Source: Amycolatopsis mongoliensis
GTDB taxonomy: Bacteria; Actinomycetota; Actinomycetes; Mycobacteriales; Pseudonocardiaceae
Reading direction: 5' to 3'
NCBI RefSeq assembly: GCF_030285665.1
Contig: NZ_CP127295.1
Coordinates: 7,936,001 to 8,000,000, forward strand
Length of the DNA: 64,000 bases
Shown here piece after piece: positions 1 to 64,000 of this stretch (positions are counted from its first letter, which is position 1; each line of letters begins with the position of its first letter). The notes under the pieces are model-generated. The model was given only the letters and a program-made list of their open reading frames with translations, had not been told where the DNA came from and made no database searches. The translations under genes and the position numbers were made by a program.

Positions 1-1
1 G

Positions 2-391
2 TCCCGCGACGAGCTGGTGCGCAGCATCGTCCAGCCCATGCTCGACGACGGCGAGAACTTCCTCCTCGCCCAGGAGGCCCGCGGCGACGCGCCGGTGCGC
101 GAGCTGATCGAAGGGTTCTTCGACTTCAACTACCGCCACCGCGCGGACGTGATCATGCTGCTGGCCGAGATGCCGACGCTGGCCGACCTCGGGCTCATCG
201 ACCGGGTGCTCGGCTGGCGAACCCGGCTCACCGAGCTGATCTGCGGCCCTTCGCCGGCCCTCGAGCAGCAGGCGCGCGCGATCCTGGCACTGGGCGGCCT
301 GCAGGACGTCTGCATGCAGTTCCCCGACACCCCGGTCGACGAGCTCAAGGCCGCGGCGGTCGCCGGAGCCCTCGACGCACTCGGCCGCTAA
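2..391 (+). CDS. TetR-family regulator, C-terminal part (5' cut by window edge)
   Basis: The open frame runs in from the left edge without an upstream stop, so the gene begins outside the window; the GTG at 17 is an internal codon of the same frame. The visible ~130 residues are helical, with the segment ELIEGFFDFNYRHRADVIML, and look like the ligand-binding/dimerisation half of a TetR regulator. The DNA-binding helix-turn-helix is not in view, so the family call is moderate. The stop at 391 overlaps by 4 bases the stop of the convergent acyl-CoA dehydrogenase gene. Target and ligand cannot be told. Confidence 0.55.
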   Translation, partial: SRDELVRSIVQPMLDDGENFLLAQEARGDAPVRELIEGFFDFNYRHRADVIMLLAEMPTLADLGLIDRVLGWRTRLTELICGPSPALEQQARAILALGGLQDVCMQFPDTPVDELKAAAVAGALDALGR

Positions 392-2010
392 CGCACCGCG
401 GCGCGCTCGATGATCGCGCCCGTGTCCACGCCGGCCGGCAGCGTGCCGAACGCGATGCCCCAGTCGCCGCCGAAGCGGGACGCGCAGAACGCGTCCGCGA
501 CCGCCGGGTGGCCGTGGCGCACCAGCAGCGATCCCTGCAGCACCAGCGCCATCGCCTCGACCACCCGCCGCGCCCGGTACTCGATCGCGCCGAGGTCGGT
601 CAGCTCCTTGCGGACGCGGTCCACGGCGTCGTCCAGCCGCGCGTCGCCACCGGCCGCCTGCTCGACCTCGGCGAAGAACGCCGCGACCGACTCCGGCTGC
701 TTCCCCATGGCGCGCAACGCGTCCAGCGCGGCGACGTTGCCCGAACCCTCCCAGATCGACGACAGCGGTGCCTCGCGGTAGAGCCGCGGCATGCCCGACT
801 CCTCGACGTACCCGTTGCCGCCGAAGCATTCGAGCGCCTCGGCCGCGTGCATCGGGGCCCGCTTGCACACCCAGTACTTCGACACCGCCAGCCCGAGCCG
901 CCGGAACGCCTGCTCCTGCGCGTCGTCGCGCCGGTCGCCCGCCGCGGCCAGCCGCATCGCCACCGTCGTGGCCGCCTCGGACTCGAGCACGAGATCCGCG
1001 AGCACGTTCGCCATCAGCGGCTGATCGACCAGCGCCTTGCCGAACGCGTGCCGGTGGGTCGCGTGGTGGACCGCGCGCACCGCGCCCAGCCGCATGCCGG
1101 ACGCGCTGCCCAGCGTGCAGTCCAGGCGGGTGTTGTTGACCATCTCGATGATCGTGCGGACCCCGCGGCCCTCCTCGCCGACGAGCCAGCCCACGGCGTT
1201 GTCGTACTCGACCTCCGACGACGCGTTCGACCGGTTGCCCAGCTTGTCCTTCAGCCGCTGCAACCGGATCGGGTTGCGCGAGCCGTCCGGCAGGACGCGG
1301 GGGAGCAGGAAGCACGACAGCCCGCCGGGAGCCTGGGCCAGGGTCAGGAACATGTCCGACATCGGCGCCGAGGTGAACCACTTGTGCCCGACGAGGGTGT
1401 AGCTGCCCTCGGCACTCGGGGTGGCCGTGGTCGTGTTGGCGCGGACGTCGGAGCCGCCCTGCTTCTCCGTCATCGACATGCCCGCGATCAGGCCGCGCTT
1501 GGTGCTCGGCTCGCGCAGCCCGAAGTCGTACCCGGTCGCCGCCAGCAGCGGCTCGTACCGCGCGGCCAGCTCCGGGTTGGCCCGCAACGCCGGGATCGCC
1601 GCGTAGGTCATCGAGATCGGGCAGCTGTGGCCGGCTTCGACCTGGCCCCAGACGTAGAACTTCGCCGCCCGGGCCGCGTGCACGCCCTCACGCGGGTCCT
1701 GCCACGGCGTGCCGTGCAGCCCGTGGGACACCGCGACGGTCATCAGGTCGTGCCAGTACGGGTGGAACTCGACCTCGTCGACCCGGTGCCCGTACCGGTC
1801 GTGGGTGCGCAGCACCGGCTCGTTCTCGTTGACCACGCGGCCCCACTCCTGGGCCTGCTCGCTCCCGGCCAGCCGGCCCAGCTCGTGCAGCTCGTCCGAT
1901 GCCCAGCCCGCACCGGCGCGCTCGAGCCCGGCCAGCAGCGCGGGGTCGTCGGCGACGTCGTGGCCGGCCAGCGGCGGGACCTGGTTGGTGACCTCATGCG
2001 TGGCGGGCAT
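388..2010 (-). CDS. AidB-like acyl-CoA dehydrogenase family flavoprotein
   Basis: 540 residues, close to the length of E. coli AidB (541) and longer than ordinary acyl-CoA dehydrogenases (~380). The flavin-binding signature MTEKQGGSDVR is at residues 180-190, a form typical of the AidB branch, followed by HKWFTSAPMSDMF and a C-terminal helical region with FGGNGYVEESGMPRLYREAP. AidB proteins bind FAD and DNA and are linked to alkylation damage; the true substrate of most family members is unknown. The ATG start overlaps by 17 bp the end of the upstream TetR gene, so the two are co-transcribed and probably translationally coupled. The TetR likely controls this enzyme. Confidence 0.85.
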   Translation of the reverse strand: MPATHEVTNQVPPLAGHDVADDPALLAGLERAGAGWASDELHELGRLAGSEQAQEWGRVVNENEPVLRTHDRYGHRVDEVEFHPYWHDLMTVAVSHGLHGTPWQDPREGVHAARAAKFYVWGQVEAGHSCPISMTYAAIPALRANPELAARYEPLLAATGYDFGLREPSTKRGLIAGMSMTEKQGGSDVRANTTTATPSAEGSYTLVGHKWFTSAPMSDMFLTLAQAPGGLSCFLLPRVLPDGSRNPIRLQRLKDKLGNRSNASSEVEYDNAVGWLVGEEGRGVRTIIEMVNNTRLDCTLGSASGMRLGAVRAVHHATHRHAFGKALVDQPLMANVLADLVLESEAATTVAMRLAAAGDRRDDAQEQAFRRLGLAVSKYWVCKRAPMHAAEALECFGGNGYVEESGMPRLYREAPLSSIWEGSGNVAALDALRAMGKQPESVAAFFAEVEQAAGGDARLDDAVDRVRKELTDLGAIEYRARRVVEAMALVLQGSLLVRHGHPAVADAFCASRFGGDWGIAFGTLPAGVDTGAIIERAAVR

Positions 2011-2599
2011 CGGAACCTCCTAGAGCGCGGACGACGAACGTGCGGAGCTCGGCGACGTCACCGGCGTTGCCGCTGGTCAACGGCCCGATCAGGACTTCGG
2101 CGGCGGCACCCACCAGGGCGGCGGCGGTCAGCCGGCCGTCCTGCGGCGGCAACGCGCCTTCACGCACCCCGGCCGCGACGTGCTCGGCGACGACCTCGGT
2201 GAACGCCCGCCGGAACTCGAGCCGTTCGGCGTCGATCCGCGCGTCGACCGGCTCGGCCAGCAGGGCGTAGGCCTGGCGGGGCGCCTTGAGTGCGCGCTGG
2301 GCGAACGTCTCGAACACCGCCAGCACCCGCTCGGCGGGTTCACCGGGCTGCGCGGACGCGGCCCGGACCGCCTCGACCTCCCGCGTCACGACCTGCCGGA
2401 ACACGTGCACGACCAGGTCGGCCTTGGTGGGGAAGTGCCGGTAGACGCTCCCGACGGCCACTCCCGCGCGCTCCGCGACCGCCGCGACCGAGCAGCCGCC
2501 GTAGCCGTGTTCGGCCAGCTGGCGCGTCGCCGCGGCGACGATCGTCTCGCGCTGGGCGTCGAGACGTTCCTGGACCTTCGGGGTGCGGCGGTAGGGCAC
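1994..2599 (-). CDS. TetR-family regulator upstream of the AidB-like gene
   Basis: 201 residues. The N-terminal helix-turn-helix is clear: TIVAAATRQLAEHGYGGCSV then VAERAGVAVGSVYRHFPTKA around residues 19-60, the standard TetR recognition helix pattern. The rest is an alpha-helical ligand domain. The start is GTG at 2599. The gene is first in a two-gene unit with the AidB-like dehydrogenase, overlapping it by 17 bp, so it is probably a local repressor. It lies 33 bp downstream of the SRPBCC gene on the same strand, with its own promoter-like sequence in the gap. Confidence 0.85.
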   Translation of the reverse strand: MPYRRTPKVQERLDAQRETIVAAATRQLAEHGYGGCSVAAVAERAGVAVGSVYRHFPTKADLVVHVFRQVVTREVEAVRAASAQPGEPAERVLAVFETFAQRALKAPRQAYALLAEPVDARIDAERLEFRRAFTEVVAEHVAAGVREGALPPQDGRLTAAALVGAAAEVLIGPLTSGNAGDVAELRTFVVRALGGSDARHA

Positions 2600-2604
2600 G
2601 CCAA

Positions 2605-2636
2605 GAAGTGAAGCACCGATTCATTACTTCAGTCAA
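2605..2636 (-). promoter_or_regulatory. Candidate promoter/operator of the TetR-AidB unit
   Basis: On the minus strand TTGACT (2636-2631) is followed after 18 bp by TTCACT (2612-2607), a reasonable sigma70-type promoter for the gene starting at 2599. The same bases hold an imperfect dyad: TGAA (2609-2612) and TTCA (2620-2623) inside GAAGT (2605-2609) and ACTTC (2626-2630). A dyad over a promoter next to a tetR gene suggests autoregulation. Symmetry is imperfect, so this is an inference. Confidence 0.35.
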
Positions 2637-3109
2637 CGCTCCAGCAGCCGCTTCGCGCCCCGGATCTCGGCCTCGACGTCAGCCGGCAGCTTCCGCCGCA
2701 GGATCGGCTCCGCCAGCCAGCGCAGGGGAGCGGGGAACCCGAACGCGATCCGCCGTGTCACCCGGACCCCGCCAGACACCGGCACGCACGCGAAGGAAGC
2801 TTCGAACGTCGAGAACCGCCGGACCAGCCGGTTCTCCGGCCGGTCGGGGAGGCGGACGTCCACGCGCTCACCCGGCGTCAGCGTCATCCGCGACACGATC
2901 TTCGGGCCCGGCCCCAGCCCGGGCAGCACCGAGCGGAACCGGAACTCGGCGACCTCCCCGTCCCGGTGCACCCAGTCGACGCGTCCCAGCTTGCGGTCGA
3001 CCTCCGCGTACCGCCGCGGGTCCATGACCAGCGCGAGGAAGGCCTCCGGCGGGCACGACACGGTCTCTTCCACGGTCACTTCCACCAAAGAAAGAGAGTA
3101 GTCTCTCAC
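2633..3109 (-). CDS. SRPBCC (START/polyketide-cyclase-like) family protein
   Basis: About 158 residues with the beta-strand/helix pattern of SRPBCC small-molecule-binding proteins: an opening strand VEETVSCPPEAFLALVMDP, a middle region of strands (FRFRSVLPGLGPGPKIVSRM), and a C-terminal helix after FPAPLRWLAEPILRRKLPAD. Resembles DUF2505/polyketide-cyclase-type members; ligand unknown. The GTG at 3109 gives the longest protein, but GTG codons at 3085 and 3079 lie nearer the conserved strand and could be the true start. The gene is divergent from the TetR gene at 3112 with almost no spacer, so that TetR probably regulates both. Confidence 0.65.
   Translation of the reverse strand: MRDYSLSLVEVTVEETVSCPPEAFLALVMDPRRYAEVDRKLGRVDWVHRDGEVAEFRFRSVLPGLGPGPKIVSRMTLTPGERVDVRLPDRPENRLVRRFSTFEASFACVPVSGGVRVTRRIAFGFPAPLRWLAEPILRRKLPADVEAEIRGAKRLLER
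3094..3107. promoter_or_regulatory. Inverted repeat at the SRPBCC/TetR divergent junction (candidate TetR operator)
   Basis: GAGAG (3094-3098) and CTCTC (3103-3107) form a 5-bp-arm dyad around TAGT. It sits directly before the ATG of the TetR gene (3112) and over the start of the divergent SRPBCC frame. Position and symmetry fit an autoregulatory TetR operator; the arms are short. Confidence 0.4.
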
Positions 3110-3111
3110 TT

Positions 3112-3723
3112 ATGGCGCGAACAACCCCCGGCGTCACCCGCCGCCGCATCCTCGACGAGGCCGTCCACCTCTTCGCCACCCGTGGCTACGACACGACCTC
3201 CGTCGCCGACATCCAGACCGCGTGCGGCCTCAACCCCGGCTCCGGCGCGCTCTACAAGCACTTCCCCTCGAAGGCCGCACTCCTGGAAGCGGCCGTGCAC
3301 GACAACCTCGACCGGCTCGCCGCCCGCGCCGCCGAAACCGCCGACGCCCGGCTGCCCGACGACCCCCGCGAGGCACTGCGCGTGCTCGCCGACGTCGTCT
3401 GGGCCTTCCTGGCCGCCGACCGCGACCTCGTCCGCCTGATGATCCGCGAGTTCACCGGCTTCCCGGACCTGTTCGAGCGCATGTGGCAGGGCGTCGTCGC
3501 GTCGGTCTACCGCCGCGGCACCGAATGGATCACCACCCTGCGAGACCAGGGGAGAGCCCGCGTCAGCGACCCGGAGGCGACCGCGGCCGTGCTCGTCGCC
3601 GCCCTGACGTACTACCCGATCCTCGACGTCCTCATCGGACACACCCCCGGCGACCTCGCCCCGGACCGCTTCCTCGCCGCCTGGCTCGACTCCTCCGTCA
3701 AAGCCCTCGACCTGCGCGACTGA
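3112..3723 (+). CDS. TetR-family regulator
   Basis: 203 residues. The DNA-binding domain is at the N-terminus: ARTTPGVTRRRILDEAVHLF, then RGYDTTSVADIQTACGLNPG and ALYKHFPSKAALLEAAV (about residues 2-60). The C-terminal domain contains LMIREFTGFPDLFERMW, a pattern of a common TetR C-terminal family. It starts 5 bp after the dyad at 3094-3107 and is divergent from the SRPBCC gene, which is its likely co-regulated partner. Its 3' end overlaps the convergent kinase-like gene by 26 bp. Confidence 0.85.
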   Translation: MARTTPGVTRRRILDEAVHLFATRGYDTTSVADIQTACGLNPGSGALYKHFPSKAALLEAAVHDNLDRLAARAAETADARLPDDPREALRVLADVVWAFLAADRDLVRLMIREFTGFPDLFERMWQGVVASVYRRGTEWITTLRDQGRARVSDPEATAAVLVAALTYYPILDVLIGHTPGDLAPDRFLAAWLDSSVKALDLRD

Positions 3724-4153
3724 GGAACACCCGCACGGCCCGCGGCGACCGCAGCTCCACGACGTCCACATCGGACACCGCGAGCACCCGCCGCACCTCC
3801 GGCAGATGCCGCCACCGGTAGGTCAGGAGCCACGACCAGAAGTCCCACCGCTCACGACCCCGCCGCAACGCCCGCCACGCACACCGCAGCGGCGACGGGT
3901 TCAGCAGCACCGCTGTGTCCGCCGCCGCGGCCCGGACCTCCAGCGCGTCGTACGGACCGAGGTCACCGTCCAGGATCCACTTCGGACCCGCGACCAGCTC
4001 CCGCTGCCGCACACCCCAGTCCACCCGCGACCACCCCACGGGCCAGAACACGCTGTCCAGCTCCACCACCGGCAACCCGGTCCGCGCCCCGAGCCGCCGC
4101 GCGAACGTCGACTTCCCGGCCCCGCCGCACCCCAGCACCAGCACCCGCTCCAC
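3698..4153 (-). CDS. P-loop NTPase of the adenylate-kinase/FlaR-like 'topology modulation' type
   Basis: 151 residues from the GTG at 4153, chosen because it precedes the first beta strand and Walker A directly (VERVLVLGCGGAGKSTFARR, residues 1-20, with GCGGAGKST as the P-loop). After it come LPVVELDSVFW and WILDGDLGPYD, the second-strand and lid patterns of nucleoside-kinase-like proteins annotated as topology modulation protein or FlaR-like adenylate kinase. A small phosphotransferase is likely; the acceptor is unknown. The open frame extends much further upstream only as antisense of the SDR gene. Its start is divergent from that gene. Confidence 0.7.
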   Translation of the reverse strand: MERVLVLGCGGAGKSTFARRLGARTGLPVVELDSVFWPVGWSRVDWGVRQRELVAGPKWILDGDLGPYDALEVRAAAADTAVLLNPSPLRCAWRALRRGRERWDFWSWLLTYRWRHLPEVRRVLAVSDVDVVELRSPRAVRVFLSRAGRGL

Positions 4154-4169
4154 CCCGCCATTCTCGCGC

Positions 4170-4200
4170 TTGCGCTGGAGCGCACTCCAGCTCCTACCGT
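4170..4200 (+). promoter_or_regulatory. MerR-type promoter with 19-bp spacer and internal dyad
   Basis: TTGCGC (4170-4175) and TACCGT (4195-4200) are 19 bp apart, the over-long spacing that MerR-family activators correct by twisting DNA. Within the spacer is a perfect dyad, GCTGGAG (4174-4180), CGCA, CTCCAGC (4185-4191). The SDR start codon at 4208 is only 7 bp beyond the -10, so the transcript is probably leaderless. No merR gene is visible nearby, so the activator would act from elsewhere. Confidence 0.65.
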
Positions 4201-4207
4201 CGACACC

Positions 4208-5191
4208 ATGACCACTCCGCAGCACAAGATCGGCTCCGGCTCCGGCTCCGGCTTCGGCGCCACCAGCACCGCGGCCGAAGTGCTCACCGGCCTCGACCTG
4301 ACCGGGAAGCTCGCCCTCGTCACCGGCGGCTACTCCGGCATCGGCCTGGAAACCACCCACGCCCTCGTGAACGCCGGCGCCCACGTCGTCGTCCCCGCCC
4401 GCCGGCGCACCACGGCCGAGGAAGCCCTCGCCGGGACCACGAACACCGAGGTCGACGAACTCGACCTCGCCGACCTCGACAGCGTCCGAGCCTTCGCCGG
4501 CCGCTTCCTCGCCACCGGCCGCCACCTCGACCTCCTCATCGGCAGCGCCGGCGTCATGGCCTGCCCCGAAACCCGCGTCGGCCCCGGCTGGGAAGCCCAG
4601 TTCGCCACCAACCACCTCGGCCACTTCGCCCTGGTCAACCACCTCTGGCCGGCCATCGCCGACGGCGCCCGCGTCATCTCCGTCTCCTCGCGTGGGCACC
4701 ACTTCTCACCGATCCGCTGGGACGACGTCCACTTCGGACACGGCTACGACCGGTGGCTCGCCTACGGCCAGGCCAAGACCGCCAACGTCCTGTTCGCCGT
4801 CCACCTCGACCGGCTCGGCCGCGACCGCGGCGTGCGGGCCTTCGCCCTGCACCCCGGCTCGATCATGACCAACCTCCTGCGCCACGTCCCGCGCGACGAG
4901 TGGCGCGGGAACGGCTGGCTCGACGAGCAGGGCAACCCCACCGCCTACTTCAAGACACCCGAAGCCGGCGCCGCCACCCAGGTCTGGGCCGCCACCTCAC
5001 CCCAGCTCGACGGCATGGGCGGGGTCTACCTCGAAGACTGCGACATCGCCGAACCCGCGAGCGAAGACGACGGAGTCACCGAGGTCCGCCACCGCGTCGG
5101 CGTCCGCGCCTACGCCATCGACCCCGAGCAGGCCGCGCGACTCTGGGCACTGTCGGCCGACCTCACCGGAACCGACGCTATTTCCCGGTGA
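4208..5191 (+). CDS. Short-chain dehydrogenase/reductase (WW-oxidoreductase/retinol-dehydrogenase-like)
   Basis: 327 residues from the ATG at 4208, right after the MerR-type promoter. The Rossmann fold is plain: GKLALVTGGYSGIGLETT gives the TGxxxGIG NAD(P)-binding motif, LIGSAGVMACP replaces the NNAG motif, and YGQAKTANVL supplies the catalytic YxxxK with an upstream serine in VISVSSRG. Size and motifs fit the extended retinol-dehydrogenase-like SDRs. A Ser/Gly-rich N-terminal tail precedes the domain. Substrate unknown; the MerR-type promoter suggests induction by a small toxic or redox-active compound, which is inference. The 3' end overlaps the convergent DUF1345 gene by 14 bp. Confidence 0.88.
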   Translation: MTTPQHKIGSGSGSGFGATSTAAEVLTGLDLTGKLALVTGGYSGIGLETTHALVNAGAHVVVPARRRTTAEEALAGTTNTEVDELDLADLDSVRAFAGRFLATGRHLDLLIGSAGVMACPETRVGPGWEAQFATNHLGHFALVNHLWPAIADGARVISVSSRGHHFSPIRWDDVHFGHGYDRWLAYGQAKTANVLFAVHLDRLGRDRGVRAFALHPGSIMTNLLRHVPRDEWRGNGWLDEQGNPTAYFKTPEAGAATQVWAATSPQLDGMGGVYLEDCDIAEPASEDDGVTEVRHRVGVRAYAIDPEQAARLWALSADLTGTDAISR

Positions 5192-5819
5192 TCACGCCCA
5201 CCGCGATCCCCAGGATCGCCGTGTTGTACACGAACGACACCACGCTGTGCGTCAGCACCGTGTACCGGATCGGCCGCGCCTGGACCTCCACATCGGACGT
5301 CGCGAACGACGTCCCCACAGTGAAGGCGAAGTACGCGAAGTCCAGCAGGTTCGGCCGCTCCGTCGCCGGGAACCGCAACCCCGGCCCCGGAGCGGCCCGG
5401 TAGTGCAGGTGCGCGTACCGGTCCGCGTACCCGAAGTGCAGCAGGATCCACGCCGCCAGCACCGCCGGCACCGCACTGATCTGCAGCACCGACGCGTACT
5501 CACCGTCCTCCTCGGCGATCACGTCCGCCGCCAGGATCAGCAGCCCCGCCGACATCCCGACCACGCTCACCAGCAGCGTCGCCGCGAAACTCGACCGGCG
5601 CCCCAGCAGGCTGTGCAGCCACGTCGGCTCCGCGTCACCCACCAGCCGGTACCGCCGGATCCGCAGGACCCGCGTCATGATCACCGCCACCGCCAGCACG
5701 TCCCACGCCAGCAGGAACACCACGTCCAGCCCGGTGTCCGGCGCGACCAGCCACCCCAGCCCGAGCAGCACCAGCAGGAACTCCGCGCACTGGTACCAGA
5801 TCCTCCGCAGACGACGCAC
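5178..5819 (-). CDS. DUF1345-family integral membrane protein
   Basis: 213 residues, very hydrophobic, about five predicted membrane spans (around residues 8-48, 80-100, 113-133 and two near the C-terminus). The segments LLDFAYFAFTVGTSFATSDV and LTHSVVSFVYNTAILGIAVG match the conserved C-terminal half of DUF1345 proteins. The family is uncharacterised; the FTVGTSFATSD stretch somewhat resembles ion-channel pore regions. It starts with ATG at 5819 and is convergent with the SDR gene. No partner genes. Confidence 0.8.
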   Translation of the reverse strand: MRRLRRIWYQCAEFLLVLLGLGWLVAPDTGLDVVFLLAWDVLAVAVIMTRVLRIRRYRLVGDAEPTWLHSLLGRRSSFAATLLVSVVGMSAGLLILAADVIAEEDGEYASVLQISAVPAVLAAWILLHFGYADRYAHLHYRAAPGPGLRFPATERPNLLDFAYFAFTVGTSFATSDVEVQARPIRYTVLTHSVVSFVYNTAILGIAVGVITGK

Positions 5820-5868
5820 CGCGCGAAGCTAACGGTCCCCGCGCCCGACGGCACGCCGGATCACCTGG

Positions 5869-6426
5869 TCAGGTGGCCCGCGGCACCAGCGCCACCAGGT
5901 ACCGGCAGGGGAGCGACCCCGGGTTCGCGAACACCCGCTCCGGCTCGGTCCCCAGCTGCAGGCAGTCCCCGGCGTCCAGCTCGTGCACCTCGGCCCCCTC
6001 CCGGAGGCGCAGGTGCCCGTCCAGCACCCAGACCTGCTGGTGCAGGAACGCGCTCGCGAGCAACGGCACCTCCGCCCCCGCGGGCAGCTCGATCTCGACC
6101 AGCTCCAGCGGACGGCCGGCGGCGGGGGAGACCGCCCGCCGCCGGTACCCGGTGTCCGGATCCACCCACACCGGCTGGTCCGCCACCCGCACCAGCCGAC
6201 GCTCGTCGCCCTCGGCCCGCGCGATCAGCTCCGACAACGTCATCCCCAGCGCCGCCGACAGCTTCGCCAGCAACGCGGCCGTCGGCTGCACGTCACCCCG
6301 CTCGATCTTCCCGATCATCGCGCGCGACACCCCGGACGTCTCCGCCAGAGCCGCCGCCGAAAGACCTTGGGACGTCCGCGCCGCGTGCACGGTGGCGGCC
6401 AGGCGAGCAGTCAGGGGATCGGTCAT
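5869..6426 (-). CDS. XRE-family regulator with C-terminal cupin domain
   Basis: 185 residues. Residues ~1-70 are a lambda-Cro-type helix-turn-helix (TSQGLSAAALAETSGVSRAM then IGKIERGDVQPTAALLAKLS). Residues ~95-185 form a cupin barrel (VEIELPAGAEVPLLASAF, then VWVLDGHLRLREGAEVHELD and CLQLGTEPERVFANPGS). Such HTH-cupin proteins commonly repress adjacent transporters or enzymes in response to small metabolites. It is divergent from a phosphinothricin-acetyltransferase-like GNAT gene 41 bp away, so that gene is the probable target. A -10-like TATAGT ends about 8 bp before the ATG, so its transcript is probably leaderless. Confidence 0.88.
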   Translation of the reverse strand: MTDPLTARLAATVHAARTSQGLSAAALAETSGVSRAMIGKIERGDVQPTAALLAKLSAALGMTLSELIARAEGDERRLVRVADQPVWVDPDTGYRRRAVSPAAGRPLELVEIELPAGAEVPLLASAFLHQQVWVLDGHLRLREGAEVHELDAGDCLQLGTEPERVFANPGSLPCRYLVALVPRAT

Positions 6427-6468
6427 GGGTTGATACTATACGACCACTTCTGGCTACCATATGAGCCA
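6427..6468. promoter_or_regulatory. Divergent promoter region between XRE-cupin and GNAT genes
   Basis: Minus strand: TATAGT (6440-6435) ends 8 bp before the ATG at 6426. Plus strand: TTGATA (6430-6435) and TACCAT (6455-6460) precede the GNAT ATG at 6468. Both genes look leaderless. A dyad TGGCT (6451-6455) / AGCCA (6464-6468) covers the GNAT start point and could be the XRE regulator's operator. Confidence 0.45.
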
Positions 6469-6986
6469 TGCTGATCCGAGACGCCTCCACCGAAGACGCA
6501 GCCGCCTGCGCCGCCATCTACGCGCCCTACGTCACCGACACCGTCATCTCCTTCGAGGACGAACCACCCTCCACCACCGAGATGGCCCGCCGCATCACCG
6601 ACGCCCACGCCTGGTTCGTCGCCGAAGACGACGGCCACGTCGCCGGATTCGCCTACGCCCACCGCTTCGCCGAACGCGCCGCCTACCAGTGGTCGTGCGA
6701 GACGAGCATCTACCTCGAACCCGGCCGCCGCCGCACCGGCGCCGGCCGCGCACTGTACGAGACGCTGTTCGAACGACTGCGGGAGAACGGCTTCTGCCGC
6801 GCTTTCGCCGGCATGACGCTCCCGAACGAGGCGAGCGCCGGCCTGCACCGCGCACTCGGGTTCGAGCCGGCGGGCGTCTACCGGCGGGTCGGCTGGAAGC
6901 ACGGCGCGTGGCGTGACGTCGCCTGGGTCCAGAAAGACCTCAACGCAACCGATGGTTGCGTATCGCCGCCGGCACCGCTAACGTGA
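6468..6986 (+). CDS. GNAT N-acetyltransferase, phosphinothricin-acetyltransferase-like
   Basis: 172 residues, the usual PAT length. The N-terminal MLIRDASTEDAAACAAIYAP, the acetyl-CoA loop RRRTGAGRALYETL and the closing NEASAGLHRALGFEPAGVYR plus GWKHGAWRDVAW are all characteristic of the phosphinothricin/methionine-sulfone acetyltransferase branch. It transfers acetyl to the amine of an amino-acid-like toxin or metabolite; the natural substrate is not known. Probably controlled by the divergent XRE-cupin regulator. The last ~15 residues (after KDL) are non-conserved, and their DNA contains the first operator and promoter of the downstream SRPBCC-ArsR operon. Confidence 0.85.
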   Translation: MLIRDASTEDAAACAAIYAPYVTDTVISFEDEPPSTTEMARRITDAHAWFVAEDDGHVAGFAYAHRFAERAAYQWSCETSIYLEPGRRRTGAGRALYETLFERLRENGFCRAFAGMTLPNEASAGLHRALGFEPAGVYRRVGWKHGAWRDVAWVQKDLNATDGCVSPPAPLT

Positions 6987-7004
6987 CACGCAACCAAACG
7001 TTGC
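6944..7004 (+). promoter_or_regulatory. Promoter flanked by twin operators of the SRPBCC-ArsR-SRPBCC operon
   Basis: Two copies of GCAAC-N5-GTTGC lie at 6945-6959 (extended to a 7-bp-arm dyad at 6944-6960) and 6990-7004. TTGCGT (6956-6961) and TAACGT (6979-6984) form a promoter with a 17-bp spacer exactly between them. One operator therefore overlaps the -35 box and the other covers the transcription start. The ArsR encoded as second gene of the operon is the natural ligand of these sites. Confidence 0.7.
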
Positions 7005-7017
7005 ACTAGGAGCCGGC

Positions 7018-7464
7018 ATGGAATACGGAACCCTCGACCGCGAGATCCACATCGACGCCACCCCCGAGGTCGTCTTCGACGTCGTCAGCAGCCCCGAACA
7101 CCTCCGCGAATGGTGGCCCGACGAGGCCGAATACCCGGTCGAACCCGGGGGAGAAGGCCGGATCGGCTTCGGCGGCACCTGGGTCCGGTTCACCGTCGTC
7201 GACGCCATCCCCCCGAGACTCTTCTCCTTCCGCTGGACCCACGCCGAGGGGGAGACCGCCGCAACCGGCAACTCGAACCTCGTCGTCTTCGAACTCGAGC
7301 CGGCCGGCACCGGAACCCGCCTGCGGATGACCGAAAGCGGCTTCCGCGAACGCGGCTGGGACGAAGCCAAGATCGCCGCCGAGTACGCCGACCACGTCAG
7401 CGGCTGGGACTTCTTCCTGTCCCGCCTGCCCGCGTACGCCGTCAAGGTCGCGACCACCCCGTGA
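7018..7464 (+). CDS. SRPBCC / AHSA1-type domain protein
   Basis: 148 residues. It begins with the family's first strand (YGTLDREIHIDATPEVVFDV), then SPEHLREWWPDEAEYPVEPG and the tryptophan-bearing C-terminal helix (ADHVSGWDFFLSRLPAYAVK). This matches AHSA1-like activators or polyketide-cyclase-type proteins that bind hydrophobic ligands in a helix-grip fold. First gene of a three-gene operon behind the twin-operator promoter, with RBS AGGAG 7-11 bases before the ATG. It overlaps arsR by 4 bp (GTGA). AHSA1-ArsR pairs are common; the ligand and stress are unknown. Confidence 0.85.
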   Translation: MEYGTLDREIHIDATPEVVFDVVSSPEHLREWWPDEAEYPVEPGGEGRIGFGGTWVRFTVVDAIPPRLFSFRWTHAEGETAATGNSNLVVFELEPAGTGTRLRMTESGFRERGWDEAKIAAEYADHVSGWDFFLSRLPAYAVKVATTP

Positions 7465-7793
7465 GCACCGCCGTGGACGACGACCTCTGGTCGGCGATCG
7501 GCGACCCCACCCGCCGCCGGATGCTCGACCTGCTCCTCGCCGAAGGAAGCGGAACCGCCACCAGCCTGAGCGAGCACCTCCCGGTGACCCGCCAAGCCGT
7601 CGCGAAACACCTCACCGTCCTCGACCGCGTCGGCCTCGTGCACGCCACCGCCGCCGGCCGCGAGAAACAGTACCGCGTCGACGAAGCCCAGCTGGCCCGC
7701 GCCATCGCCCAGCTCGCCGACGTCGGCGCCGCCTGGGACGCCCGGCTCCGCCGCATCAAGCGCATCGCCGAGACCATCCAGAAGAACCTGTAG
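7461..7793 (+). CDS. ArsR-family winged-helix repressor
   Basis: 110 residues, GTG start overlapping the upstream stop. The winged helix is typical: WSAIGDPTRRRMLDLLLAEG, then LSEHLPVTRQAVAKHLTVLD and the wing GLVHATAAGREKQYRVDEAQ. There is no cysteine in the alpha-3 metal-binding position, so it is not an arsenic/cadmium sensor of the classical kind. It belongs to the subgroup genetically tied to SRPBCC/AHSA1 proteins. The two GCAAC-N5-GTTGC sites at the operon promoter are its likely binding sites, giving negative autoregulation of all three genes. Confidence 0.9.
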   Translation: MSTAVDDDLWSAIGDPTRRRMLDLLLAEGSGTATSLSEHLPVTRQAVAKHLTVLDRVGLVHATAAGREKQYRVDEAQLARAIAQLADVGAAWDARLRRIKRIAETIQKNL

Positions 7794-7805
7794 AGAGGAC
7801 CGGAA

Positions 7806-8246
7806 ATGGACATCCTGCACCGCATCGGCATCGAGAAGTCTTCGCCGGAGAAGGTCTACGACGCGATCACCACCCTCGACGGCCTGTCGGACTGGTGGAC
7901 CGAGAAGACCGTGGGGGACACCGGCCTCGGCGGCGTGATCGCGTTCCGCTTCATCCCGGGCGGGTTCGACATGAAGGTCATCGAACTCGACCCGGGCCGG
8001 CTCGTCCGCTGGGAGGTCGTGGACGGACCGCCGGAGTGGATCGGCACGACGATCCGGTGGGAGCTCGAGCAGCGCGGCGACTACACGATCGCCTTGTTCA
8101 AGCACGAAGGCTGGCGCGAGCCGGTGGAGTTCATGCACCACTGCAGCACCAAGTGGGCCATCTACCTGATGAGCCTCAAGCAGCTCGTCGAGACCGGGGA
8201 AGGTGCCCCGAGCCCGCGGGACGTGATGATCAGCGACTGGCACTGA
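7806..8246 (+). CDS. SRPBCC-domain protein, third gene of the ArsR operon
   Basis: 146 residues. MDILHRIGIEKSSPEKVYDA, GLSDWWTEKTVGDTGLGGVI and the C-terminal helix TKWAIYLMSLKQLVETGEGA match the SRPBCC superfamily. It is paralogous in fold, but clearly not in close sequence, to the first gene of the operon. RBS AGAGAGGA precedes the ATG, 12 bp after arsR. Probably binds a hydrophobic small molecule in the cytoplasm. Confidence 0.82.
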   Translation: MDILHRIGIEKSSPEKVYDAITTLDGLSDWWTEKTVGDTGLGGVIAFRFIPGGFDMKVIELDPGRLVRWEVVDGPPEWIGTTIRWELEQRGDYTIALFKHEGWREPVEFMHHCSTKWAIYLMSLKQLVETGEGAPSPRDVMISDWH

Positions 8247-8256
8247 CATTACTTGA

Positions 8257-8272
8257 CATAATGTACATTATC
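8257..8272. repeat. Palindrome CATAAT-GTAC-ATTATC (copy 1 of a paired motif)
   Basis: ATAATGTACATTAT (8258-8271) is a perfect 14-bp palindrome, AT-rich in a GC-rich genome, just after the SRPBCC stop. A related motif CATAAT-TGCC-ATTATG is at 8735-8750. TTGACA (8253-8258) overlaps its left edge. Likely a regulator or recombinase site. Confidence 0.6.
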
Positions 8273-8480
8273 GGCACTTTGGAGTACGCAGTGGCGGGAG
8301 GCCGGGAGGGGCTGAAGCCGGGTTCCCGGGAGGTGGGTTCGGATCGGTTCGGTTCGTCAGGACGGCTCCTGCTGAGGTTTCTCTCCGGGTGTCCTCTCCC
8401 GTAACGGCCACCAGGCGCTCCTGAGGACGCCGTTCGGAGGGCGCAGGAGCATCCCCTGAAGCCGTGGATCCGATGCGCCG
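8273..8480. other. Gene-free stretch with possible structured RNA
   Basis: No open frame here has convincing codon use. The stretch has several short G/C-rich dyads, the clearest being GCTCCTG (8417-8423) with CAGGAGC (8444-8450). It could be a structured RNA, a gene remnant or insertion debris. I see no promoter or gene that I can name. Confidence 0.3.
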
Positions 8481-8525
8481 TCACCCGACCTAAAAACGTC
8501 ACGGTGACGAAACTAGGTCGGGTGA
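8481..8525. repeat. Nested perfect inverted repeat upstream of the recombinase
   Basis: TCACCCGACCTA (8481-8492) is perfectly complementary to TAGGTCGGGTGA (8514-8525). Inside the loop is a second dyad, CGTCAC (8497-8502) and GTGACG (8504-8509). It reads almost the same on both strands over 45 bp. It may be a transposon end or miniature element, a recombination site, or a transcription terminator. Confidence 0.65.
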
Positions 8526-8722
8526 TCCATCGTTCAAGCGGCGGATGGCGAGGTTGTCCGCCGCCGACTCGCTGACGACTGTTCACACCAGCGTCCTCAG
8601 GCGCCCTCAATGCTCGAACATATGTGCGCACCCCCGTCGGTCGCAGTTAGAGGGGTCGAATTCGGGCCTGAATCGCCTCTTGAAGAGACTGGGATCCCCC
8701 GGGAGACCATTCCGGACGAAAC

Positions 8723-8762
8723 CGACATTTCATGCATAATTGCCATTATGCATGAAATGTCG
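8723..8762. repeat. 40-bp perfect inverted repeat just before the recombinase gene
   Basis: An 18-bp arm (8723-8740) and its exact complement (8745-8762) are separated by TGCC. The centre is CATAAT-TGCC-ATTATG, matching the palindrome at 8257-8272. It ends ~50 bp before the recombinase ATG and is strongly AT-rich compared with its surroundings. Either an autoregulatory operator or a recombination site; perfect 18-bp arms are longer than most operators need. Confidence 0.7.
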
Positions 8763-8812
8763 CAGGGGACCCGGCGACCGGAATCGTCGGTGGTGTGCGG
8801 TACAAGATCCGC

Positions 8813-9775
8813 ATGAAGGTTTCCGAGGCCCAGCAAGCCTTCTTCGCGGCCCGACGGCCCCGCAAGGACTCTCCGCACACCACCGACGCCTACCGCCGTG
8901 ACCTCGCCGGGATCACCACTCTCCTGGTTTCGGAGCTCGGCCGCCCGGCCGACGCCCTGGACGTCACGGATCTGACCGGGCCGGCGCTGAGGGCGGTGTT
9001 CGGCGTGTTCGCGGACGGGCACGCCAAGAGCTCGGTGCTGCGCGCCTGGTCGACGTGGAACCAGTTCCTGACGTTCTGTGTGGCCGACGGGCTGCTGGAG
9101 GGCAACCCGATGGGCGCGGTGGCGCGGCCGCGGACGCCGGCGTTGACGCCGAAGCCGTTGCGGGGTGAGGAAACCCCGGAGCAGCTGTTGTCGGCGGCGG
9201 CCGCCGGTTCGCGGCGTGCACGGGACCCGTGGCCCGAGCGGGACGTGCTGGTGATCGCGCTGGGGCTGGTGGCGGGCTTGCGGGCGGCGGAGATGCGGGC
9301 GCTGACGGGGCGATCGCTGGTGGGGCGGGCGGGTGAGCTGCGGTTGCACGTGAAGGGCAAGGGCAGCCGGGACCGGTCGATCCCGGTGCAGCCGGTGCTG
9401 GCGGAGCTGATCGAGCGGTACCGGGAGTCGTGCCGGGTGCGGTTCCCGAGTGCGCGGTTCTCCCCTGGTTCGCCGTTGCTGCTGGACCGGGCCGGTGAGC
9501 CGATCGGGCGGGGCGCGCTGGAGTACCTGGTGAAGTCGTGTTATCGCGGGGCGGGGTTGCACGACCGGGTGCCAGCGGGGGCGAACCTGCACGCGTTGCG
9601 GCACACGTTCGCGACGAGGCTGGCGGAGGACGGGGCGACGGCTTCGGAGATCATGGCGTTGCTGGGGCACGCGAGCCTGGCGACGAGTCAGAACTACATC
9701 GAGGCGACGGGCAGGGAGCAACGCGCGGCGGCGGCGAGCAACCGGACGTACCGGGCGCTGGACAGTTTGGGCTGA
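8813..9775 (+). CDS. Tyrosine recombinase/integrase (XerC/D-like)
   Basis: 320 residues from the ATG at 8813; a GTG at 8795 would add six residues. Residues ~1-100 are the SAM-like core-binding domain; ~115-320 are the catalytic domain. All catalytic residues are visible: Arg157 in GLVAGLRAAE, Lys183 in KGKGSRDRSIPV, His260/Arg263 in HALRHTFATRL, His286 in LLGHASLATS and the nucleophile Tyr295 in QNYIEA. It is an active-looking recombinase but not recognisably chromosomal XerC or XerD from its neighbours. It is flanked by unusual inverted repeats on both sides (8257-8762 and 9774-9829), which could be substrates. No phage or plasmid genes adjoin it. Confidence 0.88.
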   Translation: MKVSEAQQAFFAARRPRKDSPHTTDAYRRDLAGITTLLVSELGRPADALDVTDLTGPALRAVFGVFADGHAKSSVLRAWSTWNQFLTFCVADGLLEGNPMGAVARPRTPALTPKPLRGEETPEQLLSAAAAGSRRARDPWPERDVLVIALGLVAGLRAAEMRALTGRSLVGRAGELRLHVKGKGSRDRSIPVQPVLAELIERYRESCRVRFPSARFSPGSPLLLDRAGEPIGRGALEYLVKSCYRGAGLHDRVPAGANLHALRHTFATRLAEDGATASEIMALLGHASLATSQNYIEATGREQRAAAASNRTYRALDSLG

Positions 9776-9829
9776 GCTGTCGTGAGTGGTAATTGGGGTT
9801 CTAACCCGAATTACCACTCACGACAGCTC
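9774..9829. terminator. Long hairpin between recombinase and zinc-finger genes (bidirectional terminator or repeat)
   Basis: Left arm from 9774 and right arm to 9829 pair over about 26 bp: AGCTGTCGTGAGTGGTAATT on the left is exactly complementary to the right end. An inner GGGTT/AACCC stem closes on a two-base loop after one G-G mismatch. It overlaps the recombinase stop codon and separates two convergent genes. No T-tract follows. It could be a terminator or a dispersed palindromic repeat. Confidence 0.7.
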
Positions 9830-9845
9830 TCCCCTGTGCGGGTGG

Positions 9846-10250
9846 TCAGCGGAGCTGTTCGAGGTCTTTGGCGGCGCGGGCGATCTCTTCGGCCAGGCCG
9901 CGGAGTTCTCGGGGGTCGGCGCCGTCGTCGACCGCGGTGACGATGTCTTCGGCCGCGCAGCGCAGCTGGAAGAGGCGGTCCTGGAGGGCGGCGATCTCGG
10001 TGTCGGAGAGCACCACGGCGTCTTCGGGCAAGCCGCTTCGCTGCAACGCGGTCCGGCGTTCGTAGGCGCGTTGGCGGCAGGACTGGCCGCAGTACCGCCG
10101 TCGCCGGCCGACGTTGCCCGCTTCGGGCAGGCGGCGGCCGCACCAGCCGCAGTGCTTCGGGGCGCCGCGGCGGGCGGGTACGGGTTCGAGCTGGGTCAGT
10201 TCGGCGGCTTCCCTCACCCGGGAGACCATAGCTGGCCACCGGTTGCTCAT
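9846..10250 (-). CDS. Small zinc-finger-like protein, uncharacterised
   Basis: 134 residues from the ATG at 10250, or 127 from the ATG at 10229. Near residues 35-65 is a probable treble-clef zinc site, HCGWCGRRLPEAGN followed by RRRRYCGQSCRQRAYERR, giving CxxC and CxxxC pairs with many arginines. The C-terminal half is a long helix with heptad-like spacing (EIAALQDRLFQLRCAAEDIV). Proteins with this CGQSCRQRAYE signature are common in actinobacteria and have no assigned role; nucleic-acid binding is plausible. It is divergent from the GDPD gene. Confidence 0.7.
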   Translation of the reverse strand: MSNRWPAMVSRVREAAELTQLEPVPARRGAPKHCGWCGRRLPEAGNVGRRRRYCGQSCRQRAYERRTALQRSGLPEDAVVLSDTEIAALQDRLFQLRCAAEDIVTAVDDGADPRELRGLAEEIARAAKDLEQLR

Positions 10251-10283
10251 GCCGGGGTCATGGCGGAAGGGCACACTTGGGGG

Positions 10284-11075
10284 ATGCAGGCGTCGTTTCC
10301 GTACCTGGCCGATCCGCTCCCCCGTGCCTTCGCCCACCGGGGGTGGCACCTCGACGAGCTCGACGGTCTCGAGAACTCGCTGCCGGCGTTCCGGCGGGCG
10401 TGTGAGGAGGGGTACCGGTACCTCGAGACGGACGTGCACGCGACGGCGGACGGTGTCGTGGTCGTGCACCACGACGCGAACCTGGACCGGACGACCGACG
10501 GGTCGGGGCCGATCGCGACGCAGACGTGGGAGCAGCTGAAGAACGTCAAAGTGGGCGGGAAGGCTCCGCTGTCGCGGCTGGAGGACGTTCTGGAGGAGCT
10601 GCCGAACGCGCGGTTCAACATCGACGTGAAGGCCAACCAGGCGGTGGCGCCGTTCGTGGAGGTGCTGGAGCGGACCGGGGCGCACGACCGGGTGGCGGCG
10701 GCGGCGTTTTCGGACGCGCGGCTGGTCCGGTTGCGGAAGCTGGCGGGGCCGAAGCTGGTGACGGCGATGGGGCCGCGATCGGCGCTGGCGCTGTGGGTGC
10801 GAGGGAAGCTGCCGCTGCTGCCCCTCGGGCGGCTGGTGCTGGGCGCGATGGCGCAGGTGCCGGTGCGGCAGGGGGCGCTGCGGGTGGTGGACAAGGCGTT
10901 CCTGTCGATCGCGGGGCGGTCCGGGATCGAGGTGCACACGTGGACGATCGATGATCCGGCGGAGATGCGGATGTTGCTGGACCTGGGGGTGCACGGGATC
11001 GTGACGGACCGCCCGGACCTGTTGCGCGAGGTGCTGATCGAGCGCGGCTCCTGGCCGCGGTCCCAGGAGCCGTGA
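10284..11075 (+). CDS. Glycerophosphodiester phosphodiesterase
   Basis: 263 residues from the ATG at 10284, which has a G-rich RBS; an in-frame ATG at 10260 is an alternative. The GDPD TIM barrel is clear: AFAHRGWHLDELDGLENSLP holds the catalytic HRG and the metal-binding E-N pair, and YLETDVHATADGVVVVHHDA gives ExD and the second catalytic His in HHD. HTWTIDDPAEMRMLLDLGVH and GIVTDRPDLLREVL are the C-terminal hallmarks. There is no signal peptide, so it is probably cytoplasmic. It hydrolyses glycerophosphodiesters to glycerol-3-phosphate and an alcohol. Convergent with the Rpf-like gene, 3 bp apart. Confidence 0.92.
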   Translation: MQASFPYLADPLPRAFAHRGWHLDELDGLENSLPAFRRACEEGYRYLETDVHATADGVVVVHHDANLDRTTDGSGPIATQTWEQLKNVKVGGKAPLSRLEDVLEELPNARFNIDVKANQAVAPFVEVLERTGAHDRVAAAAFSDARLVRLRKLAGPKLVTAMGPRSALALWVRGKLPLLPLGRLVLGAMAQVPVRQGALRVVDKAFLSIAGRSGIEVHTWTIDDPAEMRMLLDLGVHGIVTDRPDLLREVLIERGSWPRSQEP

Positions 11076-11078
11076 GCG

Positions 11079-11747
11079 TCAGCGGGGTGGTTTGCCGTTC
11101 CAGGCGGCGTCCCAGGTCTTGGGGCCGAGCAGGCCGCTGTCTTTGATGCCGTTGGCGCGTTGGAGGTCGAGGACGGCGGTCTTCGTCTTGTCGTAGTAGC
11201 AGCCGGTGCCGGTGAAGCCGTAGCCGAAGGCGTTCATGCGGAGCTGGAAGGCCTTGAGCGGGGCGGCGCAGTCGCCGTACTGGTAGACGACGCCGGGCCA
11301 TGCGGGTTTCGGGCCGCCCGGTGCCGGCGGCGGGGTGGGCAGGCCTTCGCCGCCGATGTAGGCGGATTCGGCGTAGGTGGGGACGCGCTTGCTGCGGGCG
11401 TCGGCGTCGCCGGCGAGCTTGAGCATGCCGGCGCACTGCCAGGGCTGCCAGCCGCGCATGCGGTAGAGGTAGAGGGCTCGGTAGTCCTGTTCGGCGGGTG
11501 CGGCCTGGTCGGGGCGGCCGGTGCCGCCGACGCTGCGCCAGGTGGGCAGGTCGAACTGGTAGGCGCCGTAGTAGCCGTTGCCGGTGTTGGTGGCGTAGCG
11601 GCCGCTCGACTCGCACATGCGGAGCTTGGCCCAGGCCGTCGACGCGGGGTCCGCGGAGGCGACGGCGGGGACGGTGAGCTGCAGACCCAGGGCGGCGATG
11701 GCGAGAAGCAGGGTTCTCGCGGCGGTGCGTCTCCGGTTGTGGATCAT
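11079..11747 (-). CDS. Secreted Rpf/transglycosylase-like protein with C-terminal peptidoglycan-binding domain
   Basis: 222 residues from the ATG at 11747. A signal peptide covers ~residues 1-32 (RRRTAARTLLLAIAALGLQL then cleavage near VASADP). Next is a transglycosylase-like Rpf domain: WAKLRMCESSGRYATNTGNG with the conserved catalytic Glu after Cys, then YYGAYQFDLPTWRSVGGTG. After a Pro-rich linker comes a peptidoglycan-binding-type repeat (FQLRMNAFGYGFTGTGCYYD and DLQRANGIKDSGLLGPKTWD). It cleaves cell-wall glycan outside the cell and may promote growth resumption. Upstream lies ~240 bp of non-coding DNA shared with the divergent MFS gene; I looked for a c-di-AMP riboswitch there and could not support one. 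Confidence 0.88.
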   Translation of the reverse strand: MIHNRRRTAARTLLLAIAALGLQLTVPAVASADPASTAWAKLRMCESSGRYATNTGNGYYGAYQFDLPTWRSVGGTGRPDQAAPAEQDYRALYLYRMRGWQPWQCAGMLKLAGDADARSKRVPTYAESAYIGGEGLPTPPPAPGGPKPAWPGVVYQYGDCAAPLKAFQLRMNAFGYGFTGTGCYYDKTKTAVLDLQRANGIKDSGLLGPKTWDAAWNGKPPR

Positions 11748-11991
11748 GCGAGCACAGTAGGAGCGTGCCCCTTTGACCACAAGAGACACACTCCGCTCTT
11801 CAGTCTCACACGAAACACCATTCACTCCGGTCAGCGACACGCCGTGACGGGCGGACCGTGTTTCGCCCGGAAGTGGCGGATGATCACGAAGCGACGAACC
11901 GGACACGGTTTCGGTGGTCCGTCCGCCGGCGCCGTTACGGCCCAGTAGTCTCCGCGCTGACCTGGACGTTCTTGAGCATGAGGAGCCGTGG

Positions 11992-13392
11992 ATGACGCTG
12001 GCCGGGACGCGCTCGACCAAGCGCGAGCGCTGGGGCTGGTATTTCTACGACTGGGCGAATTCGCCGTTCTATTCGTCGACGACGACGGTGTTCGGCGCGC
12101 TCTCCATGAGCACGATCGCGGCGGCGGACGCGAAAACGAACTTCACCCTTAACGGGGACCGTCCGTGCGTCGACGCGGCCGGCAACGCCGACACGCTGAA
12201 CCACTGCGACGTGACGTTGTTCGGGCTGCACTTCCCCGCCGGCTCGGTGTGGGGCTACCTGCTGTCGGTGGCGACGGTCGTGCAGGTGCTGGTGCTGCCG
12301 ATCGCGGGCGCGGTGGCCGACCGCAGCCACAACAAGCGCCGGATCCTGGGCGGGTTCGCGTTCCTGGGTGCGGCGGCCGCGGCGGCGATGTTCTTCCTGG
12401 CCGGTTCGGACTGGCAGCTGGGTGTGGTGCTGTTCGTCGTCGCGAACATCGGCTACGGCGGTTCGCTGGTCGTCTACTACTCGTTCCTGGTCGACATCGG
12501 CGGGCCGGACGAGCGGGACGGCATCTCGGCGAAGGGCTGGGCGTTCGGGTACCTGGGCGGCGGGCTGGCGCTGGCGTTGCAGCTGGGGTTCTACCTCGGG
12601 CACGACGCCTTCGGGGTGAGCAAGGGCACGGCGGTGCAGATCTGCTTCCTGACCTCGGGGCTGTGGTGGGCGCTGTTCACGTTCCCCGCGGTGCGGGCGC
12701 TCCCCCGCAGGCACACGCCGGTCGACGTCGCGCCGGGGGTGTCGGTGCTGCGTGCGGGGTTCGCGGAGCTGCGGCAGACGATCGTGGCGGCGAAGGCGTA
12801 CCCGTTGACGCTGGCCTTCCTGGGCAGCTACCTGGTCTTCACCGACGGGATCAACACCGTGGTGACGGTGTCGGCGCAGTACGGCAAGGACGAGCTGGGC
12901 TTCGGCGACTCGGTGCTGATCGTGACGATCCTGGTGATCCAGTTCGTCGCGTACCTGGGCGGGACGCTGCACGGGCTGGTGGCGCGGCGGATCGGGGCGA
13001 AGCGGACGATCCTGGGCAGTCTGGTGCTGTGGGTCGTGGTGCTGGCCGGTGCGTACTTCGTGCAGCCGAAGCAGCTGGGGCAGTTCCTGGCGGTGGCCGT
13101 GGGGATCGGGCTGGTGCTGGGCGGGACGAACGCGCTGTCGCGGTCGCTGTTCAGCCAGATGATCCCGGCGGGCAAGGACGCGCAGTACTACTCGCTCTAC
13201 GTCGTGGGTGAGCGCGGGACGTCGTGGCTGGGGCCGCTGGTGTTCGCCGGGGTCGGGCAGGCGACGGGGTCGTTCCGGCTGGCGATCATCGCGCTGGTGA
13301 TCTTCTTCGCGGCGGGCCTGGTGCTGGTCTGGCTGGTGCCGGTGCGGCGCGCGATCGTGGCGGCGGGCAACACACCGCCGGAGGTGCTGTGA
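11992..13392 (+). CDS. MFS transporter, UMF1 (Atg22-like) family
   Basis: 466 residues with ~12 hydrophobic spans. The N-terminal RERWGWYFYDWANSPFYSST is the signature of the UMF1/Atg22-like branch of the major facilitator superfamily, and GAVADRSHNKRRILGGFAFL is the MFS loop 2-3 motif. The start is the ATG at 11992, six bases after AGGAG; the frame extends further upstream without a better start. A short periplasmic loop with DRPCVDAAGNADTLNHCD carries two cysteines. Substrate unknown (fungal Atg22 exports amino acids from vacuoles). Divergent from the Rpf-like gene. Confidence 0.88.
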   Translation: MTLAGTRSTKRERWGWYFYDWANSPFYSSTTTVFGALSMSTIAAADAKTNFTLNGDRPCVDAAGNADTLNHCDVTLFGLHFPAGSVWGYLLSVATVVQVLVLPIAGAVADRSHNKRRILGGFAFLGAAAAAAMFFLAGSDWQLGVVLFVVANIGYGGSLVVYYSFLVDIGGPDERDGISAKGWAFGYLGGGLALALQLGFYLGHDAFGVSKGTAVQICFLTSGLWWALFTFPAVRALPRRHTPVDVAPGVSVLRAGFAELRQTIVAAKAYPLTLAFLGSYLVFTDGINTVVTVSAQYGKDELGFGDSVLIVTILVIQFVAYLGGTLHGLVARRIGAKRTILGSLVLWVVVLAGAYFVQPKQLGQFLAVAVGIGLVLGGTNALSRSLFSQMIPAGKDAQYYSLYVVGERGTSWLGPLVFAGVGQATGSFRLAIIALVIFFAAGLVLVWLVPVRRAIVAAGNTPPEVL

Positions 13393-13494
13393 CGAGGCTC
13401 GATGGGCTGTCACGCGGGGTGGGGTGAGGGCGTGGCGGCCGGTTGGGCCGGGCTGTCCTGAACGAGTGTCCAGACACCGATAGGGTCGGGTGTC

Positions 13495-14259
13495 GTGACC
13501 TTGTTGAACGACCGGGCCGCCGGCCCCGATCCCACCGACGCCCTCTCGTCGGTCCCCGCGGCCGGTTCGCGCCGCGGGACGCCGCCGGTGGGCAGGCTGA
13601 AGTTCTGCTACGGGCCGATGGACTGCGGGAAGTCGACCCTGGCGCTGCAGATCGACCACAACCACGCGCGGCAGGGCCGGCGCGGTCTGGTGCTGGTGCG
13701 TCACGACCGCTCGGGCGCGCCGCAGATCTCGAGCCGGATCGGGCTGAGCCGGCAGGCGGTGGAGGTCGGCGAGGACACCGACGTGCGGGACCTGGTGCGC
13801 CAGGAGTGGGCGCGCGGGCAGCACGTGGACTACGTCGTGGTGGACGAGGCGCAGTTCCTCTCCTCCGGGCAGGTCGACCAGCTGGCGGAGCTGGCCGACG
13901 AGGTCGAGATCGACGTGTACTGCTTCGGCATCGCGACGGACTTCCGGAGCCGGTTGTTCCCGGGAGCCGCTCGCCTGTTCGAACTGGCGGACGAGCTGCA
14001 GCCGGTTCAGGTGGAGGTGTTGTGCTGGTGCGGGCTGCCGGGGCGGTTCAACGCGCGGGTGCTCGACGGCGAGGTCGTACGCGAGGGCGATACCGTGGTG
14101 GTGGCAGATACCGAACAATCCGTAGTTGAATCTTCAGCTTTGGCTGGTTTTGAGGCCGAAAACACTACTGTGCGTTATCAGGTATTGTGCCGTCGCCACT
14201 TTCGATCGGGTGACTTGGGGCCCGTTACTGGTCGTCACGGTCAGTTACGGTTGACCTGA
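13495..14259 (+). CDS. tdk: Thymidine kinase (TK1-type)
   Basis: 254 residues with a ~33-residue non-conserved N-terminal tail. Walker A GPMDCGKST is at residues 40-48 and the Walker B/catalytic DEAQF at 117-121 (Glu118 is the base). The lasso/zinc domain has CWCGLPGRFNARV and the C-terminal CRRH, four probable zinc ligands. It phosphorylates thymidine in the salvage pathway. GTG start at 13495, with a -10-like TAGGGT (13481-13486) so close that the mRNA may be leaderless. The 3' end, from about 14100, abruptly becomes lower in GC with codons rare in this genome, including a TTA leucine codon at 14245-14247. Confidence 0.92.
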   Translation: MTLLNDRAAGPDPTDALSSVPAAGSRRGTPPVGRLKFCYGPMDCGKSTLALQIDHNHARQGRRGLVLVRHDRSGAPQISSRIGLSRQAVEVGEDTDVRDLVRQEWARGQHVDYVVVDEAQFLSSGQVDQLAELADEVEIDVYCFGIATDFRSRLFPGAARLFELADELQPVQVEVLCWCGLPGRFNARVLDGEVVREGDTVVVADTEQSVVESSALAGFEAENTTVRYQVLCRRHFRSGDLGPVTGRHGQLRLT

Positions 14260-14402
14260 CGTGGGTGCCAGTAGCCCATCCGGGGGATATCAGCACTAAG
14301 AAGGCCGTATTGACGTCACGCCGAAGCGCGAAACGCCTCCTACTAGAGGAAGCTGATGCCGTTGGGTGACGCAGCTCATCGTGAGCAACGACATGGCATC
14401 CC

Positions 14403-14429
14403 GGGAATCCTCGGGGGCCCCAAGTCGTT
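14403..14429 (+). promoter_or_regulatory. SigR-type promoter of rbpA
   Basis: GGGAAT (14403-14408) is followed after exactly 18 bp by GTT (14427-14429), the consensus of the thiol-oxidative-stress sigma factor SigR (GGGAAT-N18-GTT). In Streptomyces coelicolor rbpA is a known SigR target, so finding the site here fits. It lies ~57 bp before the rbpA ATG. The rest of 14260-14402 shows no gene. Confidence 0.7.
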
Positions 14430-14485
14430 GCATAGGGTGAGCATCACCCAGGCTCCACCCGGAGCTGACTGAAAGGACCCCCATC

Positions 14486-14833
14486 ATGGCCGACCGTGTT
14501 CTTCGTGGAAGCCGGCTGGGAGCGGTCAGCTACGAGACCGACCGCAACCACGACCTCGCCCCACGCCGCACCGTGCGCTACGCATGCCCGAAGAACCACG
14601 AGTTCGAGGTGCCGTTCTCCGACGACGCCGAGATCCCGACGGTCTGGGAGTGCCGCCTGCACGGCAGTGAGTCGGAGATCGTGGATGGCGGGCAGCCCGA
14701 GCAGAAGAAGGTCAAGCCGCCGCGCACCCACTGGGACATGCTGCTCGAGCGGCGCACGATCCCCGAGCTCGAGGACCTGTTGAACGAACGTCTCGCCGAG
14801 CTGAAGGGCCGGCGGACCTCCCGGTCCGCGTAA
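14486..14833 (+). CDS. rbpA: RNA polymerase-binding protein RbpA
   Basis: 115 residues, the normal RbpA length. MADRVLRGSRLGAVSYETDR with R-x-R-G-x-x-x-G-A-x-S-Y-E is the N-terminal sigma-interacting tail; VRYACPKNHEFEVPFSDDAE starts the core domain; HWDMLLERRTIPELEDLLNE is the sigma-interaction domain. RbpA stabilises the principal sigma factor on RNA polymerase and helps open promoters in actinobacteria. Start ATG at 14486, after GAAAGGA. A SigR-type promoter upstream suggests induction by disulfide stress. A strong terminator hairpin follows. Confidence 0.97.
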   Translation: MADRVLRGSRLGAVSYETDRNHDLAPRRTVRYACPKNHEFEVPFSDDAEIPTVWECRLHGSESEIVDGGQPEQKKVKPPRTHWDMLLERRTIPELEDLLNERLAELKGRRTSRSA

Positions 14834-14876
14834 GCCCCTCCGAGCGTCGGCCCGTAGCCACCGCTCTCACCACAAC

Positions 14877-14915
14877 GGAAAGGCCCCCGCGACCTCCCCC
14901 CGCGGGGGCCTTTCC
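14877..14915 (+). terminator. Intrinsic terminator after rbpA
   Basis: GGAAAGGCCCCCGCG (14877-14891) is perfectly complementary to 14901-14915 across a 9-base loop. It sits 44 bases after the rbpA stop. The GC-rich stem flanked by A and T runs is a classic rho-independent form, apart from the short T run. Confidence 0.85.
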
Positions 14916-14947
14916 CATGTCCGGGCTCGGTCGGGCCCGGGCGCGGT

Positions 14948-15000
14948 GACGTGAATGACTCATTCATGTCGTCAGATGACATGAATGAGTCATTCACGTC
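14948..15000. terminator. Long perfect hairpin between rbpA and nudK
   Basis: A 23-base arm (14948-14970) and its exact complement (14978-15000) enclose a 7-base loop. Each arm itself contains the near-palindrome TGAATGACTCATTCA. It lies between two convergent genes, after the rbpA terminator, and would serve the minus-strand nudK gene. It could equally be a dispersed palindromic repeat. Confidence 0.65.
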
Positions 15001-15037
15001 GTCTGCCACCTCCGCCGCAGCGACGCGGAGGCCCGGC

Positions 15038-15649
15038 TCAGTCGCGGGGGCGGAACGGGCCGTGCAGGGCTGCCCACTGCAGGAGCATGATCGTCTTCGC
15101 ATCGGCGATCTCCCCGGTTCCGATCATCTTCAGGGCGTCCTCGAAACGCAGCTCCAGCACCTCGATGTCCTCCCCCTCCTCGGCAATGCCGCCACCCTCG
15201 CCGCGGTCGGCCGGGTCGTACGGTGCCGCGTAGCAGTGCAGGCGCTCGGTCACCGAGCCCGGGCTCGTGTACACGTCGAACACGTGCTCCAGCTCCCCGA
15301 TGCGGACCCCGGTCTCCTCCTGGGCCTCCCGGCGGATCGCCGTCTCCGGGTCGTCGGCGTCCAGCAGGCCCGCCGCCGTCTCGATGAACATCCCGTCCGG
15401 GTGGTCGTTGACGTACACCGGGTAGCGGAACTGGCGGGTCAGCAGCACCGTCCCGCCCGCCGCGTCGTACAGCAGCACGGTCGCGCCGTTGCCGCGGTCG
15501 TAGGTTTCGCGCTGCTCGGTGCTCCAGCGGCCGTCGCCGTGCCGGTAGTCGAACGTCGTGCGGCGCAGCACGTACCAGGCCGACGACAGCAGCTCCACGT
15601 TGGTGACCCGCACGCGCGGGTTGCGGGACAAGTTTGCCGAAGAGGTCAT
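15038..15649 (-). CDS. Nudix hydrolase, GDP-mannose pyrophosphatase (NudK)-like
   Basis: 203 residues from the ATG at 15649. The Nudix box AGLLDADDPETAIRREAQEE followed by TG has the NudK form (Asp in place of the first Glu, then REAQEETG). FETAA-like context MFIETAAGLL and the following VYTSPGSVTERLHCYAAPYD resemble E. coli NudK, which hydrolyses GDP-mannose and ADP-ribose-type sugars. ATVLLYDAAGGTVLLTRQFR is the strand before it. Divergent from the DeoR regulator; shared control is possible. Confidence 0.85.
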   Translation of the reverse strand: MTSSANLSRNPRVRVTNVELLSSAWYVLRRTTFDYRHGDGRWSTEQRETYDRGNGATVLLYDAAGGTVLLTRQFRYPVYVNDHPDGMFIETAAGLLDADDPETAIRREAQEETGVRIGELEHVFDVYTSPGSVTERLHCYAAPYDPADRGEGGGIAEEGEDIEVLELRFEDALKMIGTGEIADAKTIMLLQWAALHGPFRPRD

Positions 15650-15697
15650 TCCGCGACCATAATGTGCAGAACTCGGCATAAACAAGGAGGACTGTGC

Positions 15698-16453
15698 ATG
15701 CTGGTCGGCGAACGCCGTGAGCTGCTGCTCGCCCGGCTCTCGGCCGACGGCAAGGTGCTGGCGAAGGACGTGGCCGCCGAACTGGGCGTCTCCGAGGACA
15801 GCATCCGCCGCGACCTGCGCGACCTGGCCGCCGCCGGGCTCTGCCAGCGCGTCTACGGCGGAGCGCTGCCCGTCTCCCCCGCCGTCGCCGACTACGCGAG
15901 CCGGACGGTGATCGCCGTCGACGGCAAGGACCGGGTCGCCACGATCGCCGCCGGCCTGGTCCGGCCCGGCTCGACCGTCATCCTCGACGGCGGCACCACC
16001 ACGCTGGCCGTCGCCAAGGCGCTCCCCCGCGACCTCGAAGCCACCGTCGTCACCCACAGTCCGACCGTGGCCGTCGCCCTGCTCGACCACCCCGGTATCG
16101 AGGTCTTCCTGCTGGGCGGGCGCCTGTTCCGGCACTCCGTGGTGACCTGCGGCGCAGCCGCGGCCGAAGCCGCCCAGGCCATCAGCGCCGACGTCTTCCT
16201 GCTCGGCGTCACCGGCGTCCACCCCGACGCCGGGCTCACCACCGGCGACGCCGACGAAGCCGCGATGAAGCGCACCCTGGCCCGGCGCGCGGCCGACACC
16301 TACGTACTGGCCAGCGCCGAGAAGCTCGGCGCCGCTTCGCGGTTCACCGTGCTGCCGTTCGCCGACATCGCCGGCGTCATCACCGACGCCGACGACTCCG
16401 ACCAGAACGTGCAGAAACTTGCAGCGATCGGGGTCGCGTTCCCCGGTCGGTGA
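15698..16453 (+). CDS. DeoR-family transcriptional regulator
   Basis: 251 residues from the ATG at 15698 with RBS AAGGAGG. N-terminal winged helix: RRELLLARLSADGKVLAKDV then LGVSEDSIRRDLRDLAAAGL and RVYGGALP, the standard DeoR pattern. The C-terminal sugar-phosphate-sensing domain contains ILDGGTTTLAVAKALP (phosphate loop) and VFLLGVTGVHPDAGLTTGDA. It probably senses a phosphorylated sugar or nucleoside. No sugar catabolic genes adjoin, so its target is unclear; the divergent NudK-like gene is the nearest. Its last 74 bp are antisense-overlapped by the end of the PIG-L gene. Confidence 0.88.
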   Translation: MLVGERRELLLARLSADGKVLAKDVAAELGVSEDSIRRDLRDLAAAGLCQRVYGGALPVSPAVADYASRTVIAVDGKDRVATIAAGLVRPGSTVILDGGTTTLAVAKALPRDLEATVVTHSPTVAVALLDHPGIEVFLLGGRLFRHSVVTCGAAAAEAAQAISADVFLLGVTGVHPDAGLTTGDADEAAMKRTLARRAADTYVLASAEKLGAASRFTVLPFADIAGVITDADDSDQNVQKLAAIGVAFPGR

Positions 16454-17180
16454 CCTCGGCGTACCACTCGTGGCCTGCCACCAGTGCGAACACCGGCGCC
16501 GGCAGCCACACGAGTACCCGCAGCACCGCCGCGAGCCGCCCGGTGCCCCGCACGTCCGATACGTGCGCGGCCAGTGCCGCCTGCTTGCGCCCGGCGAACC
16601 GCCGCACGTCGAACCGGTGGGTGATGGCCGCGGCCGGGCTGTAGAGCCGGCCGAGGGCGGCGCTGTCGTACCGGACCGGGATCCGCAGTGCCCGGACCAC
16701 CCGCGCGAGCCGGACGACGACGTCGCGGGGCAGCGTGGCCTCCAGCAGCCGCGTCCTGGTCAGCCGGGCCGCCCGCCTGGCGACCTCGTGCACCTTGACG
16801 TGGTCGCGGTGGCCGTAGCCGCCGTTCGGGTCGTAGCCGAGCAGGAGGTCGGCTCGTTCCTCGTGCAGCAGGGCCGCGAGCCGGTGCGCGGCTTCCTCGG
16901 TGTCCGCGCGGGCGAAGCGCTGCCGACCGGGCGGATCCGGGTACAGCTCGGGCCCGTGCCCGCTGTCGGCGTACCCGAGGTGCACGACGCGCCGGACGCC
17001 GAGGATGGCCGCGCTCGCCTCCAGCTCCCGCCAGCGCGCGGTGGGGTGCTCGCCGTCCATCCCGTCGGTGGCCACGACGACCACCACCCGGTGCCCGTCG
17101 GCCGCCGCGCGGGCCAGGGTGCCGCCGCTCAGCAACACGGGGTCGTCTGCGTGCGCGTGGAAGGCCACGATGGTCGTCAT
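16380..17180 (-). CDS. PIG-L family (LmbE-like) N-deacetylase
   Basis: 266 residues from the ATG at 17180; ATG at 17189 is an alternative. MTTIVAFHAHADDPVLLSGG contains the zinc-binding AHADD (family form PHPDD), VVVVVATDGMDGEH follows, and GYGHRDHVKVHEVARRAA supplies the third zinc ligand HxxH. Family members deacetylate N-acetyl sugars such as mycothiol precursors and glycolipids. A hydrophobic segment near residues 230-250 (RVLVWLPAPVFALVAGHEW) may touch the membrane. The stop lies inside the convergent DeoR gene, a 74-bp tail-to-tail overlap, larger than is usual. Confidence 0.85.
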   Translation of the reverse strand: MTTIVAFHAHADDPVLLSGGTLARAAADGHRVVVVVATDGMDGEHPTARWRELEASAAILGVRRVVHLGYADSGHGPELYPDPPGRQRFARADTEEAAHRLAALLHEERADLLLGYDPNGGYGHRDHVKVHEVARRAARLTRTRLLEATLPRDVVVRLARVVRALRIPVRYDSAALGRLYSPAAAITHRFDVRRFAGRKQAALAAHVSDVRGTGRLAAVLRVLVWLPAPVFALVAGHEWYAEVTDRGTRPRSLQVSARSGRSRRRR

Positions 17181-17215
17181 CGGCCCCATGATGGCCGATG
17201 ACGGGAGAAGACGGC

Positions 17216-17968
17216 ATGAGTGAGCACCGGGTCCGGTTCGCGGCGCTGTTCGACGCCGAGGTGCGGCCGCACAACGAGCGGTTCCGCGCCGCGGCCGCCG
17301 TGCAGCCGGGCGAGGATGTCCTCGACGTCGGCTGCGGCACTGGCGAATCCACCCGCGAAGCCGCGCAGGCGGGCGCGACGGCGCTGGGCGTCGACGTCTC
17401 GGAGCAGGCGATCGCCAAAGCCCGCGAGCTCGGCGGGGCGAGCTTCGAGGTCGCCGACGTGCAGACGCACGCGTTCCCGGCCGCGGCGTTCGACGTCGTG
17501 CTGAGCCGCTTCGGGGCGATGTTCTTCGCCGACCCGGCCGCGGCGTTCGCCAACCTCGCCCGCGCGCTGCGGCCCGGCGGGCGCCTGGTGCTGCTGGTGT
17601 GGCAGGAGCGGGACCGCAACGAGTGGTACTCGGTGCTGCACGACGCGGTGGCGCCCGGCACCACCCCGCCACCCGCAGGGCCGCACTTCTCCCTCGGCGA
17701 CCAGAGCCACACCGACGCCCTGCTGCGGGGCGCGGGCTTTGCCGACGTCGAGTTCACGGAGCTGCGCGAGCCCGTCTGCTACGGGCCCGACGCGGCGACG
17801 GCGTGCGAGTTCGCTCTCGGCCTCAAAGACGTCCAGGAGCTGTTCGCCGGCGGCGACCCGCAGTCGGTGACCCGCCTCCGGGACGCGTTTGCCGCGCACG
17901 AGACTCCGGACGGCGTGATGCTGGGCGCCCGGACCTGGATCGTGACCGCCCGGCTCAGCCGCGCTTGA
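17216..17968 (+). CDS. SAM-dependent class I methyltransferase
   Basis: 250 residues from the ATG at 17216 (upstream GGGAGAAG); an ATG at 17198 adds six residues. [20 protein letters not shown] is motif I for SAM binding, [17 protein letters not shown] is motif [22 protein letters not shown] motif IV and [13 protein letters not shown] motif V/VI. The short N-terminus and the length fit ubiquinone/UbiE-like small-molecule methyltransferases. Substrate unknown. Convergent with the mannosyltransferase gene, overlapping by 14 bp. Confidence 0.85.
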
Positions 17969-18722
17969 GCAGCCGCCGCACCTGCTGCCAGCGGCGCTCG
18001 GCGCCCCACTTCGCCACCCGGAGGAACGCCTCGCGGATGATCGAGCCGTCCATCTTCGACTCGCCGATCTCGCGCTCGGTGAAGGTGATCGGCACCTCGA
18101 CGATCTCGAACCCGGCCTCGGCCGTGCGGATCGTCAGGTCGATCTGGAAGCAGTAGCCGTGCGAATTGACCTCGTCCAGCGCCAGCTTCTCCAGCACCGG
18201 GCGCCGGTAGGCGCGGAAACCGGCCGTGATGTCCCGGGTCCGCATGCCGAGCGCGATCTGCGAGTAGACGTTGGCGCCCCGCGAGAGAACCTGGCGCTTG
18301 AGCGGCCAGTTCACCACGCTGCCGCCCGGCACGTACCGCGACCCGATGGCCAGGTCCGCGTCGCCGACGGCGTCCAGCAGCCGCGGCAGGTCCTCCGGCG
18401 CGTGCGAGCCGTCCGCGTCCATCTCGACGATCGTGTTGTACTCCCGGGCCAGCCCCCAGCGGAACCCGGCGATGTAGGCCGCCCCCAGCCCCGCCTTCTC
18501 GGTCCGGTGCATGACGTGGACGTTCTCGTTCGCGGCGGCGCGCTCGTCGGCGAGCTCACCGGTGCCGTCCGGGCTGCCGTCGTCCACCACGAGCACGTGC
18601 ACGTCCGGAAGTGCCTTGTGCAGGCGATCCAGGATCGGGCCGAGGTTCTCCCGTTCGTTGTACGTCGGGATCACCACCAGCACCGGCTCGATTTCCCGGG
18701 CCCCCCGCGGCGCCTGCGACAT
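17955..18722 (-). CDS. ppm1: Polyprenol monophosphomannose synthase (GT2)
   Basis: 255 residues from the ATG at 18722. GT2 fold: [37 protein letters not shown] with the DDGSPDGT motif, [20 protein letters not shown] carrying the DxD-type metal site, then [10 protein letters not shown] and the acceptor region [10 protein letters not shown]. It transfers mannose from GDP-mannose to polyprenyl phosphate on the inner membrane face, feeding lipomannan and protein O-mannosylation. It is the last gene of the unit amidohydrolase-lnt-ppm. In Mycobacterium tuberculosis Lnt and this enzyme are fused as Ppm1; here they are two neighbouring genes 26 bp apart. Confidence 0.93.
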
Positions 18723-18748
18723 CCGTGCTCCTCCGATATCCGCGGCGG

Positions 18749-20386
18749 TCAGCCCGCCGCTTCCCCTGCCGTGCCGGCGCTGGTGCGCCGGGTGCGAAAA
18801 CGGAGCACGAGCCCGCCGGCCACCCCGGCGATCGCCAGTGCCAGCAGCCCGTACTCCGTCCACGCACCTAGTCGATCCGACAGCGTAGTCTGCGTCCGCA
18901 GCGGGACGCGCCCGACCAGGGAATCGGCGGTGAAAAGGCCGGTTGAGCTGGTAACCGTCCCGTCGGGGGCGACGATCGCGCTCACACCCGAGACGGCGGA
19001 CACCACGACCGAACGGCCGTGTTCGACCGCGCGCAGCCGGGACATGGCCAGCTGCTGCAGGCTCATCTCGCTCTCGCCGTACCAGGCGTTGTTGGTCGGC
19101 ACGACGAGCAGTTCGGCGCCGTCGCGGACGGCGTCGCGCGCCGGGTAGTCGAACGCGGCCTCGTAGCAGACGAACGTGCCGACCTTCGTGCCCGCGACGG
19201 CCATGGCCTGGTTCGTGCCGTCGCCGGGGACCATGTCGACGGTCTCGGTGTCGAGGAACGGCGTGACGAGCTCGGCGACCTTGCGGGCGGGCACGTACTC
19301 GCCGAACGGCACCAGCTGCTGCTTCGCGTAGCGCTGCCCGGGCCCGGTGTGGGGGTCCCAGGCGATGACCGAGTTCTGCAGGTGGCGGTCCGGCAGCTCG
19401 TAGATCGCGCCGATCAACGCGGGCACGCCGAAGTTCGCCACGAGCTGGTCGACCTGCGGGTCGGGACCGGTGACGGTGGTGGCGCTCTCGGGCCACAGCA
19501 GCAGGTCCGGTTTCGGGACCCGGCCGGCGTGGATGGCGTCGAGCAGCCGTTCGCTCTCGGCGATGGTGTTGCGGCGCAGGACGTCGCGCTCGCCCTGCAG
19601 CGCCAGCCCGATGTCCGGGGCGTTGCCCTGCACGGTGGCGACGGTGAGCTCGCCGTCCTGCGCGCCGGTGCCGATGGACGGCCACAGCGCCAGGCCGGCC
19701 ACCACGGGCAGCAGGGTGCCGGTGGCGGCGAAGACGGCCGGGCGGGTCCGCAGGGCGGCGGTGAGTGCTTCGCGGCCGTCCCAGAGCCGTCCGACGAGGG
19801 CGGCGAGGCAGAACCCGCTGAGGACGACGGCCAGGCCGACCAGCGGCGCGCCACCGATCGAGGCGAGCGGCAGGAACGCGCCTTCGGGCTGGCTGAACGC
19901 GACCCGGCCCCACGGGAAGCCGCCGAAGGGGAACCACGCGCGCGGGGTCTCCAGCGCGATGAAGATCAGCGCGCCCCACAACGGCGCGAGCGGCAGGCGG
20001 GACACCCACGTGATGAGGCCGCCCGCGAGGCCGTAGTAGAGCGCGAGCGCGAACGACAGGCCCAGCCACGGCCACGGGCCGAAGTCGGGGCCGAGGAAGT
20101 CCAGCAGCCACGTCAGCAGCGGCAGGAAGAACACGAACCCGAACGCGAAGCCGTAGCCGAACGCGCCGCGGAAGCTCCGGCCGCGCAGCACGAGCGCGAA
20201 CCCGGCGAACGCCAGCGGCGCGAGCCACCACAGCGGGCGCGGCGAGAAGCTCAGGTAGTAGGCGAACCCGGACACCAGCGCGGCGGCCAGGCGCAACTGC
20301 CGGGCTCGCGGGAACCGCCGGGTGCGGGCGGGTTGGTGCGGGGCGCCCGGTTCGGGGTCCGCCACGGTGACTGCCACAGGCGACAA
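18749..20386 (-). CDS. lnt: Apolipoprotein N-acyltransferase
   Basis: 545 residues. The N-terminal ~235 residues hold about seven membrane spans ([20 protein letters not shown] and others), followed by a nitrilase-type catalytic domain. The triad is intact: Glu300 in LLLWPES, Lys355 in [12 protein letters not shown] and Cys407 in FVCYEAAF. A final span lies near residues 505-527. It N-acylates the lipid-modified cysteine of lipoproteins at the outer leaflet of the membrane. The start at 20386 follows the amidohydrolase stop by 2 bp, so they are coupled. Confidence 0.93.
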
Positions 20387-20388
20387 CT

Positions 20389-21981
20389 CTAGGTGATGGC
20401 GTCGTGGAGGACTTCACCCGCGCGGACGGTGCGCAGGCAGTGCGGCAGGGCGGCGTCCGGTTCGAGCCGCGGCAGGGGCGGCACGCCGGCGCGGGGGTCG
20501 GTGGACCAGCGCTGCACGCGGCTGTCCGGGGTCGCGACGACGAGGTCCGTCGCGTCCCAGATCGCGTAGTGCGCCGGCGCACCCGGGACGAGGCTGCCGG
20601 TGACGCCGTCGTTGACGCCGGCCGCCCGGTGCCCGGCCCGGGTGTGGGCGGTGAACGCCGCCCGCGGGGACAGGCCGGCGCCCGGGGTGCGGTGGTAGGC
20701 GGCCGCGCGGACGCTCGCCCACGGGTCGAGTGGGGTCACCGGCGCGTCGGAGCCGAAGGCGAGCAGGACGCCTTCGGCGGCCAATGCCGAGAACGGGTTG
20801 AGCCCGGCGGCGCGGTCGCCGAGGCGTTCGGCGTACATGCCGTGGTCGCCGCCCCAGAGCGCGTCGAACGGCGGTTGCATCGAGGCGACCACGCCCCAGC
20901 CGGCCAGGAGCTTCGCCTGGTCGGCGGTGACCATCTCCAGGTGCTCGAGCCGGTGGTGCCGGGCGGCGAGCGCGCGCTGCCCGACCTCCTTCTCGGCGAG
21001 CCGGAAGCCTTCGACGACCTCGGCGACGGCGGCGTCGCCGATGACGTGGAAGCCGGCTTGCAGCCCGGCTTCGGTGCAGGCGGCCAGGTGCTCGCCGATG
21101 CGGTGCGCGTCGAGGTAGAGCGTGCCGGAACCGGCGTGGTCGGCGTAGGGGGCGCTCAGCGCCGCGGTGTGGGAGCCGAGGGCGCCGTCGACGAACAGGT
21201 CACCGGCCAGGCCGCGGGCGCCGAGTTCGCGGGCGGTGTCGACGGCGCCGAGCTCGCCCCAGTAGCCGACGACTTCGGGCCGGTCCGGGCCGGTGAGGGC
21301 GAGCAGGGCGGCCAGGTCGTCGCGGCCGGAGATGTCGGGGCCGGCGCACTCGTGGACGCTGACGATCCCGCGGGCCGCGGCCTCGGCGAGGAACGCGCGC
21401 TGGGCGCGTTCGCGCTGGTCCGGGGTGATCGCGGCGCGCACGGCCGCGCGGACGGCGTGGTGGGCGGCGCGGGTCAGCGGGCCGTCGGGCGACCAGCCTT
21501 CGGCGTCGCGGGCGGCCGGGGCCAGCTCGACCAGTGCGGTGGAGACGAGCGCGGAGTGGACGTCGACGCGGCTGAGGTAGACGGGCGTGCCACCGGCAGC
21601 GTCGTCGAGCTCGGCGCGGCTGGGCAACCGGGGGTCGGCCCAGCCGCTTTCGTCCCAGCCGTGGGCGAGCAGGACCTGGCCGGGGACGACGGCGTCGCGC
21701 ACGCGGGCCAGTAGTTCGGCACCGCTGCGGACGCCGGTGAGGTCGAGCCCGGTCAGGTGCAGCCCGGTGGCGGTGGCGTGGACGTGGGCGTCGACGAACG
21801 CGGGCGCGACGAACGCGCCGTCGAGGTCGACGATTTCGGCGCCGGGGTGGAGGGTGCGGGCCGGCGCGTCCTGGCCGACCCAGACCACGGTGCCGCCGGT
21901 GACCGCCATGGCCGTGGCGTCCGGGCCGGCGGGGGTGTAGATGCGCCCGCCGAGCAGGAGCGTCGTGTGTTCGTCCGTCAC
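20389..21981 (-). CDS. Amidohydrolase, YtcJ-like (amidohydrolase family 3)
   Basis: 530 residues. The family-3 amidohydrolase pattern is clear: [20 protein letters not shown] with the HxH metal motif, a central HRLEHLEM, and [20 protein letters not shown] near the C-terminus. YtcJ-type members are metal-dependent hydrolases of N-formyl or related amides, mostly uncharacterised in actinobacteria. First gene of the amidohydrolase-lnt-ppm unit. No signal peptide. The link to lipoprotein acylation looks incidental. Confidence 0.85.
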
Positions 21982-22112
21982 GCCCTCGAGTCTGCCCCGC
22001 CGCCGGCGGCTTCCTCCACCTGGGGGAAGACATGTCAGCAGGCAGGAAGATTTACTCCGTGAGAACGTTATGACAGGATATTTTAACGCGTTCCCGACGA
22101 CTAGGAGTACAA

Positions 22113-23501
22113 GTGACTGCGACCCAGGAACCTGTGACGCCAGCCGCCGCCTTCGACCAGCCCTACGAGTACGCCCGCGCCGAGCTGGTGGAACCCGACT
22201 GGCGCCGCTTCCCGGGCTGGCACGACGTGACCGACGCCGAGTGGCGTGACGCGCAGTGGCAGCGGGTGCACTGCGTCCGCAACGTCAAGCAGCTGCGCGC
22301 CCTGATGGGCGACCTGCTGGAGGAGCGCTTCTACGACGACCTGCTCGCCGACCAGCGCGAGCTGGCGACGATGTCGATGCTGCTTCCGCCGCAGATGCTC
22401 AACACGATGGCGCCCACGGCGGGCACCGACCCGGCGAAGGTCACCGAGGCGTTCTACGCCGACCCGATCCGCCGCTACATGCTCCCGGTCAAGAGCGACC
22501 GCGACGCCACGTGGCCGAGCCACCCGCACTCGGAACGCGACTCGCTGCACGAGGCCGAGATGTGGGTCGTGGAGGGCCTGACCCACCGCTACCCGACCAA
22601 GGTGCTGGCCGAGATGATCTCGACCTGCCCCCAGTACTGCGGCCACTGCACCCGCATGGACCTGGTCGGCAACTCCACCGAGCAGATCGAGAAGCACAAG
22701 CTGACGCTCAAGCCGGTCGACCGCCAAGACGCGATGATCGCGTACCTGAAGAAGACCCCGGGCGTGCGCGACGTGGTGGTCTCCGGCGGCGACGTGGCCA
22801 ACGTGCCGTGGCCGCAGCTGGAGTCGTTCCTGATGCGCCTGATGGACATCGACACGGTCCGCGACATCCGCCTGGCGACGAAGGCCCTGGCGGCACTGCC
22901 GCAGCACTGGATCCAGCCGAAGGTGGTGGAAGGCCTGGAGCGCGTCGCGGTGACCGCCCAGCGCCGCGGTGTCAACCTGGCGATCCACACGCACGTGAAC
23001 CACGCCCAGTCGGTGACGCCGCTGGTGGCGGAGGCGGCCCAGACGGCGCTGAATGTCGGTGTCCGCGACGTCCGCAACCAGGGCGTGCTGATGCGCGGGG
23101 TCAACGCGACGCCGGCGCAGCTGCTGGACCTGTGCTTCGCGCTGCAGGGCGAGGCGAACATCCTGCCGTACTACTTCTACATGTGCGACATGATCCCGAA
23201 CGCCGAGCACTGGCGGGTTTCGGTGCACGAGGCGCAGGAGCTGCAGCACTCGATCATGGGGTACCTGCCGGGGTACGCGACCCCGCGGATCGTCTGCGAC
23301 GTGCCCTACGTCGGGAAGCGGTGGGTGCACCAGCTGGCCGAGTACGACCGGGAACTGGGGATTTCGTACTGGACGAAGAACTACCGGACGGGCATCGAGC
23401 TGGAGGACCCGGAGGCGTTGCAGCGGCGGTACCCGTACTACGACCCGATCTCGACCCTGCCCGAAGCCGGCCGGCAGTGGTGGGCCACCCGCTCCAGCTG
23501 A
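22113..23501 (+). CDS. KamA-family radical SAM aminomutase (lysine 2,3-aminomutase-like)
   Basis: 462 residues, GTG start at 22113 after AGGAG. The radical-SAM cluster motif is ISTCPQYCGHCTRMDLVG with Cys172, Cys176 and Cys179. VRDVVVSGGDVANVPWPQLE and DIRLATKALAALPQHW are typical of KamA. Lysine 2,3-aminomutases use SAM, PLP and a 4Fe-4S cluster to make beta-lysine; this one may act on lysine or another amino acid. The PLP lysine cannot be assigned with certainty by eye. It stands alone: no beta-lysine acetyltransferase and no peptide-synthetase gene adjoins. A long perfect hairpin follows the gene. Confidence 0.85.
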   Translation: MTATQEPVTPAAAFDQPYEYARAELVEPDWRRFPGWHDVTDAEWRDAQWQRVHCVRNVKQLRALMGDLLEERFYDDLLADQRELATMSMLLPPQMLNTMAPTAGTDPAKVTEAFYADPIRRYMLPVKSDRDATWPSHPHSERDSLHEAEMWVVEGLTHRYPTKVLAEMISTCPQYCGHCTRMDLVGNSTEQIEKHKLTLKPVDRQDAMIAYLKKTPGVRDVVVSGGDVANVPWPQLESFLMRLMDIDTVRDIRLATKALAALPQHWIQPKVVEGLERVAVTAQRRGVNLAIHTHVNHAQSVTPLVAEAAQTALNVGVRDVRNQGVLMRGVNATPAQLLDLCFALQGEANILPYYFYMCDMIPNAEHWRVSVHEAQELQHSIMGYLPGYATPRIVCDVPYVGKRWVHQLAEYDRELGISYWTKNYRTGIELEDPEALQRRYPYYDPISTLPEAGRQWWATRSS

Positions 23502-23529
23502 CGCGAGCGCTCAGCCCTCAGGAGGTACC

Positions 23530-23572
23530 GAAGGGGTGCCGTGGAACGAAGTTCGTTCCACGGCACCCCTTC
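23530..23572. terminator. Bidirectional terminator hairpin after kamA
   Basis: A 21-base arm (23530-23550) beginning GAAGGGGTGCCG pairs perfectly with 23552-23572 around a single central base. It lies between the convergent kamA and NTF2-like genes. A stem this long with no unpaired loop base beyond the centre is unusual. Confidence 0.8.
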
Positions 23573-23588
23573 TCGGTTGCCTGCGCTG

Positions 23589-24008
23589 TCAACCGCCGGC
23601 GGTGAGCAGGGCTGCCACATCGTGGTGGTTGAGGTAGACGAGGATGCGCGGGCCGTCGGGTTCGCGGCGGATCAGGAAGGTCGATTCCAGGCGCAGAGGA
23701 TCCCGGTCGGCGCGTTCCGCGGTCCAATCGACGCTGACCAGGACGTGGTGATCATCGAGGCGCAGTTGACGGGCGTCGGTGCGCCGGATCGCGCCGATCC
23801 CGGCGGCGTCGAACATGCCGCGTCGGGCGGATAGTGCCGCGGCGAGCACCGCGGGGGTGAGGGTGACCGCGCGGGCCGGGTCCAGCGCGAGGAAGCTCGC
23901 GGCGAACAGCGTTGTCGCATCGGCGTCCGGCTCGGTGCTGCGCCGGTCGTATTCGTCGATGAACGCTTCGACATCGGGATCGGGTGAGGTCCAGTCGGAG
24001 GTGATCAC
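23589..24008 (-). CDS. NTF2/SnoaL-like fold protein of unknown function
   Basis: 139 residues: an N-terminal helix (PDVEAFIDEYDRRS), a central helical portion and C-terminal strands VLVSVDWTAERADRD, RLESTFLIRREPDGPRILVY. This order suggests the NTF2/SnoaL-like cone fold used by small ligand-binding or isomerase proteins, but no catalytic residues can be named. It overlaps by 4 bp the upstream marR gene and is surely its co-regulated partner. Confidence 0.6.
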   Translation of the reverse strand: MITSDWTSPDPDVEAFIDEYDRRSTEPDADATTLFAASFLALDPARAVTLTPAVLAAALSARRGMFDAAGIGAIRRTDARQLRLDDHHVLVSVDWTAERADRDPLRLESTFLIRREPDGPRILVYLNHHDVAALLTAGG

Positions 24009-24445
24009 AGTTCGGTCGCCACCTTCTCGAGTAGGGGTATCGCCGCGGCGAGCTGGTCCCGTTCGGCGGCGCTGAGCCGGTCGCGCAGCACCTGCTCGAT
24101 GCGGCCGAGGCTGGCGGCCTCCCGGTGCCGCAGGGTGCGCCGGCCCGCGAAGGTGATGGTCACGACCACCCGGCGGCCGTCCTCGGGGGCTTTGGCCCGG
24201 GTCACCAGGTGCCGGGCCTGCAGGTGGGTCAAGGTCGCCGCGACGGCGGCGCCGGTGACCCCTTCATCGCCCGCCAGCGCTCCGGGAGAGGTAGGTCCGG
24301 AGGCGTCGAGCCGGTGCAGGACGGCGAGTTCGAGGAAGCTGAGACCTTCGCCGGTGTCGACGTACATCCGCCGAAGGCGCCGGGCCACCCGGCCGACAGC
24401 GAGGCGCAGATCGCGAGCCAGCTCTGGTGGATCTTGTCCGGGCAT
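24005..24445 (-). CDS. MarR-family transcriptional regulator
   Basis: 146 residues from the ATG at 24445. Winged helix of MarR type: LSFLELAVLHRLDASGPTSP, then LAGDEGVTGAAVAATLTHLQ and the wing VTRAKAPEDGRRVVVTITFA. It dimerises through terminal helices. It heads a two-gene unit with the NTF2-like protein. A -10-like TAGATT ends seven bases before the ATG, so the message may be leaderless. It is divergent from the large 27-kb operon and might influence it, although the spacing (~190 bp) allows separate control. Confidence 0.88.
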   Translation of the reverse strand: MPGQDPPELARDLRLAVGRVARRLRRMYVDTGEGLSFLELAVLHRLDASGPTSPGALAGDEGVTGAAVAATLTHLQARHLVTRAKAPEDGRRVVVTITFAGRRTLRHREAASLGRIEQVLRDRLSAAERDQLAAAIPLLEKVATEL

Positions 24446-24457
24446 ATGCTGAATCTA

Positions 24458-24479
24458 GCTTAATTAATCTGCCTTAAGC
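24458..24479. promoter_or_regulatory. AT-rich dyad upstream of marR (candidate MarR operator)
   Basis: GCTTAA (24458-24463) and TTAAGC (24474-24479) form a dyad with 10-bp spacing, with the palindrome TTAATTAA (24460-24467) inside. It overlaps the promoter of the minus-strand marR gene. AT-rich dyads of this size are typical MarR sites. Confidence 0.5.
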
Positions 24480-24562
24480 AAGTGGGCCGGAGACTCCCCC
24501 GAGCACCGGGACCGTGGCCGGTCGAGCGCGCTGCCGGATGCCCCGGCGCACCTTCCTCACCG

Positions 24563-24606
24563 TGTCGACGGATTGTCGACGAGTTGTCGACGGTCGCTGC
24601 GACAGT
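24563..24606 (+). promoter_or_regulatory. Three 11-bp-phased direct repeats and -10 box (SARP-like site) before the 27-kb operon
   Basis: TGTCGACG occurs at 24563-24570, 24574-24581 and 24585-24592, each step exactly 11 bp, so three heptamers GTCGACG are separated by 4 bp. Eight bases after the last is GACAGT (24601-24606), a possible -10. Heptamers at 11-bp period 8 bp before a -10 are the layout bound by SARP-family activators of antibiotic clusters. The first operon gene starts at 24638. No SARP gene is in the window. Confidence 0.5.
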
Positions 24607-24637
24607 GAGGCTCGGCAAGCGAACCCGGGGGGACCGC

Positions 24638-27190
24638 ATGACCATCGCCCGGCTGAAGTGGGCGGACACCGCCGCCACCGACCTGCACCTGATGCCCGGC
24701 CTTTCGTCGCCGGAGCTCGTCAGGCTGCTCCGCGTCGACGACCTCACCGACGCGACGCTCACGCAGGACCAGCCCTTGCCGGCAGATGCCAAGGTGACGT
24801 TCAAGCCGCAGCTGAAGACCGGCGTCGACCACGGCATCGAGGTGACGGCCGCCGGTGAGGTCACGGTGAAGACGCTCGCGCTGCGCGGGCATTCGTTCCT
24901 CCTCGGGGTCTCGCTGGACCAGGACCCGGCGATCACCACCCGCATCCGGATCCACGTGCACGAGAAGGTCTCCTCGCTGTGGCTCACCCCGGCGCGCCTG
25001 ACGGTGCGCCAGGGGTCCGCCCAGGCGCGGTTCTCGGTGCTCGGTCTGTTCGACCAGGTGCTCGACGGGACCGTGGTCGTCAGCGAGGGCGTCATCGGTG
25101 ACATCACCAACTGGTCGCCGTTCCGGGCGCCGAACGCGAACGAGCTCACCTACGTCCACCTCGCGCGCACGACCACCGCCGCGCTCACCTGGTCGGCCAC
25201 CGGCGGCCCGATCACCGTCGACGCCCGGACCGGGGTGCTCACCGCACCGGTCGAGTCGGGCCCGGACACCAAGGTGACGGCCACCGCCGCCGGGCTGCAC
25301 GCCGACGGCACGGCCGTCTGCGGCCCGTCCTGGTCCACCCACGTGCGGCTCGCGCACCTCGGCGGCCCCGGCGTGAAGCAGGTCGACACCGTGCCGAACA
25401 TCCTCTTCCTGCCCGACGGCTTCCAGGACACCGATGCCGACAAGGCGCAGTACAACCGGCTCGTCGGCATCGTCAAGGACCGGCTGGAGAGCCGGCCCCA
25501 CACCCGGCCGTACGCCGCCCTCACCGGCCGCGTCAACTACTGGCGGGGCTGGGTGCCCTCGCCCGACGCGGGGGTCACGGTGCTCGACGAACTCGACCCG
25601 AGCCCGGCTCCGGGAGAGCTCCCGGCGACGGCGGTGCCGCTGCCCCTGCCGAGCGCGACCCGCCCGGCCGCCGGCTGGTCGCTCGCCGATGTCGTCAACG
25701 CCATCGGCCTGCCGAACCCGGCCGACTACCCGGCCGGCACCACCGTTGAGAGCAAGATCGTATTCCTGCAGAACGTCTACGACGACTTGATCACCGAGGA
25801 CCTGCTCCGGCCACGGTTCGCCGAATGGGTCGCCCTCAACGACCGGCTGCTGCTCAACGAGCGTGACACCGCGTTCCACATGGCGTTCAGCGAGCGACCG
25901 TCGGCCGATGTGAACCTGCTCGAGCACCTCATCTCGCCGAACCCCCGCCGGATCTCCGACAACGACTTCAACAAGTTCCTCGACGCGCTCCGGGGCCCGG
26001 ACGACGACGTCCTCCCGGCCGGGCTCTGGTCGACCGGCAAGGACCGGAACCGGGTGGTCGTGCTCTGCCGGTCCTCCCGGTACGGCGGTCTCGCGAGCCG
26101 GCGCAAGGTGAGCGACGACTCGACCGGGCTCACCGTCGGGGTGAGCCTGGCCGCCCGCCCGTTCCACCGGGTGCGGCTCAACGACGGGGGCAACGGGTTC
26201 GACCTGAAGCCGGACGACATCCCCACCGACGTCTTCTACGGGGTGTGGCTGACCGTCGCCCACGAGCTCGGGCACTCCTTCGGCCTGGGCGACGAGTACG
26301 GCGGGAAGACCGCCGCGCCGACGCCGCTCAAGATCCGCCAGGTGCGGGCCACCCCCAACGTCCAGGACCGGGCCTCGCTCTCCGCGGATGGGACCCCGGC
26401 CGGGGCGATCGACACCAGCAAGATCAAGTGGGCCGAGTGGCCGCGGATCGCCAAGGCCGGGGTGCTGAAGAACGGAATGACGGCACCGGCCGTCGGCCCG
26501 TTCACCGTCGACCTCGTCGACGTCAAGGCGAGCAGGCTGCGGACCGACGACATCGTCATGTTCCGCCGCCGCCCACTGGCCACGGCCGGGCCACCATCCT
26601 CGATCTGCAAGATCATCGCGGCGGACCCGGCGGCCAACACGGTGACCGTCGAGCCGTTGTTCGGCGCGACCATCGCGATCTTCCCGGCCGGGAGCATCCT
26701 GCTGGCCTACGTCCGCAAGCCCGACCCCGACTTCAAGGCGAACAAGTTCGGCGGTCTGCTGACGCTGGCCGACCCGGACGTGCTCCAGCGCATCACCGAC
26801 ACGCAGAACCCGTTGAACGCCAACCCGATGAAGGGCGAAGCCGATCCGCCGAACGACGACCACGGCCGGGCGTGCGGCAATGTCAAGCTGCCGGTGCCGA
26901 CGTTCGCGACCAACTTCCCGCACCGCGCGGCGCCGAGGCCACCCGGCTTCTCGTACTGGACGATCGGGCTTTACGAGAACGGCAGCGAGCACAACTGCGG
27001 GATCTACCGCCCGACCGGCACCTGCGTGATGAACCGCCAGTTCTTCGTGGAGCCCAAGACGAAGTCCGTGAAGCTGGCCGACTTCTGCATCATCTGCCGC
27101 TACGCCTTCGTCGACAACGCCGATCCGACGCTGCACGGCGCGGTGGAGGCGGACTTCCGCGAGCGCTACGGGAAGCGAGGGGCGAGATGA
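24638..27190 (+). CDS. M64-type zinc metallopeptidase, first gene of the 27-kb operon
   Basis: 850 residues from the ATG at 24638 (GGGGGGACC upstream). About residues 240-560 resemble the IgA-peptidase M64 fold: VPNILFLPDGFQDTDADKAQ begins it and VAHELGHSFGLGDEY (around residue 541) gives HExxH zinc ligands, catalytic Glu and the downstream DEY. The N-terminal ~230 residues look like beta-sandwich domains, with an Ig-like segment around SSLWLTPARLTVRQGSAQAR. The C-terminal part has an insert and a cysteine-rich tail (NCGIYRPTGTCVMN, DFCIICRYAF) usual in M64 enzymes. No signal peptide is visible, which is odd for this normally secreted family. It overlaps the next gene by 4 bp (ATGA). Confidence 0.82.
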   Translation: MTIARLKWADTAATDLHLMPGLSSPELVRLLRVDDLTDATLTQDQPLPADAKVTFKPQLKTGVDHGIEVTAAGEVTVKTLALRGHSFLLGVSLDQDPAITTRIRIHVHEKVSSLWLTPARLTVRQGSAQARFSVLGLFDQVLDGTVVVSEGVIGDITNWSPFRAPNANELTYVHLARTTTAALTWSATGGPITVDARTGVLTAPVESGPDTKVTATAAGLHADGTAVCGPSWSTHVRLAHLGGPGVKQVDTVPNILFLPDGFQDTDADKAQYNRLVGIVKDRLESRPHTRPYAALTGRVNYWRGWVPSPDAGVTVLDELDPSPAPGELPATAVPLPLPSATRPAAGWSLADVVNAIGLPNPADYPAGTTVESKIVFLQNVYDDLITEDLLRPRFAEWVALNDRLLLNERDTAFHMAFSERPSADVNLLEHLISPNPRRISDNDFNKFLDALRGPDDDVLPAGLWSTGKDRNRVVVLCRSSRYGGLASRRKVSDDSTGLTVGVSLAARPFHRVRLNDGGNGFDLKPDDIPTDVFYGVWLTVAHELGHSFGLGDEYGGKTAAPTPLKIRQVRATPNVQDRASLSADGTPAGAIDTSKIKWAEWPRIAKAGVLKNGMTAPAVGPFTVDLVDVKASRLRTDDIVMFRRRPLATAGPPSSICKIIAADPAANTVTVEPLFGATIAIFPAGSILLAYVRKPDPDFKANKFGGLLTLADPDVLQRITDTQNPLNANPMKGEADPPNDDHGRACGNVKLPVPTFATNFPHRAAPRPPGFSYWTIGLYENGSEHNCGIYRPTGTCVMNRQFFVEPKTKSVKLADFCIICRYAFVDNADPTLHGAVEADFRERYGKRGAR

Positions 27191-30100
27191 CCGACCCCGC
27201 CGGCGATCGCGGCACCTTGGGCCTGATCGCCCACCACCTCGTCGAAGCCGTCCGGCCCCTCGAGGACGCGTTCTCGGACGCGGCCGCCTTCACAACGCTG
27301 ATGCGCCAGCTCGGCTGGCAGGTACCCGGCCTGCCGCCGTCCTACCCCGCCGTCGCGGCGGCGGTCACCCAGGCCGTCAACGCGCTCGAGCTGCTCTCCG
27401 ACGGCGCCACCGTCGAAGAGATCCTCGCCGTCGTCGGCAAAGCCGGGGACGTCTACCGGGCGATCTCGGCGCTGACCCAGGCTCCGGCCGGGATCGACCC
27501 CGCGGTGTTCCTCCCCGGGCTGGCCCGCCGCATCTTCGAGTACCTGCTGGGCAGGCAGCTGCTGGCCGAGGCGCCCGACTGGTACGCCGCGCTCGAGGCG
27601 CTCGGGATCATCGTGCCCGAGTTCCAGCCGGCCGCCGCCGGTCGCGCCGACCACGTGCGGGTCCGCTTCGACTGGGACCGGATCCCCGCGCTCCTGGCGG
27701 ATCCGTCGCCGGTGCCGGCCGCGGTCTACGGCTGGGGCACGCCGAACCTGGCCTTCGGCAAGCTCGCCGAACTGCTCGCCGGGCTCGTCGCGGGCCTCGG
27801 CCTGCCGGTGACGCTCGACCAGCTGTCCGACGACGAAATCGCTCCCCTGCACACCGAGGCGACCCGGCCACCGGACGAAACCGCCGGCCAGGGCCTGACC
27901 CTGATGCTCGGCGAGACCGCCCTGCCCGGCGGGACGGTGGCGCCGATCGGGCTCCAGCTCACCGGGCTGCCTGCCGACGGCGAGGCGCTGCCCGGGATGA
28001 TCCTGCTGCCGCTGGTGCCCGACGGCGTCGACGCGGCCGTGCCGCTCGGCGGCGACTGGACGCTCGTCGTGCGCGCCGGCACGGATCTGGCCCAGCAGCT
28101 CGCCGTGTTCGCGCGGCCGGGCGACGTCGGCGTGCGCTACCCGGGCGAGCCCGGCCGGGCGCTGCCGGGTGCCGGGTTCGGGGTGTCGCTCGTATTCGCC
28201 CCGGACACCGCCGTCCGGTTGTTCGGCCAGCCCGGGCAGACCCGCCTGGAGCTGACCGGGGCGAAACTCGATGCGGCCGTCGACGTGCGTGGCGGCGAAC
28301 CCGAGGTGGGGTTCCGCGCCGCCGTCGACGGGCTGGCGCTCGTGGTCAGCGCCGCCGGGGCGGACGGGTTCCTCGGGACCGTGCTGGGCGACACCGAACT
28401 GCGGGTGGCGATCCCCGCCCAGCTCGCCTGGTCGAGCCGGACCGGACTGCAGTTCACCACCCAGGCCGGGCTCGAGGTGACCGTCAGCCCGAACCTGGAC
28501 CTCGGGTTCGCGCACGTCGACCGCGTCACCCTGGCCGTGGCGGCCGACGGGACGGCACTGGCCACCCGCGCCCAAGCGGCGTTCTCGGGCAGGTTCGGCC
28601 CGTTCGCCTACGTCGTCGACGGCTTCGGTGTCGAACTCCCGGTCGCCTTCACCGACGGCAACGCCGGCCCGTTCGACGTCGGCCTGCACGTCACGCCGCC
28701 GACCGGGGTCGGGCTGGCGGTGGACGCGGGGGTGATCTCCGGCGGCGGGTTCCTCTCCTTCGACGCCGAGCGGGGCGAGTACGCCGGCGCGCTGGAACTG
28801 GAACTGGCGGACTTCCTGGCCGTCAAGGCGATCGGGGTGATCACGACCCGGCTGCCGGGCGGCGCCCGCGGGTTCTCGCTGCTGATCGTGCTGACCGCCG
28901 AGTTCGGCACCGGTCTGCAGCTGGGGGCGGGTTTCACGCTGCTGGCCGTCGGCGGGCTCGTCGGGCTCAACCGCGGGATGAACCTGGCGGCGCTGGTCGA
29001 GGGCGTCCGGACCGGCGCGATCGAGTCCGTCGCCTTCCCGAAGGACGTCGTCGCCAACGCGCCCCGGATCCTGTCCGACCTCGCGCGGTTCTTCCCGCCG
29101 GAGCAGGGCACGTTCCTGATCGGGCCGATGGCCAAGATCGGCTGGGGCACGCCCACTCTGGTGACCATCTCGCTCGGCGTCATCATCGAAATCCCGGGCA
29201 ACGTCGCCGTGCTCGGCGTCCTCAAGGCCGCGCTCCCCACCGCCGACAAGCCGCTGCTGGTCGTGCAGGCCCAGTTCGTCGGCGCGCTCGAACTCGACAA
29301 GTCCCGGCTGTGGTTCTTCGCGAAGCTCTTCGACTCGCGTGTTCTCACCATGACCATCGAGGGCGGGATGGGCGTGCTGGTCGCCTGGGGTGACAACCCC
29401 GATCTCGTCCTCACCGTCGGCGGCTTCCACCCCGCCTACCGGCCACCCCCTCTCCCCTTCCCGATCCCCGACCGGCTCTCGGTCGACATCCTCAACCGCA
29501 GCAACCAGCTCATCCGCGTCTCCGGCTACTTCGCCATCACCAGCAACACCGTCCAGTTCGGTGCGAAAGCCGAACTCCGGCTCGGCTTCAGCGCGTTCCG
29601 CGTCGAAGGGCACCTCGGCTTCGACGCACTCTTCCAGCTGTCCCCGTTCCGGTTCGCCATCCACATCGGTGCCCACGTCACCCTCAAAGCCTTCGGCGTC
29701 GGCGCGTTCGGCATCGACCTCGACTTCCAGCTCGAAGGCCCCGCACCCTGGCGCGCCCATGGCCGCGGCTCGATCGGGTTCCTCTTCTTCTCCATCTCCG
29801 CCAACTTCGACATCACCTGGGGCGAAGACCGCGACACCACGCTGCCACCCGTGGCCGTGCTTCCGTTGCTGGCCAACGAAATCGGCAAGACCGAAGGCTG
29901 GGAGACCCGGCTGCCCTCGGGCGGGACCCGGGCGCTGGTCACCCTCCGGGAGCTGCCCGACACCGGCGAACTCGTGCTGCATCCCCTCGGCACGCTGTTC
30001 GTCCGGCAACGCGCCCTGCCGCTGAACGTCCGGCTCGACCGCGTTGGCGGGCAGAAGGCCGGGGACGGCAAGCGGTTCACCATCGCACCTCTCGACAACA

Positions 30101-31788
30101 CCGGCCTCAAGCGAGTCTCGGACACCGGCGACCGCTTCGCGATGGGACAGTTCCAGACCCTCTCCGACGCCGCCGCCCTGTCCCGTCCCTCCTACGAGAC
30201 CCAGGACGCCGGCCTCGAACTGACCGCCGACACCGCCCTCGCCACGGCCCGCGTCGTCCGCCGCAGCGCCCGCTACGAACTGCACGTCATCGACAGCACC
30301 GCCACTCCGGCGAGTCCTCGTGCGGCCGCCCTCGCCGCGCCGCAGAAGCGGTTCCACAGCGTCAGCGGGCCGGTCTTCGACGAACTGACCCGTGGCAGCA
30401 GCACCAGCCGCGCGGCGCTGTCGGCGCGGCAAGCCACGCAGAAGCAGCCGTTCGCGGCCACCGACGCCGTCCGCGTCACCGAACAGCGGTTCGTCGTCGC
30501 CTACCGCAAGAGCAATCGCCAGGCGTTCCCGCCCGGCGTACCGGGACGGCGGTCGCACGCGACCACCTTCCGCAGCCGGACCACGGCGGAGGACGCGCTC
30601 GCCGAGTTCGTCACCGCGGACCGGGCCTTGGACGGCCTGCTGCACGTGATCCCGGTGGCGGAGGCGGCGGTGTCCCCGGTCGCGTCCGGGACGTGGTCCG
30701 ACGCCGGGCCGCTGCCGGTGCCCGCGTCGGAGACCGACCTGGCCACGCTCGCCGACGGCCGCGTGCTGCTGGCCGGTGGCACCGCACCCGAAGGGTCGTC
30801 GCTCGCCGCCACGGCGTTGTTCGACCCGACCGCCGACGCGTGGTCCGCCGGACCGCCGCTGGCAACCGCACGCCGGCGGCACACCACCACCCGGCTCGGC
30901 ACCGGCCGCGTCCTCGCCCTCGGCGGGCGGTCCGGCACCGAGGTGCTCGCCTCGGCGGAGGTCTTCGACCCCGCCGCCGGCGCCTGGGCACCCGTGGCCG
31001 CGATGAGCACGGCCCGCCACGGCCACGCGGCTACCGCACTGCATGACTGGCGAATCCTCGTCACCGGCGGCAGCGGGGTCCGGACCGGCCAGGAAGACGG
31101 CGCACTCGCGTCGGCCGAGCTGTTCCACCCGGCCACCGGAACCTGGACCGCCACCGCCCCGATGGGTGACGCACGCACCGGGCACCAGGCGGTCGTCCTC
31201 GACGACGGCCGGGTCCTCGTCATCGGCGGCGCCGTCCCCACCGGGAGCGGCCGGGAAGAAGCACTGGCGTACTGCGAGCTGTACGACCCGGACAAGAACG
31301 AGTGGACCCCCACCGGAACCCTTTCCCAGGCCCGGAAAGGCCACCAGGCGACCGTGCTGCCCGGCGGACACGTGCTGGTCACCGGCGGCGATCCGGTCGT
31401 CGCCGCCGACGGCACCGTCGACCCGCACAGCCTGGCCACGGCCGAACTGTTCGACCCCGCCACGCAGAAGTGGTCCGCCGCGGCGGACCTGCCCGGCGGG
31501 CGCGCCCGCCACCGGAGCCTGCTCCTGCGCTCGGAGCTCGTCCTCGTCCTCGGCGGGACCGGTGCGCCGGAAGCGACGGCGGGCTACCGGTCCGTCCTGG
31601 CCTACGACCACACCGACGGCTCCTGGTCCACAGTGGACGGACTGGGCACCGGCCGGTCCGGCTTCGGCGTCGTGGAACTGGCCGACGACCGGGTCCTGGT
31701 CGCCGGCGGCGTCGCGAGCGCGGGCGCGGCCGCCGAAAACCCGGAAGCCGGCACGCCGGCCCAGCGCAGCGAGGTGCTCATACCGTGA
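27187..31788 (+). CDS. Giant DUF6603-like protein with C-terminal seven-blade Kelch propeller (copy 1)
   Basis: 1,533 residues from the ATG at 27187. Residues ~1-150 are helical; ~150-500 are repeated amphipathic beta strands; ~500-1115 are a long strand-rich region that I associate with DUF6603 (GLVGLNRGMNLAALVEGVRT, IGPMAKIGWGTPTLVTISLG). Residues ~1170-1528 carry seven Kelch/galactose-oxidase-type motifs, each ending in VLLAGG, VLALGG, ILVTGG, VLVIGG, VLVTGG, VLVLGG or VLVAGG, enough for a full propeller. No catalytic motif, signal peptide or membrane span is seen. The core is nearly identical in protein sequence to the gene at 35714. Function unknown; a scaffold, shell or binding role is my inference. 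Confidence 0.8.
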   Translation: MTDPAGDRGTLGLIAHHLVEAVRPLEDAFSDAAAFTTLMRQLGWQVPGLPPSYPAVAAAVTQAVNALELLSDGATVEEILAVVGKAGDVYRAISALTQAPAGIDPAVFLPGLARRIFEYLLGRQLLAEAPDWYAALEALGIIVPEFQPAAAGRADHVRVRFDWDRIPALLADPSPVPAAVYGWGTPNLAFGKLAELLAGLVAGLGLPVTLDQLSDDEIAPLHTEATRPPDETAGQGLTLMLGETALPGGTVAPIGLQLTGLPADGEALPGMILLPLVPDGVDAAVPLGGDWTLVVRAGTDLAQQLAVFARPGDVGVRYPGEPGRALPGAGFGVSLVFAPDTAVRLFGQPGQTRLELTGAKLDAAVDVRGGEPEVGFRAAVDGLALVVSAAGADGFLGTVLGDTELRVAIPAQLAWSSRTGLQFTTQAGLEVTVSPNLDLGFAHVDRVTLAVAADGTALATRAQAAFSGRFGPFAYVVDGFGVELPVAFTDGNAGPFDVGLHVTPPTGVGLAVDAGVISGGGFLSFDAERGEYAGALELELADFLAVKAIGVITTRLPGGARGFSLLIVLTAEFGTGLQLGAGFTLLAVGGLVGLNRGMNLAALVEGVRTGAIESVAFPKDVVANAPRILSDLARFFPPEQGTFLIGPMAKIGWGTPTLVTISLGVIIEIPGNVAVLGVLKAALPTADKPLLVVQAQFVGALELDKSRLWFFAKLFDSRVLTMTIEGGMGVLVAWGDNPDLVLTVGGFHPAYRPPPLPFPIPDRLSVDILNRSNQLIRVSGYFAITSNTVQFGAKAELRLGFSAFRVEGHLGFDALFQLSPFRFAIHIGAHVTLKAFGVGAFGIDLDFQLEGPAPWRAHGRGSIGFLFFSISANFDITWGEDRDTTLPPVAVLPLLANEIGKTEGWETRLPSGGTRALVTLRELPDTGELVLHPLGTLFVRQRALPLNVRLDRVGGQKAGDGKRFTIAPLDNTGLKRVSDTGDRFAMGQFQTLSDAAALSRPSYETQDAGLELTADTALATARVVRRSARYELHVIDSTATPASPRAAALAAPQKRFHSVSGPVFDELTRGSSTSRAALSARQATQKQPFAATDAVRVTEQRFVVAYRKSNRQAFPPGVPGRRSHATTFRSRTTAEDALAEFVTADRALDGLLHVIPVAEAAVSPVASGTWSDAGPLPVPASETDLATLADGRVLLAGGTAPEGSSLAATALFDPTADAWSAGPPLATARRRHTTTRLGTGRVLALGGRSGTEVLASAEVFDPAAGAWAPVAAMSTARHGHAATALHDWRILVTGGSGVRTGQEDGALASAELFHPATGTWTATAPMGDARTGHQAVVLDDGRVLVIGGAVPTGSGREEALAYCELYDPDKNEWTPTGTLSQARKGHQATVLPGGHVLVTGGDPVVAADGTVDPHSLATAELFDPATQKWSAAADLPGGRARHRSLLLRSELVLVLGGTGAPEATAGYRSVLAYDHTDGSWSTVDGLGTGRSGFGVVELADDRVLVAGGVASAGAAAENPEAGTPAQRSEVLIP

Positions 31789-33743
31789 CCCGGCCCCAGG
31801 ATTTCCGCCTGCTGATCGGCCCGGAGCCGTTCGACCCCATCGACGTGGCCCCCGGCGCGCTCGCGCCCGGCAAGAAGGCGACGGTCGTCCAGTTCACCGC
31901 CGCCCTGACCATCCCGGACGTCGCCCGCTTGAAGAGCGCGTACGGCCTGGTCCTCGACCGGTTCATCCCGAACCTGGCCTACCTCGAACACCTCGACGAC
32001 GCGACCGTCGCCAAGGTGCGGGCCGACTTCCTCGTCCGGACCTGCACCGCACTGGACCCGGCGCTGAAGCTCGCCCCTTGGATCCCCGCCACCGGCACGC
32101 CGCTCGCGCTGATCGTGACCTTGTTCGACGACACGGACCTCCCCGCCGTCCGGACGTCGCTGACCGCGGCCGGCGCCCGGGACGTCCAGGTCCTCGACAA
32201 CCGGGAGATCGGCAGCCACCCCGTCGCGCGGTGCGCGATCGACGACCGGTCGGCGCTGCCGCTGGTCGCGGCGCTCGACGACGTCGTCTGGGTGGAGCCG
32301 GAGCAGGCCACTGTGTCCTTCAACGTCGAAGCGGCGCAGACGATCCAGTCCGGCACGGTCGGCGAGCACGGCGGCACGATCTGGGACCAGAAAATACACG
32401 GCGAAGGCCAGGTGATCGACATCATCGAGGAGGGCGGCACGATCGACCTGAGCCACTGCTTCTTCACCGACGACCCGGTGAACATCCCCGGCCCGCTGCA
32501 CCGGAAGGTCCTCAAGCTCACCTCGAAGGCCGGCACCAAGGTGACCGAGCACGCCATGTTCGTCGCGGGTATCGCGGCGGGCGACGCACAAACCAACCAG
32601 GGCGCGCACCCGCACCGGGGCGGGGCGTGGGCGGCCAAGATCGTCTTCCGCACCCGGGACACCCACCTCGTGAACATGCTCGAGGACGGGATGAACGCCG
32701 GCGCCACGATTCACAACACCAGCTGGGGAGTCGAAAACCCGGACTACGACAAGACCGCGCGGGACGCCGACGACTTCAGCTTCCGCAACGAGGACCACGT
32801 GGTCGTCGGCGCCGCCGCGCCTTTCCACGGACCGAACGACAACAGGCCGCCCGGGATCGCCAAGAACGTCCTCTGCGTCGCAGCGGCCGAAGCGTTCCCC
32901 TTCGAGATGGACTATGGTGACGGGCAGCCCGGCCCGACCGTCCCCGACGGCCGCCGCAAGCCCGATCTCATCGCCGTGGGCGGTGGCATCAGCTCGGCGT
33001 TGCTCAACCCCGCGCCGGCCTCGGGGCCTTACTGCCTGACCGGCCCGCCGCAGGTCTTCGGCGCGACCGCCTCGAGCTGGGCGGCGCCGAACGCCGCGGC
33101 CGCGGCCGCGCTCGTGCGCCAGTACTTCACCGAGGGGTTCTACCCCCGCGGTGAGAGGCTGGGCAACCGGCCGTTCTTCCCGACCGGTGCGCTGATCCGG
33201 GCGGTGCTGCTCAACTCGACCGTCGACATGACCGGTTCCGGGCTCCCCACCGCCAGCCTCAAGGGCTACCCGACAGCCCTCGAGGGCTGGGGACGCATCC
33301 GGCTCGATCGCACTCTCTTCTTCCCGGGCAGTCCTCGCCGGTTGTTCGTTAACGACGTGCGGCACCTTGCCGGCCTGACGCTCGGACAGCAGGTGACCCG
33401 GCAGGTGTCCGTCGCCAACGGCAGCGAGATTCTCAAGATCACGCTGGTGTGGACGGACGTCCCACCGGCCGAGTCCCTGCACACCCTGCCGTCGCGCAAT
33501 TCCATCCGGCTGGACGTGGAGGACCCCGCGGGAGTCCGGTACCTCGGCAACGACATCGACCGGACCACCGGGTTCTCCCGGCCGTTCGCACCAGCTACGT
33601 CCAGCGGGGCGGACCTCCGCAACAACGTCCAGATGGTCATCGTCGAGCACCCACCCGCCGGCCCCTGGAGGATCTCGCTCCACGGGGACCTGATCTTCGA
33701 GCAGCAAGGCTACGCACTCGTGGTGTCAGGAGCCTTGAAATGA
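31785..33743 (+). CDS. Subtilisin-like (S8) protease with altered active site
   Basis: 652 residues, GTG start overlapping the upstream stop by 4 bp. An N-terminal ~190-residue domain starts with DFRLLIGPEPFDP, then comes the S8 fold and a C-terminal jelly-roll (ITLVWTDVPPA, NNVQMVIVEHPPAGPWRISL) like that of KP-43-type subtilases. His256 (TEHAMFVAG) and Ser431 (TASSWAAPNAA) are in place. The Asp position reads IIEEGGTIDLSH, with Glu215 where its neighbour has Asp, plus a one-residue insertion. The oxyanion Asn region reads GAAAPFHG without the Asn. It may be weakly active or inactive. No signal peptide. Tandem paralogue of the next gene. Confidence 0.82.
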   Translation: MTRPQDFRLLIGPEPFDPIDVAPGALAPGKKATVVQFTAALTIPDVARLKSAYGLVLDRFIPNLAYLEHLDDATVAKVRADFLVRTCTALDPALKLAPWIPATGTPLALIVTLFDDTDLPAVRTSLTAAGARDVQVLDNREIGSHPVARCAIDDRSALPLVAALDDVVWVEPEQATVSFNVEAAQTIQSGTVGEHGGTIWDQKIHGEGQVIDIIEEGGTIDLSHCFFTDDPVNIPGPLHRKVLKLTSKAGTKVTEHAMFVAGIAAGDAQTNQGAHPHRGGAWAAKIVFRTRDTHLVNMLEDGMNAGATIHNTSWGVENPDYDKTARDADDFSFRNEDHVVVGAAAPFHGPNDNRPPGIAKNVLCVAAAEAFPFEMDYGDGQPGPTVPDGRRKPDLIAVGGGISSALLNPAPASGPYCLTGPPQVFGATASSWAAPNAAAAAALVRQYFTEGFYPRGERLGNRPFFPTGALIRAVLLNSTVDMTGSGLPTASLKGYPTALEGWGRIRLDRTLFFPGSPRRLFVNDVRHLAGLTLGQQVTRQVSVANGSEILKITLVWTDVPPAESLHTLPSRNSIRLDVEDPAGVRYLGNDIDRTTGFSRPFAPATSSGADLRNNVQMVIVEHPPAGPWRISLHGDLIFEQQGYALVVSGALK

Positions 33744-35674
33744 CCGACTTCCGCGTGTGGATCGGCCCGGAACCGTTCGATCCCGCCGAGGTGCGGGTGC
33801 CGGAGGCCCTCGCGTCGGCCACGAGGGCGACGCTCGTGCAGTTCCGGGCGTCCTTGAACGAGCCCGACGTCGCCCGCCTGAAGGCCGCGTACGGGGTGCG
33901 CCTCGACCGGTTCGTCCCGAACTTCTCGTTCCTCGAACGGCTCGACGACGAGACCGCCGCGAGGCTGCGCGCCGACTTCCTGGTCCGCACCAGCGTCCCG
34001 CTCGACCCGGCGTTGAAGCTCGCCTCCTGGATTCCCGCCGGCGCCACTCCGCTCGACCTGATCGCGACCCTGTTCGACGACGCGGACTCCGCCGCAGTCG
34101 GAGCCGCGCTGAGCGCGCTCGGTGCGCGCAACGTCGTGCTCACCGACAACCGGGCCTTCGGTGGCAGCCAGTACGCCGACTTCACCCTCGACGACCGGGC
34201 CAAGCTGCCGCTGGTCGCGGCCATCGACGAGGTGGTCCTGGTCGAGCCGGTCCCGGAGCGCGAGGTCACCGACGTCCCCGCGGCCCAGGTCTTCCAGTCG
34301 GGCGTCGCCGGCCTGAACACCACGCCGATCTGGGACCACGAACTGCACGGCGAGGGCCAGATCATCGGGCTCATCGACAAGGGCCACCTCGACCTGAACC
34401 ACTGTTTCTTCAACGATCCCGACCACGCCAACGCAGGCGAGAACCACCGCAAGGTCCTCGGCATGTTCGACCAGAACTTCCCCGATGTCACCGAGCACTT
34501 CATGTTCGTCGCGGGCATCCTCGCCGGCAACTCGCTCGACAAGAACGGCACCCACGAGCACCGCGGCGGCGCGTGGGCGGCAAAGCTCGTCTGCCGCAGT
34601 CTCGACGACCTGTTCCCGCCGATCGGGCTCAAGATGGAGGGCATCCTCCAACGGGGGAAGGAGCTCGGGGCCGCCATCCACACCAACAGCTGGGGCGGCG
34701 TCATCCCGCTGTACAACACCGACGCCGTAGGTGCGGACAAGTTCAGCTTCGAGAACGAGGAACACGTGGTGATCGCCGCCGCGGCGAACACGACCGACCG
34801 GGGCACCGGCAACGGCGCGCCCGGGATCGCGAAGAACGTGCTGTGCGTGGCCGCGTCCCAGGGTCCGCCCGACCAGATGAAGTTCGGCAGCGGGAAACCG
34901 GGGCCGACCGCCGACGGGCGGCGCAAACCCGATCTCATGGCGGTGGGCAACGGCATCCAGTCCGCGTCCCTGAAACGGAATTCGACCGCTCTCTACTGCG
35001 ACACCGGTCCCTACTTCAAGAACCCCGAACTGGCGGCCACGAGCTGGGCGACCCCCAACGCGGCGGCGGCCGCCGCCCTCGTACGCCAGTACTTCGTCGA
35101 GGGGTGGTACCCCCACGGCGAGAAACGGGCTGATCGCCGGATGACCCCGTCCGGCGCCCTGATCAGGGCGGTGCTGCTCAACTCGACCACCAACATGACC
35201 GGCATCGCGGGCTATCCGTCCGACGTCGAAGGCTGGGGGCAGATTCAGCTCGACCGCACCCTCGTCTTCAAGGAGGGCCGCCGTCGCCGGCTGCTGGTGA
35301 ACGACGTGCGCAACAGCGCCGGGCTGACGCTGCACACGAGCACCTCACAACGCTTCTTCGTCGGCGACGACCACGAACAGCTCAAGATCACGCTCGTGTG
35401 GACGGATCCTCCCGCGGCCGAGTCCGCTACCCAGCCGACGAAGAACGTCCTCAAGCTGGAGGCCCGGGACGCGCTGGGGATCAGGTACCTCGGAAACGAC
35501 TTCGACACCACCGCCGGCGTGTCCCGTGAAGGCGCGCCCGGCACCCCCGACCTGCTCAACAACGTCCAGATGATCGTCGTCGACCGGCCGTTCACCGGCC
35601 CGTGGACCATCACCGTCAGCGGAACCGTCGTCTTCGGCAAGCAGGGTTACGCCCTGGTCGTCACGGGCGCATGA
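33740..35674 (+). CDS. Subtilisin-like (S8) serine protease with intact triad
   Basis: 644 residues, ATG at 33740 overlapping the previous stop (ATGA). Same architecture as the upstream protease: N-terminal domain from MTDFRVWIGPEPFDP, S8 domain, and C-terminal beta-sandwich. The triad is complete: Asp213 in IIGLIDKGHLDLNH, His253 in TEHFMFVAGIL and Ser435 in LAATSWATPNAA; the oxyanion Asn is probably in AAAANTTDRG. There is no signal peptide or classical subtilisin propeptide, although the N-terminal domain might act as one. The pair probably arose by tandem duplication, with this copy keeping activity. Confidence 0.87.
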   Translation: MTDFRVWIGPEPFDPAEVRVPEALASATRATLVQFRASLNEPDVARLKAAYGVRLDRFVPNFSFLERLDDETAARLRADFLVRTSVPLDPALKLASWIPAGATPLDLIATLFDDADSAAVGAALSALGARNVVLTDNRAFGGSQYADFTLDDRAKLPLVAAIDEVVLVEPVPEREVTDVPAAQVFQSGVAGLNTTPIWDHELHGEGQIIGLIDKGHLDLNHCFFNDPDHANAGENHRKVLGMFDQNFPDVTEHFMFVAGILAGNSLDKNGTHEHRGGAWAAKLVCRSLDDLFPPIGLKMEGILQRGKELGAAIHTNSWGGVIPLYNTDAVGADKFSFENEEHVVIAAAANTTDRGTGNGAPGIAKNVLCVAASQGPPDQMKFGSGKPGPTADGRRKPDLMAVGNGIQSASLKRNSTALYCDTGPYFKNPELAATSWATPNAAAAAALVRQYFVEGWYPHGEKRADRRMTPSGALIRAVLLNSTTNMTGIAGYPSDVEGWGQIQLDRTLVFKEGRRRRLLVNDVRNSAGLTLHTSTSQRFFVGDDHEQLKITLVWTDPPAAESATQPTKNVLKLEARDALGIRYLGNDFDTTAGVSREGAPGTPDLLNNVQMIVVDRPFTGPWTITVSGTVVFGKQGYALVVTGA

Positions 35675-35675
35675 C

Positions 35676-35723
35676 ATGAACGACTTCCGCACCGAGTCCA
35701 CCGGAGGCACCGGATGGCACTGA
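35676..35723 (+). CDS. 15-codon mini-ORF between the protease and giant-protein genes
   Basis: ATG at 35676 opens MNDFRTESTGGTGWH, ending in a TGA that overlaps the next gene's start region. The first residues mirror the beginning of both proteases (MTDFRVWIGPEP, PQDFRLLIGPEP). It may be the stump of a third protease gene, now serving as a coupling leader for the gene at 35714. Too short to support on codon use. Confidence 0.3.
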   Translation: MNDFRTESTGGTGWH

Positions 35724-38700
35724 CCGTCGAAACCCTGATGCTCGAAATCGGGCGCGCGTTCGCCCCGCTCGAACAGCGCCTGCGTGGCGCCGAGATCCCG
35801 CTCCTGTTCGCCGAGATCGGGCTGCCCGCACCCGACGTCGTGCTCGGCGCGCAGGCGGTGCAGAACGCCGTCGGCGGCACCGCGACCGCGCTGAGCACGC
35901 TGCCGCGGGTGGTGACGGACCTGGCCGCGGCGATCGACGCCCACGACACCGCCCGGATCACCGCCGCGGTGGCCGCCGCGGCCCCGATGGTCAGGTCGGT
36001 CGCCACGGCCGTCGACGTGGTGTCCACCGCGATCACCGCGGCGGCGCGGACGGCGGGCCCGAGCCGGGCCGAGGTCGAGGCGTTCGCCGCCGAACTCGCG
36101 CAACGGCTGTTCGGCTTCGCGCTCATCACCTACCTCGAAGACCGCAAACCGGTCGCCGGCTACCTGCTGGGCCTGCTCGGGATCCTCGAGTCGACCCCGC
36201 TGGCCGCGACTCCCGCCGCGCCCGCGCACGTCCGCCGCGTCCTGCGGGTGGACCGGCTGACCGCGCTGCTGCGCGACCCGGTCGGCGTGCTCGCCGACAT
36301 CTACGCCTGGGGCAGCCCGGAGTTCGACTGGGACCTGCTGCTGCGCCGGCTCTCGATCTTCCTCGTCGCGGTCACCGACTTCGCCTTCGTGCAGCCCGGC
36401 CCGCCGCTGTTCCTGCGCATCGCCGCGGTCGACGTCGGCGTCACCGACGATCCCGTCCCCGGCGTCGACGCCGAGTTGCGCCTCGCCACCGACCAGGCAC
36501 TGAACCTGACCCTCCCGATCGGCGACACGGTCGCGCTGGTCGTGACGTCCGACGCGGCGCTGGAGGAGAAGGCCGCCGTCGAGCTGCTGCCCCCGGCGCA
36601 GCTGCGGGTCGTCCCGCCGACGGCGGAAGTGCGCGGCGGGGTGCGGCTGGGCCTGCAGGCGCCGTACGCCGACGGGGCGCCGCCGATCGTCGTGCTGGGT
36701 ACGGCGGGAGGTTCGCGGATCGAGGCGCGGCGCCTGCGCGCGACGGCCGGCGCGGATCTGGTGTGGAACCCCACCGAGCGGCGGGCCGACGGCGCGCTGG
36801 TGTTCGAAGCCGCCGTCGAGGGCGGCAAGATCGTGCTGGACCTGTCGGACGCGGACGGCTTCATCGGCACGCTCCTGCCCGCGGGCAAGATCGAGCTCGA
36901 CGTCGACTTCGTGCTGACGTGGTCGTCCGCCACCGGGTTGCGCTTCAAGGGATCCGGCGGCGCCGAAGTGGACGTGCCGGTCGACCTCAGCGCCGGGCCG
37001 GTGACCATCACCAGCCTGCACCTGGCGCTGCTGCTGGCGGCCGGCGGCGTCACGTTCGAGGCGTCGGGCTCGATCACCGCGCAGCTCGGCCCGGTCTTCG
37101 CGGCGGTCGCGCGGACCGGTGCCGTGCTGCGCCTGGAGCAGCCCCCGAGCGGCGGCAGCCTGGGGCTCGCCGACTTCTCCGGCGGGTTCAAGCCGCCCAC
37201 CGGAGTCGGCCTGTCGGTCGACGCGGGCGGGATCTCCGGGGGCGGCACCCTCTCGTTCGAGCCGGACCGCGGGGAGTACTCCGGCTCGCTGGAACTCGAG
37301 TTCGCCGACTTCCTCGCGCTGAAGGCGATCGGGCTGATCACGACGCGCCAGCCGGACGGCTCGCCGGGCTTCTCCCTGCTGATGGTCCTCACCGCCGAGT
37401 TCGGCAGCGGCATCCAGCTGGGGTACGGCTTCCGCCTGCTGGCGGTCGGCGGGCTCGTCGGGCTCAACCGCGGGATGAACCTGGCGGCGCTGGTCGAAGG
37501 GGTCCGCACCGGCGCGATCGAGTCGGTGGCGTTCCCGAAGGACGTGGTCGCCAACGCGCCCCGGATCCTGTCCGACCTGGCACGGTTCTTTCCGCCCGAC
37601 CAAGGCACGTTCCTGATCGGGCCGATGGCCAAGATCGGCTGGGGCACGCCGACGCTCGTGAGCATCTCCCTGGGGGTGATCATCGAGATCCCGGGCACCA
37701 TCGCGGTCCTCGGCGTCCTGAAGGCCGCGTTGCCCACCGAGGACGATCCGTTGCTGGTGGTCCAGGCCCAGTTCGTCGGCGCGCTCGAGCTCGACAAGTC
37801 CCGGCTGTGGTTCTTCGCGAAACTGTTCGACTCCCGCATCCTGACCATGACCATCGAGGGCGGGATGGGTGTGCTGGTCGCCTGGGGCGACGCCCCCGAC
37901 CTGGTGCTGACCGTCGGCGGCTTCCACCCGGCGTACCGGCCGCCGCCGCTGCCGTTCCCGATCCCCGACCGCCTGTCGGTCGACATCCTCAACCGCAGCA
38001 ACCAGCTCATCCGCGTCTCCGGGTACTTCGCCGTCACGAGCAACACCGTCCAGTTCGGTGCCAAGGCGGAGCTGCGGCTGGGGTTCAGCGCGTTCCGCGT
38101 CGAAGGGCACCTCGGGTTCGACGCGCTGTTCCAGCTGTCGCCGTTCCGGTTCGCGATCCACATCGGTGCGCACGTGACGTTGAAGGCGTTCGGGGTCGGC
38201 GCGTTCGGGATCGACCTCGACTTCCAGCTCGAAGGCCCGGCGCCGTGGCGGGCCCACGGCCGGGGGTCGATCGGCTTCCTGTTCTTCTCGATCTCGGCGA
38301 ACTTCGACATCACCTGGGGCGAGAACCGCGACACGACGTTGCCGCCGGTGGCCGTGCTTCCCTTGCTGGCCAACGAAATCGGCAAGCTCGAGGGCTGGGA
38401 CACCCGGCTGCCGTCCGGGGACAACCGCACGCTCGTCACCCTCCGGCAGCTGCCCGAGACCGGCGAGATCGTGCTGCACCCGCTCGGCACGCTGTTCGTC
38501 CGGCAGCGCGCGCTGCCCCTGGGAGTCCGGCTGGACCGCGTCGGCGGGCAGAAGGCCGGGGACGGCAAGCGGTTCACCGTCAACCCGGTGGACGACAGCG
38601 GGCTCAAGCGGGTGTCGTTCACCGGCGACCGGTTCGCGATGGGACAGTTCCAGACCCTCTCCGACGCCGCCGCGCTGTCCCGGCCGTCCTACGAGACCCA

Positions 38701-40255
38701 GGACGCCGGCCTGGAGCTGACCGCCGACACCGCCCTCGCGACCGCTCGCGTCGTCCGCCGCAGCGCCCGCTACGAACTGCACCTGATCGACAGCGCCGCG
38801 ACCCCGCGTGCCACCACCCTGGCCGCGCCGCTGAAACGGTTCCACAGCGTCAGCGGACCGGTGTTCGACGAACTCACCCGCGGCAGCAGCACCAGCCGCG
38901 CCGCGCTCTCGGCCCGGCAGGCCGCGCAGAAGCAGCCGTTCGCCGTACAGGACACCGTCCGCGTCACCGAACAGCGGTTCGTCGTCGCCTACCGCAAGAG
39001 CAACCGGCAGGCGTTCCCGCCCGGCTCGATCGCGCGGCCGGGCCGGACCACCGTGACGACGTTCCGCAGCCGGGCGACCGCCGAAGACGCCCTCGCGGAC
39101 TTCGTCGCCGCGGACCGGGGACTCGACGGCCTGCTGCACGTGATCCCCGCGGCCGAGGCGGTGGGCAGCCCCGGCGTGCCGGGCACCTGGTCCGCCGCGG
39201 GAGTCCTGCCGGTCCCAGTGTCCACTGTGGACGCCGTGCCACTGGCCACCGGACGTGTCCTGCTCGCCGGCGGGACCGGCCAGGACGGCGGCGCCGTCGC
39301 CTCGACCACCCTGTTCGACCCGACCGCCGACTCGTGGTCCACCGGCCCGGCACTGGGCACCGCCCGCCGCCGGCACACCACCACCCGGCTCGACGACGGC
39401 CGGGTGCTCACGGCCGGCGGCCGCGGCCCGGACGCCGTGCTCGCGACGGCCGAGGTGGCCGACCCCGCCGCGAGCGTGTGGACGCCGGCGGCGGACCTGG
39501 GCGTCGCCCGGCACGGCCATTCCGCGACGAAGCTGCGTGGCGGCCGGGTGCTGGTCGCGGGCGGCAGTGGCGTGCGGCCCGGGCAGGACGACGGCGCCCT
39601 CGCCGCCTGCGAGGCGTTCGACCCCGCCACCGGCACCTGGGCGCCGCTGCCGCCGATGACCGACGCGCGCACCGACCACCAGGCCGTCCTCCTGCAGGAC
39701 GGCAACGTCCTGGTCGTCGGCGGCGCCGTCCCGTGCGGGAGCGGCCGGAGCGGGCAGCTCGCCTACTGCGAGGTGTTCGACCGGGCGCAGGAGGACTGGG
39801 TCGTCACCGGCAGTCTCGCCCAGGCCCGCACCGGGCACCAGGCGACGCTGCTGCCGGACGGCTCGGTCCTGGTCACCGGCGGCGACCCGGTCGTCGCGGC
39901 CGACGGGACGCTCGACCCGCACAGCCTCGCCACGGCCGAGCGGTACGACCCGAAGAGCGGCACCTGGAGCGCGGCGGCGCCGATGCCGGGTGGCGGGCGC
40001 ACCGGGCACCGGGCGCTGCTGCTGAGCTCCGGAGTCGTCCTGGTGACCGGCGGTACCGGCACACCGGAACGGACGGCGGGCTACCGCTCCGCCCTCCTCT
40101 ACGACCCGGACCACAACACCTGGACGACGGTCTCGGGCCTGCTCCGAGGCCGCTCCGCCCACGCCGTCACCGAGTTGCCCGACGACCGGGTGCTCGTCGC
40201 CGCCGGTGTTTCCGGCCCCGACCCCGCCGGCACCGGCGAGGTGCTCATCCCATGA
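35714..40255 (+). CDS. Giant DUF6603-like protein with C-terminal seven-blade Kelch propeller (copy 2)
   Basis: 1,513 residues from the ATG at 35714, after GGAGG. The N-terminal ~490 residues (EIGRAFAPLEQRLRGAEIPL at the start) differ strongly from copy 1. Residues ~495-1103 are almost the same protein as copy 1 (LARFFPPDQGTFLIGPMAKI, LRLGFSAFRVEGHLGFDALF), and ~1160-1510 form a second seven-motif Kelch propeller that is similar but diverged. The junction with the next gene is ATGA. This is the only gene of the operon preceded by a gap (39 bp), holding a mini-ORF. Function unknown. Confidence 0.8.
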   Translation: MALTVETLMLEIGRAFAPLEQRLRGAEIPLLFAEIGLPAPDVVLGAQAVQNAVGGTATALSTLPRVVTDLAAAIDAHDTARITAAVAAAAPMVRSVATAVDVVSTAITAAARTAGPSRAEVEAFAAELAQRLFGFALITYLEDRKPVAGYLLGLLGILESTPLAATPAAPAHVRRVLRVDRLTALLRDPVGVLADIYAWGSPEFDWDLLLRRLSIFLVAVTDFAFVQPGPPLFLRIAAVDVGVTDDPVPGVDAELRLATDQALNLTLPIGDTVALVVTSDAALEEKAAVELLPPAQLRVVPPTAEVRGGVRLGLQAPYADGAPPIVVLGTAGGSRIEARRLRATAGADLVWNPTERRADGALVFEAAVEGGKIVLDLSDADGFIGTLLPAGKIELDVDFVLTWSSATGLRFKGSGGAEVDVPVDLSAGPVTITSLHLALLLAAGGVTFEASGSITAQLGPVFAAVARTGAVLRLEQPPSGGSLGLADFSGGFKPPTGVGLSVDAGGISGGGTLSFEPDRGEYSGSLELEFADFLALKAIGLITTRQPDGSPGFSLLMVLTAEFGSGIQLGYGFRLLAVGGLVGLNRGMNLAALVEGVRTGAIESVAFPKDVVANAPRILSDLARFFPPDQGTFLIGPMAKIGWGTPTLVSISLGVIIEIPGTIAVLGVLKAALPTEDDPLLVVQAQFVGALELDKSRLWFFAKLFDSRILTMTIEGGMGVLVAWGDAPDLVLTVGGFHPAYRPPPLPFPIPDRLSVDILNRSNQLIRVSGYFAVTSNTVQFGAKAELRLGFSAFRVEGHLGFDALFQLSPFRFAIHIGAHVTLKAFGVGAFGIDLDFQLEGPAPWRAHGRGSIGFLFFSISANFDITWGENRDTTLPPVAVLPLLANEIGKLEGWDTRLPSGDNRTLVTLRQLPETGEIVLHPLGTLFVRQRALPLGVRLDRVGGQKAGDGKRFTVNPVDDSGLKRVSFTGDRFAMGQFQTLSDAAALSRPSYETQDAGLELTADTALATARVVRRSARYELHLIDSAATPRATTLAAPLKRFHSVSGPVFDELTRGSSTSRAALSARQAAQKQPFAVQDTVRVTEQRFVVAYRKSNRQAFPPGSIARPGRTTVTTFRSRATAEDALADFVAADRGLDGLLHVIPAAEAVGSPGVPGTWSAAGVLPVPVSTVDAVPLATGRVLLAGGTGQDGGAVASTTLFDPTADSWSTGPALGTARRRHTTTRLDDGRVLTAGGRGPDAVLATAEVADPAASVWTPAADLGVARHGHSATKLRGGRVLVAGGSGVRPGQDDGALAACEAFDPATGTWAPLPPMTDARTDHQAVLLQDGNVLVVGGAVPCGSGRSGQLAYCEVFDRAQEDWVVTGSLAQARTGHQATLLPDGSVLVTGGDPVVAADGTLDPHSLATAERYDPKSGTWSAAAPMPGGGRTGHRALLLSSGVVLVTGGTGTPERTAGYRSALLYDPDHNTWTTVSGLLRGRSAHAVTELPDDRVLVAAGVSGPDPAGTGEVLIP

Positions 40256-40275
40256 CGTCAGCGAAGGAAACCACG

Positions 40276-41445
40276 ATGACCACTCTCACCGCGGCCCTCG
40301 GCACCTGGACCGGCGCCCACGACCTGCCCACCCTCGCCGCCTGGTACGGCCAGCACGACGGCGCGGTCCCGCTCGACGACGGGGTCGTCCTGGTGGCGGG
40401 TGGCGCGGACGCCGCCGGCGCGGCGCTCGACAAGGCCGCGACGCTCGACACGGCCGGCGCGTGGACCTCGACCGGCACGATGCGCTCACCACGGCAGCTG
40501 CACACGCTGACCCGCCTGCAAGACGGGACCGTGCTCGCCGCCGGCGGCCTCGGCGGCTCGTCCCGCACCGGCCCGGGGCTCGGCACCGCCGAGATCTACC
40601 ACCCGGCCGGCTCGAACGCCAACCAGTGGACCTTCACCACCGGCCCGATGATCACCCCCCGCTGGGGCCACAGCGCCGTGCTGCTGGACGACGGCTCGGT
40701 GCTCGTCGCCGGCGGCAGCGCGGCCCGCCCCGGCGGGAGCGTCACCGCCCTGCGTTCGGCCGAGCGGTACACCCCGAGCGACGGCAAGTGGCACGAAGCA
40801 CCGGCGATGACCGACGCCCGCACCGGGCACACCGCCGTCGCGCTCGACGACGGGATGATCCTGGTCGTCGGCGGTGTCGTGCCGGTGGGCGTCCCCGACG
40901 ACCCCGCGCTCGCGTTCTGCGAGCTGTACGACTCGGACAAGAAGGTGTGGGCCCCCACCGGTGCCCTGCTGCGCGCCCGCCGGCACCACCAGGCGACCCG
41001 GCTGTCCGGCACCACCGTGCTCGTCACCGGCGGGACCGCGCCGGGCTCGCCGGGCACCGCGCCGTACGACCCGTTCAGCCAGCGCGCCGCCGAGGTGTTC
41101 GACCTGAGCAGCGGGACGTGGACGGACAAGGCCCCGATGCCGGCCGGGCGGGCGTTCCACCGCGCCGTCCCGGTCGGGCCGGGCCGGGTGCTGGTCGTCG
41201 GCGGGGCCTCGAGCGACCGCGACGAAGCCGGCTACCGCAGCGCGTTCGTCTACGACGCCGGCCACAACGAGTGGACGCCGGCCGCGGGGCTCGAGACGGG
41301 GCGGTGGTCGTTCGCCGCCGCGCCCCTCGACGGCGGCGGAGCGGCGATCGCCGGCGGGGTGGTCCGGTCCGGGCTGGCCGCCGCGGACCCGGCCGTCACC
41401 GAGCTGACCCCGGCCACCGAGCTGTTCGCCGGCGGTGCCGCGTGA
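40276..41445 (+). CDS. Free-standing seven-blade Kelch propeller protein
   Basis: 389 residues from the ATG at 40276, chosen for AAGGA seven bases upstream; the in-frame ATG at 40252 would overlap the previous stop as elsewhere in the operon. Seven motifs (VVLVAGG, VLAAGG, VLVAGG, ILVVGG, VLVTGG, VLVVGG, AAIAGG) fill the whole chain. Blade-by-blade features agree with the propellers of both giant proteins (LAFCELYDSDKKVWAPTGAL against LAYCELYDPDKNEWTPTGTL). It is thus the propeller domain as a separate protein. No catalytic residues of galactose oxidase are recognisable. It probably binds protein or glycan partners. Confidence 0.85.
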   Translation: MTTLTAALGTWTGAHDLPTLAAWYGQHDGAVPLDDGVVLVAGGADAAGAALDKAATLDTAGAWTSTGTMRSPRQLHTLTRLQDGTVLAAGGLGGSSRTGPGLGTAEIYHPAGSNANQWTFTTGPMITPRWGHSAVLLDDGSVLVAGGSAARPGGSVTALRSAERYTPSDGKWHEAPAMTDARTGHTAVALDDGMILVVGGVVPVGVPDDPALAFCELYDSDKKVWAPTGALLRARRHHQATRLSGTTVLVTGGTAPGSPGTAPYDPFSQRAAEVFDLSSGTWTDKAPMPAGRAFHRAVPVGPGRVLVVGGASSDRDEAGYRSAFVYDAGHNEWTPAAGLETGRWSFAAAPLDGGGAAIAGGVVRSGLAAADPAVTELTPATELFAGGAA

Positions 41446-44400
41446 GCCCGAACGCCTACACCTTCCTGCCCTGGCTGCGGTCGGGGATCAGCACCCGGGT
41501 GACGACCCCGCCGCAGGCCGGCGTGCGGGCCACCGTCAAGGTGCAGCTGCTCGTCTCCGGCGACCCGATCACCGGGCACGAAACCCTGACCCAGCCGGTG
41601 AACCGCGACGTCCAGCTGTACGGGCCAGGCGACGTCATCGGCGTCGACCCGCGGGCGATCTCGCGCACCGAACCGCGGCCCGGCGTGCCGAACGTCGAGC
41701 CGAACTACCTGGCGCACATCGAGTTCTCCGAGGAGGACTTCCTCTGGCGCTACAGCCCGGCCGCCGCGGACGGGCACACCGCCCGGCTCACGCCCTGGCT
41801 GGCGCTCGTCGTGCTCGCCACCGGAAGCGAGTTCACCGAGGTCCCGGCGACCGGCGGGCCGCTGCCCGCGATCACCGTCGCGGACCCGGCGGGCACGCTG
41901 CCGCCGGCGGACCAGCTCGGCGCCTGGGCGCACGTGCACGTCAACGGCTCGCTCGCCGACCCGGTCGCCACCGACGGCACGACCGCCGCGCTGGCCGCGC
42001 TCACCGAAGTGGTGCGCACCAACGCCGACAACGCCTGCTCCCGGCTGATCTGCCCGCGCCACCTGCAGCCGAGCACCGCGTACGAGGCCTTCCTCGTGCC
42101 GACGTTCGAGTCCGGCCGGCTCGCCGGGCTCGGCCTGGACCCGGCGGTGGCGCCGAACGCGCTGTATTCGAGCTGGGGCCCGCACTACGCGAACCGCCCG
42201 GCCGAGGGCGTCCTGCCGTACTACCACCGCTGGGCCTTCGCCACCGGCACCGCGGGCGACTTCGAGTTCCTGGTCCGGCTGCTCCGCCCGCAGGCCCCGG
42301 ATCCGCGGATCGGCAAGCGGGACCTCGACGTCCACCGGGGGCCCGGCCTGGATCTGCCGCCCATCTCCGACCAGGGTGGCGTGCTGCCGCTGCGGGGTGC
42401 GCTGAAGGTGCCCGAACGCGCCGGCGACCCGATCGACCCGGCGGAGAACTGGGACCACTTCGTCGACACCGGGGTGGCCCCGCCCTACCCGCACCCGTTC
42501 GAGGAGGCCATGGCCGGCCTGCTCAACCTGGCCGACGACTACCAGCGCCACCAGCCCGCGGCGGCCCACGCCGCGAGCCTCGCCGCGGTCGCCGGCCCGG
42601 ACCCGATCATCACGCCGCCGCTGTACGGGCGCTGGCACGCGCTGACCACCCGGCTGCTCGACGACGAGAACGGCACCCCGGTGTCGCCGGAAGTCCTGCG
42701 CGGCTGGCTGCACCGGCTCAACCTCGACCCGCGTTTCCGGATCGCGGCGAACCTCGGCACCCAGGTGGTCCGCGCCCGCGACGAGGAGCTGATGGCCGCG
42801 GCCTGGGCCCAGGTCGGCGACGTCCTGGTCGCGAACGGCCGGATCCGGGCCGCCCAGCTCGCCCGCGAGGTCGGAAACGTGTTGCAGGCCAAGCACATCG
42901 ACCCGCCGACGGGTAGCGGGCCGGCGGCGCTCGCCGCCGCTCCGGCCTCGGCGCCGGGCCGGTCGCTGACGCTCACCGCACCGGCACATTCGCGGGTGAC
43001 GACCGCGGCGAGCAGTGGCACCTTCGCCGCCGCGGCGGGGGCCGACGGCCTCGTCGCCGATCCTTCGAGCCAGGTCGCCGTCGGGTTCCGGGTGGCGAGC
43101 AGCCGGGTCGCGACCGCGCCCGTTTCGCCCGCGATGCGCCGCATCACGCGTCCCGGCTCACGGTTGATGCGAACCCTGCCCTTCACCGGCCAGTCCGCGG
43201 CCGCGCTTCTGTCCAGGATGGACGCTCCGGTCGATCCGGTCGTCGCGGCGCCGGTCAAGGTCACCCCCGGGGCGCTCGTCACGCCGCGGGACCTGGCGGC
43301 GACCCTGCACCCGGACCGGCCGCCCGGCGCGGATCCCGTCGACTCCCTGCCGCGGAGCCCGGACTTCGTGCTGCGCGCCCTCGGCGACCCGGTCGCGCCG
43401 CACCCCGGTACCTCCGACAGCGCCGAGGCGCAGCGGTTCAAGGTCGCGTTGCGCGAGCTGCACCAGGGCTTCGACGCCGGGGTGGCGGTCGGGCGCGTGA
43501 AACCCTCGCCGCCGCTGGACCTCGTCGAGACGACCACCTCGGTGCTCGCCGGGCTGCGCGCCGAGGAGACCGTGCCCCGCGCGCTGCTCGAAGGATCGGT
43601 CAGCCTGCCCGAACGGCTGCGGCCCTTCGCTGCGGGGTTCATCGAGGCCATGGCCTACCCCGTGTTCGACGTGCCGACCTACCGGACGCTGCTGGACGTC
43701 TCGGTCGACAGCCTCGTCCCGAACCTGAGCCTGCTGCCGCCGAACTCGATCACGCTGCTGGCGAACAACCGCGAATTCATCGAGTCGTTCCTCGTCGGCC
43801 TCAACCACGAGATGGCCCGCGAGCTGCTGTGGCGGGAGTATCCGACCGACCAGCGCGGGACGCCGTTCCGGCAGTTCTGGGACCCGGTCGCGACGCTGCC
43901 CGTGCCGAACGAGACCGTCGCGCAGCGCCGCGAGCGGGGCTACGACATCCCGCCGATCCACCAGTGGCGGCCCGCGACCCGGCTGGGGGACAACGAAAAC
44001 CGGCAGCCCGACGACCCGCGCCCCGGCGGCCCGCAACGCGACGACCTCGTCCTGGTCGTCCGCGGCGAGCTGCTCAAGAAGTACCCGACGGCCGCGATCT
44101 ACGCGCAGCGCGCGCAGTTCCCCGGGAACGACCCGAACCAGCCCCGGGAACTGGCCGACCTGCCGGCCGACGGCCTCCCGTCGCCCGAGCAGATCCGGCT
44201 GCCCCGGTACGAGGCGAAGGTCGAGCCGGACATCTACCTGCTCGGCTTCGACCTCGACGCCGACGAGGCACTGGGCGAGCCGGGCGTCGACCCCGGCTGG
44301 TTCTTCGTGCTGAAGGAACGTCCCGGCGACCCGCGCTTCGGCGTCGACGACGGACCGCCCACCCACGTCGAGGTGTGGAACGACCTCACCTGGGACGACG

Positions 44401-44624
44401 TCGACCCCGGCCGGAGCGGGTTCCTCGAGCTGGATCCGGCCGTCCAGGTCGCCCTGGGCGACTTCGACCACTCGGACGACGACCGCGAGAAGAAGGACCA
44501 GCGCGCCGAGGACGAGAACCTGCCGCTCTGGTTCTCGGGCCTCGGTTCGGCCGACCTCGCCTACATCCTTTTCCAGGTCCCCGTCATGGTGGCCGTGCAC
44601 GCACAGGAGATGTTGCCGCGATGA
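41442..44624 (+). CDS. Large uncharacterised protein (1,060 residues)
   Basis: GTG start overlapping the previous stop (GTGA). I do not recognise a family with confidence. The N-terminal ~200 residues begin SPNAYTFLPWLRSGISTRVT and look beta-rich. Around residues 480-530 there is an Ala/Ser-rich low-complexity linker. The C-terminal half has a distinctive, conserved-looking block LLANNREFIESFLVGLNHEM followed by ARELLWREYPTDQRGTPFRQ, then an acidic stretch (DFDHSDDDREKKDQRAEDEN). No signal peptide, membrane span or enzyme motif. The coupling to its neighbours implies a shared complex or pathway. Confidence 0.7.
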   Translation: MSPNAYTFLPWLRSGISTRVTTPPQAGVRATVKVQLLVSGDPITGHETLTQPVNRDVQLYGPGDVIGVDPRAISRTEPRPGVPNVEPNYLAHIEFSEEDFLWRYSPAAADGHTARLTPWLALVVLATGSEFTEVPATGGPLPAITVADPAGTLPPADQLGAWAHVHVNGSLADPVATDGTTAALAALTEVVRTNADNACSRLICPRHLQPSTAYEAFLVPTFESGRLAGLGLDPAVAPNALYSSWGPHYANRPAEGVLPYYHRWAFATGTAGDFEFLVRLLRPQAPDPRIGKRDLDVHRGPGLDLPPISDQGGVLPLRGALKVPERAGDPIDPAENWDHFVDTGVAPPYPHPFEEAMAGLLNLADDYQRHQPAAAHAASLAAVAGPDPIITPPLYGRWHALTTRLLDDENGTPVSPEVLRGWLHRLNLDPRFRIAANLGTQVVRARDEELMAAAWAQVGDVLVANGRIRAAQLAREVGNVLQAKHIDPPTGSGPAALAAAPASAPGRSLTLTAPAHSRVTTAASSGTFAAAAGADGLVADPSSQVAVGFRVASSRVATAPVSPAMRRITRPGSRLMRTLPFTGQSAAALLSRMDAPVDPVVAAPVKVTPGALVTPRDLAATLHPDRPPGADPVDSLPRSPDFVLRALGDPVAPHPGTSDSAEAQRFKVALRELHQGFDAGVAVGRVKPSPPLDLVETTTSVLAGLRAEETVPRALLEGSVSLPERLRPFAAGFIEAMAYPVFDVPTYRTLLDVSVDSLVPNLSLLPPNSITLLANNREFIESFLVGLNHEMARELLWREYPTDQRGTPFRQFWDPVATLPVPNETVAQRRERGYDIPPIHQWRPATRLGDNENRQPDDPRPGGPQRDDLVLVVRGELLKKYPTAAIYAQRAQFPGNDPNQPRELADLPADGLPSPEQIRLPRYEAKVEPDIYLLGFDLDADEALGEPGVDPGWFFVLKERPGDPRFGVDDGPPTHVEVWNDLTWDDVDPGRSGFLELDPAVQVALGDFDHSDDDREKKDQRAEDENLPLWFSGLGSADLAYILFQVPVMVAVHAQEMLPR

Positions 44625-47600
44625 CCGCCTTGAGTGACGACTTCCCGGTGCTGCTGGGCCCGGTCCGGCTCGAAACCCGGTTCACGCCGACCGAGCTGCT
44701 GGTCCGGGTGTTCCCGGACGAGTGGTCGGTGGACAAGTTCGAAACGAAGCCGACGGCGGCCGAGATCGGCGCGGTCGACGCCTACTGGACCGCCCGGTGG
44801 GCCGCCGCGAAGCGGCCGGTCCCGCTGGCGGCCGCGTGGCAGGAGCTGACCGGGCGCGTGGCCGCGGGGCGCGCCGCCTGGCTGCTGACCACCCGGGTCC
44901 CCGCGAACCCCGCCGACGAGCCGGCCGGACTTCCCGCCACCACCGTCGTGCTGGTCGTCCGGACCACGGCCGCGGTGGCCGCGAACGACAAGGCGCCGAC
45001 CGTCGCGTACTGGACCGCGGTGTGGCGCGCCCACGGCGACCGGCTGCTGCTGCGGCAGGCCGACGCCGCCCTGCGCGCCGCGGTGAACAACAACGACACG
45101 CGGGCGAACGCGATCCGCGCCCGCCGTCCGTCCGGAGTGGACGGCGCGCCGGTGAACCCGGCCAACGACGTGGCGGTCGCGTTCCTGGTGCTCCCGGCAC
45201 CCGCCGCGAACAGCACGGCGGCGGATTCGTGGACGCAGCCGGCGCGGGCCCGGCTGCTGCCGGACCGCTTCCAGGTGCGCGGATACCTCGGGAGCCGCCA
45301 GGTCGTGTCGGTCACGGGGGCGGCGGTGCCGGCGACGCTGCCGGTCAGCCCGGACCCGAACGCCGCCGACCAGATCAGCGTGAACGAGCAGACCGGCGCC
45401 CTGCACGTCCCGGACGAGCTGCGCTGGCTGACCGACTTCGACCGCGCGGTCGCGGTCGGGATGGGCGTGCGGATCCCGCTCACCGACGAGATCCGCGGCG
45501 GGCTCGACCGGCTCGTCGCGTTCGGGCTGCGCGAGCAGTCCACGCCGGCCAAGACCGCGACCGACTTCGCCGACCTCATCACCCGGCAGCTGCGCAGCCC
45601 GGACGGGTTCAGCCTGCTGCCACAAGGGACGCCGACGAACAACACCGACGTGCTGGCCGCCGGGCAGGACGCGGAGGAAGAGGCGGCCGCGGCGCTGCGC
45701 AGCACCACCGGCGCGGCCGCGGCCGCCGCGGCGGACTGGACGAGCCGGACCGACGGCCGGGTGTTCGCCGACCTGCTCGGCCTCGACCCCGCCACCCTGA
45801 CCGGGATGCCGAACGCCGACCGCACCGACCAGCGCGACGCGCGGGCCGCCAACACCGCGCTGTGGCCGGCGACCTGGGGCTACTTCCTGCAGACCGCGCT
45901 GAACCCGCTGCTCGGCCCGGCCGCGGTCGCCGCCACCCGCGACTTCTTCCTGAAGTACGTCTCCGGCCGCGGCCCGCTGCCGGCCGTCAAGATCGGGCGG
46001 CAGCCCTACGGCATCCTGCCGACGACGGTGTTCTCCAAGCTCGCCTACCCCGACTCGGCCACCCACCGCCGCGCGCTGAACAAGGTGCTGACCGCGGCGG
46101 GCGTGGACTGGACGGCGGCCGTCGCCCGGGTGCCGCGCCTGGACCCCGGCGCGCCGGACCCGCACCAGCGACTGCTGGACCTCCTGGCGCTGCACCCGAC
46201 CTCGGCCGAGTACCACCAGCGGTACGCGCAGAGCGTCGAGGACCTCTTCAACCGGGAGAACCTCGGCGGGCTGGGCTCGACCGTCCTGCCGGCCCTCGAC
46301 GCGCTGGGCCTGCCGGGACCGGTGCGGGCGCTGCTCGCGCGGTTCGGCGCGGACACCGGCCCCGGCCGGGATCCGGACCTGCTGCGCCGGCTGTTCACCG
46401 ACTTCCAGCAGCCGATCCTGGCCCCGCTCGTCGACGACCGCCCGCTGTCGGAGACCGACCGGATCCGGGACTACACCCCCGACCACAAGAACTACGTGCG
46501 GTGGCTGGCCGACCTGGCCGGCGGCGACCCGGCGGCCACCGACCTCGACGCGATCCGGCTGGAGCTCGGCTTCACCGACGACACGCCCCCGGCGGCGTTG
46601 CTCTACCTGTTGCTGCGGCACGCGGTCCTGCTCGGCTGGGACGACGCGGCCCGGGCCCTCGCGAGTGCCGCCGGGGTGCCCGGACTGTCCACAGCGGACT
46701 CGCCGTTCGTCCACGTCCGGATCCCGGCGACCGGCGAGCAGGCGCTCAGCGAGAGCCGGTTCCGGCTGCTGTACTCCCCCGCGACCGCCGTCACCGGCAA
46801 CCCGGAGCAACTGCTCGTCGACTTCATCCCGGGTGTGCTGCACCAGCCGGGGCCGACCGCCGCGCTGGCCGAGCAGGTCACCGCGCTCGGGCTGCTGGCC
46901 GACCTGCCGACGGCCAAGCTGGAGCGGGTGCTCGCCGAGCACCTCGACCTGGCCGCCTACCGGCTCGACGCCTGGCGGCTGGGGCTGGCCACCGAACGGC
47001 TGGCCGAGCTGCGGTTCGGGCCCGGCGGCACCGGCACCGCGAAGCCGGGGCTGCACCTGGGCGCGTACGGCTGGCTGGAAGACGTCCGCCCGAGCACGGA
47101 CCCGCTCACCCCGGTCACCCTCACCGGCCCGCTCGCCACGGTGTTCGCCGGCGGGAAACCGTTGCTGCACGACGAAAAGAACGAAGGCTTCGTGCACACG
47201 CCGTCGCCGGGACACGCCCGGACCGCGGCCGTGCTGCGGGCCGGCTACGCCGCCAACCGCACCCCCGAAAACCCCGGCACCTTCGCGGTGAACCTCGGCT
47301 CCGGACGCGTCCGCGTCGCGCTGGGCATCCTCGCCGGGCTGCGGCAGGGCCAATCGCTGGGGGCGCTGCTCGGCTACCGGTTCGAGCGCGGGCTGCACGA
47401 CCGCCACGCCGAGGCCGAGGTCGACCGCTTCATCGCCGGGCTGCGGCTCAAGTTCCCGCTGCGCGCGGGGAAGATCACCGAGACCGCGGCCGAGCCGGAC
47501 AAGATCACGCAGGTCGAGGCCGGGAACGTCGTCGACGGTCTCGCGCTCGTCCGGCACCTGGCCGGGGCCGGGGTGTCGCAGACCTACCCGTTCGGGCTCG

Positions 47601-49846
47601 CCGGGCTGCCCGAAGCGAACACCGACCAGGCCAAGGCGATCAGCGACGAGGCGGCGCTGCTGGTCGACGCCAACGACGCCGTCGCCGACCTCGCCGTCGC
47701 CGAGTCCGCCCACCAGGCGCTCGCCGGCAACGTCGAGCGGGCCTCGGCGACGCTCGACGCCTACGCCAAGGACGGCCTGCCGCCGGAGCCCACGGTGATC
47801 GAGACGCCGCGCAGCGGCACGACGCTCACCCACCGGTTCGGCCTGCGGCTGCGGACCGGGCTGAACCCGGGCGGCGGCGACTCGCCCCGCGCCAAGGCCG
47901 AACCCGCGGTCGACGACTGGCTGCCCAGCCTGCTGCCATCGCCGAGGTCCGTCGCGGCTCGGGTCACCTGGACCGACGAGGACGGGCACCCGCGGCACCA
48001 CGACGTCACCCAGGACGAGCTGGACCTGTCGCCGATCGACCTGCTCTGGGCCGTGCGGCCGACCGGTGACCCGGCCATGGCCGAGCTCGACGACCGGATC
48101 ATCGGGGTCGTCGTCGAGGACGACCACCCGCGTCCCGACGCCGAGCTGACCATCCGGTACACCGAGCAGATCGACGGCAAGATCACGTTCTTCCAGCTGT
48201 CTCCGCTGGTCACGGCGCTGCGGACGCTGCTGACCACCGGCCGGCCGCTGCGGCCGACCGACCTCGTCCCCGCGGCCGGGTCCGCCGCGGTGGACCGGAG
48301 TCTCGACGACGCCGTCACCGTCACGCGGCGGCGGCCGGAAGCGGTGCGGGACGCCCTCGGCCGCCTGGCCGACGACGTGGCCGGCTACATCGGGGACGTG
48401 GCGAAGCTGTACCCGCCGTCGCCTGCGCCGCCGAAGCGCGCCGACGTGCTCGACCGCATCGACACGCTGCTGACGCGCTACGCCGACCTGGTGACCACCG
48501 CGGCCGGCTTCGGCGTGGTCCGCAGCGGCTGGGGTGAGCTGATCACGTGGCGGCGCGGGGTCTTCTCGGCCGTGCTGGCCGCCGTCGCCGCCGTCGCCGA
48601 CCGGATGGCCGGTGCGCTCGCCGCCGCCAACGCCCTGCTCACCGCGTACGACGCGCTGCCGAAGTCCACTCCGGACGCCGAGCGCATCCGGCTGCTGCGG
48701 CAGGCGGAACGGCTGGTCGTCACGACGCCGGCCCTCGATCCGAAGACCCCGAACGAGTTCCGCTCGGCGGTCCGCCACAAGCGGGACGACTTCGCCGACC
48801 GGCTCAAGGACCTCCAGGACGTCGCCGGGACCCACCGCACGACGCTCAGCGACCTGCTGGACGACGTCGGCCGGCTGTCGGTCGCCGCCTTCGACCCCAC
48901 GGGCCTCGACCTGACCGCGGTGCAGGACCAGGTGGTGGGGTTCGGCCGTGAACTGCTGACCCGGGCCCGTGCGCTGCAGACCGACGTCACCGGCCGGCTG
49001 GCGGCGGCGAACACCGCGCTCACCGGTTTCGACCAGGCCGTGACCCCGGCGGACCGCACCAAGTCCGCCATCGAGGCACTGCAGGCGATGCTCGGCACGG
49101 ACGTCCTCGTGGTGCCCGAGTACGCGCTGCCGGACCAGCTGGCCGAGGACCTGCACGACGCCCTCGACGACAGCAACGACCTGGTGGCGCACCTGACGCA
49201 GGCGCCGGTCAACCGGGACTTCCCGGTGGACGACTGGCTGCACGGCATCGCCCGGGTCCGCGAAATGCCGCGGCTCTGGGAACGCGTCGTCCTGCTCGGT
49301 GACGCGCTGCGCGGCAACGACGGCCTGCTCGGCAGCAACGCCGAGAACGACGACGACACGCGGCTGCAGCCGATCCAGCTGCCGCTGCGGTCGGGCGACC
49401 ACTGGCTCGGCATGGAGTTCGCGGCCGGCGCCGACCTCACCGAAGACCGGTTGCTGTTCACGGCGCACTACGCGACCCAGCCGTCGCGCAACGCCGACAG
49501 CGAGTGCGGACTGCTCTTCGACGAGTGGACCGAGGTGATCCCCGCCGAGCGGGAGACCACGAGCATCGCCGTCCATGCGGACAGCCCGGATTCCGAGCCG
49601 CCGCAGGCGATGCTGCTGGTGACCCCGCCGGTGAAGACCGGGACCTGGGCCGCCGACGACCTCGTCGCCGCCGTCAACGAAACCTTCGACCTGGCCAAGA
49701 CACGGCTCGTCGAACCGGTGCACCTGGACGACACCGGGTACGCGCAGCTCCTGCCGGCCACCGTGCTGTCGGCCACCCGGCAGCCGATCACGATCAGCAC
49801 CGACCTGGCGATCGCCAACTCCCGCTGGAAGGCAGACCATGAGTGA
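44621..49846 (+). CDS. Very large uncharacterised protein (1,741 residues)
   Basis: ATG overlaps the previous stop (ATGA). It begins FPVLLGPVRLETRFTPTELL, a form suggesting a beta-strand module. Around residue 900 lies a strongly conserved-looking block: VRVALGILAGLRQGQSLGAL then LGYRFERGLHDRHAEAEVDR. Residues ~1300-1500 are helical with heptad-like content (coiled-coil possible). A region near the middle (RGPLPAVKIGRQPYGILPTT) is also distinctive. I recognise no catalytic motif, signal peptide or membrane span. It is the largest product of the operon and, by position between two other unknowns, probably works with them. Confidence 0.7.
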   Translation: MTALSDDFPVLLGPVRLETRFTPTELLVRVFPDEWSVDKFETKPTAAEIGAVDAYWTARWAAAKRPVPLAAAWQELTGRVAAGRAAWLLTTRVPANPADEPAGLPATTVVLVVRTTAAVAANDKAPTVAYWTAVWRAHGDRLLLRQADAALRAAVNNNDTRANAIRARRPSGVDGAPVNPANDVAVAFLVLPAPAANSTAADSWTQPARARLLPDRFQVRGYLGSRQVVSVTGAAVPATLPVSPDPNAADQISVNEQTGALHVPDELRWLTDFDRAVAVGMGVRIPLTDEIRGGLDRLVAFGLREQSTPAKTATDFADLITRQLRSPDGFSLLPQGTPTNNTDVLAAGQDAEEEAAAALRSTTGAAAAAAADWTSRTDGRVFADLLGLDPATLTGMPNADRTDQRDARAANTALWPATWGYFLQTALNPLLGPAAVAATRDFFLKYVSGRGPLPAVKIGRQPYGILPTTVFSKLAYPDSATHRRALNKVLTAAGVDWTAAVARVPRLDPGAPDPHQRLLDLLALHPTSAEYHQRYAQSVEDLFNRENLGGLGSTVLPALDALGLPGPVRALLARFGADTGPGRDPDLLRRLFTDFQQPILAPLVDDRPLSETDRIRDYTPDHKNYVRWLADLAGGDPAATDLDAIRLELGFTDDTPPAALLYLLLRHAVLLGWDDAARALASAAGVPGLSTADSPFVHVRIPATGEQALSESRFRLLYSPATAVTGNPEQLLVDFIPGVLHQPGPTAALAEQVTALGLLADLPTAKLERVLAEHLDLAAYRLDAWRLGLATERLAELRFGPGGTGTAKPGLHLGAYGWLEDVRPSTDPLTPVTLTGPLATVFAGGKPLLHDEKNEGFVHTPSPGHARTAAVLRAGYAANRTPENPGTFAVNLGSGRVRVALGILAGLRQGQSLGALLGYRFERGLHDRHAEAEVDRFIAGLRLKFPLRAGKITETAAEPDKITQVEAGNVVDGLALVRHLAGAGVSQTYPFGLAGLPEANTDQAKAISDEAALLVDANDAVADLAVAESAHQALAGNVERASATLDAYAKDGLPPEPTVIETPRSGTTLTHRFGLRLRTGLNPGGGDSPRAKAEPAVDDWLPSLLPSPRSVAARVTWTDEDGHPRHHDVTQDELDLSPIDLLWAVRPTGDPAMAELDDRIIGVVVEDDHPRPDAELTIRYTEQIDGKITFFQLSPLVTALRTLLTTGRPLRPTDLVPAAGSAAVDRSLDDAVTVTRRRPEAVRDALGRLADDVAGYIGDVAKLYPPSPAPPKRADVLDRIDTLLTRYADLVTTAAGFGVVRSGWGELITWRRGVFSAVLAAVAAVADRMAGALAAANALLTAYDALPKSTPDAERIRLLRQAERLVVTTPALDPKTPNEFRSAVRHKRDDFADRLKDLQDVAGTHRTTLSDLLDDVGRLSVAAFDPTGLDLTAVQDQVVGFGRELLTRARALQTDVTGRLAAANTALTGFDQAVTPADRTKSAIEALQAMLGTDVLVVPEYALPDQLAEDLHDALDDSNDLVAHLTQAPVNRDFPVDDWLHGIARVREMPRLWERVVLLGDALRGNDGLLGSNAENDDDTRLQPIQLPLRSGDHWLGMEFAAGADLTEDRLLFTAHYATQPSRNADSECGLLFDEWTEVIPAERETTSIAVHADSPDSEPPQAMLLVTPPVKTGTWAADDLVAAVNETFDLAKTRLVEPVHLDDTGYAQLLPATVLSATRQPITISTDLAIANSRWKADHE

Positions 49847-51602
49847 GCCCCGCATCGCCGACCTCGCCGGCGCGCTGCTCCGCCGCGAAAACCCGACGGT
49901 CGGCGTCTGGAACCGGCTGGAGGGCCGGCCGCGCACGACCGACTTCGCGCGGGCGCTGCGAGCCGAAGTGCGTGACCCGTTGTGGCTGCTGGCCCGGCAG
50001 TGGCAGCTCGGCGAGTTCCGCGGCAGCGACGCCGGTTCGCCGGTGACCGCCACCTACTCGGTCACGGCGAGCGCGCCGGGCCGGTTCCGCTCCGACGTCG
50101 GACCGGACGGCACGGCGGGCCCGCTGCCGCCGGACCGTCCACTGGAGACGGTGGCCGAGCGGCGGCCGCTGCCGTTCGCGTTCGGCGCCGAGCCGATCTC
50201 GTTCGACCTGCGCCTGGCGCTGGGCCGCCGGTGGCTGCGGCTGCTCGCGCGGTCGTCGGGGCTGCGGAACACGGCCGGGCAGTTCGTCGGGCTGTACCCG
50301 ATCGCGCTGCCCGGCCCGGACGACGCCGCGCAGCTCGCCCACCCCGAGGTCTGGGCGGCGACGCAGGCGGTGGCCGGCCGCCGGCTGGACGGCTATCTGC
50401 TGTACCAGCACCTCAAAGGGGGCGGGCACGCCTCCGACGGGATCCGGAGCCTGTCGCGCCAGCAACGGACCCAGCTGGACGCGCTGGGTCCCCGGCTGAC
50501 CGGCTGGTTCGACGACCTCATCGACCAGCCCGGCGGGATCACGCCGGACCGGCCTTCGGGCGATTCGGCGTGGGACCCCCGGCGGCTGGAGCACCGCTTC
50601 TCGATCGCCGCCGGCGACCAGGTGCTCTCCGCGCCGGAGTACCCCGGCGGGGAGCTGGACTGGCACGCGTTCTCCGCCGCGCCGGGGTCGCTGGGCAGCA
50701 CCCCGGCGCCGGTGACGTTCAACCGGACCGTGTTCCCTTCGCCGGTGCGCTACTCCGGCATGCCGCTGCCCCGCTGGTGGGCGGTCGAGGACGGCAAGAC
50801 GAACTTCGCCGCGGTCACCCCGGACAGCACCGACCTGGCCCGGCTGATCTTCCTCGAGTTCGCGCTGGTGTTCAGCAACGACTGGTACCAGCTGCCGTGC
50901 GACCTGCCGGCCGGCACGCTCGCGTCGGTCCAGGGCCTGTGCGTGACCGACGTGTTCGGCGAGCGGCGCTGGATCACCCCGGCCGGCGCCGCCGAGCACT
51001 GGTCGATGTACACCCTCGGCGCCGGCCCCGGCATCCTGCTGCCGCCCGGCACCCCGAAGGTGGCGACGGGCCCGGCGCTCGAGGACGTGGCCCTGGTCCG
51101 CGACGAGAGCGCCAACCTGGTGTGGGGGATCGAGCAGACGGTGCGGACCACGACGGGCGAAGGCCGGTCGGGCGACGAGATGGCGGCCGAATCGCTCGCG
51201 TTCCGCCGCCGTCGGCACCCGGAACCGGCTCCGGACGACCCGCGCGCGCCGATCGCGTACGACGTGATCAGCTCGGTGCCGGAGAACTGGATCCCGTTCG
51301 TCCCGGTCCACGTGCCGGGCGACAGCCGGGCGGTCCAGCTGCAGCGCGCGGCGATGCTGAGCGAGGTGGACGCGAGCAAGATCCGCCCGAGAACGGCGCT
51401 GCTGCGCGAGGGTTTCGACCACGGCGATGCGTACTTCGTCAACGAGGAGGAGGTCCCGAGGTCGGGCACCCGCCTGACGGTTTCCTACAACCGCACCCGC
51501 ACGAAGACCGGCCGGGTGGCCCTCTGGCTGAGCGTCCGCCGCGACGTCGGCCGCGGCGAACGCTCGAGCGGCCTGTCGTTCGACCTGGCGAAGGGAACGT
51601 GA
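49839..51602 (+). CDS. Uncharacterised 587-residue protein, last gene of the operon
   Basis: ATG overlaps the previous gene by 8 bp. The N-terminal motif FARALRAEVRDPLWLLARQW followed by QLGEFRGSDAGSP is highly distinctive and probably the family signature. The middle has tryptophan-rich segments (GMPLPRWWAVEDGKTNFAAV, FSNDWYQLPCDLPAG) and the C-terminus IPFVPVHVPGDSRAVQLQRA. No signal peptide, span or known catalytic motif. The 27-kb gene run ends here; a convergent tetR gene lies 10 bp downstream, with no obvious hairpin between them. Confidence 0.7.
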   Translation: MSEPRIADLAGALLRRENPTVGVWNRLEGRPRTTDFARALRAEVRDPLWLLARQWQLGEFRGSDAGSPVTATYSVTASAPGRFRSDVGPDGTAGPLPPDRPLETVAERRPLPFAFGAEPISFDLRLALGRRWLRLLARSSGLRNTAGQFVGLYPIALPGPDDAAQLAHPEVWAATQAVAGRRLDGYLLYQHLKGGGHASDGIRSLSRQQRTQLDALGPRLTGWFDDLIDQPGGITPDRPSGDSAWDPRRLEHRFSIAAGDQVLSAPEYPGGELDWHAFSAAPGSLGSTPAPVTFNRTVFPSPVRYSGMPLPRWWAVEDGKTNFAAVTPDSTDLARLIFLEFALVFSNDWYQLPCDLPAGTLASVQGLCVTDVFGERRWITPAGAAEHWSMYTLGAGPGILLPPGTPKVATGPALEDVALVRDESANLVWGIEQTVRTTTGEGRSGDEMAAESLAFRRRRHPEPAPDDPRAPIAYDVISSVPENWIPFVPVHVPGDSRAVQLQRAAMLSEVDASKIRPRTALLREGFDHGDAYFVNEEEVPRSGTRLTVSYNRTRTKTGRVALWLSVRRDVGRGERSSGLSFDLAKGT

Positions 51603-51612
51603 CCGGGCCGGG

Positions 51613-52239
51613 TCAGGAGGCCGGGGTGTAGAGCGTGGTCCAGATGATGTCGGTGAGGACGTCGATGACGGTCGCGTCCCGTGCCGGGTCGGCTCCGCGC
51701 ACCAGCTGGTACCCCGCGCGTTCGACCATCCACGTCAGGACCGCGGCCGTCTCGGCCGGCACCACCGGGCGCATCACCTCGGCGGCCTGACCTCGTTCGA
51801 TCGCCTCCCGGGCGGCGTCGATGATCGACTGCATGAGCGTGCGCAGCTCGTCGGCGACCGCCGGGTCGTAGGCCGCCGTCTCGGTGATGATCGTGAACGC
51901 CGCGGCCCGGCGGCGGTAGACGTCCACGATCGCCGTAACGGCCGTGGTCAGGCTTTCCCGGCCGGCGTGCTCCGCCGTCGCCCACCAGGAGCCGGCCACG
52001 TCGCGCAGTTCGGTCAGCACCGCGGTGGCGAGCCGCCGGACCAGGTCGCCCTTGTCTTCGAAGTGGACGTAGAAGGTCGAGCGGGAGATGCCGGCCGCCG
52101 CGGCGAGGCGCTCGACGCTCAGCTCGGTGAAGCTCGCGCCCTCGGCGACGAGCTGCTCGGTGGCCGCGAACAGGCGTCGTTCCAGTTCCTCTCGGCGGTC
52201 CTGGCGCTTGCCGGCGGTGGGCCGGGTGACTGAGGGCAT
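51613..52239 (-). CDS. TetR-family regulator
   Basis: 208 residues. Helix-turn-helix at ~residues 20-65: RRLFAATEQLVAEGASFTEL then VERLAAAAGISRSTFYVHFE and DKGDLVRRL. The C-terminal domain contains VMRPVVPAETAAVLTWMVER. Its start faces the membrane-protein gene at 52374 with ~135 bp between, and a 21-bp dyad lies in that gap. Likely a repressor of itself and perhaps of that gene. It is convergent with the end of the 27-kb operon, so control of the operon is not implied. Confidence 0.87.
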   Translation of the reverse strand: MPSVTRPTAGKRQDRREELERRLFAATEQLVAEGASFTELSVERLAAAAGISRSTFYVHFEDKGDLVRRLATAVLTELRDVAGSWWATAEHAGRESLTTAVTAIVDVYRRRAAAFTIITETAAYDPAVADELRTLMQSIIDAAREAIERGQAAEVMRPVVPAETAAVLTWMVERAGYQLVRGADPARDATVIDVLTDIIWTTLYTPAS

Positions 52240-52289
52240 CGGCTACTCCACGTCCGGAACTGATCACCCGCATCCTAGCCGGACGCAAA

Positions 52290-52310
52290 GTCCGGACAGA
52301 GTGTCCAGAC
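52290..52310. promoter_or_regulatory. 21-bp dyad between tetR and membrane-protein gene (candidate TetR operator)
   Basis: GTCCGGACA (52290-52298) and TGTCCAGAC (52302-52310) are complementary at 8 of 9 positions around GAG. Extra half-sites TGTCC (52328-52332) and GTCCGGA (52252-52258) flank it. The placement between divergent genes fits a TetR operator controlling both. Confidence 0.55.
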
Positions 52311-52373
52311 ATTGCGTCTTGACGTACTGTCCGAGTTCGGCGCACCCTGGGGTGACCGAACCTGGGAGGCGCT

Positions 52374-53198
52374 GTGCCGGTGTTGTGGGTCCTGTGGGGA
52401 ATCGCCGTCCTGAATGTCGTGGCGTTGTCAGCGTGCTTTGCGGTGTCCGTGCTTCCGTCCCGCTTCGTCCCCGCCGGCCTGACTCTTTTGGCCGTGCTCT
52501 TCGCCATGGTCGCCCTCGTGACGACGATTCCCGGCGGCCTCAGCGGCCTGCTGCTCATCTTCATGTCCGACGCGAAAACACCCGTCCGGGTCGTCCTCGT
52601 CACGGGCACGGTCGTCTTGCTGGCCGTTGCCGCGCTCATCGCGGCCCTCTTCCTCGACCGGATCCGGCTGTCCCGCTGGGATTCCCGCGTCCTGCCCCGC
52701 GACGAGGTGCTCGCCCTGATCCGGGCCGGCCTGGTGCACTCCCTCTCGCGGCACGACGGCGTACTGGAGGTGAACCTCAAACTCGCCGCGGCCAAGGAGC
52801 CGGCGCTGCGGACACGTCGCGCCCACCCTCGGGACTACCTCGCGTTCGTGGCCGCCGCGGACGAACTCCTCGCCGAAGGCCGCAAAATCCGCTACGACGA
52901 CGAGACCGGCGAAGGCCCGTCGTCGACGGACCGCCGGTGGATCTCCGTCGAAGAGGCGGCCCTGCTGCTCGGGACCGGCGAGGTCAAGACCTTCGCCTGC
53001 GGCGGAGACGAGAGTTGCGGCGACGGCCGGAAGACGTTCCGCGGGACGCCCACCGGGATCAAGCTGACCGACCGCGGCTGGGCGCGCCACATGGCGGTCA
53101 TCCCGGAAATGGCGAAGACCCTGGTCCCCCTCGCCCGCGTCGCCCGGGCACGGTGGGGACGACCGCACATCTCCGTCGACGGCCGCTACGAACGGTAG
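52374..53198 (+). CDS. Membrane protein of unknown function
   Basis: 274 residues, GTG start at 52374 after GGGAGG. Three hydrophobic segments fill residues ~1-95 (VLWGIAVLNVVALSACFAVS; LTLLAVLFAMVALVTTIPGG; VVLVTGTVVLLAVAALIAAL). The remaining ~180 residues are soluble and probably cytoplasmic, with RWISVEEAALLLGTGEVKTF and a small FACGGDESCGDG cysteine pair. I do not recognise the family. It faces the tetR gene across the dyad at 52290-52310, its likely regulator. The 3' end overlaps the convergent epoxide hydrolase by 13 bp. Confidence 0.7.
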   Translation: MPVLWVLWGIAVLNVVALSACFAVSVLPSRFVPAGLTLLAVLFAMVALVTTIPGGLSGLLLIFMSDAKTPVRVVLVTGTVVLLAVAALIAALFLDRIRLSRWDSRVLPRDEVLALIRAGLVHSLSRHDGVLEVNLKLAAAKEPALRTRRAHPRDYLAFVAAADELLAEGRKIRYDDETGEGPSSTDRRWISVEEAALLLGTGEVKTFACGGDESCGDGRKTFRGTPTGIKLTDRGWARHMAVIPEMAKTLVPLARVARARWGRPHISVDGRYER

Positions 53199-54307
53199 GG
53201 GCGGAAGAAGTCCCTCAGCTCCTGCGCGTAGCTCTCCGGCTCCTCGAACGCCGCGAAATGCCCGCCGCGGGCCGGTTCGCTGATGTGGACCGTGTTCGCC
53301 GACCGGTGCAGCCAGGCGCGCGGAGGCAGGACGACGTCACCCGCGAAGAGGGCGAATCCCGAGGGCACCTCGACGCGGCGGGCGAGCTGGGCCGGCGAGA
53401 TCGCCGCGTTCGCCCGGTACATCCGCATCGACGAGCCGATCGTCTGGGTCAGCCAGTAGATCGTGACGTTCGTGAGGATCTCGTCCTCGGTGAAGCGGAA
53501 GCCGTCGCTCCAGGACTGCATCTTCTCGACGATCCAGGCCGCCAGCCCGGCCGGTGAGTCGTTGAGCGCGGCCGCCACCGTCTGGGGCTTGGTGCGGTGC
53601 ATCGCCGCGTACGCGCCTTCGGAGGCGCCCCAGGCCGTCACCGTCGCCATCCAGTCGCGCTCTTCCGCCGTCAGCTCCGCCGGGTCGCCCGTGAAGACCG
53701 GCAGGCCTGCGTCGGTGCGGTGCACCGCCGCCACCCGATCGGGGTGATCGAGCGCCAGGTAGCGGCTCACGTGGCTGCCGATGTCCCCGCCCGCGGCGCC
53801 GAACCGCCGGTGCCCGAGCGCGTCCATCAGCTCGGCCCACAGGCCCGCGACCTCGATCGAATTGAGCGGGGTCGCCGGCCGCGAGGAGTACCCGAAGCCG
53901 GGCACGTCCGGGACGATCACGTCGAAGGCGTCGGCCGGATCGGCGCCGTGCGCGCCGGGGTCGGTCAGCAGCGGGATCACCTTGCTGTAGCGCCAGAACG
54001 AGTCGGGCCACCCGTGGGTGAGCACCAGCGGGAACGCCGGGCCGGCCGCCCGGACGTGCGCGTAGTGGATGTCGTGGCCGCCCAGCGAAACCTTGAACCG
54101 CGGGATGGCGTTCAGCTCGGCTTCGCGCGCGGGCCAGTCGAACCCGTCCGCCCAGTACGCGGCGAGCTCGCGCAGGTAGGCGACATCGGTGCCGGCCGAC
54201 CACCCGGCGTCCTCGGGTGCGTCCGGCCAGCGGGTCGCGCGCAGCCGGGTCCGGAGGTCTTCCAGGACCGCCGGGTCGGTCCGCGAGGCGAAGGGGCGAG
54301 GCGTCAT
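53186..54307 (-). CDS. Epoxide hydrolase (alpha/beta-hydrolase with EHN domain)
   Basis: 373 residues. The N-terminal ~95 residues form the epoxide-hydrolase N-terminal domain (VLEDLRTRLRATRWPDAPED and FDWPAREAELNAIPRFKVSL). HGWPDSFWRY (HGWP 98-101) is the oxyanion loop; GGDIGSHVSRYLALDHPDRV places the nucleophile Asp175; GGHFAAFEEPESYAQELRDF has the catalytic His near the C-terminus. It opens epoxides by water via an ester intermediate, as juvenile-hormone or microsomal epoxide hydrolases do. No signal peptide. Substrate unknown. Confidence 0.9.
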   Translation of the reverse strand: MTPRPFASRTDPAVLEDLRTRLRATRWPDAPEDAGWSAGTDVAYLRELAAYWADGFDWPAREAELNAIPRFKVSLGGHDIHYAHVRAAGPAFPLVLTHGWPDSFWRYSKVIPLLTDPGAHGADPADAFDVIVPDVPGFGYSSRPATPLNSIEVAGLWAELMDALGHRRFGAAGGDIGSHVSRYLALDHPDRVAAVHRTDAGLPVFTGDPAELTAEERDWMATVTAWGASEGAYAAMHRTKPQTVAAALNDSPAGLAAWIVEKMQSWSDGFRFTEDEILTNVTIYWLTQTIGSSMRMYRANAAISPAQLARRVEVPSGFALFAGDVVLPPRAWLHRSANTVHISEPARGGHFAAFEEPESYAQELRDFFRPYRS

Positions 54308-54316
54308 GTCCCGACC

Positions 54317-54808
54317 CTACGAGGCGAGCAAAGCGATTACTGCGGCCGACCTCGGCTCGTCGAGGAACCGCAGGCCCATGAAGTTGTCGCCCGCCGTGAA
54401 GCCGGGCAACGCCCAGATCTCCTCGTACGGCAGCCCGGCGCGCCGGTAGCGCCGCAGGCTGTAGACGTTGCTGAACAAGCACTTCCCCGGTTCGGGGTTC
54501 CACAGGCGCCGCGCGAACGCGGGATTCCGGAACCCGTGGCCCACCTCGGCGGTGGCCTGGACGTGCTTGCGGCCGGTGAACAGCACGACGTCGCCGGTGG
54601 TGACGGTGTCCATCCGGCGGTCGTACCTGTCCTTGGCACCCCAGAACCGGGCCCGGCCGTTCGCGTGCAGCGCGTTCAGCCGGGCGAGGTCGGCCGGGGC
54701 GAGCAGGTCGGCGAGCGCGCGGAAATCCACGGTCTTCTCGAGCGACTCCGCCCCGTACCGGCGGGCGTCGGGGGTGCCGTAGGAGGGCTGGATGAAGACC
54801 TGGGGCAC
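54317..54808 (-). CDS. Small protein, possibly PUA/EVE-like fold
   Basis: 163 residues. GDVVLFTGRKHVQATAEVGH followed by RLWNPEPGKCLFSNVYSLRR and GDNFMGLRFLDEPRSAAVIA recall EVE/PUA-like domains that bind modified nucleic-acid bases, where a 'GD-V-F' strand and a late 'N-F' strand frame the pocket. That is an impression from pattern only. The gene stands alone, 9 bp after the epoxide hydrolase start on the same strand, so the two could be co-transcribed. Confidence 0.45.
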   Translation of the reverse strand: MPQVFIQPSYGTPDARRYGAESLEKTVDFRALADLLAPADLARLNALHANGRARFWGAKDRYDRRMDTVTTGDVVLFTGRKHVQATAEVGHGFRNPAFARRLWNPEPGKCLFSNVYSLRRYRRAGLPYEEIWALPGFTAGDNFMGLRFLDEPRSAAVIALLAS

Positions 54809-54822
54809 CGCACCAAGCTAGC

Positions 54823-56238
54823 TCAGCCGCCGTGGGTGGTGTCGCTCTGGTAGTCCGTGTACGTGTATGGGTTGTCGAGGATCTTCGTCTCCGGGACGTC
54901 CGGGTTCATCCCCTTCAGCCACGCCTCCTCCCCCAGCTGCCCGCGCAGGTACCCGACTGTCTCCTCGACCTGCCGCCGGACCGCGGGGAGGTCCACGCCG
55001 GCCAGGCGGCCGTCGCGCTTGACCACCCTGCCGTTCACCAGGACCGTGTGGACGTCGCCGCGCTGGGCCTGGAACACCACGTGGCCGTACGGGTTCAGCA
55101 GCGGGAACGACACCGGGGAGTGGTCGTTCTTCAGCAGCACCACGTCCGCCTTCTTGCCCACCTCGAGGCTGCCGATGTCCGAGCGGCCCAGCGCCGCGGC
55201 GCCGCCGCGGGTGGCCCACTCCACCACCTGCTCGGCCCGCAGCGCCGCGTGCGTCACCGTCTCGCCCTTCGCGTGCGCCTCCAGGTGCTCACGCGACCGG
55301 TCCGCGCCCAGGGTCGTGCGCATCGCCGAGAACAGGTCGCCGCTCCACCAGACCGACGTGTCCATCGACAGCGACACCGGGATCCCGTACTGCCGCAGGG
55401 CCCACGTGGACGGGTAGCCCTGGCCCGCGCTCTGCTCGCTCTCCGTCGAGACCGACGCCGACCCGCCGGTCGCCGCGATCCGGTGGTAGGAGTCCGCCGA
55501 GAGGGACGCGCTGTGGACGTAGATCGTCTCCGGGGTCATGAAGCCGTGGTCGTGCATCAGCTTGATGCCCTCGTCGCCGGTCGCGCCCCAGACGCCCGCG
55601 TGCGTGGTCACCGGCACGCCCAGCTCGCGCGCCACCTCGAAGGCCGGCTTCTCCGGGAACGCCGGGTCGCCGGTGACGTCGAACGCGAGCTGGAAGCCCA
55701 GGTCGCCGCCCGTGCGCCGGGAGACGAAGTCGCGGAACTCGGGGGTGGCCGTCCACGTCGCCGGGGCGTCCTGGATGTTGCCGTAGGCCAGCACGAACCG
55801 GCCGGGCACGGCGTCGAGCGCGTCGGCCGCCGCATCGGCGTGCTGGGTGGTCTGCAGGCCGTGGGACCAGTCCACGGTGGTCGTGACGCCCGCCTCGAGC
55901 GCTTCCCACGCGCCGAGCAGGTTGCCCGCGTGGATGTCTTCGGGGCGGAACACCTTGCCCCATTCGAGGTAGTACCAGACGAAGTACTGCGTGAGCGTCC
56001 AGTCGGCGCCGTAGCCGCGCATGGCCGTCTGCCACAGGTGCCGGTGCGTGTCGATCATCCCCGGCATGACGATGCCGCCCGCGGCGTCGATCTCGGTCGT
56101 TCCCGCCGGCACTTCGAGGGCCGGGCCGATCGCGGCGATCTCGTCGCCGGTGACCAGGACGTCTTCGCCGGGCAGCACCCGGTGGTCGTCGTCGAGGGTC
56201 AGTACGGTGCCGCCCCGCAGGACGATCGATCCGGACAT
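54823..56238 (-). CDS. Amidohydrolase of the cytosine/TRZ-ATZ deaminase-like class
   Basis: 471 residues from the ATG at 56238, after GGAGGCAGCG. IVMPGMIDTHRHLWQTAMRG supplies the HxH metal pair; VPVTTHAGVWGATGDEG and IYVHSASLSADSYHRIA supply the later histidines; VSLSMDTSVWWSGDLFSAMR the Asp. The C-terminal LEVGKKADVVLLKND is a hallmark of this subclass. Such enzymes deaminate or dechlorinate heterocycles. It is divergent from iclR, with a 15-bp operator dyad just upstream of its start shared with the CoA-transferase promoter. Confidence 0.87.
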   Translation of the reverse strand: MSGSIVLRGGTVLTLDDDHRVLPGEDVLVTGDEIAAIGPALEVPAGTTEIDAAGGIVMPGMIDTHRHLWQTAMRGYGADWTLTQYFVWYYLEWGKVFRPEDIHAGNLLGAWEALEAGVTTTVDWSHGLQTTQHADAAADALDAVPGRFVLAYGNIQDAPATWTATPEFRDFVSRRTGGDLGFQLAFDVTGDPAFPEKPAFEVARELGVPVTTHAGVWGATGDEGIKLMHDHGFMTPETIYVHSASLSADSYHRIAATGGSASVSTESEQSAGQGYPSTWALRQYGIPVSLSMDTSVWWSGDLFSAMRTTLGADRSREHLEAHAKGETVTHAALRAEQVVEWATRGGAAALGRSDIGSLEVGKKADVVLLKNDHSPVSFPLLNPYGHVVFQAQRGDVHTVLVNGRVVKRDGRLAGVDLPAVRRQVEETVGYLRGQLGEEAWLKGMNPDVPETKILDNPYTYTDYQSDTTHGG

Positions 56239-56262
56239 CGCTGCCTCCGATTGCGTACACTC

Positions 56263-56277
56263 GTCCGCTCTGCGGAC
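56263..56277. promoter_or_regulatory. IclR operator candidate upstream of the amidohydrolase
   Basis: GTCCGC-TCT-GCGGAC is a perfect 6-bp-arm dyad 25-39 bp before the amidohydrolase start. The same pattern, GTCCGT-CAG-ACGGAC, lies at 57235-57249 before the CoA-transferase gene. Confidence 0.6.
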
Positions 56278-56389
56278 ACTCAACGGGTGGAGTCACCTTT
56301 GCCCAGTGCCGCGCCGGTGTCAATGCCTGCCGATGCCTGCCGATCTCCGCCGCTACGCTGCGGGCAGGACTGCCAGAGGGAGGTCGCGC

Positions 56390-57199
56390 ATGCCACGCGA
56401 GGGAACGGGTCCCGACTTCATCGAAGCGCTGGCGCGCGGGCTCGAGGTGATCACCGCGTTCGAGCCGCACCGGCCGGAGATGACGCTGGCCGAGGTGGCG
56501 ACCGCCGCCGGCCTGGCCCGCCCGACCGCGCGCCGGATCCTGCTCACCCTGGAAGAGCTCGGGTACGTCCGCGCCGGCGGGCGCGGCTACGCCCTGACCC
56601 CGCGCGTGCTCGGCCTCGGCGTCGCCTACGTGCGCTCGATGGGCCTGTGGGACATCGCCCGGCCGCATCTGGAACGCCTGGTGGCGCGCACGAACGAGTC
56701 GTGCTCGATCGCCCAGCTCGACGGCTCCGACATCGTCTACGTCGCCCGGGTCGCAGTGCCGAAGATCGTCGGGCTGAGCGTCCAGATCGGCACCCGATTC
56801 CCCGCCCTGCCGACGTCGCTGGGCAAGGTCCAGCTCGCCGCCCTGCCGCCGGACGAGCTGGAGGTGGTGCTGGCCCAGCCGACCCGCTCCGGGCTGGTCC
56901 CGCGCTGGCAGCCGGACCGGGTCGAGCGCGACGCCGAGCTGCGCGAGGTCCGCGCCCGCGGCTGGGCGCTCACCGACGAGCAGCTCGCGCTGGGCATCCG
57001 CTCGGTGGCCGCGCCGCTGCGGGACGGCTCGGGCCGGGTGATCGCCGGGGTCAACGTCAACTGCCACGCCGCCGAGACGCCGGTGGAGCGGCTCCTGGAG
57101 CACCACCTGCCGCTGCTGCTGCAGGCCGCCGGGGAGATCAGCGCCGACTTCGCGCGGCTGCACGACGTCCCGCACGTGACCGTGCCCGCGGTGTCTTGA
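56390..57199 (+). CDS. IclR-family transcriptional regulator
   Basis: 269 residues from the ATG at 56390 with RBS GAGGGAGG. N-terminal winged helix MTLAEVATAAGLARPTARRI then LLTLEELGYVRAGGRGYAL; C-terminal effector domain NESCSIAQLDGSDIVYVARV, PALPTSLGKVQLAALPPDEL and GVNVNCHAAETPVERLLEHH, as in PcaR/PobR-type regulators of aromatic catabolism. It sits between the divergent amidohydrolase and the CoA-transferase gene, and both have the same 15-bp dyad at their promoters. It likely controls the whole cluster in response to an aromatic intermediate. Confidence 0.93.
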   Translation: MPREGTGPDFIEALARGLEVITAFEPHRPEMTLAEVATAAGLARPTARRILLTLEELGYVRAGGRGYALTPRVLGLGVAYVRSMGLWDIARPHLERLVARTNESCSIAQLDGSDIVYVARVAVPKIVGLSVQIGTRFPALPTSLGKVQLAALPPDELEVVLAQPTRSGLVPRWQPDRVERDAELREVRARGWALTDEQLALGIRSVAAPLRDGSGRVIAGVNVNCHAAETPVERLLEHHLPLLLQAAGEISADFARLHDVPHVTVPAVS

Positions 57200-57234
57200 C
57201 CATCACCGCACTCGGGAGGAAACTGCGGACAAGA

Positions 57235-57249
57235 GTCCGTCAGACGGAC
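57235..57249. promoter_or_regulatory. IclR operator candidate upstream of the CoA-transferase gene
   Basis: GTCCGT-CAG-ACGGAC is a perfect 6-bp-arm dyad just before the start at 57255. A third half, GCGGAC (57225-57230), lies next to it. Same pattern as at 56263-56277. Confidence 0.6.
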
Positions 57250-57254
57250 AGGAA

Positions 57255-58427
57255 GTGAGGATCCGGGTGGAACACAGCGCAGCCGGCCCGTTGTCCGGGC
57301 TGCTGGTCGCGGACTTCTCCCGGGTGCTCGCCGGGCCCTACGCCACCATGCTGCTCGCCGATCTGGGTGCCGAGGTCGTCAAGGTCGAAGGGCCGCAGGG
57401 CGACGAGACGCGCACGTGGATGCCGCCGGTGCGCGGGGACGTTTCGACGTACTACCTCGGCGTGAACCGCGGGAAGCGCTCCATCGCGCTCGACCTGCGC
57501 GAGGAGGCCGACGCCGCCGTCGCCCGCGAGCTGGCGGCCCGCGCGGACGTGGTGATCGAGAACTTCAAGCCCGGCGGCCTGGCCAAGTACGGCCTGGACT
57601 ACGACGCCGTCAAGACGGCCAACCCCGGCAGCGTCTACGCCTCGATCAGCGGCTTCGGCTCGGGTGAAGGACGGCACGTGCCCGGCTACGACCTGATGGT
57701 GCAGGCGATCTCGGGGCTGATGAGCCTGACCGGCGACCCGGACGGCCCGCCGTACCGGGCCGGGATCTCGGTCTTCGACGTGATGGCGGGCAACCACGCG
57801 GTGATCGGCATCCTCGCCGCGCTGCGCCACCGCGACGCGACCGGCGAGGGACAGCACGTCGAGGTCAATCTGCTGTCTTCGGCGTTGACCGGGCTGGTCA
57901 ACCACAGCTCGGCCTACGTCGCCGGCGGGGTGGTGCCGTACCGGATGGGCAACGCGCACCCCAGCGTCTTCCCCTACGAGCCGTTGCCCACCGCCGACCA
58001 CGACCTGATCGTCGCCGCGGCCAACGACGGGCAGTTCCGCCGGCTGTGCGAAGTCCTCGGGCTGCCGGACGTCCCGGACGACCCGCGCTTCGCCCGCAAC
58101 GCCGACCGCACGAAGAACCGCGAGGAGCTCCGGCCGCTCCTGGTCGAGCGCCTCGCGGAACGCGGCGCGGTGGAGTGGTTCGACGCGCTGACGAAGGTCG
58201 GCGTCCCGTGTGGACCGATCAACACCATCGACGGCGGCTTCGCGATGGCCGAGCGCTTCGGGCTCGACCCGATCGTCGAGGTCGGCGACGGCGACCGCGC
58301 CGTCCCCACCACCCGCCACCCGATCCGGTTCTCCGCCACCCCCGCCGCCTACCGGCTCCCGCCGCCGGAGCTCGACGAACACGGCGCCGAACTGCGCGCC
58401 TGGCTCACGGAGACCACGGATGACTGA
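57255..58427 (+). CDS. CaiB/BaiF family CoA-transferase
   Basis: 390 residues from the GTG at 57255; the GTG at 57267 is better placed relative to GTGAGGAT. Family III CoA-transferase pattern: GLLVADFSRVLAGPYATMLL, DLGAEVVKVEGPQGDETRTW, FKPGGLAKYGLDYDAVKTAN and the conserved Asp in GYDLMVQAISGLMSLTG. It moves CoA between carboxylic acids. It overlaps the citryl-CoA-lyase-like gene by 8 bp, so the pair could form citryl-CoA-type or hydroxy-acyl-CoA thioesters and then cleave them. Expression probably follows IclR. Confidence 0.9.
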   Translation: MRIRVEHSAAGPLSGLLVADFSRVLAGPYATMLLADLGAEVVKVEGPQGDETRTWMPPVRGDVSTYYLGVNRGKRSIALDLREEADAAVARELAARADVVIENFKPGGLAKYGLDYDAVKTANPGSVYASISGFGSGEGRHVPGYDLMVQAISGLMSLTGDPDGPPYRAGISVFDVMAGNHAVIGILAALRHRDATGEGQHVEVNLLSSALTGLVNHSSAYVAGGVVPYRMGNAHPSVFPYEPLPTADHDLIVAAANDGQFRRLCEVLGLPDVPDDPRFARNADRTKNREELRPLLVERLAERGAVEWFDALTKVGVPCGPINTIDGGFAMAERFGLDPIVEVGDGDRAVPTTRHPIRFSATPAAYRLPPPELDEHGAELRAWLTETTDD

Positions 58428-59211
58428 CCCTGCTTACGAAACGGCGCTCGGATCGTCCACGAAGGACAAGATCACCCTGCTCGGCCAGGACCTCGCCGAG
58501 GACGTCATGGGCACCGTCGGCTTCGGCGAGCTGGCCTTCTGGCTCGCGACGCAACGCCGTCCGTCCCCCGGGGAGACCCGGGTCTTCGAAGCGGTGCTGG
58601 CCGCGCTCGCCGACCACGGCTTCACCCCGACCGCGATCGTCACCCGGCTGACCTACCTGTCCGCGCCCGACTCCGTCCAGGGCGCGCTGGCCGCCGGCCT
58701 GCTCGGCGGCGGGTCGCGTTTCCTCGGCGTCACCGAGGACTGCGGCCGGTTCCTGCACGACGTCCTCGCCACCGCCGAGCGGCCGACGGACGAGGCGGGC
58801 TGGGACGCACTCGCCCTCGAGACCGTCGAAAACCGCCGGGCCGAAAAGAAGTTCGTCCCCGGGCTCGGGCACCACGTGCACAAGGACGGCGACCCGCGGA
58901 CCCGGCGGCTGTTCGAGATCGCCGACGAAGAGGGCCTGCGCGGCCCGCACCTGGAGCTGTTCGCCGCCATCGGCCGCGTGCACCCGCAGGTGCTGGGGAA
59001 GACGCTGCCGCTCAACGGCGCCGGCGTCTGCGGGGCCGCGCTGGCCGACCTCGCGCTGCCGCTGGAGCTGCTGCGCGGGTTCGCGCTGCTGGCCCGGACC
59101 GCGGGGCTCATCGGCCAGCTCGCCGAGGAGCTGCGCCACCCGGTCGCGAACGACATCTTCCTGTCGGTCGACCTGAACAACCGGCCGGTCCCCCCGGACC
59201 CGCAACGCTGA
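58420..59211 (+). CDS. Citryl-CoA lyase-like protein (citrate-synthase fold)
   Basis: 263 residues, about the size of the C-terminal catalytic part of citrate synthase. VPGLGHHVHKDGDPRTRRLF corresponds to the citrate-synthase GFGHxxYxxxDPR motif with its catalytic His, and NGAGVCGAALADLALPLELL lies in the region of the later catalytic Asp. Short proteins of this kind are annotated citryl-CoA lyase: they cleave citryl-CoA or related 3-hydroxy-3-carboxyacyl-CoA. With a CoA-transferase next to it, it probably completes degradation of a tricarboxylic or branched dicarboxylic intermediate. Substrate is inference. Confidence 0.85.
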   Translation: MTDPAYETALGSSTKDKITLLGQDLAEDVMGTVGFGELAFWLATQRRPSPGETRVFEAVLAALADHGFTPTAIVTRLTYLSAPDSVQGALAAGLLGGGSRFLGVTEDCGRFLHDVLATAERPTDEAGWDALALETVENRRAEKKFVPGLGHHVHKDGDPRTRRLFEIADEEGLRGPHLELFAAIGRVHPQVLGKTLPLNGAGVCGAALADLALPLELLRGFALLARTAGLIGQLAEELRHPVANDIFLSVDLNNRPVPPDPQR

Positions 59212-59222
59212 GAGGAACGCCG

Positions 59223-60083
59223 ATGCAGCTCGTCACCGAGGACAACATCACCGAGCTCGCCGCGCAGCGCTGGGCGAGCGCGCACGATCCGCGCACGGCG
59301 CAGGTCATGGCCGCTCTCGTCCGGCACCTGCACGCCTTCGCCCGCGAGGTGCGGCTGAGCGAGACCGAGTGGATGGCGGCCATGCGGTGGCTGGCCGAAA
59401 CCGGGCAGATCAGCGACGAGAAGCGCGAGGAGTTCATCCTGGCCTCCGACGTGCTCGGCCTGAGCATGCTGGTGGTGCAGATGAACCACGCCTTCGACGC
59501 CGAAGCGACCCCGGCCACCGTGCTCGGCCCGTTCCACATCGACGGTTCGCCGGAGAAGGAGTTCGGCGGCGACATGTCCGACGGCCTGCCCGGCACGCCG
59601 CTGTACATCACCGGCACCGTCACCGGGCTCGACGGCTCCCCCGTCACCGGCGCGGTCCTCGACGTCTGGCAGGCCGACGAAGAAGGCGCGTACGAGTCGC
59701 AGATCCCGGACATCGACGAAGCCCGGTTGCGCGCGAAGTACGCCACCCGCGCGGACGGGACCTACTGCCTGCGCACGATCGCGCCCAAGGGCTACTCGAT
59801 CCCGATGGACGGCCCGGTCGGCACGCTCATCCGCGGCACCGACATCAGCCACTTCCGCCCGGCCCACGTGCACTTCCTGATCAACGCGGCCGGCTACGAG
59901 CCGCTGATCACGCACCTGTTCCAGGAGGGCGCCGAATACCTCGACAGCGACGTCGTGTTCGGCACCAAGCAGGAGCTGGTCGTGTCGTTCGAGCACCGCG
60001 AACCCGGGCCGACGCCCGACGGCGGCGAGTCGGCACAGCCGTGGCTCGAGGCGCATTACGACTTCGTCCTCCAGCCCGTCTGA
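59223..60083 (+). CDS. Intradiol ring-cleavage dioxygenase, hydroxyquinol 1,2-dioxygenase-like
   Basis: 286 residues with the N-terminal helical linker domain (~1-100) and the catalytic beta-sandwich (~100-286). All four non-haem Fe(III) ligands are seen: Tyr157 in GAYESQ, Tyr191 in PKGYSIPMDGPVG, His215 and His217 in RPAHVHF. ATVLGPFHIDGSPEKEFGGD is typical of the hydroxyquinol/catechol 1,2-dioxygenase family. It splits a catechol or hydroxyquinol ring to a muconate or maleylacetate. RBS GAGAGGAA, 11 bp after the lyase gene, same operon. Confidence 0.9.
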   Translation: MQLVTEDNITELAAQRWASAHDPRTAQVMAALVRHLHAFAREVRLSETEWMAAMRWLAETGQISDEKREEFILASDVLGLSMLVVQMNHAFDAEATPATVLGPFHIDGSPEKEFGGDMSDGLPGTPLYITGTVTGLDGSPVTGAVLDVWQADEEGAYESQIPDIDEARLRAKYATRADGTYCLRTIAPKGYSIPMDGPVGTLIRGTDISHFRPAHVHFLINAAGYEPLITHLFQEGAEYLDSDVVFGTKQELVVSFEHREPGPTPDGGESAQPWLEAHYDFVLQPV

Positions 60084-60088
60084 CGCCG

Positions 60089-61042
60089 GTGCGCGCGGCG
60101 GAGATCCGGGCGGCGGGCGGTTCCCCGGTGGTGACCGACCGGCCGGTGCCCGAGCCCGGGGCGGGCGAGGTCGCGGTGAGCGTCACGGCGGCGCCGATCA
60201 CCCCGCTCGACCTGCTCTGCGCGTCCGGTACGTCCTACTTCGGCCGGCCCGAGACGCCTTACGTGCCGGGAGTCCAGGGGGTCGGCGTGCTGACCCGCCC
60301 GACGCCGACCGAGCCGGCCGGCACCCCGGTCTGGTTCGCCACGACCGCGGGCATGCGGCCCGGGGACGGCAGCATGGCCGAGCACGCCGTCGCCGCGCCG
60401 GGCGATCTCGTCATCCTGCCGTCCGGGGCGGACCACGCGCTCGTGGCGGCGCTCGGGCTGTCGGCGGTGGCGGCCTGGATGTGCTTGACCTGGAAGGGAA
60501 ACCTCATCCCCGGCGAGACCGTGCTCGTCCTCGGCGCCGGCGGCGTGGTCGGCCAGTCGGCCGTGCAGCTGGCCCGCGTGGCCGGGGCCGGCCACGTCGT
60601 CGCGTGCGCGCGCTCGGACGCCGCGTTGGAGCGGGCCCGGCGGCTCGGCGCGGACAGCGTGGTGCGGCTGGCCGAGCACGACGACGTCGAAAGCCTGGCG
60701 CGGCGGCTCGGCGACGTCCCGGTCGACCTGGTGATCGACCCGGTGTCCGGGATCCCGGCCGCGGCGGCGCTGCGCACGCTGCGCCCGGGCGGGCGGCTGG
60801 TGAACCTCGGCGGCGCGGCCGGCGACGAGTGCCCGGTGTCCTCGGCCGTGCTGCGCAGCAGGTCGCTGCACATCCACGGCTACACGAACAACGAGCTCGA
60901 CGCCGACCGCCGCCGCGAAGCGCTGCTCACGGTGGTGGGGCACGCGATGTCCGGGACGCTCACCGTCGACTACGAGCGCGTCCCGCTGACCGAAGCCGCC
61001 GGCGCGTGGACCCGGCCGGGCCGGATCGTGCTGGTGCCCTGA
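60089..61042 (+). CDS. Zinc-independent MDR oxidoreductase (quinone-reductase/alcohol-dehydrogenase-like)
   Basis: 317 residues, GTG start 5 bp after the dioxygenase stop. Medium-chain dehydrogenase pattern: AGEVAVSVTAAPITPLDLLC, GRPETPYVPGVQGVG, then the NAD(P) motif VLVLGAGGVVGQSAVQLARV and GGRLVNLGGAAGDECP. The catalytic zinc ligand Cys is replaced in the usual position, so it is the quinone-reductase-like branch. In this cluster it could reduce maleylacetate, although it is not related to known maleylacetate reductases. Confidence 0.82.
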   Translation: MRAAEIRAAGGSPVVTDRPVPEPGAGEVAVSVTAAPITPLDLLCASGTSYFGRPETPYVPGVQGVGVLTRPTPTEPAGTPVWFATTAGMRPGDGSMAEHAVAAPGDLVILPSGADHALVAALGLSAVAAWMCLTWKGNLIPGETVLVLGAGGVVGQSAVQLARVAGAGHVVACARSDAALERARRLGADSVVRLAEHDDVESLARRLGDVPVDLVIDPVSGIPAAAALRTLRPGGRLVNLGGAAGDECPVSSAVLRSRSLHIHGYTNNELDADRRREALLTVVGHAMSGTLTVDYERVPLTEAAGAWTRPGRIVLVP

Positions 61043-61576
61043 TCAGCGGCCGTAGCCCTCGGCGGCCAGCACCTTCCCCATCTGCTCGTAGGCCGCCGGG
61101 TCCTCCGGCGCGATGGTGGCCAGTCCGTCGACGTAGCGGTTGTACATGCAGAACGCCGCCGCGATGAGCACGGTGTCGTGCAGTTCGAGGTCCGTCGCCC
61201 CTTCGGTGCGGGCCGCGGCGACGAGCTCCTCGGTGACCGCGCGGCCGGTCTCGCGGGTCGCGAGTGCGATCCGCAACAGGGCCTTGATCTTCTCCGAGAC
61301 GGGAGCGTCGTCGACGCCGGCGCACGCCGCGTCCACCACCGGGCGGCCGCCTTCGAGGGTTTCGGCCGCGGCGGCGGCGTGGCTGCCGTGGCAGAAGCGG
61401 CATTCGTTGCCGTTCGACACCACGGCCGCGATCAGCTCGCGCTCGCCGATCGTCAGCGTGCTCGGCCCGCGCAGGAGGGTCTGTGCCAGGTGGTTCAGCG
61501 GCACCGCGGTCTCCGGGCGGTAGGCCATCAGCGCCCGGATCCCGGGTAGCTGGGGGTCGAGCGGGATGTGCGGCAT
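61043..61576 (-). CDS. Carboxymuconolactone-decarboxylase/AhpD-like protein
   Basis: 177 residues from the ATG at 61576, after GAGGAGGAA. STLTIGERELIAAVVSNGNE followed by CRFCHGSH carries the CxxCxxxH redox/proton-relay motif of AhpD-like proteins, and LHDTVLIAAAFCMYNRYVDG is the second conserved helix. It may act on a muconolactone in the aromatic pathway, or as a peroxidase-type redox protein. Convergent with the oxidoreductase gene, with stops directly abutting, so it is a separate transcript. Confidence 0.87.
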   Translation of the reverse strand: MPHIPLDPQLPGIRALMAYRPETAVPLNHLAQTLLRGPSTLTIGERELIAAVVSNGNECRFCHGSHAAAAAETLEGGRPVVDAACAGVDDAPVSEKIKALLRIALATRETGRAVTEELVAAARTEGATDLELHDTVLIAAAFCMYNRYVDGLATIAPEDPAAYEQMGKVLAAEGYGR

Positions 61577-61624
61577 CGGTTCCTCCTCGCGGGGGTGACG
61601 ATCTTCCCGTGGAGTCTTTCGGGT

Positions 61625-61670
61625 GGCGGCGGCCCGGCCAACCTCCGCGTTGCGCAACCGGGCCGCCGCC
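61625..61670. repeat. GC-rich inverted repeat between two gene remnants/promoters
   Basis: GGCGGCGGCCCGG (61625-61637) pairs perfectly with 61658-61670 over a 20-base loop. It lies directly after the truncated frame at 61678-61782 on the minus strand and is probably that lost gene's terminator. Confidence 0.55.
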
Positions 61671-61677
61671 GAAAGGC

Positions 61678-61782
61678 TCAGCCGACGGTGAAGTCGTCGG
61701 CGTAGAGGGCACTTTGGCCGTACCAGCCGTGGACGTACACCGTGCCGCGGCGTACCACGGCGAGAACGTCTTCAGGGTTGGA
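61678..61782 (-). pseudogene. C-terminal remnant of a secreted protein-like gene
   Basis: On the minus strand the frame between two stops reads, near its end, RRGTVYVHGWYGQSALYADD followed by FTVG and a stop. It has no start codon in a usable position and is only ~34 codons. The beta-strand text looks like the end of a carbohydrate-binding or glycoside-hydrolase domain. A terminator-like hairpin follows and a DasR-like site lies upstream, as if the body of a gene had been deleted. Confidence 0.4.
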
Positions 61783-61800
61783 TCAGACCACTATCGACGT

Positions 61801-61816
61801 CAAGGTCTAGACCACT
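61801..61816. promoter_or_regulatory. DasR-responsive-element-like site (dre)
   Basis: CAAGGTCTAGACCACT contains the perfect palindrome GGTCTAGACC (61804-61813) and matches the Streptomyces dre consensus ACTGGTCTAGACCACT at 13 of 16 positions. AGACCACTA is repeated at 61785-61793 and 61809-61817. DasR is a GntR-family regulator of chitin/N-acetylglucosamine use. Confidence 0.55.
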
Positions 61817-61956
61817 AAACCGGCCGGACGGCGGCACGCGTTGCTCATTCCCCAGTGGACCGCCGATGACGGCGAGTGAGCAACAATCGGATACAAAAAC
61901 GTGCCAACTCCTGCGGTCTGCCGGTAACGTGCGCGTCCATGCGGGTGAAATGGGGG

Positions 61957-64000
61957 ATGAATGGACAACGCAGAGTGACCAAGCCGTGGCGTGCGGCCCC
62001 GAAGGCCGCCCTCTCCAGCCCGCTCACACTGATCGTCGCGGCGGTGACCTCACTGCTCGCCTGCTTCCTCGGCACCGCCGCGATCCTGCAGGCCTCCGCG
62101 GCCGGCGGCGCGACGATCGCCTACCAGACCGGGATCACCTGCCCCGACAGCTACGGACCCGGGTTCGGCAAGGGCAACATCCCCGTCCAGGACATCCCGG
62201 CACTGACCGGCGCGGTGCAGCGCCACGCACCCGCGCACGGCTTCGGCCCGCCGGTCGTCGGCCAGTACACCACCGTCCTGCCCGGCACCCAGTTCAACGG
62301 CGACCCGAACTACAAGATCCGCCTCGCCTACCGCGACCAGGCCGGTCTGGACAACCTGACGCTCCAGCAGGGCACCCGCGCGCCGGGGCTGTGGCTGGGC
62401 AACGTCGTCGCCGACGCCGAGCACATCGGCGTCGGGACGAAACCCAGCATCCAGGGCATCGGGCTGCCGCCGGTCACCGGCATCTACCGCGACCTGCTCG
62501 ACCCGCCGCCGCGCTGGTGGTGCTCGCAGCAGTCCGGCGCCGTCGTCGACCGGCTGGCCAACGACCCCATCGACTCGATCGTCTTCGCCACCGACCGCAA
62601 GACCTTCGACGACACCGTCAAGGCCCTCGGCCTGACCAGGCTGCAGTACTTCCACATCTCGTTCTACGAACCGGCGCCGACCACGCTCAGCGCGGCCGAA
62701 GACCTCCTGCAGCGCTCCCGCGACCTCATCGCCGACGTCCGCGCGGACCTCACCGCCCAGGGGCTCGGGAACCTGGTCGCCGCCGACGTCCCGACGTTCG
62801 ACCGTTCGGTGCAAATCGCCCGCCAGGCCCAGGACAACGTGTTCGTCTCGATCCTGCCGCTCGCGCTGATCAGCGTCCTGGTCGGCTGCGCCGGCCTCGG
62901 CACCGTCGCCCTCCAGTGGTACCAGCGCCGGCACGCGCAGCTGCGGCTGCTCGCCGCCCGCGGCAGCGGCCCCGGCGCCCTCGGCGGCCTCGCCGTCGCC
63001 GAACTGGGCCTGCCGATCCTGCTCGGCGGCGCCCTCGGCGCGGTCGCGGCCCGGCTGCTGCTCGGCGTGTACGGCCCACCCGGCACCCCCGACCCCGAAG
63101 CGGAGCTGCGCGCCGGTGCCGTCGCGGCGGGCGTGCTGGTCGTGTCGTTCGCGCTGCTGGCCCTGGTCGTCGCCGTCCGGGCCCACCGGGAGTTCGAACT
63201 CGGCCGCATCCGCCGCGAAGGCAACCGGATGCGGCTGCTGGGCTACTTCCCGTGGGAGCTCGCGACGGCCGGCATGGCGTGGCTCGGCTGGACCCGCCTG
63301 GCCCACTACAGCACCGGCTCACGGCTCGGAAATCCATTACCCCAGGTCGACCCGCTGGCCCTGACCTACCCGGTGTTCGTCGTGCTGACCGTCGGCCTGC
63401 TGACCGCCCGGCTGGCGTGGCTGGCCCTGCACGCGTCCCACCGGACGCGGATCTGGTCGCGCCCGGCACTGCAGCTGGCGATCCGGCGGCTGGCCGGCGC
63501 CCGCGCCCCGGTGACCGGCGTCCTGGTCATCGGCACCCTCGCCATCGGCACGCTGGCCACCGGCATCGGCATCGCCAACGGCCAGGAAGCCGCGCTCGAC
63601 ACGAAGTCGTCGATCTTCGTCGGCAGCAACGCCCGCCTCGACACCGACAGCCCGATCGGGATGGGCACCGTCCCGATGCCCGCCGCACTGGCCGGCACCA
63701 GCACCGTCGTCGGCGAGCTGACCGGCACCGGCAGCGTCGTGCTGGTGGTCGACCCCGCGACCTTCACCCAGGGCGCCGCCGTCGGCGACATCCCGGCCGG
63801 CGACCTCGACGCGCTGCTGCGGCAGATCTCGCAACCGGACCCGAAGGGCACCCCGGTGATCCGCATCGGCCACACCGCCAAGCAGCGCCCGCAACTGCCG
63901 GACGGACTGCGCGACGCCGTCCCGGTCGCCGACCTGCCGGTGTTCCCGATGGTCGGCACCTCACCCGGCTACATCGTCTCCCGCACCGCGCTCGACCACG
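61957..64000 (+). CDS. FtsX-like ABC transporter permease (3' end cut by window edge)
   Basis: The frame runs off the right edge with at least 681 codons. ATG at 61957 is used; in-frame ATG 61939 and GTG 61975 are alternatives, and a TAACGT -10 just before 61939 would allow a leaderless start there. Residues ~18-40 form a membrane span (SSPLTLIVAAVTSLLACFLG), then a ~240-residue extracytoplasmic domain, then spans near ILPLALISVLVGCAGLGTVA and LGLPILLGGALGAVAARLLL, the FtsX/MacB-type permease layout. The loop has RWWCSQQSG and ITCPDSYG cysteines. The matching ATPase is not in view and would lie downstream. Likely exports or extracts lipids, peptides or lipoproteins. Confidence 0.8.
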   Translation, partial: MNGQRRVTKPWRAAPKAALSSPLTLIVAAVTSLLACFLGTAAILQASAAGGATIAYQTGITCPDSYGPGFGKGNIPVQDIPALTGAVQRHAPAHGFGPPVVGQYTTVLPGTQFNGDPNYKIRLAYRDQAGLDNLTLQQGTRAPGLWLGNVVADAEHIGVGTKPSIQGIGLPPVTGIYRDLLDPPPRWWCSQQSGAVVDRLANDPIDSIVFATDRKTFDDTVKALGLTRLQYFHISFYEPAPTTLSAAEDLLQRSRDLIADVRADLTAQGLGNLVAADVPTFDRSVQIARQAQDNVFVSILPLALISVLVGCAGLGTVALQWYQRRHAQLRLLAARGSGPGALGGLAVAELGLPILLGGALGAVAARLLLGVYGPPGTPDPEAELRAGAVAAGVLVVSFALLALVVAVRAHREFELGRIRREGNRMRLLGYFPWELATAGMAWLGWTRLAHYSTGSRLGNPLPQVDPLALTYPVFVVLTVGLLTARLAWLALHASHRTRIWSRPALQLAIRRLAGARAPVTGVLVIGTLAIGTLATGIGIANGQEAALDTKSSIFVGSNARLDTDSPIGMGTVPMPAALAGTSTVVGELTGTGSVVLVVDPATFTQGAAVGDIPAGDLDALLRQISQPDPKGTPVIRIGHTAKQRPQLPDGLRDAVPVADLPVFPMVGTSPGYIVSRTALDH

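Follow-up and report, generated by a model that had tools for sequence, protein, structure and literature searches.

A conserved four-gene unit with DUF6603 and an exchangeable enzyme slot: an undescribed system spread across bacteria and haloarchaea

Bacterial gasdermin systems carry a protease gene beside the gene for a membrane-acting protein. Two principles described for other systems also lie close to the operon analyzed here: under the EAD principle, laid out in PMC8195603, a small domain is common to unrelated effector enzymes, and PMC12799240 describes how immune loci have gained proteases time and again. No description of the present gene cluster was found in the open-access PMC literature, nor was any open-access PMC paper found that names the family DUF6603. 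The operon is one member of a gene system that is widespread among bacteria and haloarchaea but undescribed, in which a core of four gene families is usually accompanied by an enzyme gene that varies between loci.

The window, meaning the whole stretch of 64,000 nucleotides that was analyzed, comes from Amycolatopsis mongoliensis (contig NZ_CP127295.1, positions 7,936,001 to 8,000,000), a genome assembled as one contig of 10.81 Mb. The operon occupies positions 24638–51602 of the window and consists of nine genes on the plus strand, in which the place directly upstream of a DUF6603 gene is referred to as the enzyme slot:

24638..27190, + strand: g1, M64-like zinc metallopeptidase in the enzyme slot, 850 aa (Pfam M64, 21.8 bits; motif)
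27187..31788, + strand: g2, DUF6603 (residues 437–995) with a C-terminal Kelch propeller, 1533 aa (Pfam, 403 bits)
31785..33743, + strand: g3, S8 subtilase-like protein, probably inactive, 652 aa (Pfam; alignment)
33740..35674, + strand: g4, S8 subtilase, 644 aa (Pfam; alignment with KP-43, 1wmd)
35714..40255, + strand: g5, DUF6603 (residues 423–984) with a C-terminal Kelch propeller, 1513 aa (Pfam, 401 bits; model)
40252..41445, + strand: g6, free Kelch propeller, 397 aa (Pfam)
41442..44624, + strand: g7, core family, 1060 aa (no Pfam or NCBIfam match)
44621..49846, + strand: g8, core family, 1741 aa (no Pfam or NCBIfam match)
49839..51602, + strand: g9, core family and probe for the wider search, 587 aa (no Pfam or NCBIfam match)

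A sequence-only reading of this DNA had described nine genes on one strand, and codon-position composition together with start/stop geometry confirmed them. Its statement that nearly all are joined by overlaps of 4–8 bp also held: seven of the eight junctions overlap, by 4 bp at six and by 8 bp at one (g8–g9), and the sole exception is a 39-bp gap between g4 and g5. Pfam agrees with the families it had named (an M64-type peptidase, two S8 proteases, two Kelch giants, a free propeller and three unassigned proteins), the M64 match falling below the cut-off, whereas its total of ~8,100 residues was too low, the nine products summing to 8,977 aa. Short gene overlaps are commonplace in high-GC operons; the operon is taken to go beyond chance because the same unit is kept together in other genomes. 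Its neighbors in the window are ordinary metabolism genes and regulators. A plain hydropathy scan found a hydrophobic, signal-like N-terminus in none of the nine proteins.

Both DUF6603 proteins matched nearly the full Pfam model PF20248, at the scores listed above and against a cut-off of 27 bits. They are the only two DUF6603 copies in this genome, which has a single g9. The window is peculiar in that the slot and the DUF6603–Kelch pair are doubled, with the M64 gene preceding g2 and the two S8 genes preceding g5. At the DNA level, the paralogues g2 and g5 are 82–90% alike between residues 548 and 1145, approximately, and 55–70% alike ahead of that stretch, a pattern that suggests gene conversion. 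The ORF cluster of g6, the free propeller, was found in 12 of 20 loci, counting the window.

The three slot enzymes of the window differ in how well their catalytic residues are preserved. In g1, an HExxH motif followed by DEY (HELGHSFGLGDEY, at residue 542) is present, which we take to be the mark of an M64 zinc peptidase. The g1 match is under the Pfam cut-off of 26 bits, which slot relatives in two other genomes pass (G301, 39 bits; G108, 78 bits), and the g1 ORF cluster also lies upstream of DUF6603 in G301, G442, G388 and G380. When g4 was aligned with KP-43 (1wmd), at what are presumably the triad positions, the Asp, His and Ser as well as the oxyanion Asn were present. The aligned g3 has Glu in place of the catalytic Asp and lacks the oxyanion Asn, with His and Ser kept. 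Since g4 keeps these residues and g3 has lost the Asp and the oxyanion Asn, the two look like an active protease beside a pseudo-protease, as judged from the alignment.

The wider distribution was followed with g9 as the probe, and 19 loci from 17 further genomes were fetched, each with up to 60 kb of DNA. One more of the 18 further g9 genomes (G269) was left out, its g9 being a fragment on a 3.2-kb contig. The presence of g9 is patchy, with 6 of 296 genomes of the phylum and 14 of 297 of the family carrying it (the window's own genome counted in both). In all 19 fetched loci besides the window, DUF6603, g7, g8 and g9 are collinear and on the same strand, and in one genome (G193) g8 and g9 are fused into a single open frame of 2,101 residues, which fits a physical assembly. 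Beyond the unit, no outside family recurred in more than 8 of the 20 loci.

A g9 profile yielded 395 confirmed stretches, with one genome per species, and 80 of these were kept for comparison. By their titles, the 80 come from Actinomycetota, Cyanobacteriota, Myxococcota, Pseudomonadota, Planctomycetota, Acidobacteriota, Bacteroidota and Chloroflexota. Across these eight phyla, g8 lies on the same strand upstream of g9 in 79 of the 80 loci; the sole lone g9 (L135) is a partial match. The g7 gene was found in 73 loci, six of the seven misses having less than 6 kb of upstream DNA, and DUF6603 was in view in 62. The order differs at the second Leptolyngbya locus (L220), where g8 and g9 precede a PhoD-like gene and DUF6603. 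In whole-record searches, DUF6603 scored above the Pfam cut-off in 24 of 26 records with g9, compared with 0 of 14 control genomes. The two misses are a faecal "phage" record and a Methylocystis genome, whose locus (L133) has a short DUF6603-like ORF according to a custom profile.

Plasmids carry the unit as well. There, g9 was found on 14 records and DUF6603 on 13, all among the 14, including four haloarchaeal plasmids with both (Salinigranum, Halobellus, Natrinema and Halalkalicoccus). The Streptomyces anthocyanicus plasmid has a lone g9 near transposases and no DUF6603, and one plasmid copy of the unit is flanked by recombinases. When pairwise distances of the core proteins were compared over 40 loci, Mantel correlations were 0.92–0.97, against a maximum of 0.32 in 999 permutations: the core genes share one history. 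The sequence-only reading had treated the operon as one system and had named neighborhood mining for the 1,741- and 587-residue families (g8 and g9) as a check; such mining returned the same-strand pair at nearly every locus. Singly scattered homologues, which it had named as speaking against one system, are not the pattern, and the one-system view is supported.

A second type of DUF6603 cluster was also found, containing DUF6603, a distant relative of g7 and another giant, and neither g8 nor g9. In the phylum set, nine of 296 genomes have DUF6603; five of these have g9, and of the other four, the three inspected are of the second type. Since these clusters without g8 and g9 still contain a distant g7 relative, we infer that the most ancient common component may be DUF6603 together with the g7 superfamily.

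Directly upstream of DUF6603, the slot usually holds one gene and sometimes two or three, varying by locus. Its occupants are M64 peptidases, S8 subtilases, NAL1-type trypsin-like proteins and PhoD-like proteins that also have DUF7800, as well as a PLDc_2 and a WD40 protein; M64 genes form tandems of three in two Larkinella and of two in Spirosoma. Among the 40 loci used for a tree, 33 have a recognized hydrolase (M64 in 9, PhoD in 9, trypsin-like in 8, S8 in 6 and PLD in 1), and seven do not (three of an unassigned type, two of another kind and two with none in view). Proteases are thus the commonest slot enzymes, M64, S8 or trypsin-like genes being present in 23 of the 40. Slot labels were assigned partly by Pfam, with which 20 slot proteins were scanned, five of them giving no informative match, and otherwise by custom profiles and ORF clusters; some of the Pfam matches, among them those of G352b to NAL1 and of G051 to PhoD, are below the cut-off.

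The concatenated-core tree was made with FastTree, with SH-like support values and some long branches. Left out of it were, among others, L145 and L206, in which DUF6603 is split, L163, whose genes are split, L220 with its different order, and three loci of high GC content (L129, L134 and L121). As minimum counts, at least 10 slot changes among M64, S8, trypsin-like and PhoD are needed on this tree, and 15 when all labels except "not in view" are used; slot-type changes occur even inside one bacterial family. The labels are nevertheless partly inherited within clades, with 17 changes for eight labels compared with 25.7 when the labels were shuffled. Exchange of the slot enzyme is therefore repeated but occasional, not constant. 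One genome (G352) has two copies of the unit, whose slots differ: S8 in the first case, trypsin-like in the second. On a Nocardia plasmid, an S8 gene lies downstream of g9 with a 4-bp overlap, and three plasmids (Rhizobium, Streptomyces NBC_01724 and S. europaeiscabiei) have no enzyme gene directly before DUF6603.

The slot enzymes examined keep their catalytic motifs, g3 excepted, as read from their sequences. All 14 M64 slot proteins have HExxH...DEY, all 10 full trypsin-like slot proteins among those listed have GDSG, and the six S8 slot proteins all have the His and Ser motifs. Ten PhoD-like slot proteins have invariant Asp and His residues in common.

Some slot enzymes also share a domain. 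A profile started from three small proteins beside trypsin-like slots identified a C-terminal domain of ~121 residues in slot proteins of the S8 and trypsin-like types, present twice in one of them, and referred to in the following as the docking domain. This domain is undescribed and gave no Pfam match at a meaningful E-value. It occurs in 19 of 2,221 called ORFs (4 S8, 12 trypsin-like and 3 stand-alone, with some loci overlapping). In 21 whole genomes, with up to 150 preliminary candidates scored per genome (a ceiling that shortened the list in five of them), there were at least 21 matches, distributed over 13 genomes; 20 of these 21 are in the slot, and the other is on a broken trypsin-like relative outside it. 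The domain is absent from M64 and PhoD slot proteins and from both S8 slot proteins of Myxococcota and Acidobacteriota, and among the matches listed none is in the window's genome.

The core families g7, g8 and g9 had no match in Pfam, NCBIfam, PADLOC or PHROGs, and no significant match in the PDB. For g9, searches against known folds gave no match, and a dozen of its strands show no amphipathicity above that of shuffled sequence (1.79 versus 1.80). The strands of DUF6603 score 3.37 compared with 1.45 when shuffled, and the DUF6603 model (pTM 0.46) is a long amphipathic β-sheet whose nearest structures are the apoB belt, porins and ushers, at an rmsd of 8–16 Å and 4–12% identity. The sheet modeled in this way probably binds lipid or enters the membrane.

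Our main reading, to which we assign a probability of roughly 40%, is that of a modular system in which a scaffold would dock and aim a swappable hydrolase, most likely in conflict between microbes. Within the conserved core, the amphipathic sheet of DUF6603 would bind lipid or membrane, and g7, g8 and g9 would build a scaffold in the cytosol. The Kelch propellers, which are added in many actinobacteria, are the likely recognition parts. This scaffold would hold the hydrolase, be it a metallo-, subtilisin- or trypsin-like peptidase or a PhoD- or PLD-like enzyme, and in some clades might do so through the shared C-terminal docking domain. On sensing a threat or a partner at the membrane, it would release or aim the hydrolase, so that one platform could serve different killing or restriction chemistries, like conflict (defense) systems that swap their effectors. 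We infer that the propellers recognize something and that the slot enzyme is the executor. The fullest form of this proposal, an unnamed immune machine of bacteria and archaea in which a four-family cytosolic complex lays an apoB-like sheet on the membrane, loads unrelated hydrolases partly through the docking domain and fires on a signal read by the propellers, strikes us as somewhat doubtful.

The main rival is export as a weapon, in which the core would be a delivery or targeting particle that takes a hydrolase to competitors, the slot gene being its payload. M64, KP-43-like S8, PhoD and PLD enzymes are often extracellular, and the slot hydrolases resemble them; payload exchange is typical of delivery systems, one slot protein has a PG_binding_1 match, and haloarchaeal relatives of g8 and g9 are annotated with surface or lamin-tail domains. 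However, the hydropathy scan gave no sign of export signals at the N-termini, and no phage-tail, sheath or secretion family scored above its cut-off in the nine proteins. A Secretin match on g6 reached 15.6 bits against a cut-off of 27.5, and no sheath, tube, baseplate or exporter was seen in the unit. PHROG matches are nearly all in the Kelch regions, with one weak match on g4, while g9 matched no viral fold at E ≤ 0.001, and a viral contig collection yielded no confirmed relative of it. Nor does an immunity-like gene recur beside the slot, given the lack of any commonly recurring outside family. We regard such a weapon as unlikely.

Two further explanations seem less probable still. The sequence-only reading had found a large assembly processed by its own proteases plausible, and an assembly is consistent with the g8–g9 fusion; the predominance of proteases in the slot and, in the window, the seemingly active S8 protein next to one that is probably inactive would suit proteases that mature giant subunits. 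Protease processing is not supported as a general role, since slots elsewhere contain PhoD-like, PLD-like or WD40 proteins and g3 has lost catalytic residues. With PhoD- or PLD-like slots in 10 of 40 loci, no protease seems to be needed for the core, and protease families are swapped while the core stays conserved. A self-processing assembly is thus too narrow a description, and we consider it improbable. Much the same low standing goes to a housekeeping complex associated with lipid or granules, where DUF6603 would coat or carry lipid in the manner of the apoB belt and the slot enzyme would modify the cargo. Presence, however, is very patchy within the family, plasmids are an odd location for housekeeping genes, and the slot enzymes are most often peptidases.

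A conflict system in which the core aims exchangeable hydrolases fits best, because of the patchy presence, the plasmids, the recombinases at one copy, a remnant, the duplicate copies with different enzymes and the shared docking domain. In Pfam and NCBIfam, the nine proteins matched no NTPase, nuclease or TIR family, nor any further hallmark of conflict signaling. The PADLOC 2023 matches of the nine were limited to g3 and g4, both to generic subtilase models, and among ten slot proteins of relatives it matched one, with subtilase and a weak IetS. The earlier impression that nothing here resembles defense genes hence stands for named families, but the logic of exchangeable enzymes is that of conflict systems.

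If the proposal is true, the unit would be a new platform in prokaryotic conflict biology and DUF6603 would gain a function. It would also make a direct test possible, in which the core is kept and the enzyme is changed, and the docking domain provides a handle for finding further loci. Although three of the core families are without a database match, they stay together across haloarchaea and eight phyla of bacteria.

Compared with known systems, the unit resembles gasdermin systems in that a protease gene adjoins the gene of a presumed membrane-acting protein. It differs from them in that the DUF6603 model is a long meander sheet and in that the slot also takes non-proteases; gasdermin was not among the best 50 structural matches listed for DUF6603, which excludes nothing. 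In the nuclease–protease pairs of Hachiman and AVAST, as covered in PMC12799240, a trypsin-like protease is likewise an exchangeable part of immune loci. Unlike those pairs, the nine genes have no match to a nuclease family, and the slot takes several classes of enzyme. In EAD systems (PMC8195603), unrelated effectors, trypsin-like ones among them, have a small domain in common that also occurs by itself; the docking domain, seen in relatives on S8 and trypsin-like enzymes and alone, may be its counterpart, and here too effectors are swapped while the rest is kept. Unlike in EAD systems, the Pfam matches of the nine genes include no NTPase or STAND protein and the core consists of four large families; the window's genome itself is without a docking-domain match among those listed. 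The apoB-100 β-belt, porins and ushers share with the DUF6603 model an extended antiparallel β-sheet with one hydrophobic side. Unlike these, the DUF6603 proteins have no signal-like N-terminus and have relatives in archaea too, and the structural distance is the 8–16 Å rmsd given above. In Pfam, finally, g2 and g5 are full-length members of DUF6603, a family whose name states no function, and which appears here as the constant partner either of g7–g8–g9 or of the second cluster type.

Within the operon, the two paralogous DUF6603-Kelch genes, g2 (window 27187–31788) and g5 (window 35714–40255), share 82–90% DNA identity in a middle stretch and 55–70% in the part preceding it, a pattern that, judged from the sequences, suggests gene conversion. 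On both sides of the operon, flanking genes were scanned with Pfam:

Window 18749–24367: flanking genes
Window 51613–56238: flanking genes

Those with a match were ordinary, comprising an Lnt-like acyltransferase, amidohydrolases, MarR and TetR regulators and an epoxide hydrolase; for 4 of the 10 genes scanned in these two intervals, Pfam returned no match.

Elsewhere, WD40 propeller genes also join the core unit (DUF6603-g7-g8-g9 with its enzyme slot). On a Streptomyces plasmid, one lies 3' of g9 with a 4-bp overlap (locus L164, 17962–20603; positions here and below are locus-internal), and in G193, the relative with fused g8-g9, one precedes DUF6603 (L076, 6473–7546). Because of these joinings, the different kinds of propeller may be independent additions to the unit.

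The slot, usually directly upstream of DUF6603, holds one more protein type without a clear Pfam match, found in a cyanobacterium, a Lewinella and one member of the Chitinophagaceae (L217, 7077–11428; L197, 7345–10922; L207, 8103–11219). By eye, the N-termini of these proteins look alike, and one neighbour has a Beta-lactamase2 match slightly under the cut-off. Gene order varies in a second Leptolyngbya copy, which reads g8, g9, a PhoD-like gene and DUF6603, all on the same strand (L220, 102–12510). On a Rhizobium plasmid, profile hits show g7 divided between two ORFs that overlap, and g8 likewise (L163, 10038–17926). Several smaller genes occupy the expected g7 position on a Halobellus plasmid (L259, 18265–23891).

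Some records hold only parts of the core. Relatives of g8 and g9 occur on MT835531 (L161, 2704–9958), an unverified faecal record entered as 'Bacteriophage sp.' that is probably a bacterial contig. A Streptomyces anthocyanicus plasmid carries a solitary g9 with IS5 transposases nearby (L166, 12127–19806), and no DUF6603 match was found anywhere on that plasmid record; this lone g9 is a remnant of the core unit.

A second kind of DUF6603 cluster combines DUF6603 with a distant g7 relative, without g8 and g9 (L221–L225, L256, L257 and L258), as in:

L256 11845–18377: second-type DUF6603 cluster

Its hosts are Chitinophaga, Leptolyngbya, Pyrinomonadaceae, Planctomycetota and actinobacteria. The clusters also contain, where that part of the locus can be seen, a giant protein of roughly 1,200–1,500 residues, and g7 aligns with its distant relative at an hhalign E-value of 1e-4 over 224 columns.
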